A DNA stretch of 42,251 nucleotides from an uncultured Lachnospiraceae bacterium (GTDB taxonomy: Bacteria > Bacillota > Clostridia > Lachnospirales > Lachnospiraceae): NCBI GenBank assembly GCA_949502235.1, contig CATBDC010000035.1:1-42251 (forward strand), in the 5' to 3' direction. The position numbers were made by a program, and so were the translations under genes. Of the stretch, positions 1 to 42,251 are shown piece after piece. Each line of letters starts with the position of its first letter. Positions within the stretch are counted from its first letter, which is position 1. A model generated the notes under the pieces. The model worked only from the letters and a program-made list of their open reading frames with translations. It did not search any database and was not told the origin of the DNA.

Positions 1-10
1 GTAAGCCTTT

Positions 11-94
11 TGTTGCTGGTACTAACTTAATGACATTGGTTCACTCCGTTCACAGCAACCTGCGCAGACAGTAAGAAAGTGATTCAGGTGTGAG
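11..94. repeat. Degenerate copy of the local intergenic repeat
   Basis: Inverted arms GTTGCTG (12-18) and CAGCAAC (53-59) enclose a segment containing CACTCCGTTCACAG, which matches the loop and arm of the palindromes at 4246, 9367 and 10955. Directly after it, 62-94 repeats 4171-4203 with one mismatch in 33 bases. This is therefore a partial copy of the compound repeat found upstream of the AAA-ATPase gene. No coding potential is seen. Confidence 0.6.
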
Positions 95-97
95 GGG

Positions 98-126
98 TTG
101 ATATTGAATGAAATATCATGTAAAAT
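98..126 (+). promoter_or_regulatory. Sigma-70-type promoter for the toxin-antitoxin genes
   Basis: TTGATA at 98-103 and TAAAAT at 121-126 are separated by exactly 17 bases. Transcription would start near 133, just ahead of the ribosome site GGAGG at 141-145. The -35 box lies a few bases after the repeat that ends at 94. Confidence 0.6.
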
Positions 127-152
127 ATAGTTAATCAGCAGGAGGTGTGAAA

Positions 153-434
153 ATGCTTGCATATAAAATTGATGTATTGGAAACGCTCAAGGAAGCAGGG
201 TATAACACAACAAGGCTGCGAAAAGAAAAGCTATTAAACGAGAGTGCAATACAGTATATAAGAGAAGGAAAACCAGTAGGATCGAAAGCGCTTGATAATA
301 TTTGTATGCTTTTGGATATGCAGCCAGGAAATATTATAAAATATGTTGAAAACAGAAACATTGAAAATAGTATAATTAAACCTCCTTCTAGAATAAAGGA
401 GAAAGGAAGGTCAGATATTGCAAATTCAATATAG
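153..434 (+). CDS. Small HTH (Cro/CI-type) regulator, probable antitoxin
   Basis: This 93-residue protein resembles the short XRE/HTH_26 regulators. Residues about 5-65 form the helix-turn-helix fold: a helix with ETLKEAG, a TTRLRKEKLL segment, then AIQYIREGKP and a helix with LDNICMLLDM. A basic tail follows. The ATG at 153 is chosen because GGAGG at 141-145 sits 7 bases upstream; the GTG at 147 would leave only one base. The gene overlaps the downstream RelE-like toxin by 17 bases, so the two are probably translationally coupled. I infer that it is the autoregulating antitoxin. A stand-alone regulator is the alternative. Confidence 0.75.
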   Translation: MLAYKIDVLETLKEAGYNTTRLRKEKLLNESAIQYIREGKPVGSKALDNICMLLDMQPGNIIKYVENRNIENSIIKPPSRIKEKGRSDIANSI

Positions 435-678
435 TAAAAAAGCAGTAAAATATATTAATGGATTGGATAGACTGACAAAACAACGGATAAAAGAGGCAAT
501 CGAGGGATTAACGGAGCAGCCGCCAAAAGGCGATATAAAGCCGTTGCAGGGATTTTCAGATGGGCGCAGGCGGTTGAGGGTAGGAAAATACAGGATTGTA
601 TATAATTATTATCAAAATGGGGAAATAGAGATATTATATATAATTGATGTGGATTCAAGAGGGGATATATATAAATAA
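418..678 (+). CDS. RelE/ParE-family toxin
   Basis: This 86-residue protein has the RelE/ParE layout: an N-terminal strand and helix pair (QYSKKAVKYINGLDR), a linker with KPLQGFSDGRRRLRVGKYR, and C-terminal strands ending IIDVDSRGDIYK. RelE members cleave mRNA at the ribosome, whereas ParE members poison gyrase. The basic GRRRLRVGKYRIVY segment is the family signature but does not separate the two activities. Translation starts at a TTG (418) inside the end of the HTH gene, with a purine-rich AAAGGAGAAAGGAAGG just upstream. It is probably cotranscribed with its neighbours from the promoter at 98-126. Confidence 0.8.
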   Translation: MQIQYSKKAVKYINGLDRLTKQRIKEAIEGLTEQPPKGDIKPLQGFSDGRRRLRVGKYRIVYNYYQNGEIEILYIIDVDSRGDIYK

Positions 679-699
679 CACCCAGAAAGGAGTTAAAAC

Positions 700-912
700 A
701 TGAGTACAGCAACAAAACAGGCAATTGACCTCTTGGAGATTTTGCCGGAAAGCGAACAAAACTTTGCGCTTGAATTTATAAAAAAATTGGTTCTTGCGTG
801 GGATCCCGATTTTACAAAGGTTACACCGTTAGAACGTTCGGAAATAGAGCAGGCAGTAAAAGAGATTGAAAACGGTGAAACTGTATTACATGAAGATATT
901 AACTGGGATTAA
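700..912 (+). CDS. Small acidic antitoxin-like protein
   Basis: This 70-residue, strongly acidic protein starts at ATG 700 behind AAAGGAG (686-692). Its pattern is an N-terminal helix (TKQAIDLLEILPE), then WDPDFTKVTP, then EIEQAVKEIENGE and an acidic end. It resembles short orphan or RelB-type antitoxins that usually sit next to RelE toxins in clostridia. Here it follows the toxin by 21 bases, and no second toxin follows it. It may be a second antitoxin for the same toxin, or a survivor of a lost pair. The assignment is by resemblance only; no DNA-binding motif is evident. Confidence 0.55.
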   Translation: MSTATKQAIDLLEILPESEQNFALEFIKKLVLAWDPDFTKVTPLERSEIEQAVKEIENGETVLHEDINWD

Positions 913-921
913 CCTATTATA

Positions 922-980
922 GAAAGCACCTTCCTCTGTGTTATTTGCTAAAAGTTTATTTTAACACAAAGGGGTGCTTC
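922..980 (+). terminator. Long imperfect hairpin after the toxin-antitoxin genes
   Basis: The left arm (922-943) and right arm (962-980) pair as GAAAGCACC with GGTGCTTC and TGTGTTA with TAACACA, with a few unpaired bases between. It lies 9 bases after the last stop codon. There is no clear T-run after it, so termination is likely but not certain. Confidence 0.4.
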
Positions 981-1121
981 CTATATCATCCAATAAAACA
1001 GATTGAGGGCACGCAGGCAACACTGGAGGATGTGCTGGATCCTCCAGTGAACCGCTTTGTAGAATCGTCTATTTTGAAGCAGACAAATAATTCAAGCGCA
1101 ACAGGGTCAATGTGGTACTAA
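945..1121 (+). other. Possible gene remnant with an internal hairpin
   Basis: The stretch between the toxin-antitoxin genes and the surface-gene remnants has one plausible reading frame ending in TAA at 1119-1121. It has protein-like composition (for example IEGTQATLEDVLDPP and NRFVESSILKQTN) but no ribosome site or good start. Inside it, CACTGGAGGA (1021-1030) and TCCTCCAGTG (1040-1049) form a perfect 10-bp stem with a 9-base loop. I do not recognise the frame. It could be the tail of a deleted gene or chance. Confidence 0.25.
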
Positions 1122-1603
1122 AGCGTACTCCTGCCGCTCACATGATGCAGAATTCTCATGAGATCCCCCATTTTTATGAAGCCATCGTCATCAATATCAG
1201 CCGCTAGAAATGCATTTCCTGTAAGCTCCGTCCGCCCTGACACATGATGCAGGCACATCATTAAATCAGACATTGTAATCTGGTTATCGGAATTGATATC
1301 TCCTTTTGCTATATCGTTCAGTGAAGCGTTATAAACATAATCCTCTTCTGATGCTGCCGGAAGGTCATATAAGAAATTAACTCCCATGGCTGTAGATACA
1401 TTTGCCGTATGATCGGTAAAGCTCTGGTTTCCTACTAAAAAATAATTATGGCGTGCCTCCTCATACGTCTGGTCGTCCCATGTGGCGTCCAGCCAGTAAT
1501 ATTTTCCGTCATTCATGCGGACCATATTCCAGGCGTGCCCGCCGCCTGCATCTCCTGTTATGTAGATGTTGGAGATATGATAGCTGTTCATCAGAAGCAG
1601 CAT
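1118..1603 (-). pseudogene. Truncated transglutaminase-like / dockerin surface protein
   Basis: What survives is the C-terminal part of a secreted protein. Residues about 1-60 match the end of a transglutaminase-like (cysteine-protease fold) domain, with the catalytic His in GGHAWNM (H23) and Asp in YWLDATWDD (D39). The nucleophilic Cys and the signal peptide are missing. Residues about 100-160 form a dockerin type I pair: GDINSDNQITMSDLM, then AADIDDDGFIKMGDLM, each followed by HHVSGR. An in-frame stop lies just upstream of the first Met, and no ribosome site is present. The gene is therefore cut at its 5' end near 1605, where a second truncated gene begins on the other strand. Confidence 0.75.
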
Positions 1604-1614
1604 TTCTTAACTGT

Positions 1615-2958
1615 ATGTCAATGCAAAAAATATATTTTGAGGGAGATGTGTCTCAAATCAGTTTCGGAGTTGATAAATTTGAATTCTCTTTGGGTGTTTT
1701 TGGATATGTTACTGCCACTGCATACTATCTTAATGGCAACGCAAAACCAACTGATTCCTACGGCGGAAATTTAACATGGGTTCCTTATTCGCCAAGTAGT
1801 GGACAAAAAACCTATCAGACGGATTCTGCTGAAAATGAACAGAAACCAGATACTTCTACAGCACCGGAAAACACTGAAACTGAACAGGCTTCTGATGAAA
1901 GTCAGGAGATAACTATGCCTGAAATAGAAGGAAATGATACACAGCCTGAAGACAATCAGTCCGAACCAGAACTTGAAACAGAAACAGCTATTACAGCCCC
2001 CGCTCAATACTATACTAATTTAGAAGCTCCTGTATTCAAAATGGAAACTTATACTGCCAACACAGAAGGCTCCTTTACTGCTTCCGCCCAAGGGCTAAAA
2101 TCATCGTCAGAATATCTCCTTGCGGTAGTAAGAGACGAAAATGCAGAAATTTTATTCGCCCCAAGCAATCTTTTATATATTGACCAGGGGACAGCAGACA
2201 AACGGAGCCATATCCATTACTTACATACCGAAGGATAATACCCCGGGGACAGAATGTTTCTTTGGAACCGGAAGTACACAGGCCATACGGGAGCTGATTG
2301 CAAAAATAAACGCCGCCGAAGCAGACGATACCATACAGGCAGATCTAACTGCCTCTGCAAATCTTTCCGGCACAGTTTTAGATGCTGCCCGCAAAAAACA
2401 GGTTCACTTAGATTTAGCTGTTGGAAACGGTGTTCACTGGGAAATCGACGGACATATGGTTCCCGCCGGAGCCACAGATACGGAACTGGGCGTTGTACGT
2501 ACTAACAAAAAGAATGGGAATATTTCCGAAGAAGCTATTACTGAAATCGCAGGGAAATATAACAGCGAACAGCTGAATGTATCCGATAATTTCCTGTTAC
2601 TCCCATCTGGTGCTGACTTAAGGATTGAAACGGATTCTTCCTTAGCTGGCTGGAAATGTGCCATTATTCAGCATGGGAATAATGAGAATAAATTAGCAGG
2701 GAACCAGCTGTTAAAAAATGGCGAAGCTTATATCAGAAACGTCCAGGAGAAAAATTATCTGCTTATTTATGGAAAAAACGGCGATGTTACCTGTGATGAA
2801 AAGTCAATATGGCTGACTTAATGAAGGTTCTGCACCATGTCAGCGGAAGAAACAAGCTCGATATACTGGGACAGGGACTTGCTGATATCAATTTTGACGA
2901 AAACGTAAATATGCTTGAAACACATACTTTTCATTCCTCTTGCAAAATAATTTTATAG
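1615..2958 (+). pseudogene. Truncated, twice-frameshifted BspA-like surface protein with dockerin tail
   Basis: The frame opens with the end of a leucine-rich repeat block of BspA type (VTATAYYLNG, then YGGNLTWVPYS). An acidic Glu/Thr-rich linker follows (about 1800-2010), then an extracellular domain. Around 2190-2205 the frame shifts: YIDQGTAD continues as NGAISITYIPKDN in another frame, as if two bases were lost. At 2799-2803 one A is missing relative to the intact copy at 3839-3844, which ends the frame at 2821. The dockerin motif (VNMADLMKVLHHVSGR) continues in the next frame to a stop at 2956-2958. No signal peptide or start region remains. It cannot make the original protein. Confidence 0.75.
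2757..2897. repeat. 141-bp direct repeat, copy A (dockerin coding)
   Basis: This segment repeats at 3801-3942 with one single-base indel (a missing A near 2800) and one substitution (CTGGGACAGG against CTGGAACAGG). It encodes the end of the surface protein and its first dockerin motif. The two copies flank the PIN toxin-antitoxin pair. Confidence 0.9.
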
Positions 2959-2964
2959 GTTGTC

Positions 2965-3387
2965 TCATAAACAACTGTTTAAAAAAATATTGGGATTAAC
3001 TGCCGGAACCTCCGAATTACTGTAATCTTTCTCATTACAGGTGATAATACAGTCCGCTCCGATTTCCTTCGCACATTTATCCTGAAGACAATCCTCAAAA
3101 TCCTTAAAGAAATCTCTTTCAATGGCATCAAGAATTTCCTTTTGAGAGGCGGCTGCTACAGTAAATATCTCACATATATCTTTTAAGATATCTCTCCGTT
3201 CCTTATCATCCTTTTTTCTTAGAACATACCACAAGGTTGATAATGTATGAAAAGCGATATATCCTCTGATTTTTCCCTTCGCACACAGCTCTACGATTTT
3301 TATGGATTGCTCAAGATATTTGTCTTCGCGGTTTGTAATATAGTTAAGAAGGATATTCGTATCAATCAATACAACCGTACTTTTCAT
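2965..3387 (-). CDS. PIN-domain ribonuclease toxin (VapC-like)
   Basis: This 140-residue protein has a PIN fold of the PIN_3/VapC type. The acidic metal-binding residues appear as D9 in VLIDTNILLNY, an acidic pair around FFKDFEDCLQ, and D111 in IGADCIITCNEKDYS. PIN toxins are Mg-dependent RNases that cut tRNA or other RNA. The start ATG (3387) overlaps the end of the antitoxin gene by 26 bases, the usual coupled arrangement with the antitoxin first. The pair has its own promoter and lies between two direct repeats, which suggests it came in as a module. Confidence 0.8.
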   Translation of the reverse strand: MKSTVVLIDTNILLNYITNREDKYLEQSIKIVELCAKGKIRGYIAFHTLSTLWYVLRKKDDKERRDILKDICEIFTVAAASQKEILDAIERDFFKDFEDCLQDKCAKEIGADCIITCNEKDYSNSEVPAVNPNIFLNSCL

Positions 3388-3658
3388 TTATTGCCTCCTC
3401 TCTTTCTTTATTATAATCAATTGGATCAGACATCTTTTTCCTGACAATCTCTAATCTTTGAAAAGCCTCCATTTTGCCGCTGCTTTCTGCTGTTTTTTTG
3501 TTAACAGGTGCAGAAATAATAAACGGAATACTTCTTTCTCTTAATGCTGTCCTAGTAAAGGTTTCATAAAACGTCTGCTTTGTTTGGCCCATTGCTTCAA
3601 GCATTTCACCAAGCTCTTCATATATTGAATCTTCCAGTCGAATACTAATTGTTTTCAT
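3362..3658 (-). CDS. Ribbon-helix-helix antitoxin of the PIN toxin
   Basis: Residues 1-45 form a ribbon-helix-helix domain of RelB/DinJ type: the strand KTISIRLEDS, then helices with EELGEMLEAMG and KQTFYETFTRTALRE. The rest is a charged, probably unfolded toxin-binding tail. The second ATG (3658) is preferred because GAGGAG lies about 9 bases upstream; the ATG at 3664 is only 3 bases from it and would add MI. The overlap with the toxin start points to coupled translation. It probably binds its own promoter at 3704-3732. Confidence 0.75.
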   Translation of the reverse strand: MKTISIRLEDSIYEELGEMLEAMGQTKQTFYETFTRTALRERSIPFIISAPVNKKTAESSGKMEAFQRLEIVRKKMSDPIDYNKEREEAINEKYGCID

Positions 3659-3703
3659 AATCATCAGCTCCTCTTTTCACTATATCTTGTATAATTTATC
3701 ATT

Positions 3704-3732
3704 ATTATATGTAAATATGAATCATTTAGCAA
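3704..3732 (-). promoter_or_regulatory. Promoter of the PIN toxin-antitoxin pair
   Basis: Read on the minus strand, TTGCTA (3732-3727) and a perfect TATAAT (3709-3704) are 17 bases apart, and the antitoxin start is about 45 bases downstream. Confidence 0.5.
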
Positions 3733-3777
3733 GCAATAACATTCAATTTACATAATTTTTATTTCAAAAAAGAGAAA

Positions 3778-3805
3778 ATATAAGGCTTCACTCTGAAATC
3801 ATCTG
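3778..3805. repeat. Short repeat matching 4288-4315
   Basis: ATATAAGGCTT(C/T)ACTCTG(A/G)AATCA(T/C)CTG occurs here and at 4288-4315 with three differences in 28 bases. In both places it can pair loosely with GTGATTCAGGTGTGAG, present at 4187-4203 and 78-94, so it looks like the closing arm of the compound repeat. Confidence 0.6.
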
Positions 3806-3942
3806 CTTATTTATGGAAAAAACGGCGATGTTACCTGTGATGAAAAAGTCAATATGGCTGACTTAATGAAGGTTCTGCACCATGTCAGCGGAAGAAACAA
3901 GCTCGATATACTGGAACAGGGACTTGCTGATATCAATTTTGA
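3801..3942. repeat. 142-bp direct repeat, copy B (intact dockerin frame)
   Basis: This is the second copy of 2757-2897. It keeps the extra A (GATGAAAAAGTC), so the dockerin frame reads DEKVNMADLMKVLHH without a shift. The frame then runs into unrelated sequence at 3943 and soon stops. It is a gene fragment with no start. Confidence 0.9.
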
Positions 3943-3953
3943 ATCCCGAACAT

Positions 3954-4051
3954 TTATAAGCCGCATATCGAGAAGCGAACACTATTTGTCATCCTGACCA
4001 CTTATAAGCCGCATATCAGGAAGCGAACACTATTTTTTTTTGGGGGGGGGG
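3954..4051. repeat. Two tandem 34-bp repeats followed by T9-G10 tract
   Basis: TTATAAGCCGCATATC ... AAGCGAACACTATTT occurs at 3954-3987 and 4002-4035, 48 bases apart, with two mismatches. The second copy runs directly into nine T (4033-4041) and ten G (4042-4051). There is no gene between 3665 and 4396; apart from the repeats listed, I see only AT-rich sequence there. Confidence 0.75.
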
Positions 4052-4141
4052 AATTTCCTTCCCTTATAGTAGTATTATACGAACAAAAAAGAAACTATGT
4101 CAATCAACTTTTTCAAAAAAACGATATCTGGATCTGGCTGA

Positions 4142-4315
4142 GTTGCTGTTCACAGGTCTGCGCATTTACTGCGCAGACCGTAAGAAAGTGATTCAGGTGT
4201 GAGCAAATCCCATTGCCGAAGGCAATTTTAAATGGATTTGCGAATGTTACTGTGAACGGGAGTGAACAGTAACCTGGCTGTGAAATCATATAAGGCTTTA
4301 CTCTGGAATCACCTG
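4142..4315. repeat. Compound hairpin element upstream of the AAA-ATPase gene
   Basis: Several stems are nested here. GGTCTGCGCA (4155-4164) pairs perfectly with TGCGCAGACC (4170-4179). CAAATCC (4204-4210) pairs with GGATTTG (4234-4240) around an inner ATTGCC/GGCAAT stem. GTTACTGT (4246-4253) pairs with ACAGTAAC (4266-4273) around GAACGGGAGTGA. The outer GTGATTCAGG and AATCACCTG segments are also complementary. Parts recur at 11-94, 3778-3805, 9367-9395 and 10955-10982. It has no coding potential and resembles a REP/MITE-like extragenic element. Confidence 0.75.
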
Positions 4316-4396
4316 TTGATATATTATAAATAAGAAGTAACCGAAAGCGGCAAATGAAAGGGGTAGTTATCCATAAAAGCAAGGGGTGAACAGATT

Positions 4397-6100
4397 ATGA
4401 AGAAGCTTCCCATAGGAATTGAATTTTTTAAAGATTTTAAACGAGACGATTTTTACTATGTTGATAAAACAGGTTTTATACGCGATTTAGTAAATACAAG
4501 AGGAAGTGTAAACCTGTTTACGAGGCCGCGCCGGTTCGGCAAGAGCCTTAATATGAATATGCTGAAAACATTTTTCGAAATTGGGACGGATCCCTCTTTA
4601 TTTGACGGGCTGGCAATTGCAGATGAAACGGCGATCTGTGAAGCGTATATGGGAAAATATCCGGTTATCTCCATCAGCTTGAAAGCTGTAGACGGATTGA
4701 GTTTTCAAGCGGCATATGACATGATGGAAATAGAAATAAGCAGAGAAGCAAGGCGTTTTAAATTTCTTATAGAAAGCGACAGATTGTTACAATATGAAAA
4801 AGACCAGCTCGTAGGATTAATGCAAGGAAATTTTAAAAAGGCTGCCAGTATGCATGACAGCTTAAGGCTTTTGACGGAATTACTTTGTGAGCATTACGGG
4901 CGTCCTGTGATTCTTTTGATAGATGAATATGATGTACCTTTAGATAAAGCTTATCAGAATGGATATTATCAGGAAATGGTAAGTCTAATCCGCGCCCTGT
5001 TCATTCAGGTACTCAAGACAAACGAAAGTCTGTATTTTGCAGTTATTACTGGATGTCTTAGGATTGCAAGGGAAAGCATCTTTACAGGACTTAATAATTT
5101 CAAGGTAAGAACCATATCAGACACACGCTTTGCAGAGTATTTTGGATTTACAGAAAAAGAAGTCAAAGAGCTGCTCCACTATTATAACCTAAATGATAAA
5201 TTTGATTCATTAAAGGAATGGTACGATGGATACCGTTTTGGACAGTTGGATATCTATTGTCCGTGGGATGTTATTAATCAATGTGACAAGTTTCTGGAGA
5301 CGCCGGACGCCCCTATGGAGGCACACTGGGAAAACAGCAGCAGCAATGCAATTATACATGATATTCTTGTAAATGCGACGGAAACAACAAAAAGCCAGAT
5401 TGAAGCCCTGATTTCCGGTGATACGGTGGAAAAGGTTCTGATTCCGGAGCTGACCTATACAGATCTTGGCAGTGCAGATACGGAAATTCGCCAGACATAT
5501 CTTTGGAGTGTACTTTTTGCAACCGGCTACCTGACAGATGCAGACAGGCCGGAAAATCAGCTTCACAGGCTGGCAATCCCTAACAAGGAAGTATTAGGAA
5601 TTTATGAAAAACGCATCCGCTCATGGTTTAATGTAAAGATTACACATGATACAGCAAGATGGAAAAGCTTTTGTGAAGCAATAAAAACAGGAAATGCCGC
5701 CAAAGCAGAGCAGCTATTTAATGAGTTCATGTCTGTCTCTATCAGCATCAGGGATACCCGTATAAAGAAGGAAACGAAAGAAAACTTCTTCCACGGAATG
5801 TTATTAGGCCTCCTGCAGGCTGAGGGGAGCTGGAATGTAAAATCAAATGTAGAACCTGGTACAGGATATACAGACATCTGTCTGGAAATTCCAATGACGA
5901 AAACCGGCTGTATCTTAGAAGTCAAATATGCGGAAAATGGACAGTATGAGCAGGCCTGCGCCGAAGCAATGAGGCAGATTGAGGATAACAAATATACACA
6001 GATTTTAAAGCAGGAAGGGATACAGACGATCCACAAGTATGGGATTGCCTGCTATAAGAAGAGTTGTAAAATTGTATATTCTTCAGATAGCTTTAAATAA
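4397..6100 (+). CDS. AAA-ATPase-like / PD-(D/E)XK nuclease family protein
   Basis: This 567-residue protein is a clear member of the AAA-ATPase_like (PF09820) plus PD-(D/E)XK_9 family, abundant in gut Clostridia and Bacteroidetes. The N-terminus has YYVDKTGFI and a Walker-A-like RPRRFGKSLN (43-52); Walker B is VILLIDEYD (171-179). Near residues 470-500 the nuclease-fold motif appears as GYTDICLEI and then ILEVKYA. Length is normal for the family. ATG 4397 follows AAGGGGTG (4381-4388). Its biological role is unknown; defence or mobile-element links have been suggested for the family. It stands alone behind a compound repeat and ends at a strong hairpin. Confidence 0.85.
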   Translation: MKKLPIGIEFFKDFKRDDFYYVDKTGFIRDLVNTRGSVNLFTRPRRFGKSLNMNMLKTFFEIGTDPSLFDGLAIADETAICEAYMGKYPVISISLKAVDGLSFQAAYDMMEIEISREARRFKFLIESDRLLQYEKDQLVGLMQGNFKKAASMHDSLRLLTELLCEHYGRPVILLIDEYDVPLDKAYQNGYYQEMVSLIRALFIQVLKTNESLYFAVITGCLRIARESIFTGLNNFKVRTISDTRFAEYFGFTEKEVKELLHYYNLNDKFDSLKEWYDGYRFGQLDIYCPWDVINQCDKFLETPDAPMEAHWENSSSNAIIHDILVNATETTKSQIEALISGDTVEKVLIPELTYTDLGSADTEIRQTYLWSVLFATGYLTDADRPENQLHRLAIPNKEVLGIYEKRIRSWFNVKITHDTARWKSFCEAIKTGNAAKAEQLFNEFMSVSISIRDTRIKKETKENFFHGMLLGLLQAEGSWNVKSNVEPGTGYTDICLEIPMTKTGCILEVKYAENGQYEQACAEAMRQIEDNKYTQILKQEGIQTIHKYGIACYKKSCKIVYSSDSFK

Positions 6101-6101
6101 C

Positions 6102-6142
6102 AAAAATCTGCCGCTTTTCAAAAAGAGAAGTGGCAGATTTTT
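6102..6142. terminator. Bidirectional terminator between the AAA-ATPase gene and prfA
   Basis: AAAAATCTGCCGCTTTTC and GAGAAGTGGCAGATTTTT form a long stem with A-rich and T-rich flanks, so it can end transcription from both convergent genes. Confidence 0.85.
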
Positions 6143-6183
6143 ATTTTTTATGACTGTATCCAATACTCTGACAGCCAGTCTAA

Positions 6184-7254
6184 TCACTCGTTCATGTTCG
6201 CAAGCTTCGCCGCCTGGTCAGCCGCGATGCAGGCATCAATAATCTCCTGAATATCCCCGTTCATAATCTTGTCAAGCTTATATAAGGTAAGTCCGATACG
6301 GTGATCTGTCACACGTCCCTGGGGGAAGTTGTAGGTCCGGATCTTCTCGGAGCGGTCTCCTGTTCCGATCTGGCTCTTTCTTGCCTCGGATTCTGCGTCA
6401 TGGCGCTTCTGGCACTCTATATCATAAAGCTTGGCGCGCAAAAGTGCAAAGGCCTTATCCTTATTCTGAAGCTGTGACTTCTCGGTCTGGCTGTAGATAA
6501 CGATTCCGGTAGGATAATGAGTCAGGCGCACGGCAGAGTCCGTGGTGTTGACACACTGGCCTCCGTTTCCTGACGCACGCATAACGTCAATACGGATATC
6601 CTTTTCATCTATCTGAATATCTACCTCTTCCGCCTCCGGCATAACGGCTACTGTAATTGTAGACGTATGGATACGGCCGCCGGACTCTGTCTCCGGCACA
6701 CGCTGTACACGGTGCACGCCGGATTCGTATTTCATCACAGAGTAGGCGCCGTTTCCGGTGATCATGAAGGTGACATTTTTCATGCCGCCGATACCGATTT
6801 CCTCGCACTCCACCAGCTCCACCTTCCAGCGCCTGCTTTCTGCATAATGCATGTACATGCGGTAAATCTCTGCAGCAAAAAGTGCCGCCTCATCGCCGCC
6901 GGCCCCAGCCCGGATCTCCACAATAACATTTTTATCGTCATTTGGGTCTTTCGGGAGCAGAAGAATCTTGAGCTCATGCTCCAGCTCCTCAATTCTTGCC
7001 TTGGCTTCACTAAGCTCTTCCTTTGCAAGCTCCCTTAACTCCTCGTCAGACTCCTCGTCTAACATCTGGAGGCTGTCCTCCACTGTCTCTTTACATTTTT
7101 TATATTCTTTATATGCCTCAACGATAGGAGTCAGATCATTTTGTTCCTTCATAAGCTTACGGAACCTGTTCTGGTCGTTTGCTACATCCGGTTCCTGCAG
7201 TTCACTTAAGATTTCCTCCAGCCTGATGAGCAAATCCTCTAATCTGTCAAACAT
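6184..7254 (-). CDS. prfA: Peptide chain release factor 1
   Basis: RF1 recognises UAA and UAG stop codons in the ribosomal A site and triggers release of the nascent protein. The 356-residue length is typical. The catalytic GGQ is at 231-233, within [15 protein letters not shown], and the codon-recognition region has RVPETE (186-190 area), the PxT tripeptide of RF1. The N-terminal coiled helical domain covers about 1-100. ATG 7254 lies 6 bases after AAGGAGGA. The gene is the last of the block DUF1385-prmC-prfA; prmC, which methylates the GGQ glutamine, ends 29 bases upstream. Confidence 0.98.
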
Positions 7255-7283
7255 AACATTTCCTCCTTAAATTAAACCACGGA

Positions 7284-8165
7284 CTAATTTCCATTGTACC
7301 TGCTGATAACAACCCGGTCAAGACCTGCCAGATCCTTTTTCACCCTGATATCCTCATACCCGGCATTTCTTAAAAGAGCAGTTACAGCTTCTCCCTGCCC
7401 GCAGCCGATTTCCAGCAGCAGATAACTGTTATTTTTAATATAATTTATACTGTTACGTATGATCTTCCTGTAAAAATAAAGGCCGTCCTCTTTTCCGTCA
7501 AGGGCTATATAGGGATCATAGAGCCTGACCTCATCCTGCAGCCCCTTTATTACCTCTGTAGGGATGTAGGGCGGGTTGGAAAGAATCATGTCAAAGCTTC
7601 CTTCTGCCCGTTCAAACAGGTCACCCTGAATAAACTCCGCATGGATTCCCAATCTTTCTGCATTCTTTACTGCTACGGCCAGAGCCTTCTTAGAAATATC
7701 TGTCCCGATTCCCTGACATGGCTCTGACTGCATGCCGCCGGGTTTAAGCTCTCCAGCCTTTTTTAGAAGGCTTAAAAGAATACAGCCCGAACCGGTGCAA
7801 AGGTCGAGAATACGCATCCCGGGCTTCAAAAGCTTAAGCGCCTCCTCCACCAGGATTTCCGTGTCCTGCCTGGGTATGAGCACATGCTCATTTACCAGAA
7901 AGGAATACCCCATAAATTCCTGCTCCCCGGTAATGTGCTGGAGAGGAACCCTAAGGCTTCGTCTGGCTATATATGCAAAATACCTCTCTGCATCCTCTTC
8001 GCTTAACTCCTTTTCAGGATGACCGTAATAGAAGGCCTTGCTGATGCCCGCCGTATGGGAAAGCAAAAGCCATGCATCCTGAGCCGCGTCAGCGATCCCC
8101 GCCTTCTCAAGTCGTGCCGCTCCCTCTCTATATATCTGCTGAAGTGCCAAAGTTTTCTGCTTCAT
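7284..8165 (-). CDS. prmC: Release factor glutamine methyltransferase
   Basis: PrmC (HemK) transfers a methyl group from S-adenosylmethionine to the glutamine of the GGQ motif in release factors. The methyltransferase motif I appears as DLCTGSGC (121-128) and the catalytic NPPY at 197-200, followed by IPTEVI. The N-terminal helical domain spans about 1-90. ATG 8165 gives 293 residues and the usual start (MKQKTLALQQIY). The frame could extend upstream, but that part would lie entirely inside the DUF1385 gene, which it already overlaps by 38 bases. A loop near residues 138-150 (GELKPGGMQ) looks slightly longer than usual. It sits next to its substrate gene prfA. Confidence 0.95.
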   Translation of the reverse strand: MKQKTLALQQIYREGAARLEKAGIADAAQDAWLLLSHTAGISKAFYYGHPEKELSEEDAERYFAYIARRSLRVPLQHITGEQEFMGYSFLVNEHVLIPRQDTEILVEEALKLLKPGMRILDLCTGSGCILLSLLKKAGELKPGGMQSEPCQGIGTDISKKALAVAVKNAERLGIHAEFIQGDLFERAEGSFDMILSNPPYIPTEVIKGLQDEVRLYDPYIALDGKEDGLYFYRKIIRNSINYIKNNSYLLLEIGCGQGEAVTALLRNAGYEDIRVKKDLAGLDRVVISRYNGN

Positions 8166-9069
8166 AAGCTTTCCAGTCAAAGACTGCCTCCACCGCCTGT
8201 ATTGCCACCTCAATCATGCTGTCATCCGGTTCCTTTGTGGTAAGCCTTTGAACCGCAAGCCCCGGCTTACTTAAAAGATTCACGACAGGGTTCTCACTTC
8301 TTCCTGCCAGCTTAAGCACCTCATAGGAAATCCCTGCAATCACAGGGAGAAGGGCAATACGGACAGCCACACGCATAACAGGAGATTCCACACGGATTAG
8401 AAGCAGCAGGATAATGCTGATTGCCATAACAAAGAACAAAAAGCTTGTTCCGCATCTTTTGTGCTGCCTTGAGCTTACCCGTACATTTTCAACTGTAAGA
8501 GGAAGACCGTGTTCAATACAATTAATACACTTGTGTTCCGCACCGTGGTACATAAACGTACGCTGTATATCCTTCATCCTGGAAACCAGCAGCACATATG
8601 CAATAAAAATTCCGATACGTACAAAGCCCTCTATAACAGTTCTTACAAAATAAGAAGTCACAACCGGCTTAAGAAAGGAGGAAAGGGCATACGGAAGCAC
8701 CATAAATATAGCCACTGCAAGCACCACGGAAAGCGCAATGGTTCCTGCCATAAAAAGCTTTTCCTTCTTCTCCTGCTTTAAGGCTTCCTTTTCTGTCAGC
8801 GCCTTCTCTTCCTTTTCCTCTTCTTCCTCGTAAAATTCCGCGGAATAGGTCAGTGTCTTAATTCCCAGCACCATAGAGTCAATAAAATTAAATATTCCGC
8901 GGATAAATGGGATCTTTGTTATCTTCTCCCATTTAATAATACTTTTATATCTGTCCTTCGTAACAGCAATCTCCCCGTCCGGTTTTCTGACTGCCACAGC
9001 ATACTCGTCCTTATGCTTCATCATAATTCCTTCAAGTACAGCCTGGCCTCCAATATTAGATGATTTCAT
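8128..9069 (-). CDS. DUF1385 membrane protein (YqhQ-like)
   Basis: This 313-residue protein opens with the family signature (NIGGQAVLEGIMMKHKDEYA), followed by VRKPDGEI. Hydrophobic segments lie around LFMAGTIALSVVLAVAIFMV, IGIFIAYVLLVS, FLFFVMAISIILLLL and IALLPVIAGISY, so about four membrane helices are expected. A conserved HGAEHKCINCIEHG loop could bind metal. A highly charged EEEEKEEKALTEKE stretch precedes the first helix. The molecular role of DUF1385 is not established; in Clostridia it often lies between rpmE and prmC as here. ATG 9069 follows AAAGGAGC. Confidence 0.9.
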   Translation of the reverse strand: MKSSNIGGQAVLEGIMMKHKDEYAVAVRKPDGEIAVTKDRYKSIIKWEKITKIPFIRGIFNFIDSMVLGIKTLTYSAEFYEEEEEKEEKALTEKEALKQEKKEKLFMAGTIALSVVLAVAIFMVLPYALSSFLKPVVTSYFVRTVIEGFVRIGIFIAYVLLVSRMKDIQRTFMYHGAEHKCINCIEHGLPLTVENVRVSSRQHKRCGTSFLFFVMAISIILLLLIRVESPVMRVAVRIALLPVIAGISYEVLKLAGRSENPVVNLLSKPGLAVQRLTTKEPDDSMIEVAIQAVEAVFDWKAYEAENFGTSADI

Positions 9070-9091
9070 AAGTGCTCCTTTAAAACATGAT

Positions 9092-9122
9092 AAAAAGGGT
9101 TGAGATCCTGAAACCTCAACCC
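9092..9122 (-). terminator. Intrinsic terminator after rpmE
   Basis: On the minus strand GGGTTGAG (9122-9115) and CTCAACCC (9104-9097) form an 8-bp stem followed by five T. It ends only 22 bases before the DUF1385 start codon, so downstream expression needs read-through or a promoter overlapping this short gap. Confidence 0.85.
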
Positions 9123-9135
9123 GATACCTACTAAC

Positions 9136-9339
9136 TTATTTACCCATTCCGTACTTCTTATTGAACTTATCAACACGGCCGCGCGCCTGTGCAGCCTTCT
9201 GCTGTCCTGTGTAGAACGGATGGCATTTAGAACAAATCTCTACGTGGATGTCTTCTTTTGTAGAGCCTGTCACAAAGGTATTACCACAGTTACAGGTTAC
9301 AGTTGCCTGATGGTATGCTGGATGTATTCCTTCTTTCAT
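9136..9339 (-). CDS. rpmE: 50S ribosomal protein L31 (zinc-binding form)
   Basis: This 67-residue protein matches bacterial L31 ([16 protein letters not shown]). Four cysteines, C16 and C18 in TCNCGN and C36 and C39 in ICSKCHP, make the zinc site of the C+ form. The C-terminus ([10 protein letters not shown]) is typical. ATG 9339 is chosen with AGGTG 6 bases upstream; the in-frame GTG at 9348 overlaps that ribosome site. L31 joins the large subunit at the intersubunit bridge. The gene follows rho, with a palindromic repeat between them, and ends at an intrinsic terminator. Confidence 0.97.
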
Positions 9340-9366
9340 GATTTTCACCTCTTCGTTATTTTAATT

Positions 9367-9395
9367 GGTTACTGTCCACTCCGTTCACAGTAACC
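9367..9395. repeat. Palindromic intergenic repeat between rho and rpmE
   Basis: GGTTACTGT and ACAGTAACC form a perfect 9-bp stem around CCACTCCGTTC. Read on the minus strand it matches the elements at 4246-4274 and 10955-10982. It probably forms a hairpin in the rho-rpmE transcript. Confidence 0.85.
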
Positions 9396-9444
9396 CTCAT
9401 TTTCTAAACAGCTTTTTTATTGTACCATGAAATAAGGTTCTTGT

Positions 9445-10809
9445 CTAGATTAATTTTGTCTTTTTTACTAATTGAATGAATTCCATATTGTTCCTTGTCC
9501 GGGCGAACATATTTAAGATATTGTCCACTGCCTCATCGGCGCGCATACCATTCAGGGCGCGGCGCATGGTATCCACTGCCTCCTGCTCTTCTCTGCTAAG
9601 AAGGAGATCCTCTCTTCTCGTACCGGATTTCGGAATGTCAATGGCCGGAAATACTCTTTTTTCAGAAAGCTTCCTGTCGAGTACCAGCTCCATATTGCCG
9701 GTTCCTTTAAATTCCTCGTAAATGACATCATCCATCTTGCTTCCTGTATCCACAAGTGCTGTGGCAAGGATGGTAAGGCTGCCGCCCTGGCGCATATTTC
9801 TGGCTGCTCCGAAGATCCTCTTGGGCATGTGGAGGGCCGCTGGGTCAAGACCGCCGGAAAGAGTTCTTCCTGAAGGCGGAACTGTCAGGTTATATGCCCT
9901 GGCAAGCCTGGTAATACTGTCAAGAAGTATCATAACATCCTTTCCGTGCTCAACAAGACGCTTCGCGCGCTCAATTACCATCTCAGACACTCTTTTATGG
10001 TGCTCCGGAAGCTCGTCAAATGTAGAGTAAATAACCTCTACATTGTCTCCCTCTATGCTTTCCCTGATGTCTGTAACCTCTTCAGGACGCTCGTCAATCA
10101 AAAGAATCAGAAGATGAACCTCCGGATTATTCTGCTGCACTGACAGCGCAACCTGCTTTAACAGGGTTGTCTTACCTGCCTTCGGCGGCGATACAATCAT
10201 ACCGCGCTGCCCTTTTCCGATAGGTGAGAGCAGATCTGTAATTCTCATTGCCGTGCTTGTCCGCCCGCACTCCAGCCTTAATCTCTCATTTGGAAAGATA
10301 GGGGTTAAATCTTCAAAATTCGGACGCCTCATTGCCACAAGAGGGTCGATTCCATTGATTTTTGTCAGATAAAGAAGTGCGCTGAACTTTTCCTGCTGTG
10401 TTTTAATCCGCGTGTTGCCTTCCAGGATATCTCCTGTCTTTAAGTTAAATCTTCTGATCTGGGATGGGGATACATACACGTCATTATCTCCCGGCAGGTA
10501 ATTTTCACTCCGTATGAATCCGAACCCGTCCGACATAACCTCAAGAATTCCACTTGCAACAATTCCGCTGTCCAGCTTATCAATGTCATGCAGCTCCTTG
10601 TCACCTGTGTTCGCGGACATTTCTTTTACAGTCTCTCTTGAATCCTTCTTTTGTTCTCTCGTTTCCTTTGCCTTTTCCTTTTCGTCTTCCTGCAGCATTG
10701 CCTCAATGACCTCTGCCTTCTTCATAGTAGAAATGCCTTTGATTTTTCTTGCCTTTGCAAGGTCTTTTAATGTTGCAAGCGGTAATGTTTCGTATTTTTC
10801 TCTCATCAT
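9445..10809 (-). CDS. rho: Transcription termination factor Rho
   Basis: Rho is a hexameric RNA helicase that ends transcription. Its N-terminal SAP-like helices ([16 protein letters not shown]) are followed by a Lys/Glu-rich insert (about 40-70) and the OSB RNA-binding domain, with [14 protein letters not shown] at 88-100. Walker A is SPPKAGKTT (207-215) and Walker B LILLIDE (234-240). The C-terminal motor has the Q- and R-loops, including RPNFEDLTP and [10 protein letters not shown]. At 454 residues it is slightly longer than Escherichia coli Rho because of the insert. Starts at 10809 and 10806 are adjacent ATGs; AGGAT lies about 8 bases upstream. rpmE follows. Confidence 0.97.
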
Positions 10810-10886
10810 ATTAACTATCCTTTCATATCTCCAAGCTGTTCTTACCGGGAATATCAGTCTGAAATGACTCGAATGACGTTGAAGGT

Positions 10887-10915
10887 ATTATACTACAAAG
10901 TTGGAGGTTTTAAAA
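10887..10915 (-). promoter_or_regulatory. Candidate rho promoter
   Basis: On the minus strand a perfect TATAAT (10892-10887) is preceded 17 bases upstream by a weak TTTTAA. The leader to the rho start would be about 70 bases. The rest of the 10810-11177 gap holds the palindrome at 10955 and the terminator at 11109; nothing else is seen. Confidence 0.4.
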
Positions 10916-10954
10916 GTCCTTTTTTATATTATCTAAAATAGTTAAGCCCTGGAC

Positions 10955-10982
10955 GTTACTGTGAACGGAGTAAACAGTAACC
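10955..10982. repeat. Palindromic intergenic repeat upstream of rho
   Basis: GTTACTGT (10955-10962) and ACAGTAAC (10974-10981) pair perfectly around GAACGGAGTAA. It is the same family as 4246-4274 and 9367-9395. Confidence 0.85.
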
Positions 10983-11108
10983 TTCGCCAATCCTGCATCT
11001 GCCAAAAACCAACCACTAAAATATCCTCTCACATACCTCTGTTATTCACGAAAGCAAGATTAAAGACAATTCCTACTCCTGTTTTTGTTATTATAGCACA
11101 TTTAGATA

Positions 11109-11147
11109 AAAGCACCAATGGAAAGAAAAATCTTCCTACGGTGCTTT
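11109..11147 (-). terminator. Terminator of the hemerythrin-receiver gene
   Basis: On the minus strand AAAGCACC and GGTGCTTT form the outer stem with an inner GGAA/TTCC pairing and a short T-rich tail (TTTTATC). It begins about 30 bases after the stop codon. Confidence 0.6.
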
Positions 11148-11177
11148 AAGAAAGAGTAAGAAGCGGCGGCGTTTTTC

Positions 11178-12530
11178 CTACTGGCTGATATTGTCCTTAA
11201 AAAAGGAATCTATTTTCCGTTTGATTTCTGCCGGCTTCAAATTTTTTACCAGATATCCGTCTGGTTTTAAGGCTATTAATTTCTTAACGGTTTCTGAATC
11301 CGTCCTCCCGGTCAGAAAGATAACCGGAACATCTGCAAGTGTCTCCTCGGAACGAATCATCTCCAGAACCTGCTTTCCATCGCAGACCGGCATCTCATAA
11401 TCCAAAAGGATCAGATCCGGTTTATCCAAAATAATGCACCTGATGGCCGCAGCGCCAGACTGGGCCAGTGCCACATCATAATCTTCTGAAAGCAGTTTTT
11501 TAATTCCCACCCGCAGTGTAACAGAATCATCTACCACAAGAATCTTCTTTTTCGGGCGGCTTTCCCTTTTCATAAGATATTTTTCAACCTCTGTCATAGC
11601 GTTGTCTGTACGGATCGGTTCCATATCTGCCTTTTTTACCAGACTCCTCCTTGCAGCAATGCAGTATGCAAAATAGCCTTCTCCGGTGTCAATTAACAGG
11701 CTGACCTGCAGCCTTTCATTTTCGAATACCTCTTTAAACTGCTCATATGTCAGAAGGTTCTCTTCTTTTAATTCATATCCGTCCATATCCGGAAGATGCT
11801 CTTTGATGCGGCCTGCAAACTGTCTGGCCGTATATCTGGATGCGTTCATTAATATACTGTCAAGCTTATTCGTCTTAATCCCTAACGCCTTGCCGACTGT
11901 ATTGAGAAGCAGTTTTTCTTCAAAAACTAAAAACACCTCACATTCCTCTTTATTTTCTTTAGATCCATAGACCAGACGGTGGTACACACCCTTTCCGAAT
12001 TGTTCTCCTCCGTATGTCTCACTAATTACACAGGACTCCAGGTGGAATAAGTCATACAGCAGCTGAAGAATAATTTCCTCTATCGCCTCCTGTTCCTTTC
12101 CCGGCAGAAGCTCCATCCACCTGCTGCTTCCCCCTCCCGTAATCGCACGATCCTCCATCAGCGTATGCCCAATAAGCCATCCGGCACAGACTCCCAGAAA
12201 ATGTCCTATGGAATTTGCGCAATATCCTGACTGCTCCAGCTCTTCTTCCAATGCAGGAAGGGTTCTCTCCCGGAATTCCTGGTGAATATGCCTGTGCTTT
12301 TCAAGTCTCTTATAGTGAATGGACTCCATGTATTCCTCTTCTTCTGCAAAATGCTTTACCGCATGTTCTTTGAAAAACTTGATTCCCTCCTCGCAGGCCC
12401 ACTGGCTCTTGCTTTTTTCGTCAGTAAACCTGAACAGTTTATTTATAATTTTAAAAAGGCTTCTATGTTCTTTATCGATGATATCTACACCAATATTGTA
12501 TTCGTCTTTCCATACTATCTGACCTTCCAA
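11178..12530 (-). CDS. Hemerythrin / CheX-like / receiver fusion signalling protein
   Basis: This 450-residue protein joins three parts. Residues 1-130 are a bacteriohemerythrin with a complete di-iron ligand set: H22, H60, E64, H79, H83, H122 and D127. Residues about 155-300 resemble the CheC/CheX phosphatase fold, with LESCVISETYGGE and a later MNASRYTARQFAGR helix; this call is less sure. Residues 327-445 form a CheY-like receiver with D334/D335, phosphoacceptor D377 (LLDYEMP), T407 and K429. An oxygen- or redox-sensing role in signalling is inferred. Translation starts at a TTG (12530) 7 bases after AGGAGG. A TTGACA box at 12595-12590 lies upstream, but its -10 (GTATAA, 19 bases away) is weak. 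It is monocistronic. Confidence 0.85.
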   Translation of the reverse strand: MEGQIVWKDEYNIGVDIIDKEHRSLFKIINKLFRFTDEKSKSQWACEEGIKFFKEHAVKHFAEEEEYMESIHYKRLEKHRHIHQEFRERTLPALEEELEQSGYCANSIGHFLGVCAGWLIGHTLMEDRAITGGGSSRWMELLPGKEQEAIEEIILQLLYDLFHLESCVISETYGGEQFGKGVYHRLVYGSKENKEECEVFLVFEEKLLLNTVGKALGIKTNKLDSILMNASRYTARQFAGRIKEHLPDMDGYELKEENLLTYEQFKEVFENERLQVSLLIDTGEGYFAYCIAARRSLVKKADMEPIRTDNAMTEVEKYLMKRESRPKKKILVVDDSVTLRVGIKKLLSEDYDVALAQSGAAAIRCIILDKPDLILLDYEMPVCDGKQVLEMIRSEETLADVPVIFLTGRTDSETVKKLIALKPDGYLVKNLKPAEIKRKIDSFFKDNISQ

Positions 12531-12662
12531 TTGTAATCCTCCTTATAAAAATAAGTAAATTCTGTTATACTTTTATAATATGATACAAATGTCAAAAGGT
12601 CAGCCAGCGGTTTTCAGGTACTGTCGGCTCTTGAGCCGGACGAAACAAATGCCTGGTACATG

Positions 12663-13682
12663 TTACAGATACACCACCTCATTGCTGTCAGCAGAGCGTC
12701 TGATGGCATCCATCATACAAATCACCTCATAGCTTTCTTCCGGTGTTACAGCCTCCGGCTGACACCCTTTTTCAACACTGTCTGCAAAATACTGAAGCTG
12801 TCTCTCATAAGCATCATACTGCTGTATTGGGACAGTTTGAAAGCCTTCCCCCCTTTTCCAAATGCTCATATTGCAGGTATTCACCGCACAAGTGCCTCCT
12901 GAAGGATTTACCAGTGTAGAAGCCCCGGAAGCATACTGGTATTCTACGGTTGCCTCACTCCCCGCTATATCTACAGAAAAACTAAAAGGATAGCCTGTCT
13001 GCTGGGTAAAAGAAACCTCTGCCAGAGAACGAACACCGTTTTTATGTATAATATTTGCCATAACATTATTGTAGCATCCTGTCTCGTCCTTTGATGCATT
13101 GGCAAATACACTTTGGAACGGCCCAATGGCATAACGCAGATAATCCACATCATGCACCAGCATGTCACCCATTGCGCCGCCGCCCAGAAGGGGGTCAAAG
13201 ATCCACTGGCTGTACTTCCCTGATCTGTGGGAAACTCTTCGCAGATGCATCATATGGATTTTACCTGCCTGTCCTTTTTGGAGCATACTCTTTATCTCCA
13301 CATACCCGGCCCAGAAGCGTACGACCTGCGCGGTCATAAAGATAATCCGGCCTTTTTCTGCTGCGTCTAATATTCTCCTGCACTCTGCCGGAGTTTTTGC
13401 AAGGGGCTTCTCACATAGTACATGGATATTCCTTTTTGCACATTGCTCTACATGGTCTGCATGTAAATAAGTAGGTGTACAGATAACCGCTGCATCCGGC
13501 CTGATTTCGTCCAGCATAGTCTCTACATCTGTATACTCCTCACACCCCTGCTCCTTTGCAAATTTAAAAACTGGCTCTTTTCTTCTGCCGCAGACTGCTG
13601 CCAGCTCTGCACCTTTGCAGTTGCGGATCGCATTTGCATGGCTTCCTGCAATCAGCCCGCATCCAATGATCACAAATTTCAT
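12663..13682 (-). CDS. Gfo/Idh/MocA-family sugar dehydrogenase
   Basis: This 339-residue NAD(P)-dependent oxidoreductase has the N-terminal Rossmann motif GCGLIAG (7-13) and the substrate-site CEKPLAKTPAE with the family lysine in EKP (91-93). The C-terminal sheet domain carries DPLLGGGAMGDMLVHDVDYL, the usual His/Asp region. Members oxidise or reduce sugars, inositols or sugar lactones. ATG 13682 follows AAGGAGGA closely. It is the last gene of the catabolic operon, directly after the lactonase-like gene, which would fit oxidation of a sugar phosphate to a lactone. A CGGCTC/GAGCCG hairpin lies downstream (12625-12638) without a T-run. Confidence 0.88.
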   Translation of the reverse strand: MKFVIIGCGLIAGSHANAIRNCKGAELAAVCGRRKEPVFKFAKEQGCEEYTDVETMLDEIRPDAAVICTPTYLHADHVEQCAKRNIHVLCEKPLAKTPAECRRILDAAEKGRIIFMTAQVVRFWAGYVEIKSMLQKGQAGKIHMMHLRRVSHRSGKYSQWIFDPLLGGGAMGDMLVHDVDYLRYAIGPFQSVFANASKDETGCYNNVMANIIHKNGVRSLAEVSFTQQTGYPFSFSVDIAGSEATVEYQYASGASTLVNPSGGTCAVNTCNMSIWKRGEGFQTVPIQQYDAYERQLQYFADSVEKGCQPEAVTPEESYEVICMMDAIRRSADSNEVVYL

Positions 13683-13715
13683 TTTCCTTCCTCCTTCCCG
13701 GAAACAAATTCTGAC

Positions 13716-14711
13716 TTACCAGGCAAGTATTCTCCCTGGGTTTTCATAAAAAATTTTATTTAACTGGCTTTCCGAAATTCCTTCCTGCCTCATCATCGGA
13801 AGGAAAACCTCCAGAATATATGTAAGCCCTGCCGCATCCTCACAGTAGCTTTTTAAACGGGCCCGGGTAGTATCCAGAGACATTAAAAGCTGCTCTTCAT
13901 TTTCTGCCAGAATCCTTTTTACCAGCCTAAGCTCTTCCTCATCACTGTGATACCGGAAGCGTCCGATTGTATCAAATTCCAGCGTAACTCCTCTCCTAAG
14001 AACCTTACGGAAGACCTCCCAGTTTCTGCATGCCCGGTCCATATGGCAGAAATAAACTCTGCGAAGATCGACCCCTGTCTCTTCCAGAAAACGCATAAGG
14101 CTTACCGGACTGCTTCCCTCCTCAATATGAACCATCATCGGGGCATTTGTCTCCTTCTGTGCTTTTGCTGCCGCAGGAAATAATTCTCTGTATGGTCCGG
14201 CCAGTCCGCAGCTGTCCAGGGCTGTCTTTATAATTCCTGCGCAGGTTCTGGTCTGAAAGACCTTTCCTTTTAAATCCTTCCATCCGTCAGACGTTTTGTT
14301 TTCAAAAGGGGAAGTATGCTCTGTCCCCACATACATCCCCTTTGTCAGTTCTTCTATAAAAAAGCCTGCAAGCCTGTCTCTATCTGTATTTCCAATCCAG
14401 TGTCCCTTCGGATAGAACTGCATTTTATGGAAGCCAGTGGAAGCTACAATATGTACCCCTGTGCGTGCTGATATCTCCTTCAGCTCTTCAGACATCCGAT
14501 TACACCCTCCGGGCTGGGCCTCCACAAATGCTGCCCCGCCCATTTCCCGGTAAGACGTTACCTCTTTTACAGAAGCCTCTATATCGTCCATCCACAAGGA
14601 GGGATTACACTCATAAGATACTCCTTTGCTCAGCATAAGATGTTCATGGCATTGTGTGAAACCCAGCTTTTCAGGAAACAGAGGCCCCAGCACTGTATGT
14701 ATCCTCTTCAT
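13716..14711 (-). CDS. Phosphotriesterase-family lactonase-like hydrolase
   Basis: This 331-residue protein belongs to the phosphotriesterase family (COG1735) of the amidohydrolase superfamily. The binuclear metal site is complete: H22 and H24 (CHEHL), K162 as the candidate carboxylated lysine (GIIKTA), H195 (VHIEEG), H223 (FCHMDR) and D280 (SLDTTR). Characterised relatives in Firmicutes and mycoplasmas hydrolyse lactones of pentose 5-phosphates. With a sugar kinase, an isomerase-like protein and dehydrogenases nearby, a phosphorylated sugar lactone is the likely substrate, though this is inference. It starts 6 bases after the cupin isomerase gene ends, with a modest ribosome site (AAGAGGAT). 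Confidence 0.85.
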   Translation of the reverse strand: MKRIHTVLGPLFPEKLGFTQCHEHLMLSKGVSYECNPSLWMDDIEASVKEVTSYREMGGAAFVEAQPGGCNRMSEELKEISARTGVHIVASTGFHKMQFYPKGHWIGNTDRDRLAGFFIEELTKGMYVGTEHTSPFENKTSDGWKDLKGKVFQTRTCAGIIKTALDSCGLAGPYRELFPAAAKAQKETNAPMMVHIEEGSSPVSLMRFLEETGVDLRRVYFCHMDRACRNWEVFRKVLRRGVTLEFDTIGRFRYHSDEEELRLVKRILAENEEQLLMSLDTTRARLKSYCEDAAGLTYILEVFLPMMRQEGISESQLNKIFYENPGRILAW

Positions 14712-14717
14712 ATCCTC

Positions 14718-15293
14718 TTACCATTTCAGATTGTCAATCACTGCCGGTTTCCCGTCTCTGTCTACTACCCTCTTATGATATCCCTTTGTCTCAATGGTGC
14801 CGTAATTATGCCCTGCATCAGCGTCAAATACAAAGAACAAAATCAGTGGGACGCTGCCTGTATTTACAGTTCTGTGGGCATAGCGCCGGGGCACATAGAC
14901 AGACTCATTCTTCTTAAGAGGTATTTCGGCCGTGCTGCCTTCCGGATTTTCCATTACCATATACCCTTCGCCGTTTAACGTATAGTAGACCTCCGATGTT
15001 TCCAGACGGGTATGAAAATGACCCTTTGTCATATAAAATTCATCTCCCACCATCCCCGGATAAAGAATCGTTGTACCAAATGCAAGATCACCTGGCCGCT
15101 CCGGACATCCCAGCTCGTAAAACTCATAAATCAGCGGGTCTTCCTTCTTTAGAATTTCCTTTACTGCCTCCGCATCAAAAAACATCTCCTGCATCTGCGA
15201 CAAATATCTTTTTGTTGTTTCCGCTGCTTTAGAACGTCCCGTATTTAAGTCAAAATCTACAGGAAATCCCCTATCCCAGTCAAATTGATTCAT
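14718..15293 (-). CDS. Cupin-type phosphoglucose isomerase
   Basis: This 191-residue protein is a cupin-fold glucose-6-phosphate isomerase (PF06560, first described in archaea). It interconverts aldose and ketose 6-phosphates. The metal ligands keep the spacing of the Pyrococcus enzyme: H92 and H94 (GHFHTRLE), E101 (SEVYY) and H140 (RRYAHRT). The TLNGEGYMVME strand is also typical. ATG 15293 follows GGAGGGAA. In a clostridium this form is presumably additional to the housekeeping isomerase and probably serves this pathway, perhaps on a different sugar phosphate. It lies between the FGGY kinase and the lactonase-like gene. Confidence 0.9.
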   Translation of the reverse strand: MNQFDWDRGFPVDFDLNTGRSKAAETTKRYLSQMQEMFFDAEAVKEILKKEDPLIYEFYELGCPERPGDLAFGTTILYPGMVGDEFYMTKGHFHTRLETSEVYYTLNGEGYMVMENPEGSTAEIPLKKNESVYVPRRYAHRTVNTGSVPLILFFVFDADAGHNYGTIETKGYHKRVVDRDGKPAVIDNLKW

Positions 15294-15313
15294 GCTGTTC
15301 CCTCCATTTCCTT

Positions 15314-16840
15314 TTAGTCCACTTTATAAATTCTTTCAAAAACATCCTCCAAAGCAAAATAATATTTATCAAAAATATCCTTTATCCTTTTGTATTTTTC
15401 TACAGAGTCTCTGTCCGGTATCTGTACCTTGTCAATTCTTATAAAATGCTCAATTGCAGAAAAATCTTTATAAATTCCTGCACCTACTCCCCCAATAACT
15501 GCCGCGCCCATAGCGCCTCCTTCCTCTAACAGTCTGGGAACTTTAATCTTAGCATCATAAACATCCGCCATAATCTGCTGCCAGACTTCACTTCTGGCCC
15601 CGCCGCCTACAACTGTAATCTCCTCTATCTTTGTCTTTGTCCTCAAAATATCCAGACAAATGCACAGGTTCATTGTAATTCCTTCCAGCACACTCCGCAG
15701 CAGATCTCCCCGTGTATTCTCCGGCTTCATCCCGAGCCAGGCTCCCTTTGCATAGGGATTCCATCTTGGGGCGCGTTCACCCAGCATATAAGGAAGGAAA
15801 ATCACTCCGCCTGCACCTATGGCGCTTTCCTTCACCTGTTGGTTCATATAATCATAAGGAGACGCTTCCAACATTTTTGCCATCTCAGATTCCATACTGC
15901 AAATCGTATTTTTTACCCAGCTAAAGGAGCCGCCCGCATATTGCATTGTGCCATTAGGGGCATACAGTCCCGGAATTACGTGCGCCCATGTAACAGTACG
16001 CATCTGCTCATCGAAAACCGGCTGCTTTGCCGTTGTTGTAATCCACGCTGATGTTCCCATACAGCAGTATGTTTTTCCTGGTGCAATGGAACCACAGCCA
16101 ATATTAGCAACTACTCCGTCTCCGCCGCCCATAACTACCGGCGTCCCTTCTGCCAGCCCGGTCTTAGCCGCTGCCTTTCTTGTCACCCCGCCGGCAATAT
16201 ACGTAGACGGGACGATTTCAGGAAGCTTTTCACCGTCAATACCAGTACAGCCTAATATTCTGTCAGACCACTTAAACTCTTTCAAATCAAAGCATCCAAA
16301 GCTGTTGGCATCACTAGGCTCTGTATAGAAATTTCCTGTAAGCTTGAATACAATATAATCTTTGGCATTAAAAACCTTGTACGTCTTTTTATAAGTCTCC
16401 GGCTCGTTATCCCGGATCCACATCAGCTTCTGAATTCCATAGGAGGCAGTGTTCCTATGTCCTGAAATATGGTAATAGTCCTTCTGGCTAATCTTCTTTT
16501 CTATCTGCTGCACCTGCTTCTGCGCTCTTGAGTCTGCCCATATAATGGAAGGCCTAAGAGGCCTTCCCTCCTTATCCACGCACAGGCATCCCATCATCTG
16601 CCCGCTGAAGCTTACAGCAGCAATTTCTTTTGCCTCTATCCCGGCATCACGGATCAGCTCTTTACTGCTTCGGCATACTGCCTCCCACCAGTCCTCTGCC
16701 TCCTGCTCTACCCATGTATCATGAAAATAATGTGTCTCATAGGATACGGTTTTGCTTTTAATCAAATCCCCTTCCGTGGAAAATAATGTTGCTTTATTTC
16801 CCGAAGTTCCAATATCATGTGCTAATAAATATTTTGACAC
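15314..16840 (-). CDS. FGGY-family carbohydrate kinase (xylulokinase-like)
   Basis: This 508-residue kinase has the two-domain FGGY layout. The phosphate-1 motif is LAHDIGTSGNKATLF (6-20), SFSGQMMG is at 77-84, the catalytic base is D241 in MGGGDGVVANIG, and LGERAPRWNPYAKGAWLGM matches xylulokinases. The adenosine motif is VVGGGARSEVWQQIMADV. The substrate should be a ketose or polyol, but exact specificity cannot be read. Translation starts at GTG 16840 behind GGAGGGAT. The gene follows the isomerase-like gene by 24 bases, the usual isomerase-kinase pairing in sugar catabolism. Confidence 0.92.
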   Translation of the reverse strand: MSKYLLAHDIGTSGNKATLFSTEGDLIKSKTVSYETHYFHDTWVEQEAEDWWEAVCRSSKELIRDAGIEAKEIAAVSFSGQMMGCLCVDKEGRPLRPSIIWADSRAQKQVQQIEKKISQKDYYHISGHRNTASYGIQKLMWIRDNEPETYKKTYKVFNAKDYIVFKLTGNFYTEPSDANSFGCFDLKEFKWSDRILGCTGIDGEKLPEIVPSTYIAGGVTRKAAAKTGLAEGTPVVMGGGDGVVANIGCGSIAPGKTYCCMGTSAWITTTAKQPVFDEQMRTVTWAHVIPGLYAPNGTMQYAGGSFSWVKNTICSMESEMAKMLEASPYDYMNQQVKESAIGAGGVIFLPYMLGERAPRWNPYAKGAWLGMKPENTRGDLLRSVLEGITMNLCICLDILRTKTKIEEITVVGGGARSEVWQQIMADVYDAKIKVPRLLEEGGAMGAAVIGGVGAGIYKDFSAIEHFIRIDKVQIPDRDSVEKYKRIKDIFDKYYFALEDVFERIYKVD

Positions 16841-16864
16841 CAGCTATCCCTCCATCACATAACA

Positions 16865-18193
16865 TCAATATGTAATTGCCTGAATTCCCAGCATTTCACA
16901 TAACATAACCAGCGCTTCCTCATGGGAGCCATAGCCAAATACACTGTGATTGCACCGAAGATTTCGATAAAACTCCATTGGGTCGCACTGAAGCCTTATA
17001 AATGCCTGCACCCATGTCCTGACAGCCTTAAGCTCCTCCTTCGGCTTCTTAAAAGCTCTTCCTTTTGCAATATTCATGACATATTCCCCGTTTTTCCTGC
17101 CAAGAGTCCCAAAGGTCACATCCCCCTCCTTTAGACAGAACAGGGTGCATGCCCCGCGTCCCGCGCCCATATACTCATATTGCTCTACAATGTCAATATC
17201 CTTATAGCTTTCCGCCAGCTTCCCGGGACCGCTTCCGCAGTGTATCATTCTCGCAACGCCACTTCCTGTGTCTACCATATTTACATCCCCGAAAAAATGC
17301 GGCTCTTTAGAAAGGGCAGAAAGAATATAGCCGGATAGCAGAGCATTCAGATTGCACTGGCAGCCGCAGATGTATCCTTCGTCATTCAGCATGGACAGTG
17401 CAGCACAGCAGGAGCAGTAGGAATCCATAAACTCGCCGATGCATTTGACAGTGACCATATGAAGAGAATATTCTTCTATTATTTCTTTAAATGCATAATA
17501 TATACTGGCACTTTTTTTCAGAGTTTCCTCCGGAACATCTACCGAACCATATTTTTCTCTTATTTGGCCTGCCAAAGCCTGGCACTTTTCCTCTGCTACA
17601 TTTTCTGCTTTCTTTAGGAGAACCATCTGGTCAATATGCTCTGCCTCGGTTCCAAAGATCTTTTTTATCTGGACTGGATCAGCTGTAGTGGGATAAGCGC
17701 TGATAGCCCTGCCGCCCAGCACGCCCATGCGCGTATGTGCAAGTGTACTTTTGACTGCCGCGGCTTTTGTAAAATTTTCTATGTGTTTTAAGACATCCCT
17801 GTCGTCTGGCAGCCCATAAAACAGCCAGTGGGAAATACCCATCTCATCCAGCGTACCGTGGAGAACATTTGCGCCCACGGAGGAAAAGGATGCGGCTTCA
17901 GGAATTCCCCAGATGCCAAAGGGAACCTTTATCCCGCGCACTGCATCCACCACATGAGCAGCAAGAAGCCATGTGCCTGCAAGATACACCATGCTCTGGG
18001 CGCCGGATGTCAGACATTCTTCTGTCTGCTTTCTCACGTCTTCGCCTGTAAGTGTGAAGCTGCTGTCCGGATTCACGATTTCGATACCGATATCATAAAA
18101 CGCTTTTTTAGCTTCCTCATGGAACTGTTTTCCCAGATCATTTCTCTCTCCCTTAAGCCCCACACAGATCAGCCCTGTTTTTACTGTTATCAT
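16865..18193 (-). CDS. L-fucose/L-arabinose isomerase-like protein with altered motif
   Basis: This 442-residue protein fits the fucose/arabinose isomerase superfamily in length and in landmarks such as VYLAGTWLLAAHVVDAV, LGGRAISAYPTTADP and VTVKCIGEFMDSYCSCCAALS. Those enzymes convert aldoses to ketoses with Mn. At 276-286 the segment that normally reads like CE-x-D-x-NALL reads CGCQCNLNALL, so the usual Glu and Asp are Gln279 and Asn281. Around it are many cysteines (C251, C260, C262, C263, C276, C278, C280). Either the chemistry differs or another residue substitutes. It starts at ATG 18193 behind GAGGTG, 9 bases after the aminotransferase gene. Confidence 0.8.
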   Translation of the reverse strand: MITVKTGLICVGLKGERNDLGKQFHEEAKKAFYDIGIEIVNPDSSFTLTGEDVRKQTEECLTSGAQSMVYLAGTWLLAAHVVDAVRGIKVPFGIWGIPEAASFSSVGANVLHGTLDEMGISHWLFYGLPDDRDVLKHIENFTKAAAVKSTLAHTRMGVLGGRAISAYPTTADPVQIKKIFGTEAEHIDQMVLLKKAENVAEEKCQALAGQIREKYGSVDVPEETLKKSASIYYAFKEIIEEYSLHMVTVKCIGEFMDSYCSCCAALSMLNDEGYICGCQCNLNALLSGYILSALSKEPHFFGDVNMVDTGSGVARMIHCGSGPGKLAESYKDIDIVEQYEYMGAGRGACTLFCLKEGDVTFGTLGRKNGEYVMNIAKGRAFKKPKEELKAVRTWVQAFIRLQCDPMEFYRNLRCNHSVFGYGSHEEALVMLCEMLGIQAITY

Positions 18194-18202
18194 ACTGTCA
18201 CC

Positions 18203-19630
18203 TCAAAACTTGCTTTCTGCTTCACTAAGACAGCGGTCAAGGACATCAAGGACAAGATCAATATCCCTTTCTGTAATTACATATGGCGGCATAAATGTCA
18301 TCCGGTTGCCATAATAGCTGGAAAGATTAATCAAAACTCCGTATTCCAGCGCACGCTTTACGATAAATTCCGTCTCCTCCTTAGCCGGTTCCTTTGTCAT
18401 TCTATCCCTCACAAGCTCTATGCCAAGGCCAAGCCCCATACCTTCCACACAGCCAACAGACTTATGCTTCTTCTGAAGCTCCAAAAGCCCGTCCTTAAAA
18501 TATACTCCTCTTTCTTTTGCCTGCTCCAGAAGATTTAACCGCTTAATTTCTCTGATTGTAGTAGTGGCCGCCTTACAGCCGATTGCACTGCCGTGCCATG
18601 TCCCCATATGCTTATCCGGATGGCCGCTCCACACATCCATGATTTCACGCTTTCCAATAACCGCAGACAAAGGCCATACACCGCCTGATAATGCCTTAGA
18701 GGTTGTAATCAGATCCGGCACCACGTCATAGTTCTCAATACACCACCACTTTCCGGTTCTTCCCATTCCAATTGCAATCTCGTCAGCAATCATCACAATC
18801 CCAAATTCATCACAAATCTCACGAACCCCTTTAAAATATTCCAAAGGTGCATATACTCCGCCGCCATGGAACTGGGCAGGTTCTACAATCAGTGTAGAAA
18901 TCAGGTTTGTCTTTGTATTCGGATCATAAAGCCCGCACTCCGGTGTTTTAAACATTTCCCGGAAGGCCTTCAGGCAGAACATATCGCAGGAAGGATACTC
19001 TCTTCCATAGAAACAGCGGTAGCAGTACGGGAAAGGAATCCTGACAATATCATTTTTTACCGCAGGCACCTTTTCCCTGTAATAGGCACAAGGGGTTGCA
19101 GACAGGCCTGCAGACATTCTCCCGTGATACCCTCCATAATAGGAAATAATTCCGTGCTGGGGATGAGGCGTATAGTATTCTGCAATCTGCAGCGCCAGCT
19201 CCACAGCCGCACTTCCGCCAATCTCCGAATGAATCACCGGATCCATGCCTTCCGGAGCAATGGAGGCAAGCTCTTTTACAAACTCCGCTCTTGGAACGGT
19301 GGGCATATCTGCCACATGCATCATCTCTTTCCCCTGCTCATATACCGCGTCTAAAACAGTTTCCGGGGTATGGCCCAGACAAGAGGCCGCAAAAGGCCCG
19401 TAGGTGTCGATATACTCGTTTCCATCTGCGTCCCACTGCCTCACTCCGCTTTGCTTTACAAATACCGGAATGGTTTTTTCGTTATCAAAGGTTGCCCTCC
19501 AATACGTACCGCCGGATTCATACCGAAATAAATCTTCTTTTATCTGTGCGGATTTTTCACCCGGAAGCTCTCTTAGCTCGCCGCATGCACATCCCGTACA
19601 GCTTTGACATTCTTTACATTCTATCGTCAT
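18203..19630 (-). CDS. Class III aminotransferase with cysteine-rich N-terminus
   Basis: This 475-residue PLP enzyme belongs to the ornithine/4-aminobutyrate aminotransferase class. It has YYGGYHGR (164-171), D283 in IADEIAIGMGRTG, and the Schiff-base lysine K312 in TTSKALSGG. Such enzymes move an amino group from an omega-amino compound or amino sugar to a keto acid. Two unusual cysteine groups occur: C5, C8, C11, C14 and C16 in the first 16 residues, spaced CX2CX2CX2CXC, and C203, C206, C215, C219 in a loop seen in some relatives. The first set could hold metal or an iron-sulfur cluster. ATG 19630 has AAAGGAG about 12 bases upstream. Confidence 0.9.
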   Translation of the reverse strand: MTIECKECQSCTGCACGELRELPGEKSAQIKEDLFRYESGGTYWRATFDNEKTIPVFVKQSGVRQWDADGNEYIDTYGPFAASCLGHTPETVLDAVYEQGKEMMHVADMPTVPRAEFVKELASIAPEGMDPVIHSEIGGSAAVELALQIAEYYTPHPQHGIISYYGGYHGRMSAGLSATPCAYYREKVPAVKNDIVRIPFPYCYRCFYGREYPSCDMFCLKAFREMFKTPECGLYDPNTKTNLISTLIVEPAQFHGGGVYAPLEYFKGVREICDEFGIVMIADEIAIGMGRTGKWWCIENYDVVPDLITTSKALSGGVWPLSAVIGKREIMDVWSGHPDKHMGTWHGSAIGCKAATTTIREIKRLNLLEQAKERGVYFKDGLLELQKKHKSVGCVEGMGLGLGIELVRDRMTKEPAKEETEFIVKRALEYGVLINLSSYYGNRMTFMPPYVITERDIDLVLDVLDRCLSEAESKF

Positions 19631-19689
19631 ATTCTCTTTTATCTCCTTTCTGTTACGAAGCTATTTTTTTGCTGTCCTTTTGCGGTAAA

Positions 19690-20976
19690 TCATTCAATTC
19701 CGCACCAGCGCGCCATCATAAACGCCATAACCTTCGCGTTTTTTACCAGCTCTTCAATTTCCACATATTCATTAGGGGCATGAGCCATGGCAATATCACC
19801 GGCGCCGAACATAAGGCCCGGCACCCCATAGTTCCGATTCAAAAGCCTCATATCTGTTCCTGCTTCAAATCCGTTTACCACAGGCCTTTCTCCCAGCATA
19901 TCCTGATAGCTTTCCTCTGCCAGCTTTACGAAGGGATGATCCGGCCCGGTCTGGGCAGGATTATAGAACAGCCCGAACCATTCCACCTTTGGCGGATGCT
20001 CCTCAAGCCACGAATCTTCCCTGCACACCCCCATTACGGCCTTTTCTAAAGACCTCGCAACATCCTCTACGTTTTCACCCGGCACCAGTTCAATGCACCC
20101 TTCAATCATGCAGTGCTCCGGCACTCCGCTGGTAAACTGTCCTCCCCTAAATATCCCTACTGTCACCGGAGCGCTTAGAGGATAATCCTTATAAAATACA
20201 TTTTTGCTGCATATTTCCCTGTTTCTTGTATCCTCCAGCTCCTGCAGGGCTGCCACGACCTTTATCCCTTTCTCTACTGCCGAAACACCTTTGTATTTTG
20301 TTCCGCCGTGGGAGGAACGGCCATCTATGTGAATACGCCAAAACGCCGCTCCCCTGTGCGCCGGCTGAATCTGGTTTGATGTAGGCTCCGGAAAGATGGA
20401 AGCATCCGCTTTTGTATAGCCCCGAAGCAGTGCCGCGGCAGTACCGTTTCCTCCGTTTTCTTCTCCGGGCACGCTGACAATCGTAATGTCATTGTTTACC
20501 CCGCCAAAATATTTTTTCAGAAGCTCAGTACAGAAAATCCCCACACAGAGCCCTGTTTTCATATCCGAAGCCCCTCGTCCAATGAGCCTTCCATCCTCTA
20601 TGACTGCGCAGAAGGGATCCGTATTCCACATATCAAACGGTTCTGGAGTCACTACATCCACATGTCCGTTGATGATAAGGCTCTTTCCCTTTGACGGGCA
20701 TTTTCCCTTTAAAATTCCTGCGACTACAGGCCTGTCCCGAAAGGTTTCCCCCGTATCCGAATATAGAGAGAAATTCCTCATCTTTTCATCATCCGGAATC
20801 CAGTAATCTGTCTCAAGGCCAATCTCTTCAAATATTTTTTTCACTTCGTTTTGAACCTTCAGCTCATTTCCTGTCACGCTTTCAATATTTATCAGGCGTT
20901 CACACAATTCTAACAGTCTGCCGCGTTCCTGTTCCACAGCATCTGAAATCTTTTTTTTCAATAGATGGTTGTCCAT
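19690..20976 (-). CDS. M20-family metallopeptidase / deacylase
   Basis: This 428-residue protein is an M20 zinc hydrolase of the ArgE/DapE type. Metal ligands and catalytic residues are visible as H105 and D107 (INGHVDVV), D138 (GRGASDMK) and the E172-E173 pair (VPGEENGG). The dimerisation domain starts near HRGAAFWRIHIDGRSSHGG, and a late AHAPNEYVE supplies the final histidine region. Members remove acyl groups from amino acids or cut small peptides. In this operon it could split an amide conjugate after import, which is inference. ATG 20976 follows GGAAGGAT. It lies between the permease and the aminotransferase. Confidence 0.9.
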   Translation of the reverse strand: MDNHLLKKKISDAVEQERGRLLELCERLINIESVTGNELKVQNEVKKIFEEIGLETDYWIPDDEKMRNFSLYSDTGETFRDRPVVAGILKGKCPSKGKSLIINGHVDVVTPEPFDMWNTDPFCAVIEDGRLIGRGASDMKTGLCVGIFCTELLKKYFGGVNNDITIVSVPGEENGGNGTAAALLRGYTKADASIFPEPTSNQIQPAHRGAAFWRIHIDGRSSHGGTKYKGVSAVEKGIKVVAALQELEDTRNREICSKNVFYKDYPLSAPVTVGIFRGGQFTSGVPEHCMIEGCIELVPGENVEDVARSLEKAVMGVCREDSWLEEHPPKVEWFGLFYNPAQTGPDHPFVKLAEESYQDMLGERPVVNGFEAGTDMRLLNRNYGVPGLMFGAGDIAMAHAPNEYVEIEELVKNAKVMAFMMARWCGIE

Positions 20977-20993
20977 ACCTGTATCCTTCCAAA

Positions 20994-21920
20994 TTATATT
21001 CCATATAAAAGCACTGCAAAAATAATCAGTACACCCTGAATAATTTCCTGTGTATAGGCGCCCACTCCAAGAAGATTCATAATATTACCGATCATAGCAA
21101 TACATAGTGCTCCGGTTACAACCTTAAGTACGCTTCCGCGTCCTCCTGACAGGCTGGCCCCTCCAAGAACACAGGCTGCAACTGCATTTAGCTCAGAGCC
21201 CTTTCCAAGAACCGCACTTGCCGTTGAGGTTCTGCAGCATAACCACAAACCAGCAAAGGCAGACATAACACCAGAGATCATATATGCGGCTACAATATAT
21301 CTTTTTGAGCGGATCCCTGAAAGCTCCACGGCATTCCTGTTTGAACCCACGGCAAGAATAATTCTGCCAAATGTGGTATACTTCTGCATAAGAATAAAAA
21401 GGATAATTACAATAATTGTAATTATGATTACCGGATATCCATAAGCCCGTTTACTTAAATTCAGCAGAATATCTCCTTCTACCCTGACCGTGCTTCCTTT
21501 CGTCAGCACGAGTGCAATCCCCTTTATAATTGTCAGCGTAGCAAGAGTCACTACGAATCCCGGCATATTACAGTATGCTACGATCACACCATTCAACACT
21601 CCCCAAAGCAGTCCTGTCAAAAGAGTAATGCCAATTGCCATAGGGAGATTTGCATTTCCCTGGCTGATGGCCATACAGACAACAGATGCTGTAAAGCCCA
21701 TAATAGAACCTACTGACAGGTCAATGGTTCCTATAATAATCGGAAACAACATTCCAATCGCTACAAAAATCGGATAACACTGCTGAAGTCCAATGTTCAA
21801 AAGGTTAACCGGCAGCAGAAAATTTCTAGATGCAAATGAACATACAATAAATAAAATTGCAAAAATCAAAAATACGTTATAATTTAATAGAAAGCGTTTT
21901 AAATTAAATTTTTTTGTCAT
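20994..21920 (-). CDS. Sugar ABC transporter permease (RbsC-like)
   Basis: This 308-residue, highly hydrophobic protein belongs to the branched-chain/ribose permease family (BPD_transp_2). It has about eight to nine membrane helices, and the family segment GTIDLSVGSIMGFTA is present, as is VLGGASLSGGRGSV near the C-terminus, the cytoplasmic ATPase-coupling loop. It would form a homodimeric channel for a monosaccharide-like substrate. ATG 21920 follows GGAGG by 7 bases and begins 2 bases after the ATPase gene ends, so the two are tightly coupled. Confidence 0.92.
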   Translation of the reverse strand: MTKKFNLKRFLLNYNVFLIFAILFIVCSFASRNFLLPVNLLNIGLQQCYPIFVAIGMLFPIIIGTIDLSVGSIMGFTASVVCMAISQGNANLPMAIGITLLTGLLWGVLNGVIVAYCNMPGFVVTLATLTIIKGIALVLTKGSTVRVEGDILLNLSKRAYGYPVIIITIIVIILFILMQKYTTFGRIILAVGSNRNAVELSGIRSKRYIVAAYMISGVMSAFAGLWLCCRTSTASAVLGKGSELNAVAACVLGGASLSGGRGSVLKVVTGALCIAMIGNIMNLLGVGAYTQEIIQGVLIIFAVLLYGI

Positions 21921-21922
21921 CC

Positions 21923-23419
21923 TTATACCTCCATCGCGGATTTAATCATATTATCTTCTGTCAACTCGCTCCTATTAAGCTCACCGACTACCTTTCCCTT
22001 GCTCATAACAATGACTCTGTCACACATTCCGATAAGCTCCGGCATCTCTGAAGATATCATAATTACAGCCACGCCCTTCATTGCACACTCATTCATAATA
22101 TTATAAATCTCCATCTTTGCCCCTACATCGACTCCCCGGGTAGGTTCATCAAATATAATACATTTACAATCCGCCGCAATCCATTTGGACAACGCCACCT
22201 TTTGCTGATTTCCTCCTGACAGACTGCTGACATCATGCTCTGCAGAAGCATATTTCGTTTTCAGTGTACCAAGAATATCTTTTACAAACTCCTTTTCTTT
22301 CTTATGGAAAATAATATTGTGGGTCGCGTCTGTTACCTTGTACAGGCTGGCAAGAGTTGTATTAATACGAATGGACTGATTGAGCAAAAGACCTTCCGAT
22401 TTCCGATCCTCTGAAAGCATTCCAAGTTTCCTGCGTACTGCATCCCGGGAATTTTTAAAATGTACCTCTTCTCCAAGATATGTTACCTTTCCGGATTCCA
22501 TTTTATCTGCCCCGAAAATGGCTCTCATAGTCTCTGTACGTCCTGCTCCCACCAATCCGGAAAAACCTAAAATTTCGCCCGCATGTACCTCAAAGCTGAC
22601 CCTTTGGACGGATGGTCCTGCACAGATATCCTCTGCCTTAAGGACGACCTCTCCTATTTTTGCCGTGCGTTTTGGGTACAAATCTGTCATCTTACGTCCA
22701 ACCATTAAGTGTACAAGATGTTCCTTATCTATATCCCCTACTTTGACCGTATCAACGTAAGCACCGTCCTTGATGACTGTAATTGTGTCGCAGATCCTGA
22801 AGATTTCTTCCAGTCTGTGGGAAATATAAATAATGCTGATCCCCTGCTCCTTCAGACGGTTCAATATCTCAAACAAATGCTCCGTCTCTTTGAATGTAAG
22901 CACTGACGTTGGTTCATCCAGTACAAGAATATCCGCATTTCTGGATAAATTTTTACATATCTCAACTACCTGCTGATATGCTACACTCAATTCTCCGCAA
23001 ACCGCGTTAGGGCTGATATCATTAAACCCCAGCGAATCAAGAAGCATCCTTGTTTCTTCCTTAAGCTTCTTCCAATTAATAAATGCGGAGCCGCTTGCTA
23101 AATTGTCAATAAAAATGTTCTCGGCAACTGTCAGGTCAGGCGCCAGCATTAGTTCCTGATAAATAACTGCGATTCCGTTATCCTTTGACTCTTTGGGGCT
23201 GTCAATCTTTGCTGTCTTTCCGTCAATCAGTATTTCGCCGCTATCTCTTTTGTAAGCCCCTGATAAAATCTTCATTAAGGTCGATTTACCCGCGCCATTC
23301 TCTCCAAGCAGAGCATGAATTTCACCCTTTTTTACCCGGAGGGAAACCCCGGACAACGCCTTAACGCCGCCAAAGCTTTTTGTAATATCATGCATCTCAA
23401 GCTTATAACTGTCCTGCAT
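21923..23419 (-). CDS. Sugar ABC transporter ATP-binding protein (RbsA/MglA-like)
   Basis: This 498-residue protein holds two fused ABC domains. The first has Walker A GENGAGKST (39-47), a degenerate signature (LSVAYQQVVEI) and Walker B ILVLDEPTSVLT. The second has the degenerate Walker A typical of this family (GLVGAGRTE) and an intact LSGGNQQKV signature with CIIFDEPTRGVD. It powers sugar uptake with the adjacent permease and lipoprotein. The start at 23419 (MQDSYKLEMHD) is chosen because GGAGG lies 7 bases upstream; the frame extends 13 codons further without support. Confidence 0.95.
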   Translation of the reverse strand: MQDSYKLEMHDITKSFGGVKALSGVSLRVKKGEIHALLGENGAGKSTLMKILSGAYKRDSGEILIDGKTAKIDSPKESKDNGIAVIYQELMLAPDLTVAENIFIDNLASGSAFINWKKLKEETRMLLDSLGFNDISPNAVCGELSVAYQQVVEICKNLSRNADILVLDEPTSVLTFKETEHLFEILNRLKEQGISIIYISHRLEEIFRICDTITVIKDGAYVDTVKVGDIDKEHLVHLMVGRKMTDLYPKRTAKIGEVVLKAEDICAGPSVQRVSFEVHAGEILGFSGLVGAGRTETMRAIFGADKMESGKVTYLGEEVHFKNSRDAVRRKLGMLSEDRKSEGLLLNQSIRINTTLASLYKVTDATHNIIFHKKEKEFVKDILGTLKTKYASAEHDVSSLSGGNQQKVALSKWIAADCKCIIFDEPTRGVDVGAKMEIYNIMNECAMKGVAVIMISSEMPELIGMCDRVIVMSKGKVVGELNRSELTEDNMIKSAMEV

Positions 23420-23449
23420 TGTTTTTCCTCCAAATTTTCCTGCTAAATA

Positions 23450-23481
23450 CATGTACACGCAGACTAAGCTACGTGTACATG
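23450..23481. promoter_or_regulatory. Perfect 10-bp inverted repeat between binding protein and ATPase genes
   Basis: CATGTACACG (23450-23459) and CGTGTACATG (23472-23481) are perfectly complementary with 12 bases between. No T-run follows in the direction of transcription. It may be an mRNA-stabilising hairpin that raises expression of the upstream binding protein, or an operator. Confidence 0.55.
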
Positions 23482-23567
23482 CCTATATAGCTTCAAATAT
23501 CACCCATGCCACAAAGTCTCTATATCTCTAAATCGATACTATATCCTTTCTCTTTTTATGCTTAACG

Positions 23568-24698
23568 CTAGAATCCAAGATATCTGTATTCTTCTACATT
23601 CTCCTTAGTTACGCAGATTGCATCCGGCGTCATTGTATCTGGATAGCTTTTTGGATCCTTACCCTCAACCTTAACCTCATATGCAACCTTAGCCGCAAGC
23701 TCTCCCACAAGTGCCGGTGAATTTAAGGAACAGCAGAACATCTCGCCCGCTTCAATCTTGTCAAATGCAGATTTCAGACCATCAGCTGCCGCCACGTGAT
23801 CTACTCCAGTTACATTGGCATCCTTGCATGCCTGAATCGCGCCATAGGACATAAGATCTTCCTCTGAAAATGTAGTTGTAAGCTTGCCGTGAGTCTTTAC
23901 AATTAAGTCGTTTGCATCGTCCATAATGCCGTCTGTAGACCAGTTGCCCCATCCTTGTCCCGCAATCGTCAGCTTCGCCTCCGGACATTCTGCATGGTTG
24001 TTTGCAATAAGCTCATCATTAATCTCATAGGCTTTCTCAAATGCCTCTTCCTCATCAAGCCCAAGCCTGGTAGCAAGAACACCTGCAATCATACCCACGC
24101 GCCTTTCTTCGCCGGCAATATTTCCTTTAATACCAGACAGCATGATAGAGTAAATTTCAAAGTCATCACCCTTTGCTTCTGCATAAGTCTTACCTGCCGC
24201 AAAACCATTTCCCTTATTGTCGCCATAAACTACTGTTACCCGGCTGCATTCTGACACATAGGAGTCTACACAGATTACAGTAATTCCCGCCTCTGTTGCC
24301 TGGTCAATAAGCGGAATCATTGTGTCTGGATTTGTGGTATCTATAAATACCACATCATATCCCTGTGCAATAAATGTATCCATATTTTCCACTTCTGCCG
24401 CAGTATCCCATGCTGCATCAAGAACTACCATATCATCTGCTTTTTCAATCAGTCCCTGATCCGCACAGCCCTGCGCAAGGGCATCTGCAAGAGTTACAAA
24501 AAAATCACCGTCCATAGTAATCGCGGCATAACCAACCTTATAATACTCTTTTCCTTCTGTTTTGCTGTCATCTGCTGTCTGCTGTCCACCTTCCTCTGCC
24601 TCTGAACCACTGTTATCTGCTCCACAGCCCGCAAACAGTCCCATACAAAATACAGATACCATGAATACCGCTAAAATCCGTCCTAAATTTTTCTTCAT
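23568..24698 (-). CDS. Sugar-binding lipoprotein of the ABC transporter
   Basis: This 376-residue protein has a lipoprotein signal with lipobox LFAGC (C25) and a Gly/Ser/Glu-rich linker. It continues into a periplasmic-binding-protein-like fold (Peripla_BP_4 type), with YYKVGYAAITMDGDFF and later AQGYDVVFIDTTNPDT. It captures the substrate at the cell surface for the adjacent permease and ATPase. The second in-frame ATG (24698) is preferred, as GGAGG is 7 bases upstream; the first ATG (24704) is only one base from it. It is longer than ribose-binding proteins, so the ligand may be larger than a plain pentose. Confidence 0.92.
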   Translation of the reverse strand: MKKNLGRILAVFMVSVFCMGLFAGCGADNSGSEAEEGGQQTADDSKTEGKEYYKVGYAAITMDGDFFVTLADALAQGCADQGLIEKADDMVVLDAAWDTAAEVENMDTFIAQGYDVVFIDTTNPDTMIPLIDQATEAGITVICVDSYVSECSRVTVVYGDNKGNGFAAGKTYAEAKGDDFEIYSIMLSGIKGNIAGEERRVGMIAGVLATRLGLDEEEAFEKAYEINDELIANNHAECPEAKLTIAGQGWGNWSTDGIMDDANDLIVKTHGKLTTTFSEEDLMSYGAIQACKDANVTGVDHVAAADGLKSAFDKIEAGEMFCCSLNSPALVGELAAKVAYEVKVEGKDPKSYPDTMTPDAICVTKENVEEYRYLGF

Positions 24699-24823
24699 TT
24701 TCATACCTCCCAGTCATTTTTGTTTTTTTGCGCACGGTTCTCTGCCCGAACGCTTTCCAATGTTTTAACCATAAAAATCTCCATCTTTGTAACACAGGCG
24801 TCTGTAAAAAGCTTCCATTTACT

Positions 24824-25846
24824 TTATATATGTTTACATGTAATAACCTTCCCTGTCTTTGCCGATTCCATGATATCCAGAAGCGTCAGACATACATTTG
24901 CACAGTCCTCAAGAGAAACAAAGAACTCCTCTCCTGACTCCAGCTTCTGAATAAAGCTTCGTATACTCTCATAGGCAAAGCCTTTGTGATGTCCGAAAAT
25001 CTGGTTCGATACAATACAGTCCCCGGTATCCATCCGTTCATCACTTGTTACCTTCAGGAGGTTATTATTGGACGCATCAATATCGATTTTTCCGCTTTCA
25101 CATACACAGGTAAATTTAATATCATTCACACAGGGGTTTCCGTTAGGAGTAATCCAGCCGTTTTCCATCTGGGCAATCACTCCGTTTTCAAACACAAGGC
25201 TGCTTAAATATACATCCACAGCATCCACCCCGGCAGCGTCCAGGACTCCTCTGGAGGAAAGAGCATAAACCTCTTTCACCCTGCTGTCCACGATCCAGCT
25301 CAATGTATCAAGGCAGTGACTTCCAAGAAACCACAAAATCGAAGATTTTGACGCCCATGACAGCATGTCTGTGGCAACGGAGCGGACATCATTCAAGCGG
25401 AAATACGCATTTACCGGTTTGCCGAACCGCCCGCTGTTTACAATATATTTTGCATTATTAAACGGCGGCGAGAAGCGGTTGTGCATATCAACCATGATGC
25501 GGACATGGTTCTTACCAGCAGCTTCCAGAATTGTGAAAACATCCTCTTTTGTTGTTGCCAGCGGTTTTTCAATCAGCATATGCTTCCCTGCATTTGCCGC
25601 GTCTACTGCAATATGAGTGTGCAGAAAATCCGGAGTTACGATAGAAACCGCATCACATCCTGATTTTTCAAGCATTTCCCTGTGATTATAATAGACCTTA
25701 GGAATGTGGTTTCTGGCCGCGAACTCGTCCGCACGCTTCCGGTCCACATCGCAGATTGCCACACATTCGGCATCCTTCATCTCCGAAAATATCCTTGCAT
25801 GCTCATTAGCCCACAAACCTGCACCAACGATTGCCATCTTTATCAT
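24824..25846 (-). CDS. Gfo/Idh/MocA-family dehydrogenase
   Basis: This 340-residue protein has the N-terminal nucleotide fold GAGLWANEHARIF, DFLHTHIAV and the signature lysine in LIEKPLATTKED. The C-terminal domain includes MVDMHNRFSPPF and LGSHCLDTLSWIV. It is clearly distinct from the family member at the other end of the operon (12663-13682), so the pathway probably has two separate redox steps. ATG 25846 has GGAGG 9 bases upstream. It sits between nagB and the binding-protein gene. Confidence 0.9.
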   Translation of the reverse strand: MIKMAIVGAGLWANEHARIFSEMKDAECVAICDVDRKRADEFAARNHIPKVYYNHREMLEKSGCDAVSIVTPDFLHTHIAVDAANAGKHMLIEKPLATTKEDVFTILEAAGKNHVRIMVDMHNRFSPPFNNAKYIVNSGRFGKPVNAYFRLNDVRSVATDMLSWASKSSILWFLGSHCLDTLSWIVDSRVKEVYALSSRGVLDAAGVDAVDVYLSSLVFENGVIAQMENGWITPNGNPCVNDIKFTCVCESGKIDIDASNNNLLKVTSDERMDTGDCIVSNQIFGHHKGFAYESIRSFIQKLESGEEFFVSLEDCANVCLTLLDIMESAKTGKVITCKHI

Positions 25847-25877
25847 AAAAAAGTACCTCCTGAAATTAATAATATTG

Positions 25878-26633
25878 TCATGCTCTTTTTACTTCTACAT
25901 ATGCTGCAGGCCTGATGTGCTCCGCCAGAGCCTGATCCAGAAAAATTGTACAATCTTGATGAAATTTTAAAATTGTCCCCTGACAGTCCGGCGTTACCTC
26001 CCCGTCCTCCAATATTTTCTTCATGGCATCCAGCTTTTCATCTCCTGTGGCAAGGAACACAATTTTCTTTGCACGCATGATCCCTCCTGTGCCCATCGTA
26101 ATTGCCTCCGTTGGAACTTCCTCCATGGAAGAAAAAAGCCGCGAATTGCTCTCTCTTGTTTTCTGTGTAAGCTTCACTGCATGAAATCTGTCATAAAATA
26201 CATCTGAGGGCTCATTAAACCCGATGTGGCCATTCACTCCCACACTTAATAGCTGCACATCTGACGGATTGGCGTCAGCAAACTGGTTCATTCTATGGAG
26301 TTCTTCCTGTACATCTGCCATGCCGTCAGGGATCATGACCCTTTTAGGAGGTATCTGACATGGATCCAGCAGGTGCTTACGCATAAAATACAGGTACGAA
26401 CCCGGATCCTCTCCGCTAAGCCCGATATATTCATCCAGATTAATCGTCCTTACCCTTCCAAAATCCACCTTTTTCTGCCTCGCTGCCTCTGCCATATATT
26501 TGTATACAGATATTGGCGTTGACCCTGTTGCCAGTCCTAACAGTGCATCTTCTTTTTCTCTTATAACATCCAGCATCATCTGTGCAGACAGATAAGCACT
26601 CTGCTCATAACTCTCTGTAACAATCAGCCTCAT
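25878..26633 (-). CDS. nagB: Glucosamine-6-phosphate deaminase family protein
   Basis: This 251-residue protein fits NagB, which converts glucosamine 6-phosphate to fructose 6-phosphate and ammonia. It has GLATGSTPISVYKYM near residues 33-47, the catalytic NLDEYIGL, and GVNGHIGFNEPSD. Length is normal. Placed beside a PIG-L deacetylase and sugar dehydrogenases, it may act on a related amino-sugar phosphate rather than glucosamine itself. ATG 26633 follows AGGTG; the PIG-L gene ends 5 bases upstream. Confidence 0.9.
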   Translation of the reverse strand: MRLIVTESYEQSAYLSAQMMLDVIREKEDALLGLATGSTPISVYKYMAEAARQKKVDFGRVRTINLDEYIGLSGEDPGSYLYFMRKHLLDPCQIPPKRVMIPDGMADVQEELHRMNQFADANPSDVQLLSVGVNGHIGFNEPSDVFYDRFHAVKLTQKTRESNSRLFSSMEEVPTEAITMGTGGIMRAKKIVFLATGDEKLDAMKKILEDGEVTPDCQGTILKFHQDCTIFLDQALAEHIRPAAYVEVKRA

Positions 26634-26638
26634 TTATG

Positions 26639-27490
26639 TCACCTCGTAAAACGCTCTAAAAGCTCTCTGGCTTCCTTATAAAAATTAATGATCAGCCCCA
26701 GTGTAAATTCTTCAATATCTAACTCCGGATTTTCAACAAGCGGCGTCAGGTCTACGCCGATATTGCATGAATTTGTCACATCATTGTCACGGGGAGCCTG
26801 GAATGTAGCATTGCCCAGACGTCTTCCGATGGCAGCTAAGTCAAATCTTTTAAGCGGAGTGCACTGAGATTCAAATGCCGTGATAACACCTGATTCAACC
26901 CTCGGATGCTCTGATGTATCAAAAACAAGCCTGTCCTTACTGCTTAGCCAGTCTAAAGAACGCCATACTTCCATACCATAGATCTTTTGGGGCCGCATTT
27001 CCGGCGGAAGCCTTCTTAGAGCCCCTATGGCACGCAGGCATGCCCCAAGGTGTGTTTCATGCCGGTCTGCCGGATTGTGGATAAACATATATTTTGGTCT
27101 TGCCTTTTTAATAAGCTCTGCCAGTTCCTCCTCAATTATGTCTCTTTTAGCCGTCCGAACGTCCTCACTGGAATATGCAAGCTGTACAACTGCCGCATAT
27201 CCTCCCACATCCGCGGCATCTCTCTGCTCCTGGGAGCGTTTTATGTGAATCTGCTCGTTGGTATAGTCTGCGTACTCACCTGAGCGGGGTGAACCTCCTC
27301 CGTCAGTCAGCACTACCGCAGTATACCAGTCGTCCTCTTTGCCATAACACCTGGCAATGGCATGGTATGCCATAATCTCGCAGTCATCCTGATGGGCGGC
27401 TATACTCATATATGTAGTACGCCCCAGCGCCTCTTCGTCCGGCACTCCATCCGGCACATGAATGTCCGCCTCTAAATTATAGAATTTCAT
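26639..27490 (-). CDS. PIG-L family deacetylase
   Basis: This 283-residue protein belongs to the LmbE/PIG-L zinc deacetylases, which remove acetyl groups from N-acetylglucosaminyl compounds. The metal motif AHPDDE appears as AHQDDCE, keeping His, both Asp and Glu with one extra residue. The later FIHNPADRHETH gives the third histidine. The C-terminal part (ATFQAPRDNDVTNSCNIGVD) is unlike the smallest family members. ATG 27490 has AAGGAGG 11 bases upstream; the in-frame GTG at 27502 overlaps that site. It precedes nagB by 5 bases, which suggests deacetylation followed by deamination. Confidence 0.88.
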   Translation of the reverse strand: MKFYNLEADIHVPDGVPDEEALGRTTYMSIAAHQDDCEIMAYHAIARCYGKEDDWYTAVVLTDGGGSPRSGEYADYTNEQIHIKRSQEQRDAADVGGYAAVVQLAYSSEDVRTAKRDIIEEELAELIKKARPKYMFIHNPADRHETHLGACLRAIGALRRLPPEMRPQKIYGMEVWRSLDWLSSKDRLVFDTSEHPRVESGVITAFESQCTPLKRFDLAAIGRRLGNATFQAPRDNDVTNSCNIGVDLTPLVENPELDIEEFTLGLIINFYKEARELLERFTR

Positions 27491-27528
27491 TGTTACTGCC
27501 ACCTCCTTAAAAAATTTGATAGAAAATG

Positions 27529-28473
27529 TTAAAATTTGGAAATCAATGTACCCCTGATTTTTTTATAGGCCTCATCCGCTTTATCTTTATAGGGCATATT
27601 TTCAATAACCCCCGGCATCATTACCTGCAGCCCCGAAGCCACAGCCGCATATTCTGCTGCTTCTATTATGTCATGAGTTTCCAGATATTTAACGGACAAT
27701 GCTGCATTGTAGCAGTCGCCTGCACCTGTGGTATTCACTGCCTTCCCCTTTAGCGCTCCTACATGGAAACGCCTCCCATTATGGGAAACAACAGAGCCCT
27801 GGCCTCCCATTGTAATGATTATATTCTCTGCACCGAGACCGTGCAGCTTATCGAACGCCTTGTCCACATCCAGAGGCCTTTCGGGATCCATACCAGCTAA
27901 TATGGCTGCTTCTGTCTCATTAGGTGTCAGGATCGTAATGTATGGAAATAATTCTGACGGGATCTTTCGTGCCGGAGCCGGGTTATATATGATCTCAATT
28001 CCAGCTTCTCCCGCAATCCTCATTACTTCACAAAGTGCATCGGCAGATATTTCATTCTGCAGCAGCATAAGCGAACTTTCCCGGATAACTGAAGTATACT
28101 TCCTGATGTGTTCTGGAGTTACATGCCGTATGGCTCCGGGATAAACATAGACTTCACTCTTTCCTTCCTCATTGTTAATGACAAATGCGCAGGCTGTTTT
28201 AAGCTCTGGAAACTTTATAATATATCTTCCTCCTACCTTTTCTGAAATTAAATCAGACTCACACCGGGCGCCGAAATCATCTCCTCCTACTGCTGTGATA
28301 AAATTGACATCTGCCCCCAGACGGCTTGCCGCAATGGCCTGATTATATCCCTTCCCGCCAGGTTCTGTCTCCAGTCCAAGCCCTTCTACTGTCTCACCGA
28401 CAGCCGGAAAATGTCCCACATCCATTAACAGAGACATTCCATAATGTCCAACTACTGTTATTGTCTTACCCAT
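27529..28473 (-). CDS. Ribokinase-like PfkB-family sugar kinase
   Basis: This 314-residue protein is closest to ribokinases: an N-terminal VVGHYGMSLLMDVGHFP, the substrate loop EPGGKGYNQAIAASRLGA, and the C-terminal NTTGAGDCYNAAL with the catalytic Asp and anion hole. The start at 28473 (MGKTITVVG) is chosen from AAGGAGGAG about 10 bases upstream; a longer frame reaches 28584 but would begin downstream of the probable transcription start without a ribosome site. It is the first gene of the minus-strand operon. Its substrate may be the deaminated sugar rather than ribose. Confidence 0.9.
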   Translation of the reverse strand: MGKTITVVGHYGMSLLMDVGHFPAVGETVEGLGLETEPGGKGYNQAIAASRLGADVNFITAVGGDDFGARCESDLISEKVGGRYIIKFPELKTACAFVINNEEGKSEVYVYPGAIRHVTPEHIRKYTSVIRESSLMLLQNEISADALCEVMRIAGEAGIEIIYNPAPARKIPSELFPYITILTPNETEAAILAGMDPERPLDVDKAFDKLHGLGAENIIITMGGQGSVVSHNGRRFHVGALKGKAVNTTGAGDCYNAALSVKYLETHDIIEAAEYAAVASGLQVMMPGVIENMPYKDKADEAYKKIRGTLISKF

Positions 28474-28550
28474 ATCCGCCTCTCCTCCTTGTCCATATCT
28501 TGAAATACTCCTTTTTTCCTCCTTTCTTTCATATTTTTTCATAACTATTT

Positions 28551-28586
28551 TTAGTAATGTTTTTATTATTTTTAATAACGTCATTA
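28551..28586. promoter_or_regulatory. Candidate operator(s) of the catabolic operon
   Basis: TTAGTAATGTTTTTATTAT (28551-28569) recurs almost exactly at 29734-29752 upstream of the second GntR gene (18 of 19 bases). Next to it TAATAACGTCATTA (28573-28586) is a near-perfect palindrome (12 of 14). Both lie just downstream of the minus-strand promoter at 28601-28629, a position that would block transcription. GTCATTATCT within it also recurs at 30559-30568. Regulator binding is inferred. Confidence 0.5.
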
Positions 28587-28600
28587 TCTTTTACAAGTTA

Positions 28601-28629
28601 ATCATAAGCACTTTTTTTATATTTGTCAA
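28601..28629 (-). promoter_or_regulatory. Promoter of the minus-strand catabolic operon
   Basis: On the minus strand TTGACA (28629-28624) and TATGAT (28606-28601) are 17 bases apart. The leader to the ribokinase-like start is about 120 bases and carries the candidate operators. The gap 28474-28856 contains no gene. Confidence 0.7.
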
Positions 28630-28779
28630 CTTAATATTTGCTTTTCTGCTATTATTACTATATTTTTTGATAATTATTTGTATAATATTCACAATATTCA
28701 GCCAATTAAAGGTACTTCTTCCTTGATTTTCCATTAGTACTTGTTTGATGGAAAAATTTAGCTTTTTTGACAAAATTCG

Positions 28780-28808
28780 TTGTTACTGTCAGTTTTATGT
28801 ACTATAAT
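28780..28808 (+). promoter_or_regulatory. Promoter of the first GntR gene
   Basis: TTGTTA (28780-28785) and a perfect TATAAT (28803-28808) are 17 bases apart, about 50 bases before the start codon. A TTGACA at 28767 is too far from any -10 to serve this promoter. Confidence 0.6.
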
Positions 28809-28856
28809 TGAATTCATACAATACTTCCATTTCACAGAAAAAACAGGAGAATACAA

Positions 28857-29618
28857 ATGTCATTTTATAGTACACAAATAGACAAAAACGTTCCCATACC
28901 TCTATATTACCAATTGAAGGAGCTTATTATCTCTGAGATAAAAAAGGGGAACTATGAAGAAAACAGCATGATTCCTACGGAAAAGGAGTTCAGCGATATT
29001 TTTTCTATCAGCCGCACAACGGTCAGGCAGGCAGTCACTGAACTAGTACAGGAAGGGTGGCTATACAGGATCAAAAGTAAGGGAACCTTTGTGACATCTC
29101 CAAAGGTTAATCAGGCCTTTATCCAATATCTGGAGCCATTCAATGAACAAATCCTTCGTTCTGGCAGGACTCCGTCTACACATTTGCTGGATTTTCAGGT
29201 CATAAAGGCAGATGAGCAGACTGCAGAGCAGCTTAACATTTCCCCCGGCACAAAAGTATTTTTTCTATACCGCCTGCGTTTTGCCGATAAGGATCCTATT
29301 GTGCTTGTAAAGACATTCATTCCCTGTGACATATGTCCGGAGCTAAGCAGTCATAATTTTTCCAGGGTTTCCCTGTATTCTGTACTTGGGCAGAAGTCTT
29401 CCTCACGCATCCACCATGTCCGAAGAGTGGCTGAGGCTGTGGCGGCTACAGAGGAGGACAGCCGGTATTTGGGGCTTGCTGTTGGGGAACCCATACACTT
29501 TTTTACTTCCATTGGATACACCGCTGCGCAAAGGCCAGTGGAGTATTCTCTTGCACGCTACCGGGGTGATAAAAATCAGTTTGAGGTCATAGTATACCCT
29601 AAAAATAATAAATGTTAG
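28857..29618 (+). CDS. GntR-family regulator with UTRA ligand domain (1)
   Basis: This 253-residue protein has a GntR winged helix at about 10-75 (PLYYQLKELIISEIKKGNY, TEKEFSDIFSISRTTVRQAV, then the wing RIKSKGTFVTSP). A HutC/FarR-type UTRA domain follows, with LLDFQVIKADEQTAEQLNI and FLYRLRFADKDPIVL. UTRA domains bind sugar phosphates or similar effectors. Placed divergently from the catabolic operon, it is a probable effector-sensing repressor of this locus. ATG 28857 follows AGGAGA. Confidence 0.92.
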   Translation: MSFYSTQIDKNVPIPLYYQLKELIISEIKKGNYEENSMIPTEKEFSDIFSISRTTVRQAVTELVQEGWLYRIKSKGTFVTSPKVNQAFIQYLEPFNEQILRSGRTPSTHLLDFQVIKADEQTAEQLNISPGTKVFFLYRLRFADKDPIVLVKTFIPCDICPELSSHNFSRVSLYSVLGQKSSSRIHHVRRVAEAVAATEEDSRYLGLAVGEPIHFFTSIGYTAAQRPVEYSLARYRGDKNQFEVIVYPKNNKC

Positions 29619-29733
29619 CGCATTCCTGACCGTAAATAGTAATATTCATATCTATTTTTTGTAATGTTTCCAGCAAAATGTTATTGACTTTTTAAATATA
29701 ATGCTTTATTTTAGTATTGTAACCAAAAGAATT

Positions 29734-29752
29734 TTAGTAATGTTTTTGTTAT
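29734..29752. promoter_or_regulatory. Second copy of the candidate operator
   Basis: TTAGTAATGTTTTTGTTAT matches 28551-28569 at 18 of 19 bases and lies 14 bases before the second GntR start, a fitting place for autoregulation. A related TTTTGTAATGTTTC occurs near 29657-29670. The possible promoter upstream (TTGACT at 29684 with a poor TATTTT) is weak. Confidence 0.5.
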
Positions 29753-29766
29753 GACAGGTGATAGTT

Positions 29767-30489
29767 ATGGCGTCAATACCTATGTACAAGACAGTTTATA
29801 ATGGAATAAAACAGGCAATCAAAGACAAAGTCTATGAACCAGGTACGTTTCTTCCGACAGAACCACAGTTGGAAAAAATCTATTCTACAAGCAGGACAAC
29901 TATCCGAAAAGCAATTAAGCTCCTTGCTTCCGAGGGTTTTGTAGTCGTTCGTCAGGGACGCGGTACAGAAGTACAAAATATTTCTACACTACAAAAGCTT
30001 AATAATGTAACTTCTTTTACCGAAACCTTGATTAAAAAGGGATATACTGTTACGACACAAGGGATGTGCATCCAACTGGTACAGGTCCCCCCGGCTATTG
30101 CCCCCCTGCTGAATATTAGTACAGATGAGACTGTTTATCATGTGCAGCGGGTACAGTGTGCGAATAAGGAGCCTATCTGTATTATGGAGACTTATCTCAT
30201 CCGTACCCTTTTTCCTGACTTGGACAAATATAATGGCACCTTCACCAGCCTTTATAAATTTTTGGAAACCAATTATGGTCTGGTAATCAAAAATGCAACT
30301 GATAAAATCAGTGCTGCCTGTGCAGATTTTATTGATTCGCAGATACTGCAGATTCCCCTTGGTTCTGCTCTATTAGTCAGTAAACGTCTCTCCTACACTG
30401 AATCCGGTCCATTTGAGTACTGTCTTTCTAAAATCATCGCTGACAGATATGAATATGGAATTTATCTGAACGGCCGCGATTATAATTAA
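29767..30489 (+). CDS. GntR-family regulator with UTRA ligand domain (2)
   Basis: This 240-residue protein is a second HutC-type regulator. The winged helix spans about 5-70 (MYKTVYNGIKQAIKDKVY, TEPQLEKIYSTSRTTIRKAI, wing VVRQGRGTEVQN). The UTRA domain follows, with TVYHVQRVQCANKEPICIM and ending YEYGIYLNGRDYN. ATG 29767 is chosen with AGGTG 6 bases upstream; the in-frame GTG at 29758 is part of that site. Two tandem regulators suggest that two different effectors or promoters are controlled. It may be cotranscribed with the genes after it. Confidence 0.9.
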   Translation: MASIPMYKTVYNGIKQAIKDKVYEPGTFLPTEPQLEKIYSTSRTTIRKAIKLLASEGFVVVRQGRGTEVQNISTLQKLNNVTSFTETLIKKGYTVTTQGMCIQLVQVPPAIAPLLNISTDETVYHVQRVQCANKEPICIMETYLIRTLFPDLDKYNGTFTSLYKFLETNYGLVIKNATDKISAACADFIDSQILQIPLGSALLVSKRLSYTESGPFEYCLSKIIADRYEYGIYLNGRDYN

Positions 30490-30598
30490 TTATCTTTTAC
30501 GATTTCCGTTATCCTATACCCTCTTATTTTTAACCTATTATGTTATTACATTACAATGTCATTATCTAATTACAATATAATAATCAGGAGGATATGCA

Positions 30599-31546
30599 AT
30601 GTTTCGCTATGAAAAGGCAACACAGCCTACCATTTATTTTATTGGTGTGACAACTGCTAAATCATCAATCATGAAAGTGTTTCCTGCATGGGCAGAAGCT
30701 CTTAAGCTGGAAAATACTGTTATCAGGGGAATTGATTTTTCTCCCCACTCTCCGGCTTGCGAGTACCGTAAAGCAGTAGAATTTATAAAAAACGATCCCC
30801 TCTCCCTCGGTGCATTAGTCACCACACATAAGATTGATCTCTACAATTCATGTAAGGATTTATTTGATTATATAGACCCATATGCAATGCAGCTTGGAGA
30901 GGTCTCCTCTATCTCCAAAAAGGATGGTCAATACCTCGCCCATGCAAAAGATCCCATATCCAGCGGTCTTGCTCTGGAAAACTTTGTTCCTGAAAATTAT
31001 TGGAGCAGCTACGGCGGGGATGTACTCCTTCTGGGGGCAGGCGGAAGCAGCCTTGCCATGAGCATCTATCTTGGTCAGGAAAAATTCGGCAGCAATATTC
31101 CGGGAAAAATTATAATTGCCAATCGAAGCCAGCCGCGTCTGGAATCAGCAAAAAGAATCCTGAAATCCGGGAATCCTAAAATTAATTTTGAATTTGTTCA
31201 CAATCCCTCTCCGGCAGACAATGATGCTACGCTTCTTTCCTTAAAGCCCCATTCTCTGATTGTCAATGCAACCGGATTGGGAAAGGATGCGCCTGGCTCT
31301 CCCTTAACTGATAACTGCTCTTTTCCGATGGACAGCCTGATATGGGAAATTAACTACCGGGGCAGCCTGCTTTTTAAGGAACAGGCTGAGAAACAGGCAA
31401 AGGAAAGGAACCTTCATATAGAGGATGGATGGATTTATTTCATCCACGGATGGACCCAGGTTATTGCAGAAGTATTCCATATAGAAATCACGGGCAGCAT
31501 GTTAGAACGGCTAAGTGAAATTGCAAGAAAAGCTGTAAATTCCTGA
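30599..31546 (+). CDS. Shikimate-dehydrogenase-like oxidoreductase
   Basis: This 315-residue protein has the AroE two-domain layout. The catalytic Lys and Asp appear as K78 (ALVTTHKIDLY) and D118 (HAKDPISSG), and the nucleotide loop is GAGGSS (146-151) followed by IIANRSQ. The usual N-terminal substrate motif with HS-x-SP is replaced by VTTAKSSIMKVFP, so the acid bound is probably not shikimate. The C-terminus keeps DGWIYFIHGWTQ, corresponding to the family's GxxMLxxQ region. Beside an aldolase and a 2-hydroxyacid dehydrogenase it probably oxidises a hydroxy acid or sugar acid. ATG 30599 has CAGGAGG 7 bases upstream. Confidence 0.8.
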   Translation: MFRYEKATQPTIYFIGVTTAKSSIMKVFPAWAEALKLENTVIRGIDFSPHSPACEYRKAVEFIKNDPLSLGALVTTHKIDLYNSCKDLFDYIDPYAMQLGEVSSISKKDGQYLAHAKDPISSGLALENFVPENYWSSYGGDVLLLGAGGSSLAMSIYLGQEKFGSNIPGKIIIANRSQPRLESAKRILKSGNPKINFEFVHNPSPADNDATLLSLKPHSLIVNATGLGKDAPGSPLTDNCSFPMDSLIWEINYRGSLLFKEQAEKQAKERNLHIEDGWIYFIHGWTQVIAEVFHIEITGSMLERLSEIARKAVNS

Positions 31547-31599
31547 TAGCTGCAAGTAATGAAACATAAATGAAAAACATAGAAAAGGAGTGACATACT

Positions 31600-32235
31600 G
31601 TGCCAGAACAAAAAAATATACTTGAGCTGATTGAGAACAGAAAGATTGTCCCTGTTGTAAAGCTTTATAACTCCGAGGATTCCCTCCCCTTATGTGAAGC
31701 CTTATGTGAGGGAGGCCTCCCTGTAGCCGAGATTACCTTCCGCACTGAAGCAGCGGAAGACTCTATCCGCCTCGCAGCAAAAGTTTATCCCGATATGCTC
31801 ATAGGAGCAGGTACAATCGTAAATACGGAACAGGCAAAACGTGCCGTAGATGCCGGAGCAAAATTTCTTGTAACTCCGGGATTTTCAAAAAAAGTAACAG
31901 AGTATGCAGCCAAAAACCATATCCTTATTTTTCCCGGTGTCTGCACCCCTACCGAAGTAATGTGCGCGCTTGAATATAATCTGGATGTTGTAAAATTCTT
32001 CCCTGCAAAGCAATATGGCGGGCCAGACACGATCAACGCCCTGTCTGCGCCGTTTCCGTCTATACGCTTTATGCCCACCGGGGGAATCAATGCCTCAAAT
32101 ATACGTGATTATCTGAAAAACGAAAAAATAATTGCCTGCGGCGGAAGCTGGATGGTAAAAGATACTTACATAAAGGAACATCAATTTACTGAAATCATCC
32201 GTCTTACCAAAGAAGCTGTAAAACTTACAAAATAG
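31600..32235 (+). CDS. KDPG/KHG-type aldolase
   Basis: This 211-residue class I aldolase matches the 2-keto-3-deoxy-6-phosphogluconate / 4-hydroxy-2-oxoglutarate aldolase family. E44 (VAEITFRT) is the acid-base residue, K132 (VVKFFPA) the Schiff-base lysine, and GAGTIVN and MPTGGIN bind phosphate. It splits a 2-keto-3-deoxy sugar acid phosphate into pyruvate and an aldehyde phosphate, the expected last step of the pathway. Translation starts at GTG 31600 with AAAAGGAG 9 bases upstream. A small GCCGC/GCGGC hairpin (32246-32263) follows before the next gene. Confidence 0.92.
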   Translation: MPEQKNILELIENRKIVPVVKLYNSEDSLPLCEALCEGGLPVAEITFRTEAAEDSIRLAAKVYPDMLIGAGTIVNTEQAKRAVDAGAKFLVTPGFSKKVTEYAAKNHILIFPGVCTPTEVMCALEYNLDVVKFFPAKQYGGPDTINALSAPFPSIRFMPTGGINASNIRDYLKNEKIIACGGSWMVKDTYIKEHQFTEIIRLTKEAVKLTK

Positions 32236-32279
32236 CAAAAAAAGCGCCGCCTGTTACAGCGGCAGAATGGAGTATCTTT

Positions 32280-33230
32280 ATGAAAATATTAGTAACCCCC
32301 ACCTCTTTACAGCCCGGAAAAAACGAGCCTATGCTGGATATACTGCGGTCATTTTCCGATGATCTGGTATTTAACGCCAGCGGACGTCCGCTCACGGAAG
32401 AAGAGCTGATTTTGCTCCTTCATGACTGTGACGGATATATAGCCGGACTCGATTTTGTGACAGAAAAGGTTATCAATGCCTGTCCAAGGCTCAAAGCCAT
32501 CTCCCGCTATGGAGCCGGCTATGACCGCGTAGATATTGAAGCTGCAAAAAAGAAGGGGATCGTTGTAACTAACACTCCCGGTGTTAATGCCCAGGCAGTA
32601 GGAGAACTGGCTTTTGCACTCATTTTGTCACTTGCCCGGAGAATCCCTTACCTGGATGCAGAAACCCGTAATGGGAAATGGATCCGTTCCACGGGGATAG
32701 AATTAAAGGGAAAAACCCTGGGCATTATCGGACTGGGAGCAATTGGGAAGGTAGTGGCAGCATGCGGGCAGGGCTTTCATATGAATGTCATTTCCTACGA
32801 CCCTTATATTAGCGATGCATATTGCAGGGAACACAGCATTGATATTTGTTCCTTCGATGATGTTATACAGCATGCGGATGTCATAAGCCTTCATCTGCCC
32901 CTGAATGAACAGACACATCATATCATCAATAAAAAAACGATTTCTGAAATGAAGCCAAATGTGATTCTGGTTAACACCTCCAGAGGAGGCATCATTGACG
33001 AAGCTGCTGCCTTTGAGGCACTGCAGTCCGGACATCTTGGCGGTCTGGGGCTAGATGCTTTTGAAACAGAGCCTCCAAAGAATTCACCCCTGTTTGAGTT
33101 AGACAATGTTGTAGTGACTCCCCATACAGGAGCCCACACGCGGGAGGCGACTATGAATATGGCTGCTTCTGCTATTCAAAATCTGATTGATGTGCTTTCG
33201 GACAGGGATTGTCCGTACGTTCTCAATTAA
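32280..33230 (+). CDS. D-2-hydroxyacid dehydrogenase (phosphoglycerate dehydrogenase-like)
   Basis: This 316-residue NAD-dependent enzyme has the Rossmann motif GLGAIGK (151-157) and the catalytic triad R235 (NTSRGGIID), E264 (FETEPP) and H282 (TPHTGAHT). It lacks the ACT regulatory domain of biosynthetic SerA, so a catabolic 2-hydroxyacid is likely. It could reduce a 2-keto acid or oxidise a sugar acid made in this pathway. ATG 32280 follows TGGAG by 7 bases. It is the last gene of the plus-strand arm and is followed by a terminator. Confidence 0.9.
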   Translation: MKILVTPTSLQPGKNEPMLDILRSFSDDLVFNASGRPLTEEELILLLHDCDGYIAGLDFVTEKVINACPRLKAISRYGAGYDRVDIEAAKKKGIVVTNTPGVNAQAVGELAFALILSLARRIPYLDAETRNGKWIRSTGIELKGKTLGIIGLGAIGKVVAACGQGFHMNVISYDPYISDAYCREHSIDICSFDDVIQHADVISLHLPLNEQTHHIINKKTISEMKPNVILVNTSRGGIIDEAAAFEALQSGHLGGLGLDAFETEPPKNSPLFELDNVVVTPHTGAHTREATMNMAASAIQNLIDVLSDRDCPYVLN

Positions 33231-33240
33231 TATGGCTATG

Positions 33241-33275
33241 CGGGTATGCCTCTTCATGAAGGCATGCCCGTTTCT
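33241..33275 (+). terminator. Terminator after the hydroxyacid dehydrogenase gene
   Basis: CGGGTATGCC and GGCATGCCCG form a 10-bp stem with one G-T pair and a 10-base loop, followed by TTTCT. It closes the catabolic locus. Confidence 0.8.
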
Positions 33276-33298
33276 GCGTGGAATCTATTCTTTTCATC

Positions 33299-33327
33299 TT
33301 GATCTGCTTCCCTTTGAATGGTATGAT
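33299..33327 (+). promoter_or_regulatory. Promoter of the radical SAM - chromate transporter operon
   Basis: TTGATC (33299-33304) and TATGAT (33322-33327) are 17 bases apart. Transcription would start near 33334, which argues against the GTG at 33336 as the start codon of the next gene. Confidence 0.6.
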
Positions 33328-33368
33328 TATAGACAGTGAATTTCAACTGGCATGAGGACGTGACTGCT

Positions 33369-34292
33369 ATGGCTTTATACTGGGGTGAAAAACGATACTA
33401 CTCTCTCGATTATTTTTTGAAGCAGACCTACGGCGAAAAGCTGTATAAGATCTCCTTAAATGGCGGCATGACCTGTCCCAACCGGGACGGAACACTTGGA
33501 GAGCGGGGATGTATTTTCTGCAGCAGAGGAGGTTCCGGCGATTTTGCCGCAGATGTTTCCCTTGCTATTACAGAACAGATCGAAGAAGGGAAACGGCTTG
33601 TCAGGAGAAAGCAGGCCGGCAACGCTTATATCGCATATTTTCAGGCATATACCAATACCTATGCGCCTCTTTCTTATCTTAAGAGGATTTTTACGGAGGC
33701 AATTATTCATCCTGATATCCGTATTCTGTCTGTTGCCACAAGGCCTGACTGCCTTGGCAGGGATGTCATAGGGCTGCTTGGTGAGCTTAACCTAATAAAG
33801 CCTGTGTGGGTAGAACTGGGTCTTCAGACTATGCATGACTCTACTGCCAGATTCATAAGGCGGGGCTATTGCCTTCCTGTTTTTGAAGAAGCTGTTGCTG
33901 CCCTCCGGGCATGCGGCATACCGGTTATCGTCCACACGATTCTGGGGCTTCCCGGGGAGGATGAAAGGATGGTTCTTGATACGATGCATTATCTGAACCG
34001 CATGGACATTCAGGGTGTAAAGCTGCAGCTCCTGCACATACTAAGGGATACAGACCTTGACGCTTATTACCGCCTGCATCCTTTTCATATTTTATCCATG
34101 GAGGAGTATTTTTCTCTTCTTGGCAGGTGTATCGGAAATCTTAGGCAGGATATAGTCATCCACCGCCTTACGGGGGACGGGCCGAAGCATCTTCTTACCG
34201 CGCCTTCCTGGAGCGCGGATAAGCGTTTTGTTTTAAACCAGTTAAACTCTTATTTTAAAAGGCATGATATCTGGCAGGGAAAGGAGCTGTAG
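33369..34292 (+). CDS. Radical SAM protein, TIGR01212/YhcC family
   Basis: This 307-residue protein carries a radical SAM cluster motif with wide spacing: C36 (MTCPNRDG), C48 and C51 (RGCIFCSRGG). The family segments YAYFQAYTNTYAP (here AYIAYFQAYTNTYAP), ATRPDC and VWVELGLQTMHD are clear. It is related to the Elp3 radical SAM group; the reaction is not settled. ATG 33369 is preferred because homologues begin at this W-G-x-KRYYSLDYFL region; GAGG lies 11 bases upstream, and GTG 33336 lacks a ribosome site. DUF4364 follows 2 bases later. Confidence 0.9.
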   Translation: MALYWGEKRYYSLDYFLKQTYGEKLYKISLNGGMTCPNRDGTLGERGCIFCSRGGSGDFAADVSLAITEQIEEGKRLVRRKQAGNAYIAYFQAYTNTYAPLSYLKRIFTEAIIHPDIRILSVATRPDCLGRDVIGLLGELNLIKPVWVELGLQTMHDSTARFIRRGYCLPVFEEAVAALRACGIPVIVHTILGLPGEDERMVLDTMHYLNRMDIQGVKLQLLHILRDTDLDAYYRLHPFHILSMEEYFSLLGRCIGNLRQDIVIHRLTGDGPKHLLTAPSWSADKRFVLNQLNSYFKRHDIWQGKEL

Positions 34293-34294
34293 CT

Positions 34295-34807
34295 ATGACA
34301 GAGGCCTTCAAACTATACAAGCTGATAATTCTTTACATGCTGGACAAGGTGGATTTTCCCCTGACAAATTCCCAGATTTCAGAATTTATCCTGGATGAGG
34401 GGTACACAACATATTTCAAGCTGCAGCAGGCTATTGCCGAGCTGATTGAATCCGGATTTATCAGAGAGGAATCTACCAGAAGCCGTACATTTTATCATTT
34501 GACAGAGGACGGCGCCCAGACGCTTCATTTTTTTAAAAATGATATTTCCCGGGGAATCCAAAAGGATATTGATACCTTTCTTAAGCGAAAAAATTACGAG
34601 CTGAAAAATGAGGTTTCTGTAAAGTCCGACTACTACCGCAACTCAAACGGGGAATATTCTGTATGCTGCCAGGTCATTGAGCGTGAGGCACCCTTAATAG
34701 AGCTCACTGTAACTGTTCCTGCAAGGTCAGAGGCAGAGACGGTTGCAAATAACTGGCAGAAAAAAAATCAGGAAATTTATGCCGCGGTTATGGCAAAATT
34801 ATTATAA
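34295..34807 (+). CDS. DUF4364 winged-helix protein
   Basis: This 170-residue protein matches DUF4364, a clostridial family with an N-terminal winged-helix domain. Residues about 5-80 include LYKLIILYMLDKVDFPLTN, FKLQQAIAELIESGFI and the wing RTFYHLTEDGA. The C-terminal half is a beta-rich domain with ELTVTVPARSEAET. It may be a transcription regulator, but targets are unknown. AAAGGAG overlaps the end of the radical SAM gene, so the two are cotranscribed. Confidence 0.88.
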   Translation: MTEAFKLYKLIILYMLDKVDFPLTNSQISEFILDEGYTTYFKLQQAIAELIESGFIREESTRSRTFYHLTEDGAQTLHFFKNDISRGIQKDIDTFLKRKNYELKNEVSVKSDYYRNSNGEYSVCCQVIEREAPLIELTVTVPARSEAETVANNWQKKNQEIYAAVMAKLL

Positions 34808-34826
34808 ATCAAGAGGATCTGTAATT

Positions 34827-35378
34827 ATGAACATACGAAAATTAGGTGAATTATATGTAAGCTTTTTCAAAATCGGCGGGCTGACCTTTGGGGGCGGGCT
34901 TGCCATGCTTCCTATGCTGCAGCGGGAAATTGTCACGGATCGAAAATGGTGCACAGAGGAGGAAATACTCGATATGTACGCCATCGGCCAGTGTACGCCG
35001 GGAATCATTGCAGTAAATACTGCTACCTATGTAGGCTATAAGCAGGCAGGATTTGTGGGAGGGATCTTTGCAACTCTGGGAGTTGTCTCTCCTTCCATCA
35101 TTATCATCTGCCTGGTTGCTTCTATATTAAAGAGCTTTATCAATATGCCGGCTGTCGTCCATGCCCTCGCGGGAATCCGGGTCGTAGTATGCGCGCTTAT
35201 GCTGAACACCGTATTTACAATGGCGAAAAAAGGAATTGTGGATAAGCTGGGGGGCGTGCTCTTTGCGGGAGGCTTTATTCTTGCCTGCTTCACACCTGTT
35301 CCCACTGCCATGATTATTGTTCTGGCAGGGGTAATCGGAGTCTGCGCGAAAAAGTTCGGAGGGAGGAAGGACGCATGA
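34827..35378 (+). CDS. Chromate transporter, first half-size subunit
   Basis: This 183-residue membrane protein is a short-chain CHR family member. It has FFKIGGLTFGGGLAMLPML near the N-terminus and AIGQCTPGIIAVNTATYVGY, both typical. About five to six hydrophobic helices follow. ATG 34827 has GAGGA 9 bases upstream; the frame upstream of it lies inside the DUF4364 gene. Short CHR proteins work in pairs, and the next gene overlaps by 4 bases (ATGA). Chromate or a related oxyanion is the family substrate; the physiological one here is unknown. Confidence 0.92.
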   Translation: MNIRKLGELYVSFFKIGGLTFGGGLAMLPMLQREIVTDRKWCTEEEILDMYAIGQCTPGIIAVNTATYVGYKQAGFVGGIFATLGVVSPSIIIICLVASILKSFINMPAVVHALAGIRVVVCALMLNTVFTMAKKGIVDKLGGVLFAGGFILACFTPVPTAMIIVLAGVIGVCAKKFGGRKDA

Positions 35379-35929
35379 TTTATCTGACATTAGCAATAGA
35401 ATTTTTTAAAATCGGCCTTTTTTCCATAGGGGGCGGCATGGCAACCCTCCCCTTTCTCATGGATCTTACCACAAGATATGACTGGTACACTGCAAGCGTG
35501 CTTGCGAATATGGTGGCAATCAGCGAAAGTACCCCCGGGCCTGTAGGAATCAATATGGCAACCTACGCAGGCTATAATGCGGCAGGCGTTCCCGGCGCTA
35601 TTGTAGCCACGCTGTCACTGACCGCGCCGGCGCTTATTATCATCGTAATCATAGCCAGGTTTTTGGAAAATTTCAGTGAAAATCCTACGGTAAAGGCTGT
35701 GTTCTACGGTATCCGCCCTACTGTGGCGGCCCTTATTGGGTATGCGGTCTGGGAGCTTCTCAAAATAGCTCTCATCTCCACTGCCGGAGGGACCACACGT
35801 ATCGATTATACAAGCCTGTTAATCTGCCTGGGGGCTTTTGGGCTCCTTCAGGTGAAGCAGCTGAAAAAACTGCATCCCCTTGTGTGGATTGCGGCAGGGG
35901 CTGTAATTGGGATTGTGTTCCGGATGTAA
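35375..35929 (+). CDS. Chromate transporter, second half-size subunit
   Basis: This 184-residue partner of the preceding gene has the same layout: FFKIGLFSIGGGMATLPFLM and AISESTPGPVGINMATYAGY. About five to six membrane helices are predicted. It starts inside the last codons of the first subunit, so the two are translationally coupled and likely form a heterodimer. Its stop codon lies 6 bases before a large inverted repeat that probably ends transcription. Confidence 0.92.
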   Translation: MIYLTLAIEFFKIGLFSIGGGMATLPFLMDLTTRYDWYTASVLANMVAISESTPGPVGINMATYAGYNAAGVPGAIVATLSLTAPALIIIVIIARFLENFSENPTVKAVFYGIRPTVAALIGYAVWELLKIALISTAGGTTRIDYTSLLICLGAFGLLQVKQLKKLHPLVWIAAGAVIGIVFRM

Positions 35930-35935
35930 CGTGTT

Positions 35936-36021
35936 GGGGACGGGGTAAAATGAAAAAGTGCCTGTCCCCAGAAATAAAAAAGTTTCTGGGGACAGGCACT
36001 TTTTCATTTTACCCCGTCCCC
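35936..36021. repeat. Perfect 39-bp inverted repeat between convergent genes
   Basis: The arms 35936-35974 and 35983-36021 are perfectly complementary over 39 bases, with an 8-base loop (TAAAAAAG). Each arm begins GGGGACGGGGTAAAATG from the outside and contains AAAGTGCCTGTCCCC. It lies between the chromate transporter and hemW genes, and its right arm supplies the hemW stop codon. It resembles a small palindromic mobile element (MITE- or REP-like) and can serve as a terminator for both genes. Confidence 0.9.
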
Positions 36022-37106
36022 AAAAAGCCGCTCATCACATAATTGCTGATATCTATTCCCCGCTCTGTCAGCAGCACGTAATCTCCGCGCTCTTCCAGCA
36101 GCCCTTTCTCCTTCATATCCTCTATGACTGTTCCATATACCGTTTCCATACTGCTGCCGTAGCTTTCTGCAAATTTCTGTTTTGATACACCTTTCATTTT
36201 CCGAAGCCCCAGAAACATATATTCCGCCATCTGATCGCTGATGCTTAATTCTTCTGGTTTTCCTCCTTCCATAAACCGCCTGTTATCTATCAGAGAGGCT
36301 GCTCCTGTGCCGATCCCTAAGTATTCTGTCCGCTCCCAGTAGCCAAGGTTATGCTGACATTCATAGCCTTCCTTTGCATAGTTGGATATTTCGTATCTGT
36401 GATAGCCATATTCCTGCAGGATCCTCTTTGTATCCTCATACATCAGGCGTTCTGTGTCTTCATCCGGAAGGTCTGCTGCATTTTTTCCTTCTCCGTACTT
36501 TTCATAAAAGGGCGTACCTTCCTCAATGATAAGGCTATACGCGGAAATGTGCTCAGGCTTAAGTTCTGCGGCTGTCCTTAGACTTTTTTCACAGCTTTCT
36601 CTTGTCTGGAAGGGGATGGCGGACATCAGATCTATGTTTATATTCTGAAATCCTGCTTCTCTTGCCATATAATAGGAGAGCAGAAATTCCTCATATGTAT
36701 GGATTCTTCCGAGTGCTGCAAGCTCCTTGTTATCTGCTGACTGAAGTCCAATACTTAGACGGTTGATGCCTATGCTTTTATAGACATTAAGCTTTTCCTT
36801 TGTCACTGTTCCGGGATTCATCTCCATAGAAACCTCTGCAGCTGCTTCAATCTGAAATGTTTCCCCCATTGCGGCAAAGATCCTTTTCATCTGTTCAGCC
36901 TCAAGGATGGACGGCGTGCCGCCGCCTACGAAAATTGTGGCAACGCGATAAGCCTTTGCAAGCTCCGCATATGAACGGATTTTTCTGCAAAGGCTCTCTA
37001 CATACTCTGCCCTCTCCCCTTCACTTGCGGGACCGGACAGAAAATCGCAGTATTTACATTTTTTGATACAAAATGGAATGTGAATATATAATTCTAATGG
37101 TCTCAT
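36009..37106 (-). CDS. hemW: Heme chaperone HemW (radical SAM)
   Basis: HemW resembles coproporphyrinogen oxidase but acts as a heme-insertion protein. The radical SAM motif is C13-C17-C20 in IPFCIKKCKYCDF, and GGGTPS near residue 50 helps bind S-adenosylmethionine. The HemN C-terminal domain is present, ending near TERGIDISNYVMSG. Length, 365 residues, is normal. Its ATG overlaps the lepA stop by one base. The last codons (LGTG and stop) lie in the 39-bp inverted repeat, so the C-terminus seems to have been changed by insertion of that element. Confidence 0.95.
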   Translation of the reverse strand: MRPLELYIHIPFCIKKCKYCDFLSGPASEGERAEYVESLCRKIRSYAELAKAYRVATIFVGGGTPSILEAEQMKRIFAAMGETFQIEAAAEVSMEMNPGTVTKEKLNVYKSIGINRLSIGLQSADNKELAALGRIHTYEEFLLSYYMAREAGFQNINIDLMSAIPFQTRESCEKSLRTAAELKPEHISAYSLIIEEGTPFYEKYGEGKNAADLPDEDTERLMYEDTKRILQEYGYHRYEISNYAKEGYECQHNLGYWERTEYLGIGTGAASLIDNRRFMEGGKPEELSISDQMAEYMFLGLRKMKGVSKQKFAESYGSSMETVYGTVIEDMKEKGLLEERGDYVLLTERGIDISNYVMSGFLGTG

Positions 37107-38920
37107 TATTTATCGTCCAGCTTTAGAACACTCATAAATGCTTTCTGGGGAATCTCTACATTTCCCACCTGGCGCATACGCTTCTTTCCTTCCTTCTGCT
37201 TTTCCAGAAGCTTTTTCTTACGGGTAATATCTCCGCCGTAGCATTTGGCAAGTACGTCCTTCCTCATTGCTTTTACTGTCTCTCTGGCAATGATCTTGCT
37301 CCCGATAGCCGCCTGGATGGGGATCTCAAAAAGCTGTCTCGGGATCTCTTCCTTCAGCTTCTCACACATTTTCCGTCCTCTTTCATAAGCGGTTCCTGCG
37401 TGTACAATAAAGGACAGGGCATCTACCTCCTCCTTATTGATCAGGATATCGAGTTTCACAAGCTCCGACTGCTCATAGCCTGCCACCTCATAATCAAAGG
37501 AGGCGTAGCCTCTGGAGCGGGATTTCAAGGCGTCAAAAAAATCATAGATAATTTCGTTTAAGGGCAGCCTGTAATGAAGGACTGCACGGGTTTCTTCGAT
37601 ATACTCCATCCCCTCGTAGATCCCCCGCCTTTCCTGGCACAAATCCATAATGGAGCCGATAAATTCAGAAGTTACCATGACTTCAGCCTTTACAATAGGC
37701 TCCTCCATATAGTCAATCTCAGAAGGATCCGGAAGGTTTGACGGGTTGGTAAGCTCTATGACATCTCCATTTGTCTTATATACCTTGTAAATAACACTGG
37801 GAGCTGTCGTAACCAGATCCAGATTGTACTCTCTTTCCAGACGCTCCTGTATAATCTCCAGGTGCAGAAGCCCTAAGAACCCGCACCGGAAACCAAAGCC
37901 AAGGGCAATGGATGTCTCCGGCTCGAAATGAAGCGAGGCATCGTTAAGCTTAAGCTTTTCCAGTGCATCCCTAAGATCCGGATACTTTGCCCCGTCAGCA
38001 GGATACATGCCGCAGTATACCATAGGATTTACCTTTTTATACCCCGGAAGGGGCTCGCTGCATGGTCTCCCCGCATTGGTAACCGTATCGCCCACCCGGG
38101 TGTCCTTCACGTTTTTAAGGCTGGCAGTTATATATCCTACCATCCCGGCTGTAAGCTCCTCGCAGGGTATAAACTGTCCTGCTCCAAAATACCCCACCTC
38201 CACAACCTCTGCCTTTGCTCCGGTTGCCATCATAAGAATCGGTGTTCCCTTTTTTACCGTCCCCTCCTTAATCCGGCAGAACACGATAACTCCCTTGTAG
38301 GAATCATAGATGGAATCAAAAATCAGCGCCTGAAGGGGTGCCTCCGGGTCACCTCCGGGTGCCGGTATCTTTTCCACAATCTGCTCTAAAACCTCTTCAA
38401 TATTAATGCCTCTCTTTGCGGATATCCGGGGCGCGTCTTCTGCTTCGATTCCGATAATCTCCTCGATCTCTTCAATGACCCGCTCCGGCTGTGCACTTGG
38501 CAGATCGATTTTATTAATCACCGGCATAACGTCCAGATCATGGTCAAGCGCCAGATATACATTTGCCAATGTCTGTGCCTCCACGCCCTGAGCGGCATCT
38601 ACAACAAGTATAGCGCCGTCACAGGCAGCAAGGCTTCTTGACACCTCATAATTAAAGTCCACATGCCCCGGAGTATCAATAAGATTGAAAATATATTCCT
38701 CACCGTTTTTTGCCTTGTATACAATACGCACTGCCTGCGCCTTAATGGTAATGCCCCGCTCTCTCTCAAGCTCCATATTGTCTAACACCTGGGACTGCAT
38801 CTCACGGCTTGTAAGAAGCCCTGTCATCTCTATCATGCGATCCGCCAGTGTAGATTTCCCATGGTCAATATGGGCAATAATACAAAAATTTCGAATTTTA
38901 CTCTGGTCTGTTCCTGCCAC
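37106..38920 (-). CDS. lepA: Elongation factor 4 (LepA GTPase)
   Basis: LepA is a ribosome-associated GTPase that affects initiation and back-translocation. The G1 loop is [14 protein letters not shown]3 lies in [12 protein letters not shown], and NKIDLPSA is G4. The C-terminal domain ends with [16 protein letters not shown]. Length, 604 residues, is typical. It starts at GTG 38920 behind AAGGAG, about 22 bases after holA. hemW follows with a 1-base overlap. Confidence 0.98.
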
Positions 38921-38942
38921 GTATCTTCTTCTCCTTCACCTT

Positions 38943-39929
38943 TTACCCGGATGTCTTGCTGTATTTGACAATAAAAAGCTCCACACTCATCCTGTCGCTT
39001 AAGCGCCCTGTCTTTACCATCTCCTCAAATTCAGCCGCATCCTCCATAATTTTTCTAAGCTCTTTTCCCGAAAAGCTATTGCTCTGCTGCATATATTTTC
39101 CCGCCGCGAAGGGATGAAGTCCTGCCTTCTTCGCAATCGTTCCCTTATCACAGCCCTGGTTCTTAAGCTCCTTTACAAGAAATAGCTGCTTAAACTGACG
39201 GGAAAGAAGGTACAGTATCCGCATGGGAGGCTCCTTTAATGCCAGAAGGTCATAGTAGTGCTCCAATGCCCTTTTTTGCTTTTTCATGGCAACTGACTCT
39301 ACCATGTCAAAAATATGGTTTGTAATCTGTACCGAGCATACTGCCTCAATGTCCTCTTCTGTAATCTCCGTTCTTCCCAGGGTATAAGAAAACAGCTTTT
39401 CAAGCTCGCACACCAGCTTCTCCATGTCGTCTCCTGATCTGGAAAGCAGGTATTTCGCCGCAGATTCTTTGATCTTTTTTCCCTCACGTTTTACATTTCC
39501 TGCAATCCAGTAAAGAAGTGTCTTTTCATCCTGCCTTTTAAGCTCCACCGCACGTCCTTTATCCTTTACTGCCTTAAACATGCGTCCGCGCTTATCCACA
39601 TCATCCTCTATAAAAAGGAAACAAACCGTCTCCGGCATGGTCTTTATATAATCCGCAAGCTCGGGAGATGCATTTTTAAAAAAACCGGAATTTTCCGCCA
39701 CAATGAGCCTGCGTTCTGCAAAAAACGGCATAGTCTCCGCCAGGTCAATAAGCTCTGCCGGGTTAATACCCTTTCCCTCATAATAGGCGTAATTCATCCG
39801 ATCCTCCTGCGGGAGGACAGCCTTGGTAAGCCGGTCTTTGTACTGCCTTTTAAGATAAGACTCCTCACCGTACAGAAGATAAACCCCTTTTAAGTTTCCT
39901 GTTTTGATATCTTCATTTAAGCTTTTCAT
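38943..39929 (-). CDS. holA: DNA polymerase III delta subunit
   Basis: The delta subunit is the part of the clamp loader that opens the beta clamp. This 328-residue protein shows the family start (LKGVYLLYGEESYLKRQY), MPFFAERRLIVAEN and, near the C-terminus, LYLLSRQFKQLFLVKELK. It lacks a functional Walker A, as expected for delta. The start ATG lies 3 bases after the upstream stop, with a poor ribosome site, so translation is probably coupled to the FMN gene. lepA follows directly, without the rpsT-gpr-spoIIP genes often found between them in Clostridia. Confidence 0.94.
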   Translation of the reverse strand: MKSLNEDIKTGNLKGVYLLYGEESYLKRQYKDRLTKAVLPQEDRMNYAYYEGKGINPAELIDLAETMPFFAERRLIVAENSGFFKNASPELADYIKTMPETVCFLFIEDDVDKRGRMFKAVKDKGRAVELKRQDEKTLLYWIAGNVKREGKKIKESAAKYLLSRSGDDMEKLVCELEKLFSYTLGRTEITEEDIEAVCSVQITNHIFDMVESVAMKKQKRALEHYYDLLALKEPPMRILYLLSRQFKQLFLVKELKNQGCDKGTIAKKAGLHPFAAGKYMQQSNSFSGKELRKIMEDAAEFEEMVKTGRLSDRMSVELFIVKYSKTSG

Positions 39930-39932
39930 CCA

Positions 39933-40946
39933 TTATCTGACCATGTCTCTTGTTATCTCGTCAAGGGTATGCGCGCCGCACATTGCCATAGTATCCTCCA
40001 ATTCAGCGGCAAGCTTGTCTGTAAGAGCCTTTACTCCCTCTTCCGCCCCGCCGTATACTGCCGTCACATATGGACGGCCGACTAATACAGCGTCTGCGCC
40101 CAGCGCCAGGGCTTTAAATACATCTACTCCTGAACGGATACCGCCGTCTACGAATATCTTCATATCCTTTCCCACGGCATCCGCAATTTCCTCAAGCACC
40201 TCCGCAGTAGGCGGACACTGATCGAGCACACGGCCGCCGTGATTGGATACAACGATAGCCGCCGCTCCTGCCTCTTTTGCCTTGAGCGCACCCTTTACTG
40301 TCATGATCCCCTTTAAAATAAAGGGAACTCCTGCATCCTTTATAATACTTTTAAGCTCCTCTGTAGACTTGCTTCCTGCCGGAGGAGTCATATTTTTAAG
40401 GAAAGGAAGGCCTGCCGCGTCAACATCCATTGCACAGGCAAATGCACCTGCCTCCTTTACTAACGCGAATTTTTCCGCCAGCGTGTTTACATCCCAGGGC
40501 TTCACTGTGGGGATGCCTCTTCCTCCTGCTGCCTTTATCGCCTTTGCAGCCCCTTCCATCACTGCCGGGTTCGTCCCGTCTCCAGTAAACGCCGCTATCT
40601 GCTGTGCCGCACATGCCGATACCAGGATATCATTATACTCAAGATCATCATATTTGTCACCGTAATGAAGCTTCATTGCACCAATAGGGCCTGCAAAAAC
40701 CGGGGCCTTAAAGGTCTGCCCGAATATGCGTAAGGTCAGATCAACCGGCTTATTCTCGCAGATAGTATCCATATTTACACACAGCTTCTGCCATGCGTCA
40801 TAGTTCTTGATTGCCACTGTGCCGGTTCCCTTTGCCCCAGGTCCCGGTATTTTCCCGCCGCATGCTTTGCCGTTGCATACAGGACAGGCCTTACAGATAT
40901 CTCCTACACAGGTTCTCGCATTTTTTAATACTTCTTCATAAGTCAT
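39933..40946 (-). CDS. FMN-dependent alpha-hydroxyacid oxidase/dehydrogenase
   Basis: This 337-residue TIM-barrel flavoprotein is related to lactate oxidase and glycolate oxidase. The active site keeps K212 (LKGIM), H236 and R239 in SNHGGRVLDQ, and the FMN phosphate region GGIRSGVDVFKALALGA. The N-terminus is unusual, with C13, C18, C21, C24 and C29 (spacing CX4CX2CX2CX4C), which could hold a metal or iron-sulfur cluster and link it to an electron carrier other than oxygen. ATG 40946 follows AGGAGA. It is first in the operon with holA, lepA and hemW. Confidence 0.88.
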   Translation of the reverse strand: MTYEEVLKNARTCVGDICKACPVCNGKACGGKIPGPGAKGTGTVAIKNYDAWQKLCVNMDTICENKPVDLTLRIFGQTFKAPVFAGPIGAMKLHYGDKYDDLEYNDILVSACAAQQIAAFTGDGTNPAVMEGAAKAIKAAGGRGIPTVKPWDVNTLAEKFALVKEAGAFACAMDVDAAGLPFLKNMTPPAGSKSTEELKSIIKDAGVPFILKGIMTVKGALKAKEAGAAAIVVSNHGGRVLDQCPPTAEVLEEIADAVGKDMKIFVDGGIRSGVDVFKALALGADAVLVGRPYVTAVYGGAEEGVKALTDKLAAELEDTMAMCGAHTLDEITRDMVR

Positions 40947-41020
40947 GGTTTGTCTCCTCTTTTCTTCTATATTTTAAATGTGGATGATAAACAGTTATCC
41001 GCCTTTTTTTCACTATTCCT

Positions 41021-41049
41021 ATTATATTCACATCAGCGGGTAATATCAA
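41021..41049 (-). promoter_or_regulatory. Promoter of the FMN oxidase - holA - lepA - hemW operon
   Basis: On the minus strand TTGATA (41049-41044) and TATAAT (41026-41021) are 17 bases apart. The -35 box lies in the tail of the gene remnant at 41033-41319. Confidence 0.65.
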
Positions 41050-41319
41050 GTGGATTACAGTAATCTTCCGACATTCCTGCAATCTCATTATAATCCCGTT
41101 CAAACAATAGCTCGCTGACCTGCTGTTTCAGCCCGCCTTCGGAAATCCTCCCCGGCTCCGGCCTCCACAAAAAGGTCGGCTTCCGCTCCCATTTCACCTT
41201 TGGATTTGCCTGCGGCTTTCGGTAATAATAGAAATCCAGCGCATTATCTACCAACTCCCCGCATTTACGATTGCCTCCAAATCATCTACTTTTGTAATAT
41301 CACCCAAAACCGGCTGTAT
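41033..41319 (-). pseudogene. Frameshifted remnant of an unrecognised gene
   Basis: A 73-codon frame ends at 41033 and contains LVDNALDFYYYRKP and KPTFLWRPEPG. It has no proper start: TTG 41254 touches a GGGGAG with no spacing. Upstream, another frame reads ITKVDDLEAIVNAG and would join smoothly if one G were restored near 41256-41260 (GCGGGG-AG). An in-frame stop lies just before 41319. It looks like the C-terminal part of a broken gene. I do not recognise the family. Confidence 0.5.
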
Positions 41320-41333
41320 TCAATATCCCATAT

Positions 41334-41744
41334 CTATATCACCCTCCCGGAAAGATGGTCTATTTCATGCTGCGCAATCTGCGCCGTCCAGCCTTTCAGT
41401 TTGATCTTCTGCTTCTTCCAGCTGAAATCTAAATATTCTACCTCTATCTCCTGATAACGGCTTGTTTTACGAACTCCGTCAAGGGACAGGCAGCCTTCCT
41501 CTGTTTCATAAAGTCCGTCTCCCTGAACCAGCACCGGATTAAACATCACAATGTCAACAGCTCCCATATTTACAATGATAATATTTTTCTTCACGCCGAT
41601 CATATTGGCCGCCATGCCGACACAGCGACCGCGGTTGGCATGTAAGGTATCCTGCAGGTCTCTTCCTACCTGCAGGTCATCCCTGGTTGCAGGCTCTGAT
41701 TTCTGCCCCAGAAAGAATATATCTCTTACAATCTGTTTCACCAT
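41334..41744 (-). CDS. def: Peptide deformylase (small clostridial type)
   Basis: Peptide deformylase removes the formyl group from the N-terminal methionine of new proteins. This 136-residue form has the metal motifs EEGCLSL (C85) and QHEIDH (H126, H130, with E127 as the catalytic acid). The first motif, usually G-x-G-L-A-A-x-Q, reads CVGMAANMIG, so the conserved Gln is replaced by Met48. This variant group is widespread in Firmicutes as a second copy, and I expect another deformylase elsewhere in the genome. ATG 41744 has GAGAGGAT about 10 bases upstream. Confidence 0.9.
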   Translation of the reverse strand: MVKQIVRDIFFLGQKSEPATRDDLQVGRDLQDTLHANRGRCVGMAANMIGVKKNIIIVNMGAVDIVMFNPVLVQGDGLYETEEGCLSLDGVRKTSRYQEIEVEYLDFSWKKQKIKLKGWTAQIAQHEIDHLSGRVI

Positions 41745-41799
41745 GATTTCTTATCCTCTCTTTGTTTTTTAGATAAAGCATCTGACCTCCGGATACAAT

Positions 41800-42171
41800 T
41801 TAAAATCTCCTTCCACATTTTGGACAAAATTCAAACTCTTCCGGCGTCTCATATCCACAGTTTGTGCATCTTTTGATTCTGCTTTTGTATCCCGCCTGTA
41901 CCTGTGTCAGATGTTCCGGCAGGATTTCTATGTTTTCTCCCTTTGCAATCTGCTTCCCAATCTCCGGCGCAAGAAAATAAAGCATATTACAGCATGTATT
42001 TTGTACATAGTACTGCCGGTTCCATTTCCAACAGGGAATGAAAAACAGCGACAGACACATGTAAGTCATGTACACCCGGTATCTTCCATAAGAACCGCAA
42101 TGCGCACAGATCATCATCTGATTATAGTCAAAATCCTTTCTTCCCTGGGTAATTCCCATGATAAAAAACAT
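41800..42171 (-). CDS. Zinc-ribbon protein of unknown function
   Basis: This 123-residue protein starts MFFIMGITQGRKDFD, a pattern seen in small zinc-ribbon proteins of Firmicutes. Paired cysteines at C22 and C25 (ICAHCG) and again near the C-terminus (RCTNCGYE and FCPKCGRRF) make one or two zinc ribbons. A hydrophobic, aromatic middle segment (VYMTYMCLSLFFIPCW) could touch the membrane. ATG 42171 has GGGAG about 10 bases upstream. No partner gene indicates its role. Confidence 0.75.
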   Translation of the reverse strand: MFFIMGITQGRKDFDYNQMMICAHCGSYGRYRVYMTYMCLSLFFIPCWKWNRQYYVQNTCCNMLYFLAPEIGKQIAKGENIEILPEHLTQVQAGYKSRIKRCTNCGYETPEEFEFCPKCGRRF

Positions 42172-42206
42172 CTGCGTGCTTCTCCCTATCCATTTAATAG
42201 ACTCTC

Positions 42207-42251
42207 GGAATCTCGAAGCCTTTATTTATCTGGCTTTTGAGATTCCTTTTT
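42207..42251 (+). terminator. Hairpin with T-run at the window edge
   Basis: GGAATCTCGAAGCC (42207-42220) pairs with GGCTTTTGAGATTCC (42232-42246), with one small bulge, and five T follow to the edge of the window. Orientation favours the plus strand, although no plus-strand gene is seen just upstream. It may belong to a gene beyond the window or to an antisense transcript. Confidence 0.5.

Follow-up and report, generated by a model that had tools for sequence, protein, structure and literature searches.

Two described pathways come closest to the locus studied here. The Entner-Doudoroff pathway resembles it in the proposed passage from a sugar phosphate through a lactone to an aldonate phosphate, with a KDPG-type aldolase acting last, and NagA/NagB catabolism of GlcNAc has in common with it a NagB-like deaminase, a kinase and a deacetylase-family gene lying together. 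Riboflavin degradation was rejected as a candidate: the fin neighbourhood described in PMC12934955 holds a RibF homologue, a class I aldolase, alcohol/aldehyde dehydrogenases and glycine-reductase-type genes, and differs from our gene set. No described pathway with the full set, in agreement with the sequence-only reading, was found in a library of open-licence papers, an absence that is weak evidence.

The window, the whole stretch of 42,251 nucleotides analysed here, carries 19 contiguous genes around a divergent control region (Table 1). The ORFs were recovered as the sequence-only reading had placed them, 14 on the minus strand (12663-28584) and five on the plus strand (28857-33230); the Pfam and NCBIfam assignments agree with its family calls, and the catabolic look of the locus was borne out. 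Spacing within the minus-strand run is 2-59 bases, except for the 119 and 109 bases flanking the binding-protein gene, and shared control, as assumed by the sequence-only reading, is no more than possible, because there are two GntR-UTRA regulator genes, followed by gaps of 139 and 109 bases. For the PfkB kinase, a start at 28473 is more likely than the listed 28584, with AAGGAGG just upstream of the former. The best promoter-like site of the control region (28629-28601, minus strand) matches the consensus at 11 of 12 positions, as a consensus match only; little weight was given to the promoter scan (60 sites vs 42.0, sd 6.9, in shuffles) or to the terminator scan (14 vs 16.2). Only short, weak repeats were seen between genes, and short repeats in the control region, so that no operator is claimed, and Rfam gave 0 matches in 11000-34500. 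The next gene past 33230 is mnmL/ytqA, a tRNA-modification gene. Overall, the host, a relative of gut Lachnospiraceae, has here a cluster that probably serves the uptake and breakdown of a nitrogen-bearing sugar.

Table 1. Features of the locus, with supporting family matches (scores in bits, given against model cut-offs).
Feature	Positions	Strand	Basis
Gfo/Idh/MocA dehydrogenase B (GfoB)	12663..13682	-	PF01408
PTE-family hydrolase, proposed phospholactonase	13716..14711	-	PF02126
Cupin-type phosphoglucose isomerase (cupin GPI)	14718..15293	-	PF06560
FGGY kinase, proposed ketose kinase	15314..16840	-	Xylulokinase model TIGR01312, 402.4 over 380.25
Fucose-isomerase-fold protein (Iso), changed E-x-D motif	16865..18193	-	PF02952 (L-fucose isomerase family, C-terminal domain), 50.3 over 29.3
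Class III aminotransferase family (AT3)	18203..19630	-	PF00202
M20 amidohydrolase, proposed N-acyl remover	19690..20976	-	TIGR01910, 303.8 over 217.6
Importer permease (BPD_transp_2)	20994..21920	-	PF02653
Importer ATPase, two-domain sugar ABC	21923..23458	-	Family profiles and comparison
Sugar-binding protein of importer	23568..24704	-	PF13407 (Peripla_BP_4)
Gfo/Idh/MocA dehydrogenase A (GfoA)	24824..25846	-	PF01408
NagB-like deaminase	25878..26633	-	TIGR00502, 208-211, cut-off 236.9
PIG-L/LmbE-type deacetylase	26639..27502	-	PF02585, 56 over 28.2
PfkB/ribokinase-like kinase	27529..28473 (ORF listed to 28584)	-	PF00294; TIGR02152, 265, cut-off 299.65
Divergent control region	28585..28856	.	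Between minus- and plus-strand runs
GntR-UTRA regulator 1 (GntR1)	28857..29618	+	PF07702, PF00392
GntR-UTRA regulator 2 (GntR2)	29758..30489	+	PF07702
AroE-like dehydrogenase, lower-module marker	30599..31546	+	Weak AroE scores
KDPG/KHG aldolase	31600..32235	+	TIGR01182, 246 over 156.05
D-2-hydroxyacid dehydrogenase (HADH)	32280..33230	+	PF02826

The most interesting part of the locus is the lower module, marked by the AroE-like dehydrogenase. This protein has no Pfam match at E 0.001 and scores far below the NCBIfam AroE cut-offs (33.2 vs 413; TIGR00507, 30.3 vs 200.2); 84 residues are invariant across 17 sequences. Among these are K78 and D118, which match residues of 1nvt in an alignment that is itself weak, and which may correspond to the catalytic Lys and Asp of shikimate dehydrogenase. 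For the PTE gene the best PDB matches are 3msr and 3pnz, enzymes that presumably hydrolyse phosphorylated lactones; the corresponding phospho-furanose lactonase model is also its best NCBIfam match, but at 134.2 bits against a cut-off of 630.

The lower module recurs widely. In 18 other AroE loci, a count that excludes the window and its direct orthologues, AroE, a lactonase-type hydrolase and HADH occur together without exception, the hydrolase being of the PTE family in 12 of 12 loci on the Lachnospiraceae/Clostridiales side and of the MBL fold in the other six of six. Cupin GPI is present in 17 of the 18, and the KDPG aldolase and FGGY in 14 each, the aldolase not being found in the other four. 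M20, aminotransferase, Iso, PIG-L and NagB are absent from the AroE module in all 18. Five fetched loci with neither AroE nor the AT3-Iso pair (L033, L034, L035, L062 and L073; not a random sample) contain none of AroE, PTE, MBL, HADH, KDPG or cupin GPI. The plasmid comparison covers six of the 15 records with AroE; L056, which carries no annotation, was analysed by tblastn. Absences mean little in L046 (7.9 kb), in L049 (5.5 kb) or in L086, which breaks off within GntR1, as these loci are short or cut.

The surroundings of the AroE modules vary. The FGGY kinases near AroE are 24-73% identical to that of the window, values of 69% or more being confined to three of the 18 loci (69-73% in L046, L048 and L052), and the presence of FGGY alone is weak evidence because the control locus L033 also has one (30%). 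GntR1 adjoins the module in L046, L047, L048, L052, L053 and L086, and ATPases 66-68% identical to that of our importer adjoin AroE in L048 and L086. Elsewhere the modules have other importers and, as neighbours, SDR proteins, glycyl radical enzymes and Zn alcohol dehydrogenases (113-205 bits to scyllo-inosose 3-dehydrogenase, cut-off 450); a split transketolase was also seen, by look only. Since importers and neighbours differ in this way, the substrate of the lower module could be another than that of M20, AT3 and Iso.

AT3 and Iso make up a rare front end. Besides the window, the pair occurs in three genomes close to it and in the distant G623, from another class of the phylum. In L030, M20, AT3, importer and Iso form one run (M20 67%, AT3 78% and Iso 60% identical to ours) beside a remnant of FGGY; in G623, identities are 40-63% for AT3 and 44-47% for Iso. 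At the E-x-D position, presumably part of the metal site in the L-fucose isomerase family, the Iso of the window reads Q-C-N, as do those of three close relatives, and both G623 copies have Q-S-D, while all 23 distant homologues aligned keep E-x-D (25 distant loci, leaving out L026 and L027, which had no match at 1e-5). A TGA reported in one G623 AT3 copy had suggested selenocysteine; the aligned protein has no internal stop, and the idea was dropped.

Are the two modules functionally linked? AroE occurs in four of five genomes with the AT3-Iso pair, against eight of 199 other family genomes. The window, G200 and G875, which account for three of the four, appear closely related and are not independent; the AroE survey leaves out the genus-mates G201, G202 and G204. 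G876 carries M20-AT3-importer-Iso in one part and AroE-cupin GPI-PTE-KDPG-HADH-importer-GntR1 on another contig. Because the modules lie apart there and in one locus here, it is plausible that lower module and front end share a pathway. Locus 1 of G623 runs in one direction through GntR, cupin GPI (44%), an aldehyde-ferredoxin-oxidoreductase-like protein, a binding protein, ATPase (45%), permease (38%), two AT3 genes (56% and 63%), Iso (47%) and FGGY (45%), thus sharing the order importer-AT3-Iso-FGGY with the window; locus 2 holds AT3, Iso, FGGY, HADH and KDPG. Neither locus has an M20 match. AroE is likewise without a match in G623 at E 1e-5, so that the oxidoreductase-like protein (168-186 bits vs a model cut-off of 868) may replace AroE and lactonase.

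PfkB, PIG-L, NagB and Gfo make up a third module. The NagB-like gene is the only TIGR00502 match in the host genome, for a model that passes its cut-off in just four of 14 control genomes. No NagA exceeds the cut-off in the host (best 31.8 bits vs 225.65), an absence that is not firm because the NagA model passes in only seven of 14 controls. Reading the locus as GlcNAc catabolism only was rejected, as it leaves AT3, Iso and the lower module unexplained. Neither PIG-L nor NagB lies beside AT3-Iso in L030 or in the two G623 loci. A contig scan with six 8-residue patterns, which reaches close relatives only, gave three loci. The source genomes of L081 and L088 are closely related to that of the window, and the two loci may not count as independent observations. 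L029/L087 keep the remaining genes, but their importer and GntR1 are either different or absent; in L087, GntR2 is retained at 92% and a GntR1 orthologue was not detected.

Taken globally, the full 19-gene set splits into modules elsewhere. The single pathway of the sequence-only reading is too simple, since parts recur separately (the AroE module alone in 18 of 18 loci); a link between them is favoured by G876 and the four-in-five association with AroE. Our leading reading, held tentatively and at less than an even chance, is that the locus merges modules separate elsewhere, most likely to degrade a single imported sugar that contains nitrogen, or a few related ones. Gene families, the conservation of the modules and gene order are observed. 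Mechanistically, in a scheme whose substrate, reactions and step order we infer, as we do the use of one substrate by all modules, the importer would take in an amino sugar or amino-polyol bearing an N-acyl group, which M20 would strip off, and AT3 would convert the amine to a carbonyl. Iso would turn aldose into ketose, FGGY would phosphorylate the ketose and cupin GPI would convert the ketose phosphate into an aldose phosphate, from which the AroE-like dehydrogenase would produce a phospholactone to be opened by the PTE-family hydrolase. HADH and the KDPG-type aldolase may then form a 2-keto acid phosphate and cleave it to C3 units; alternatively, HADH may reduce a C3 product such as hydroxypyruvate. 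Acetylated hexosamine would enter by a side branch of PfkB kinase, PIG-L and NagB, and the two Gfo/Idh/MocA genes receive no step. Against this reading speak the lack of any dehydratase among the 19 proteins, the four of 18 AroE loci in which the aldolase was not found, the FGGY remnant of L030, the lack of an M20 match in both G623 loci and the fact that the solved structures closest to AT3 are racemases.

The independence of the modules elsewhere could also mean that two or three unrelated pathways happen to adjoin: one block for acetyl-hexosamine (PfkB kinase, PIG-L, NagB and GfoA), a second formed by AT3 and Iso, and an AroE module that brings along an importer and a regulator. Such an arrangement would fit the importer and GntR1 of the AroE module in L048 and L086, the absence of the other blocks from all 18 AroE loci, the AT3-Iso pairs without adjoining PIG-L and NagB, and the retention of the rest in L029/L087. 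However, the mostly short minus-strand gaps mix the blocks, FGGY, cupin GPI and PTE following directly after Iso; AT3-Iso-FGGY recurs with cupin GPI in one G623 run, and G876 has both parts within one genome. We consider unrelated pathways unlikely, while giving them some weight.

Somewhat doubtful too, and less probable, is a sugar-amino acid conjugate, in which M20 would split the amide and AT3 racemise or transaminate the released amino acid, leaving the sugar half to Iso, FGGY and the lower module. M20 is indeed nearest to ArgE/DapE-type deacylases, AT3 is nearest to amino-acid racemases and isoleucine 2-epimerase, and both share one run with importer and Iso in L030; yet AT3 scores too low for the leucine/methionine racemase model LeuMetRace (265.4 vs a cut-off of 800), and it adjoins Iso twice in G623 with no M20 match in either locus, which ties it to a sugar step rather than to the amide. 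An aminocyclitol or inositol-like ring, oxidised by the Gfo/Idh/MocA and AroE-like enzymes and opened by the PTE-family protein, seems improbable. For each Gfo/Idh/MocA protein, inositol 2-dehydrogenase ranks first or second among the NCBIfam matches (133-137 bits), the Zn dehydrogenases of other loci resemble scyllo-inosose 3-dehydrogenase, and AroE proper acts on a carbocycle, but all these dehydrogenase scores are below cut-off (355 for inositol 2-dehydrogenase), inositol-ring genes such as IolE are absent among the 19 proteins, and FGGY and cupin GPI are better suited to a linear sugar.

Under the merger reading, this is probably a route of nitrogen-bearing sugar breakdown not worked out before, and in the gut it points to a yet-unnamed nitrogen-bearing sugar usable by some Lachnospiraceae. 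It may be, with a chance approaching even, that the lower module represents an undescribed, widespread oxidative sugar route of Lachnospiraceae and alphaproteobacterial plasmids, built from an AroE-family sugar (phosphate) dehydrogenase, a 2-hydroxyacid dehydrogenase and one or the other of two unrelated lactonases, and joined here to a rare acyl- and amino-removing front end with an isomerase of rebuilt metal site. Plasmid genes whose annotation reads shikimate dehydrogenase, phosphoglycerate dehydrogenase or glucose-6-phosphate isomerase may serve a sugar pathway yet to be assigned. That PTE and MBL-fold hydrolases replace each other gives testable predictions for single steps, as does, perhaps, the replacement of AroE and lactonase by the oxidoreductase-like protein in G623.

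AT3 has isoleucine 2-epimerase and other class III PLP amino-acid racemases as its closest solved relatives, but unlike them it adjoins a sugar isomerase-like gene and a kinase and misses the racemase model cut-off. The best NCBIfam match of Iso is the sulfoquinovose isomerase SftI (NF048012), at 114.1 bits vs 700, and Q-C-N replaces the E-x-D of the L-fucose isomerase family; the sulfoquinovose label was rejected on this distance from the cut-off and because no other sulfoglycolysis gene is present among the 19 proteins. The AroE-like protein aligns weakly with shikimate dehydrogenase over its NAD(P) half and resembles it, perhaps, in the invariant Lys and Asp positions, but at 20-33 bits vs cut-offs of 200-413 it forms its own subfamily, which adjoins sugar genes in every locus examined. 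Where GlcNAc catabolism uses NagA, the locus has PIG-L, together with a PfkB-type kinase. In contrast to the Entner-Doudoroff pathway, it has no Edd-type dehydratase (no ILVD/EDD match among the 19 proteins) and an added 2-hydroxyacid dehydrogenase, while the AroE-like dehydrogenase and the PTE or MBL hydrolase would stand in the places of Zwf and Pgl.

The locus comprises 14 minus-strand and 5 plus-strand genes flanking a divergent region, and Pfam and NCBIfam concur with the enzyme families assigned to them by the sequence-only reading. They are labelled RbsK, PIGL, NagB, GfoA, SBP, ATPase, Perm, M20, AT3, Iso, FGGY, cupGPI, PTE and GfoB on the minus strand and GntR1, GntR2, AroE, KDPG and HADH on the plus strand; SBP is the binding protein at 23568-24704.

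Coordinates of the features discussed, in the window and in compared loci
Sequence	Coordinates	Feature	Remark
Window	2965-3664	Small gene pair, by appearance a PIN-domain toxin-antitoxin module	
Window	4397-6100	By appearance an AAA-ATPase	C-terminal part nuclease-like
Window	11178-12530	By appearance a hemerythrin domain joined to a response-regulator domain	Adjoins the far end of the minus-strand genes; its counterpart in genus-mate G200 (79%) sits between HADH and ytqA instead
Window	28473	Start of the PfkB kinase gene (RbsK)	Better placement
Window	28585-28856	Divergent region	
Window	past 33230	mnmL/ytqA	Next gene
L030	11619-12008	FGGY kinase gene downstream of Iso	Mere remnant, three short matching pieces
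L052	5264-9601	Glycyl radical enzyme (substrate uncertain), by appearance its activase, glycerol dehydrogenase	All within the AroE module
L058	11473-12816	Low-molecular-weight phosphatase domain fused to MBL-fold hydrolase	In the AroE module
L062 (genome G087)	1014-8794	PIG-L homologue (48-50%)	Same run as GH94 phosphorylase and phosphohexomutase
L073 (genome G623)	5229-9947	Glycyl radical enzyme, by appearance its activase, further AT3 homologue (46%)	Importer adjacent
L082 (genus-mate G203, contig C2)	186500-206400	AroE-PTE-HADH with FGGY, importer and, by appearance, split transketolase	Adjoins the same ytqA and (by appearance) ChrA genes as the window

The AroE-like dehydrogenase (AroE) has no Pfam match and scores weakly with AroE models; 84 residues, including K78 and D118, are invariant across 17 sequences. 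Relatives were found in 8 of 199 other genomes of the family (67-78% identity) and in 15 of 72,556 plasmid records (48-57%). Leaving out the window and its direct orthologues, we compared 18 AroE loci, twelve from the Lachnospiraceae/Clostridiales side (L046-L053, L081, L082, L086 and L088) and six alphaproteobacterial ones from six plasmids (L054-L059). L054 comes from Sinorhizobium meliloti strain Ak57. In every one, AroE is co-located with a lactonase-type hydrolase and the 2-hydroxyacid dehydrogenase HADH. The hydrolase is of the phosphotriesterase type (PTE, with 3msr and 3pnz as nearest PDB entries of the window's protein) in all twelve of the former and an MBL-fold protein in all six of the latter, and this replacement of one fold by another suggests that both would carry out the same reaction. 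The cupin phosphoglucose isomerase (cupGPI) is present in 17 of the 18 loci, and the KDPG-type aldolase (KDPG) and the sugar kinase FGGY (24-73% identity) in 14 each. Other neighbours vary. Among them are SDR proteins, Zn alcohol dehydrogenases, a protein scoring 432.8 against a cut-off of 300 as D-psicose 3-epimerase, a glycyl radical enzyme accompanied by a glycerol dehydrogenase, and what looks like a split transketolase.

The sequence-only reading had inferred that all 19 genes, an unrecognised combination of enzymes, form one pathway. That combination is real, but it is modular rather than one simple unit, as M20, AT3 (class III aminotransferase family), Iso (fucose-isomerase-fold protein), PIGL and NagB were detected beside this lower module in none of the 18 loci (E 1e-10 for 16 loci; 1e-8 for L086 and L088). 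Two loci, L048 and L086, also carry an importer ATPase 66-68% identical to that of the window and a GntR1 regulator at 52-53%. Taken together, these and the 18-locus comparison indicate from sequence that FGGY, cupGPI, PTE, importer, GntR1, AroE, KDPG and HADH have counterparts in a module existing without the other genes. As a rough control, five loci picked for other reasons (L033, L034, L035, L062 and L073) contained none of AroE, PTE, MBL, HADH, KDPG or cupGPI, although FGGY does occur in L033, at 30%. The ytqA/ChrA site may be a collector of sugar modules.

Using Iso as query against the genome collection returned three loci. In L028, from a Lachnospiraceae bacterium, the minus-strand genes stand in the same order with 83-98% identity, and the plus-strand genes are also present on contig C7 of genus-mate G200 (84-96%). 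L029 keeps PIGL, NagB, GfoA, M20, AT3, Iso, FGGY, cupGPI and PTE at 70-93%, with RbsK, GntR2, AroE, KDPG and HADH on the same contig (76-92%) and an extra SDR gene. Its importer differs from the window's and no GntR1 orthologue was found on its contig; therefore, GntR1 and the importer may have been exchanged together. L030, from a Clostridiales bacterium, combines a LacI-type regulator, M20 (67%), AT3 (78%), another importer and Iso (60%), while an AroE-cupGPI-PTE-KDPG-HADH-importer-GntR1 set lies on a separate contig of its genome.

Close relatives of AT3 are rare: only its own genome was returned among 200 genomes of the family (E 1e-80) and 295 of the order (E 1e-120), and only its own genome and G623, a member of another class, among 398 of the phylum. 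On contig C24 of G623, a run of genes all pointing the same way comprises GntR, cupGPI (44%), a protein resembling aldehyde-ferredoxin oxidoreductase, SBP, ATPase (45%), Perm (38%), two AT3 copies (56% and 63%), Iso (47%) and FGGY (45%), the window's importer-M20-AT3-Iso-FGGY order minus M20. On contig C44, KDPG (29%), HADH (43%), FGGY (33%), a second aldehyde-ferredoxin-oxidoreductase-like protein and GntR diverge from a set made up of AT3 (40%), a different importer and Iso (44%). AroE has no match in G623 at 1e-5, and direct aldehyde-to-acid oxidation could replace AroE and the lactonase there. AroE occurs in 4 of 5 genomes with the AT3-Iso pair (3 of those 4 look closely related) versus 8 of 199 genomes of the family.

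Iso has a match to the family of fucose isomerase C-terminal domains; its match to sulfoquinovose isomerase is far under the cut-off, and neither Iso nor PIGL has a PDB match by sequence. In an alignment of 27 members, made without L026 and L027 (both no match at 1e-5), 23 distant proteins have E-x-D where the window and three close relatives have Q-C-N; both G623 copies have Q-S-D. Judging from its spacing to E253, we take N280 to be at the metal-ligand position of arabinose/fucose isomerases, which makes an altered metal site probable.

RbsK, PIGL, NagB and GfoA accompany the locus in G200 and in the genome of L029, and none was seen in L030, L072 or L074. In the host genome (~96% complete), no NagA scored over a cut-off that the model passes in only 7 of 14 control genomes, and the single NagB match is the window's, with that model passing in only 4 of 14; neither result is firm. 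The block may provide a way to use an acetylated hexosamine without NagA. PIGL has one other match in 199 genomes of the family, in G087, where its run may hint at a role with GlcNAc-oligosaccharides.

The minus-strand order M20-AT3-Iso-FGGY-cupGPI-PTE would fit a series from amide through amine, aldose, ketose, ketose phosphate, aldose phosphate and lactone to acid; such mirroring of reactions by gene order is suggestive, not proof. The series assigns no step to GfoA and GfoB. The weak points of this series are that no dehydratase stands ahead of the KDPG-type aldolase, that the aldolase was not found in 4 of the 18 AroE loci, that AT3 is kin to racemases (its nearest PDB entries are isoleucine 2-epimerases) and that some lower modules have their own importers. 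No published description of this gene set was found in a library of open-licence papers, and we rate the locus as a putative variant of oxidative sugar catabolism.
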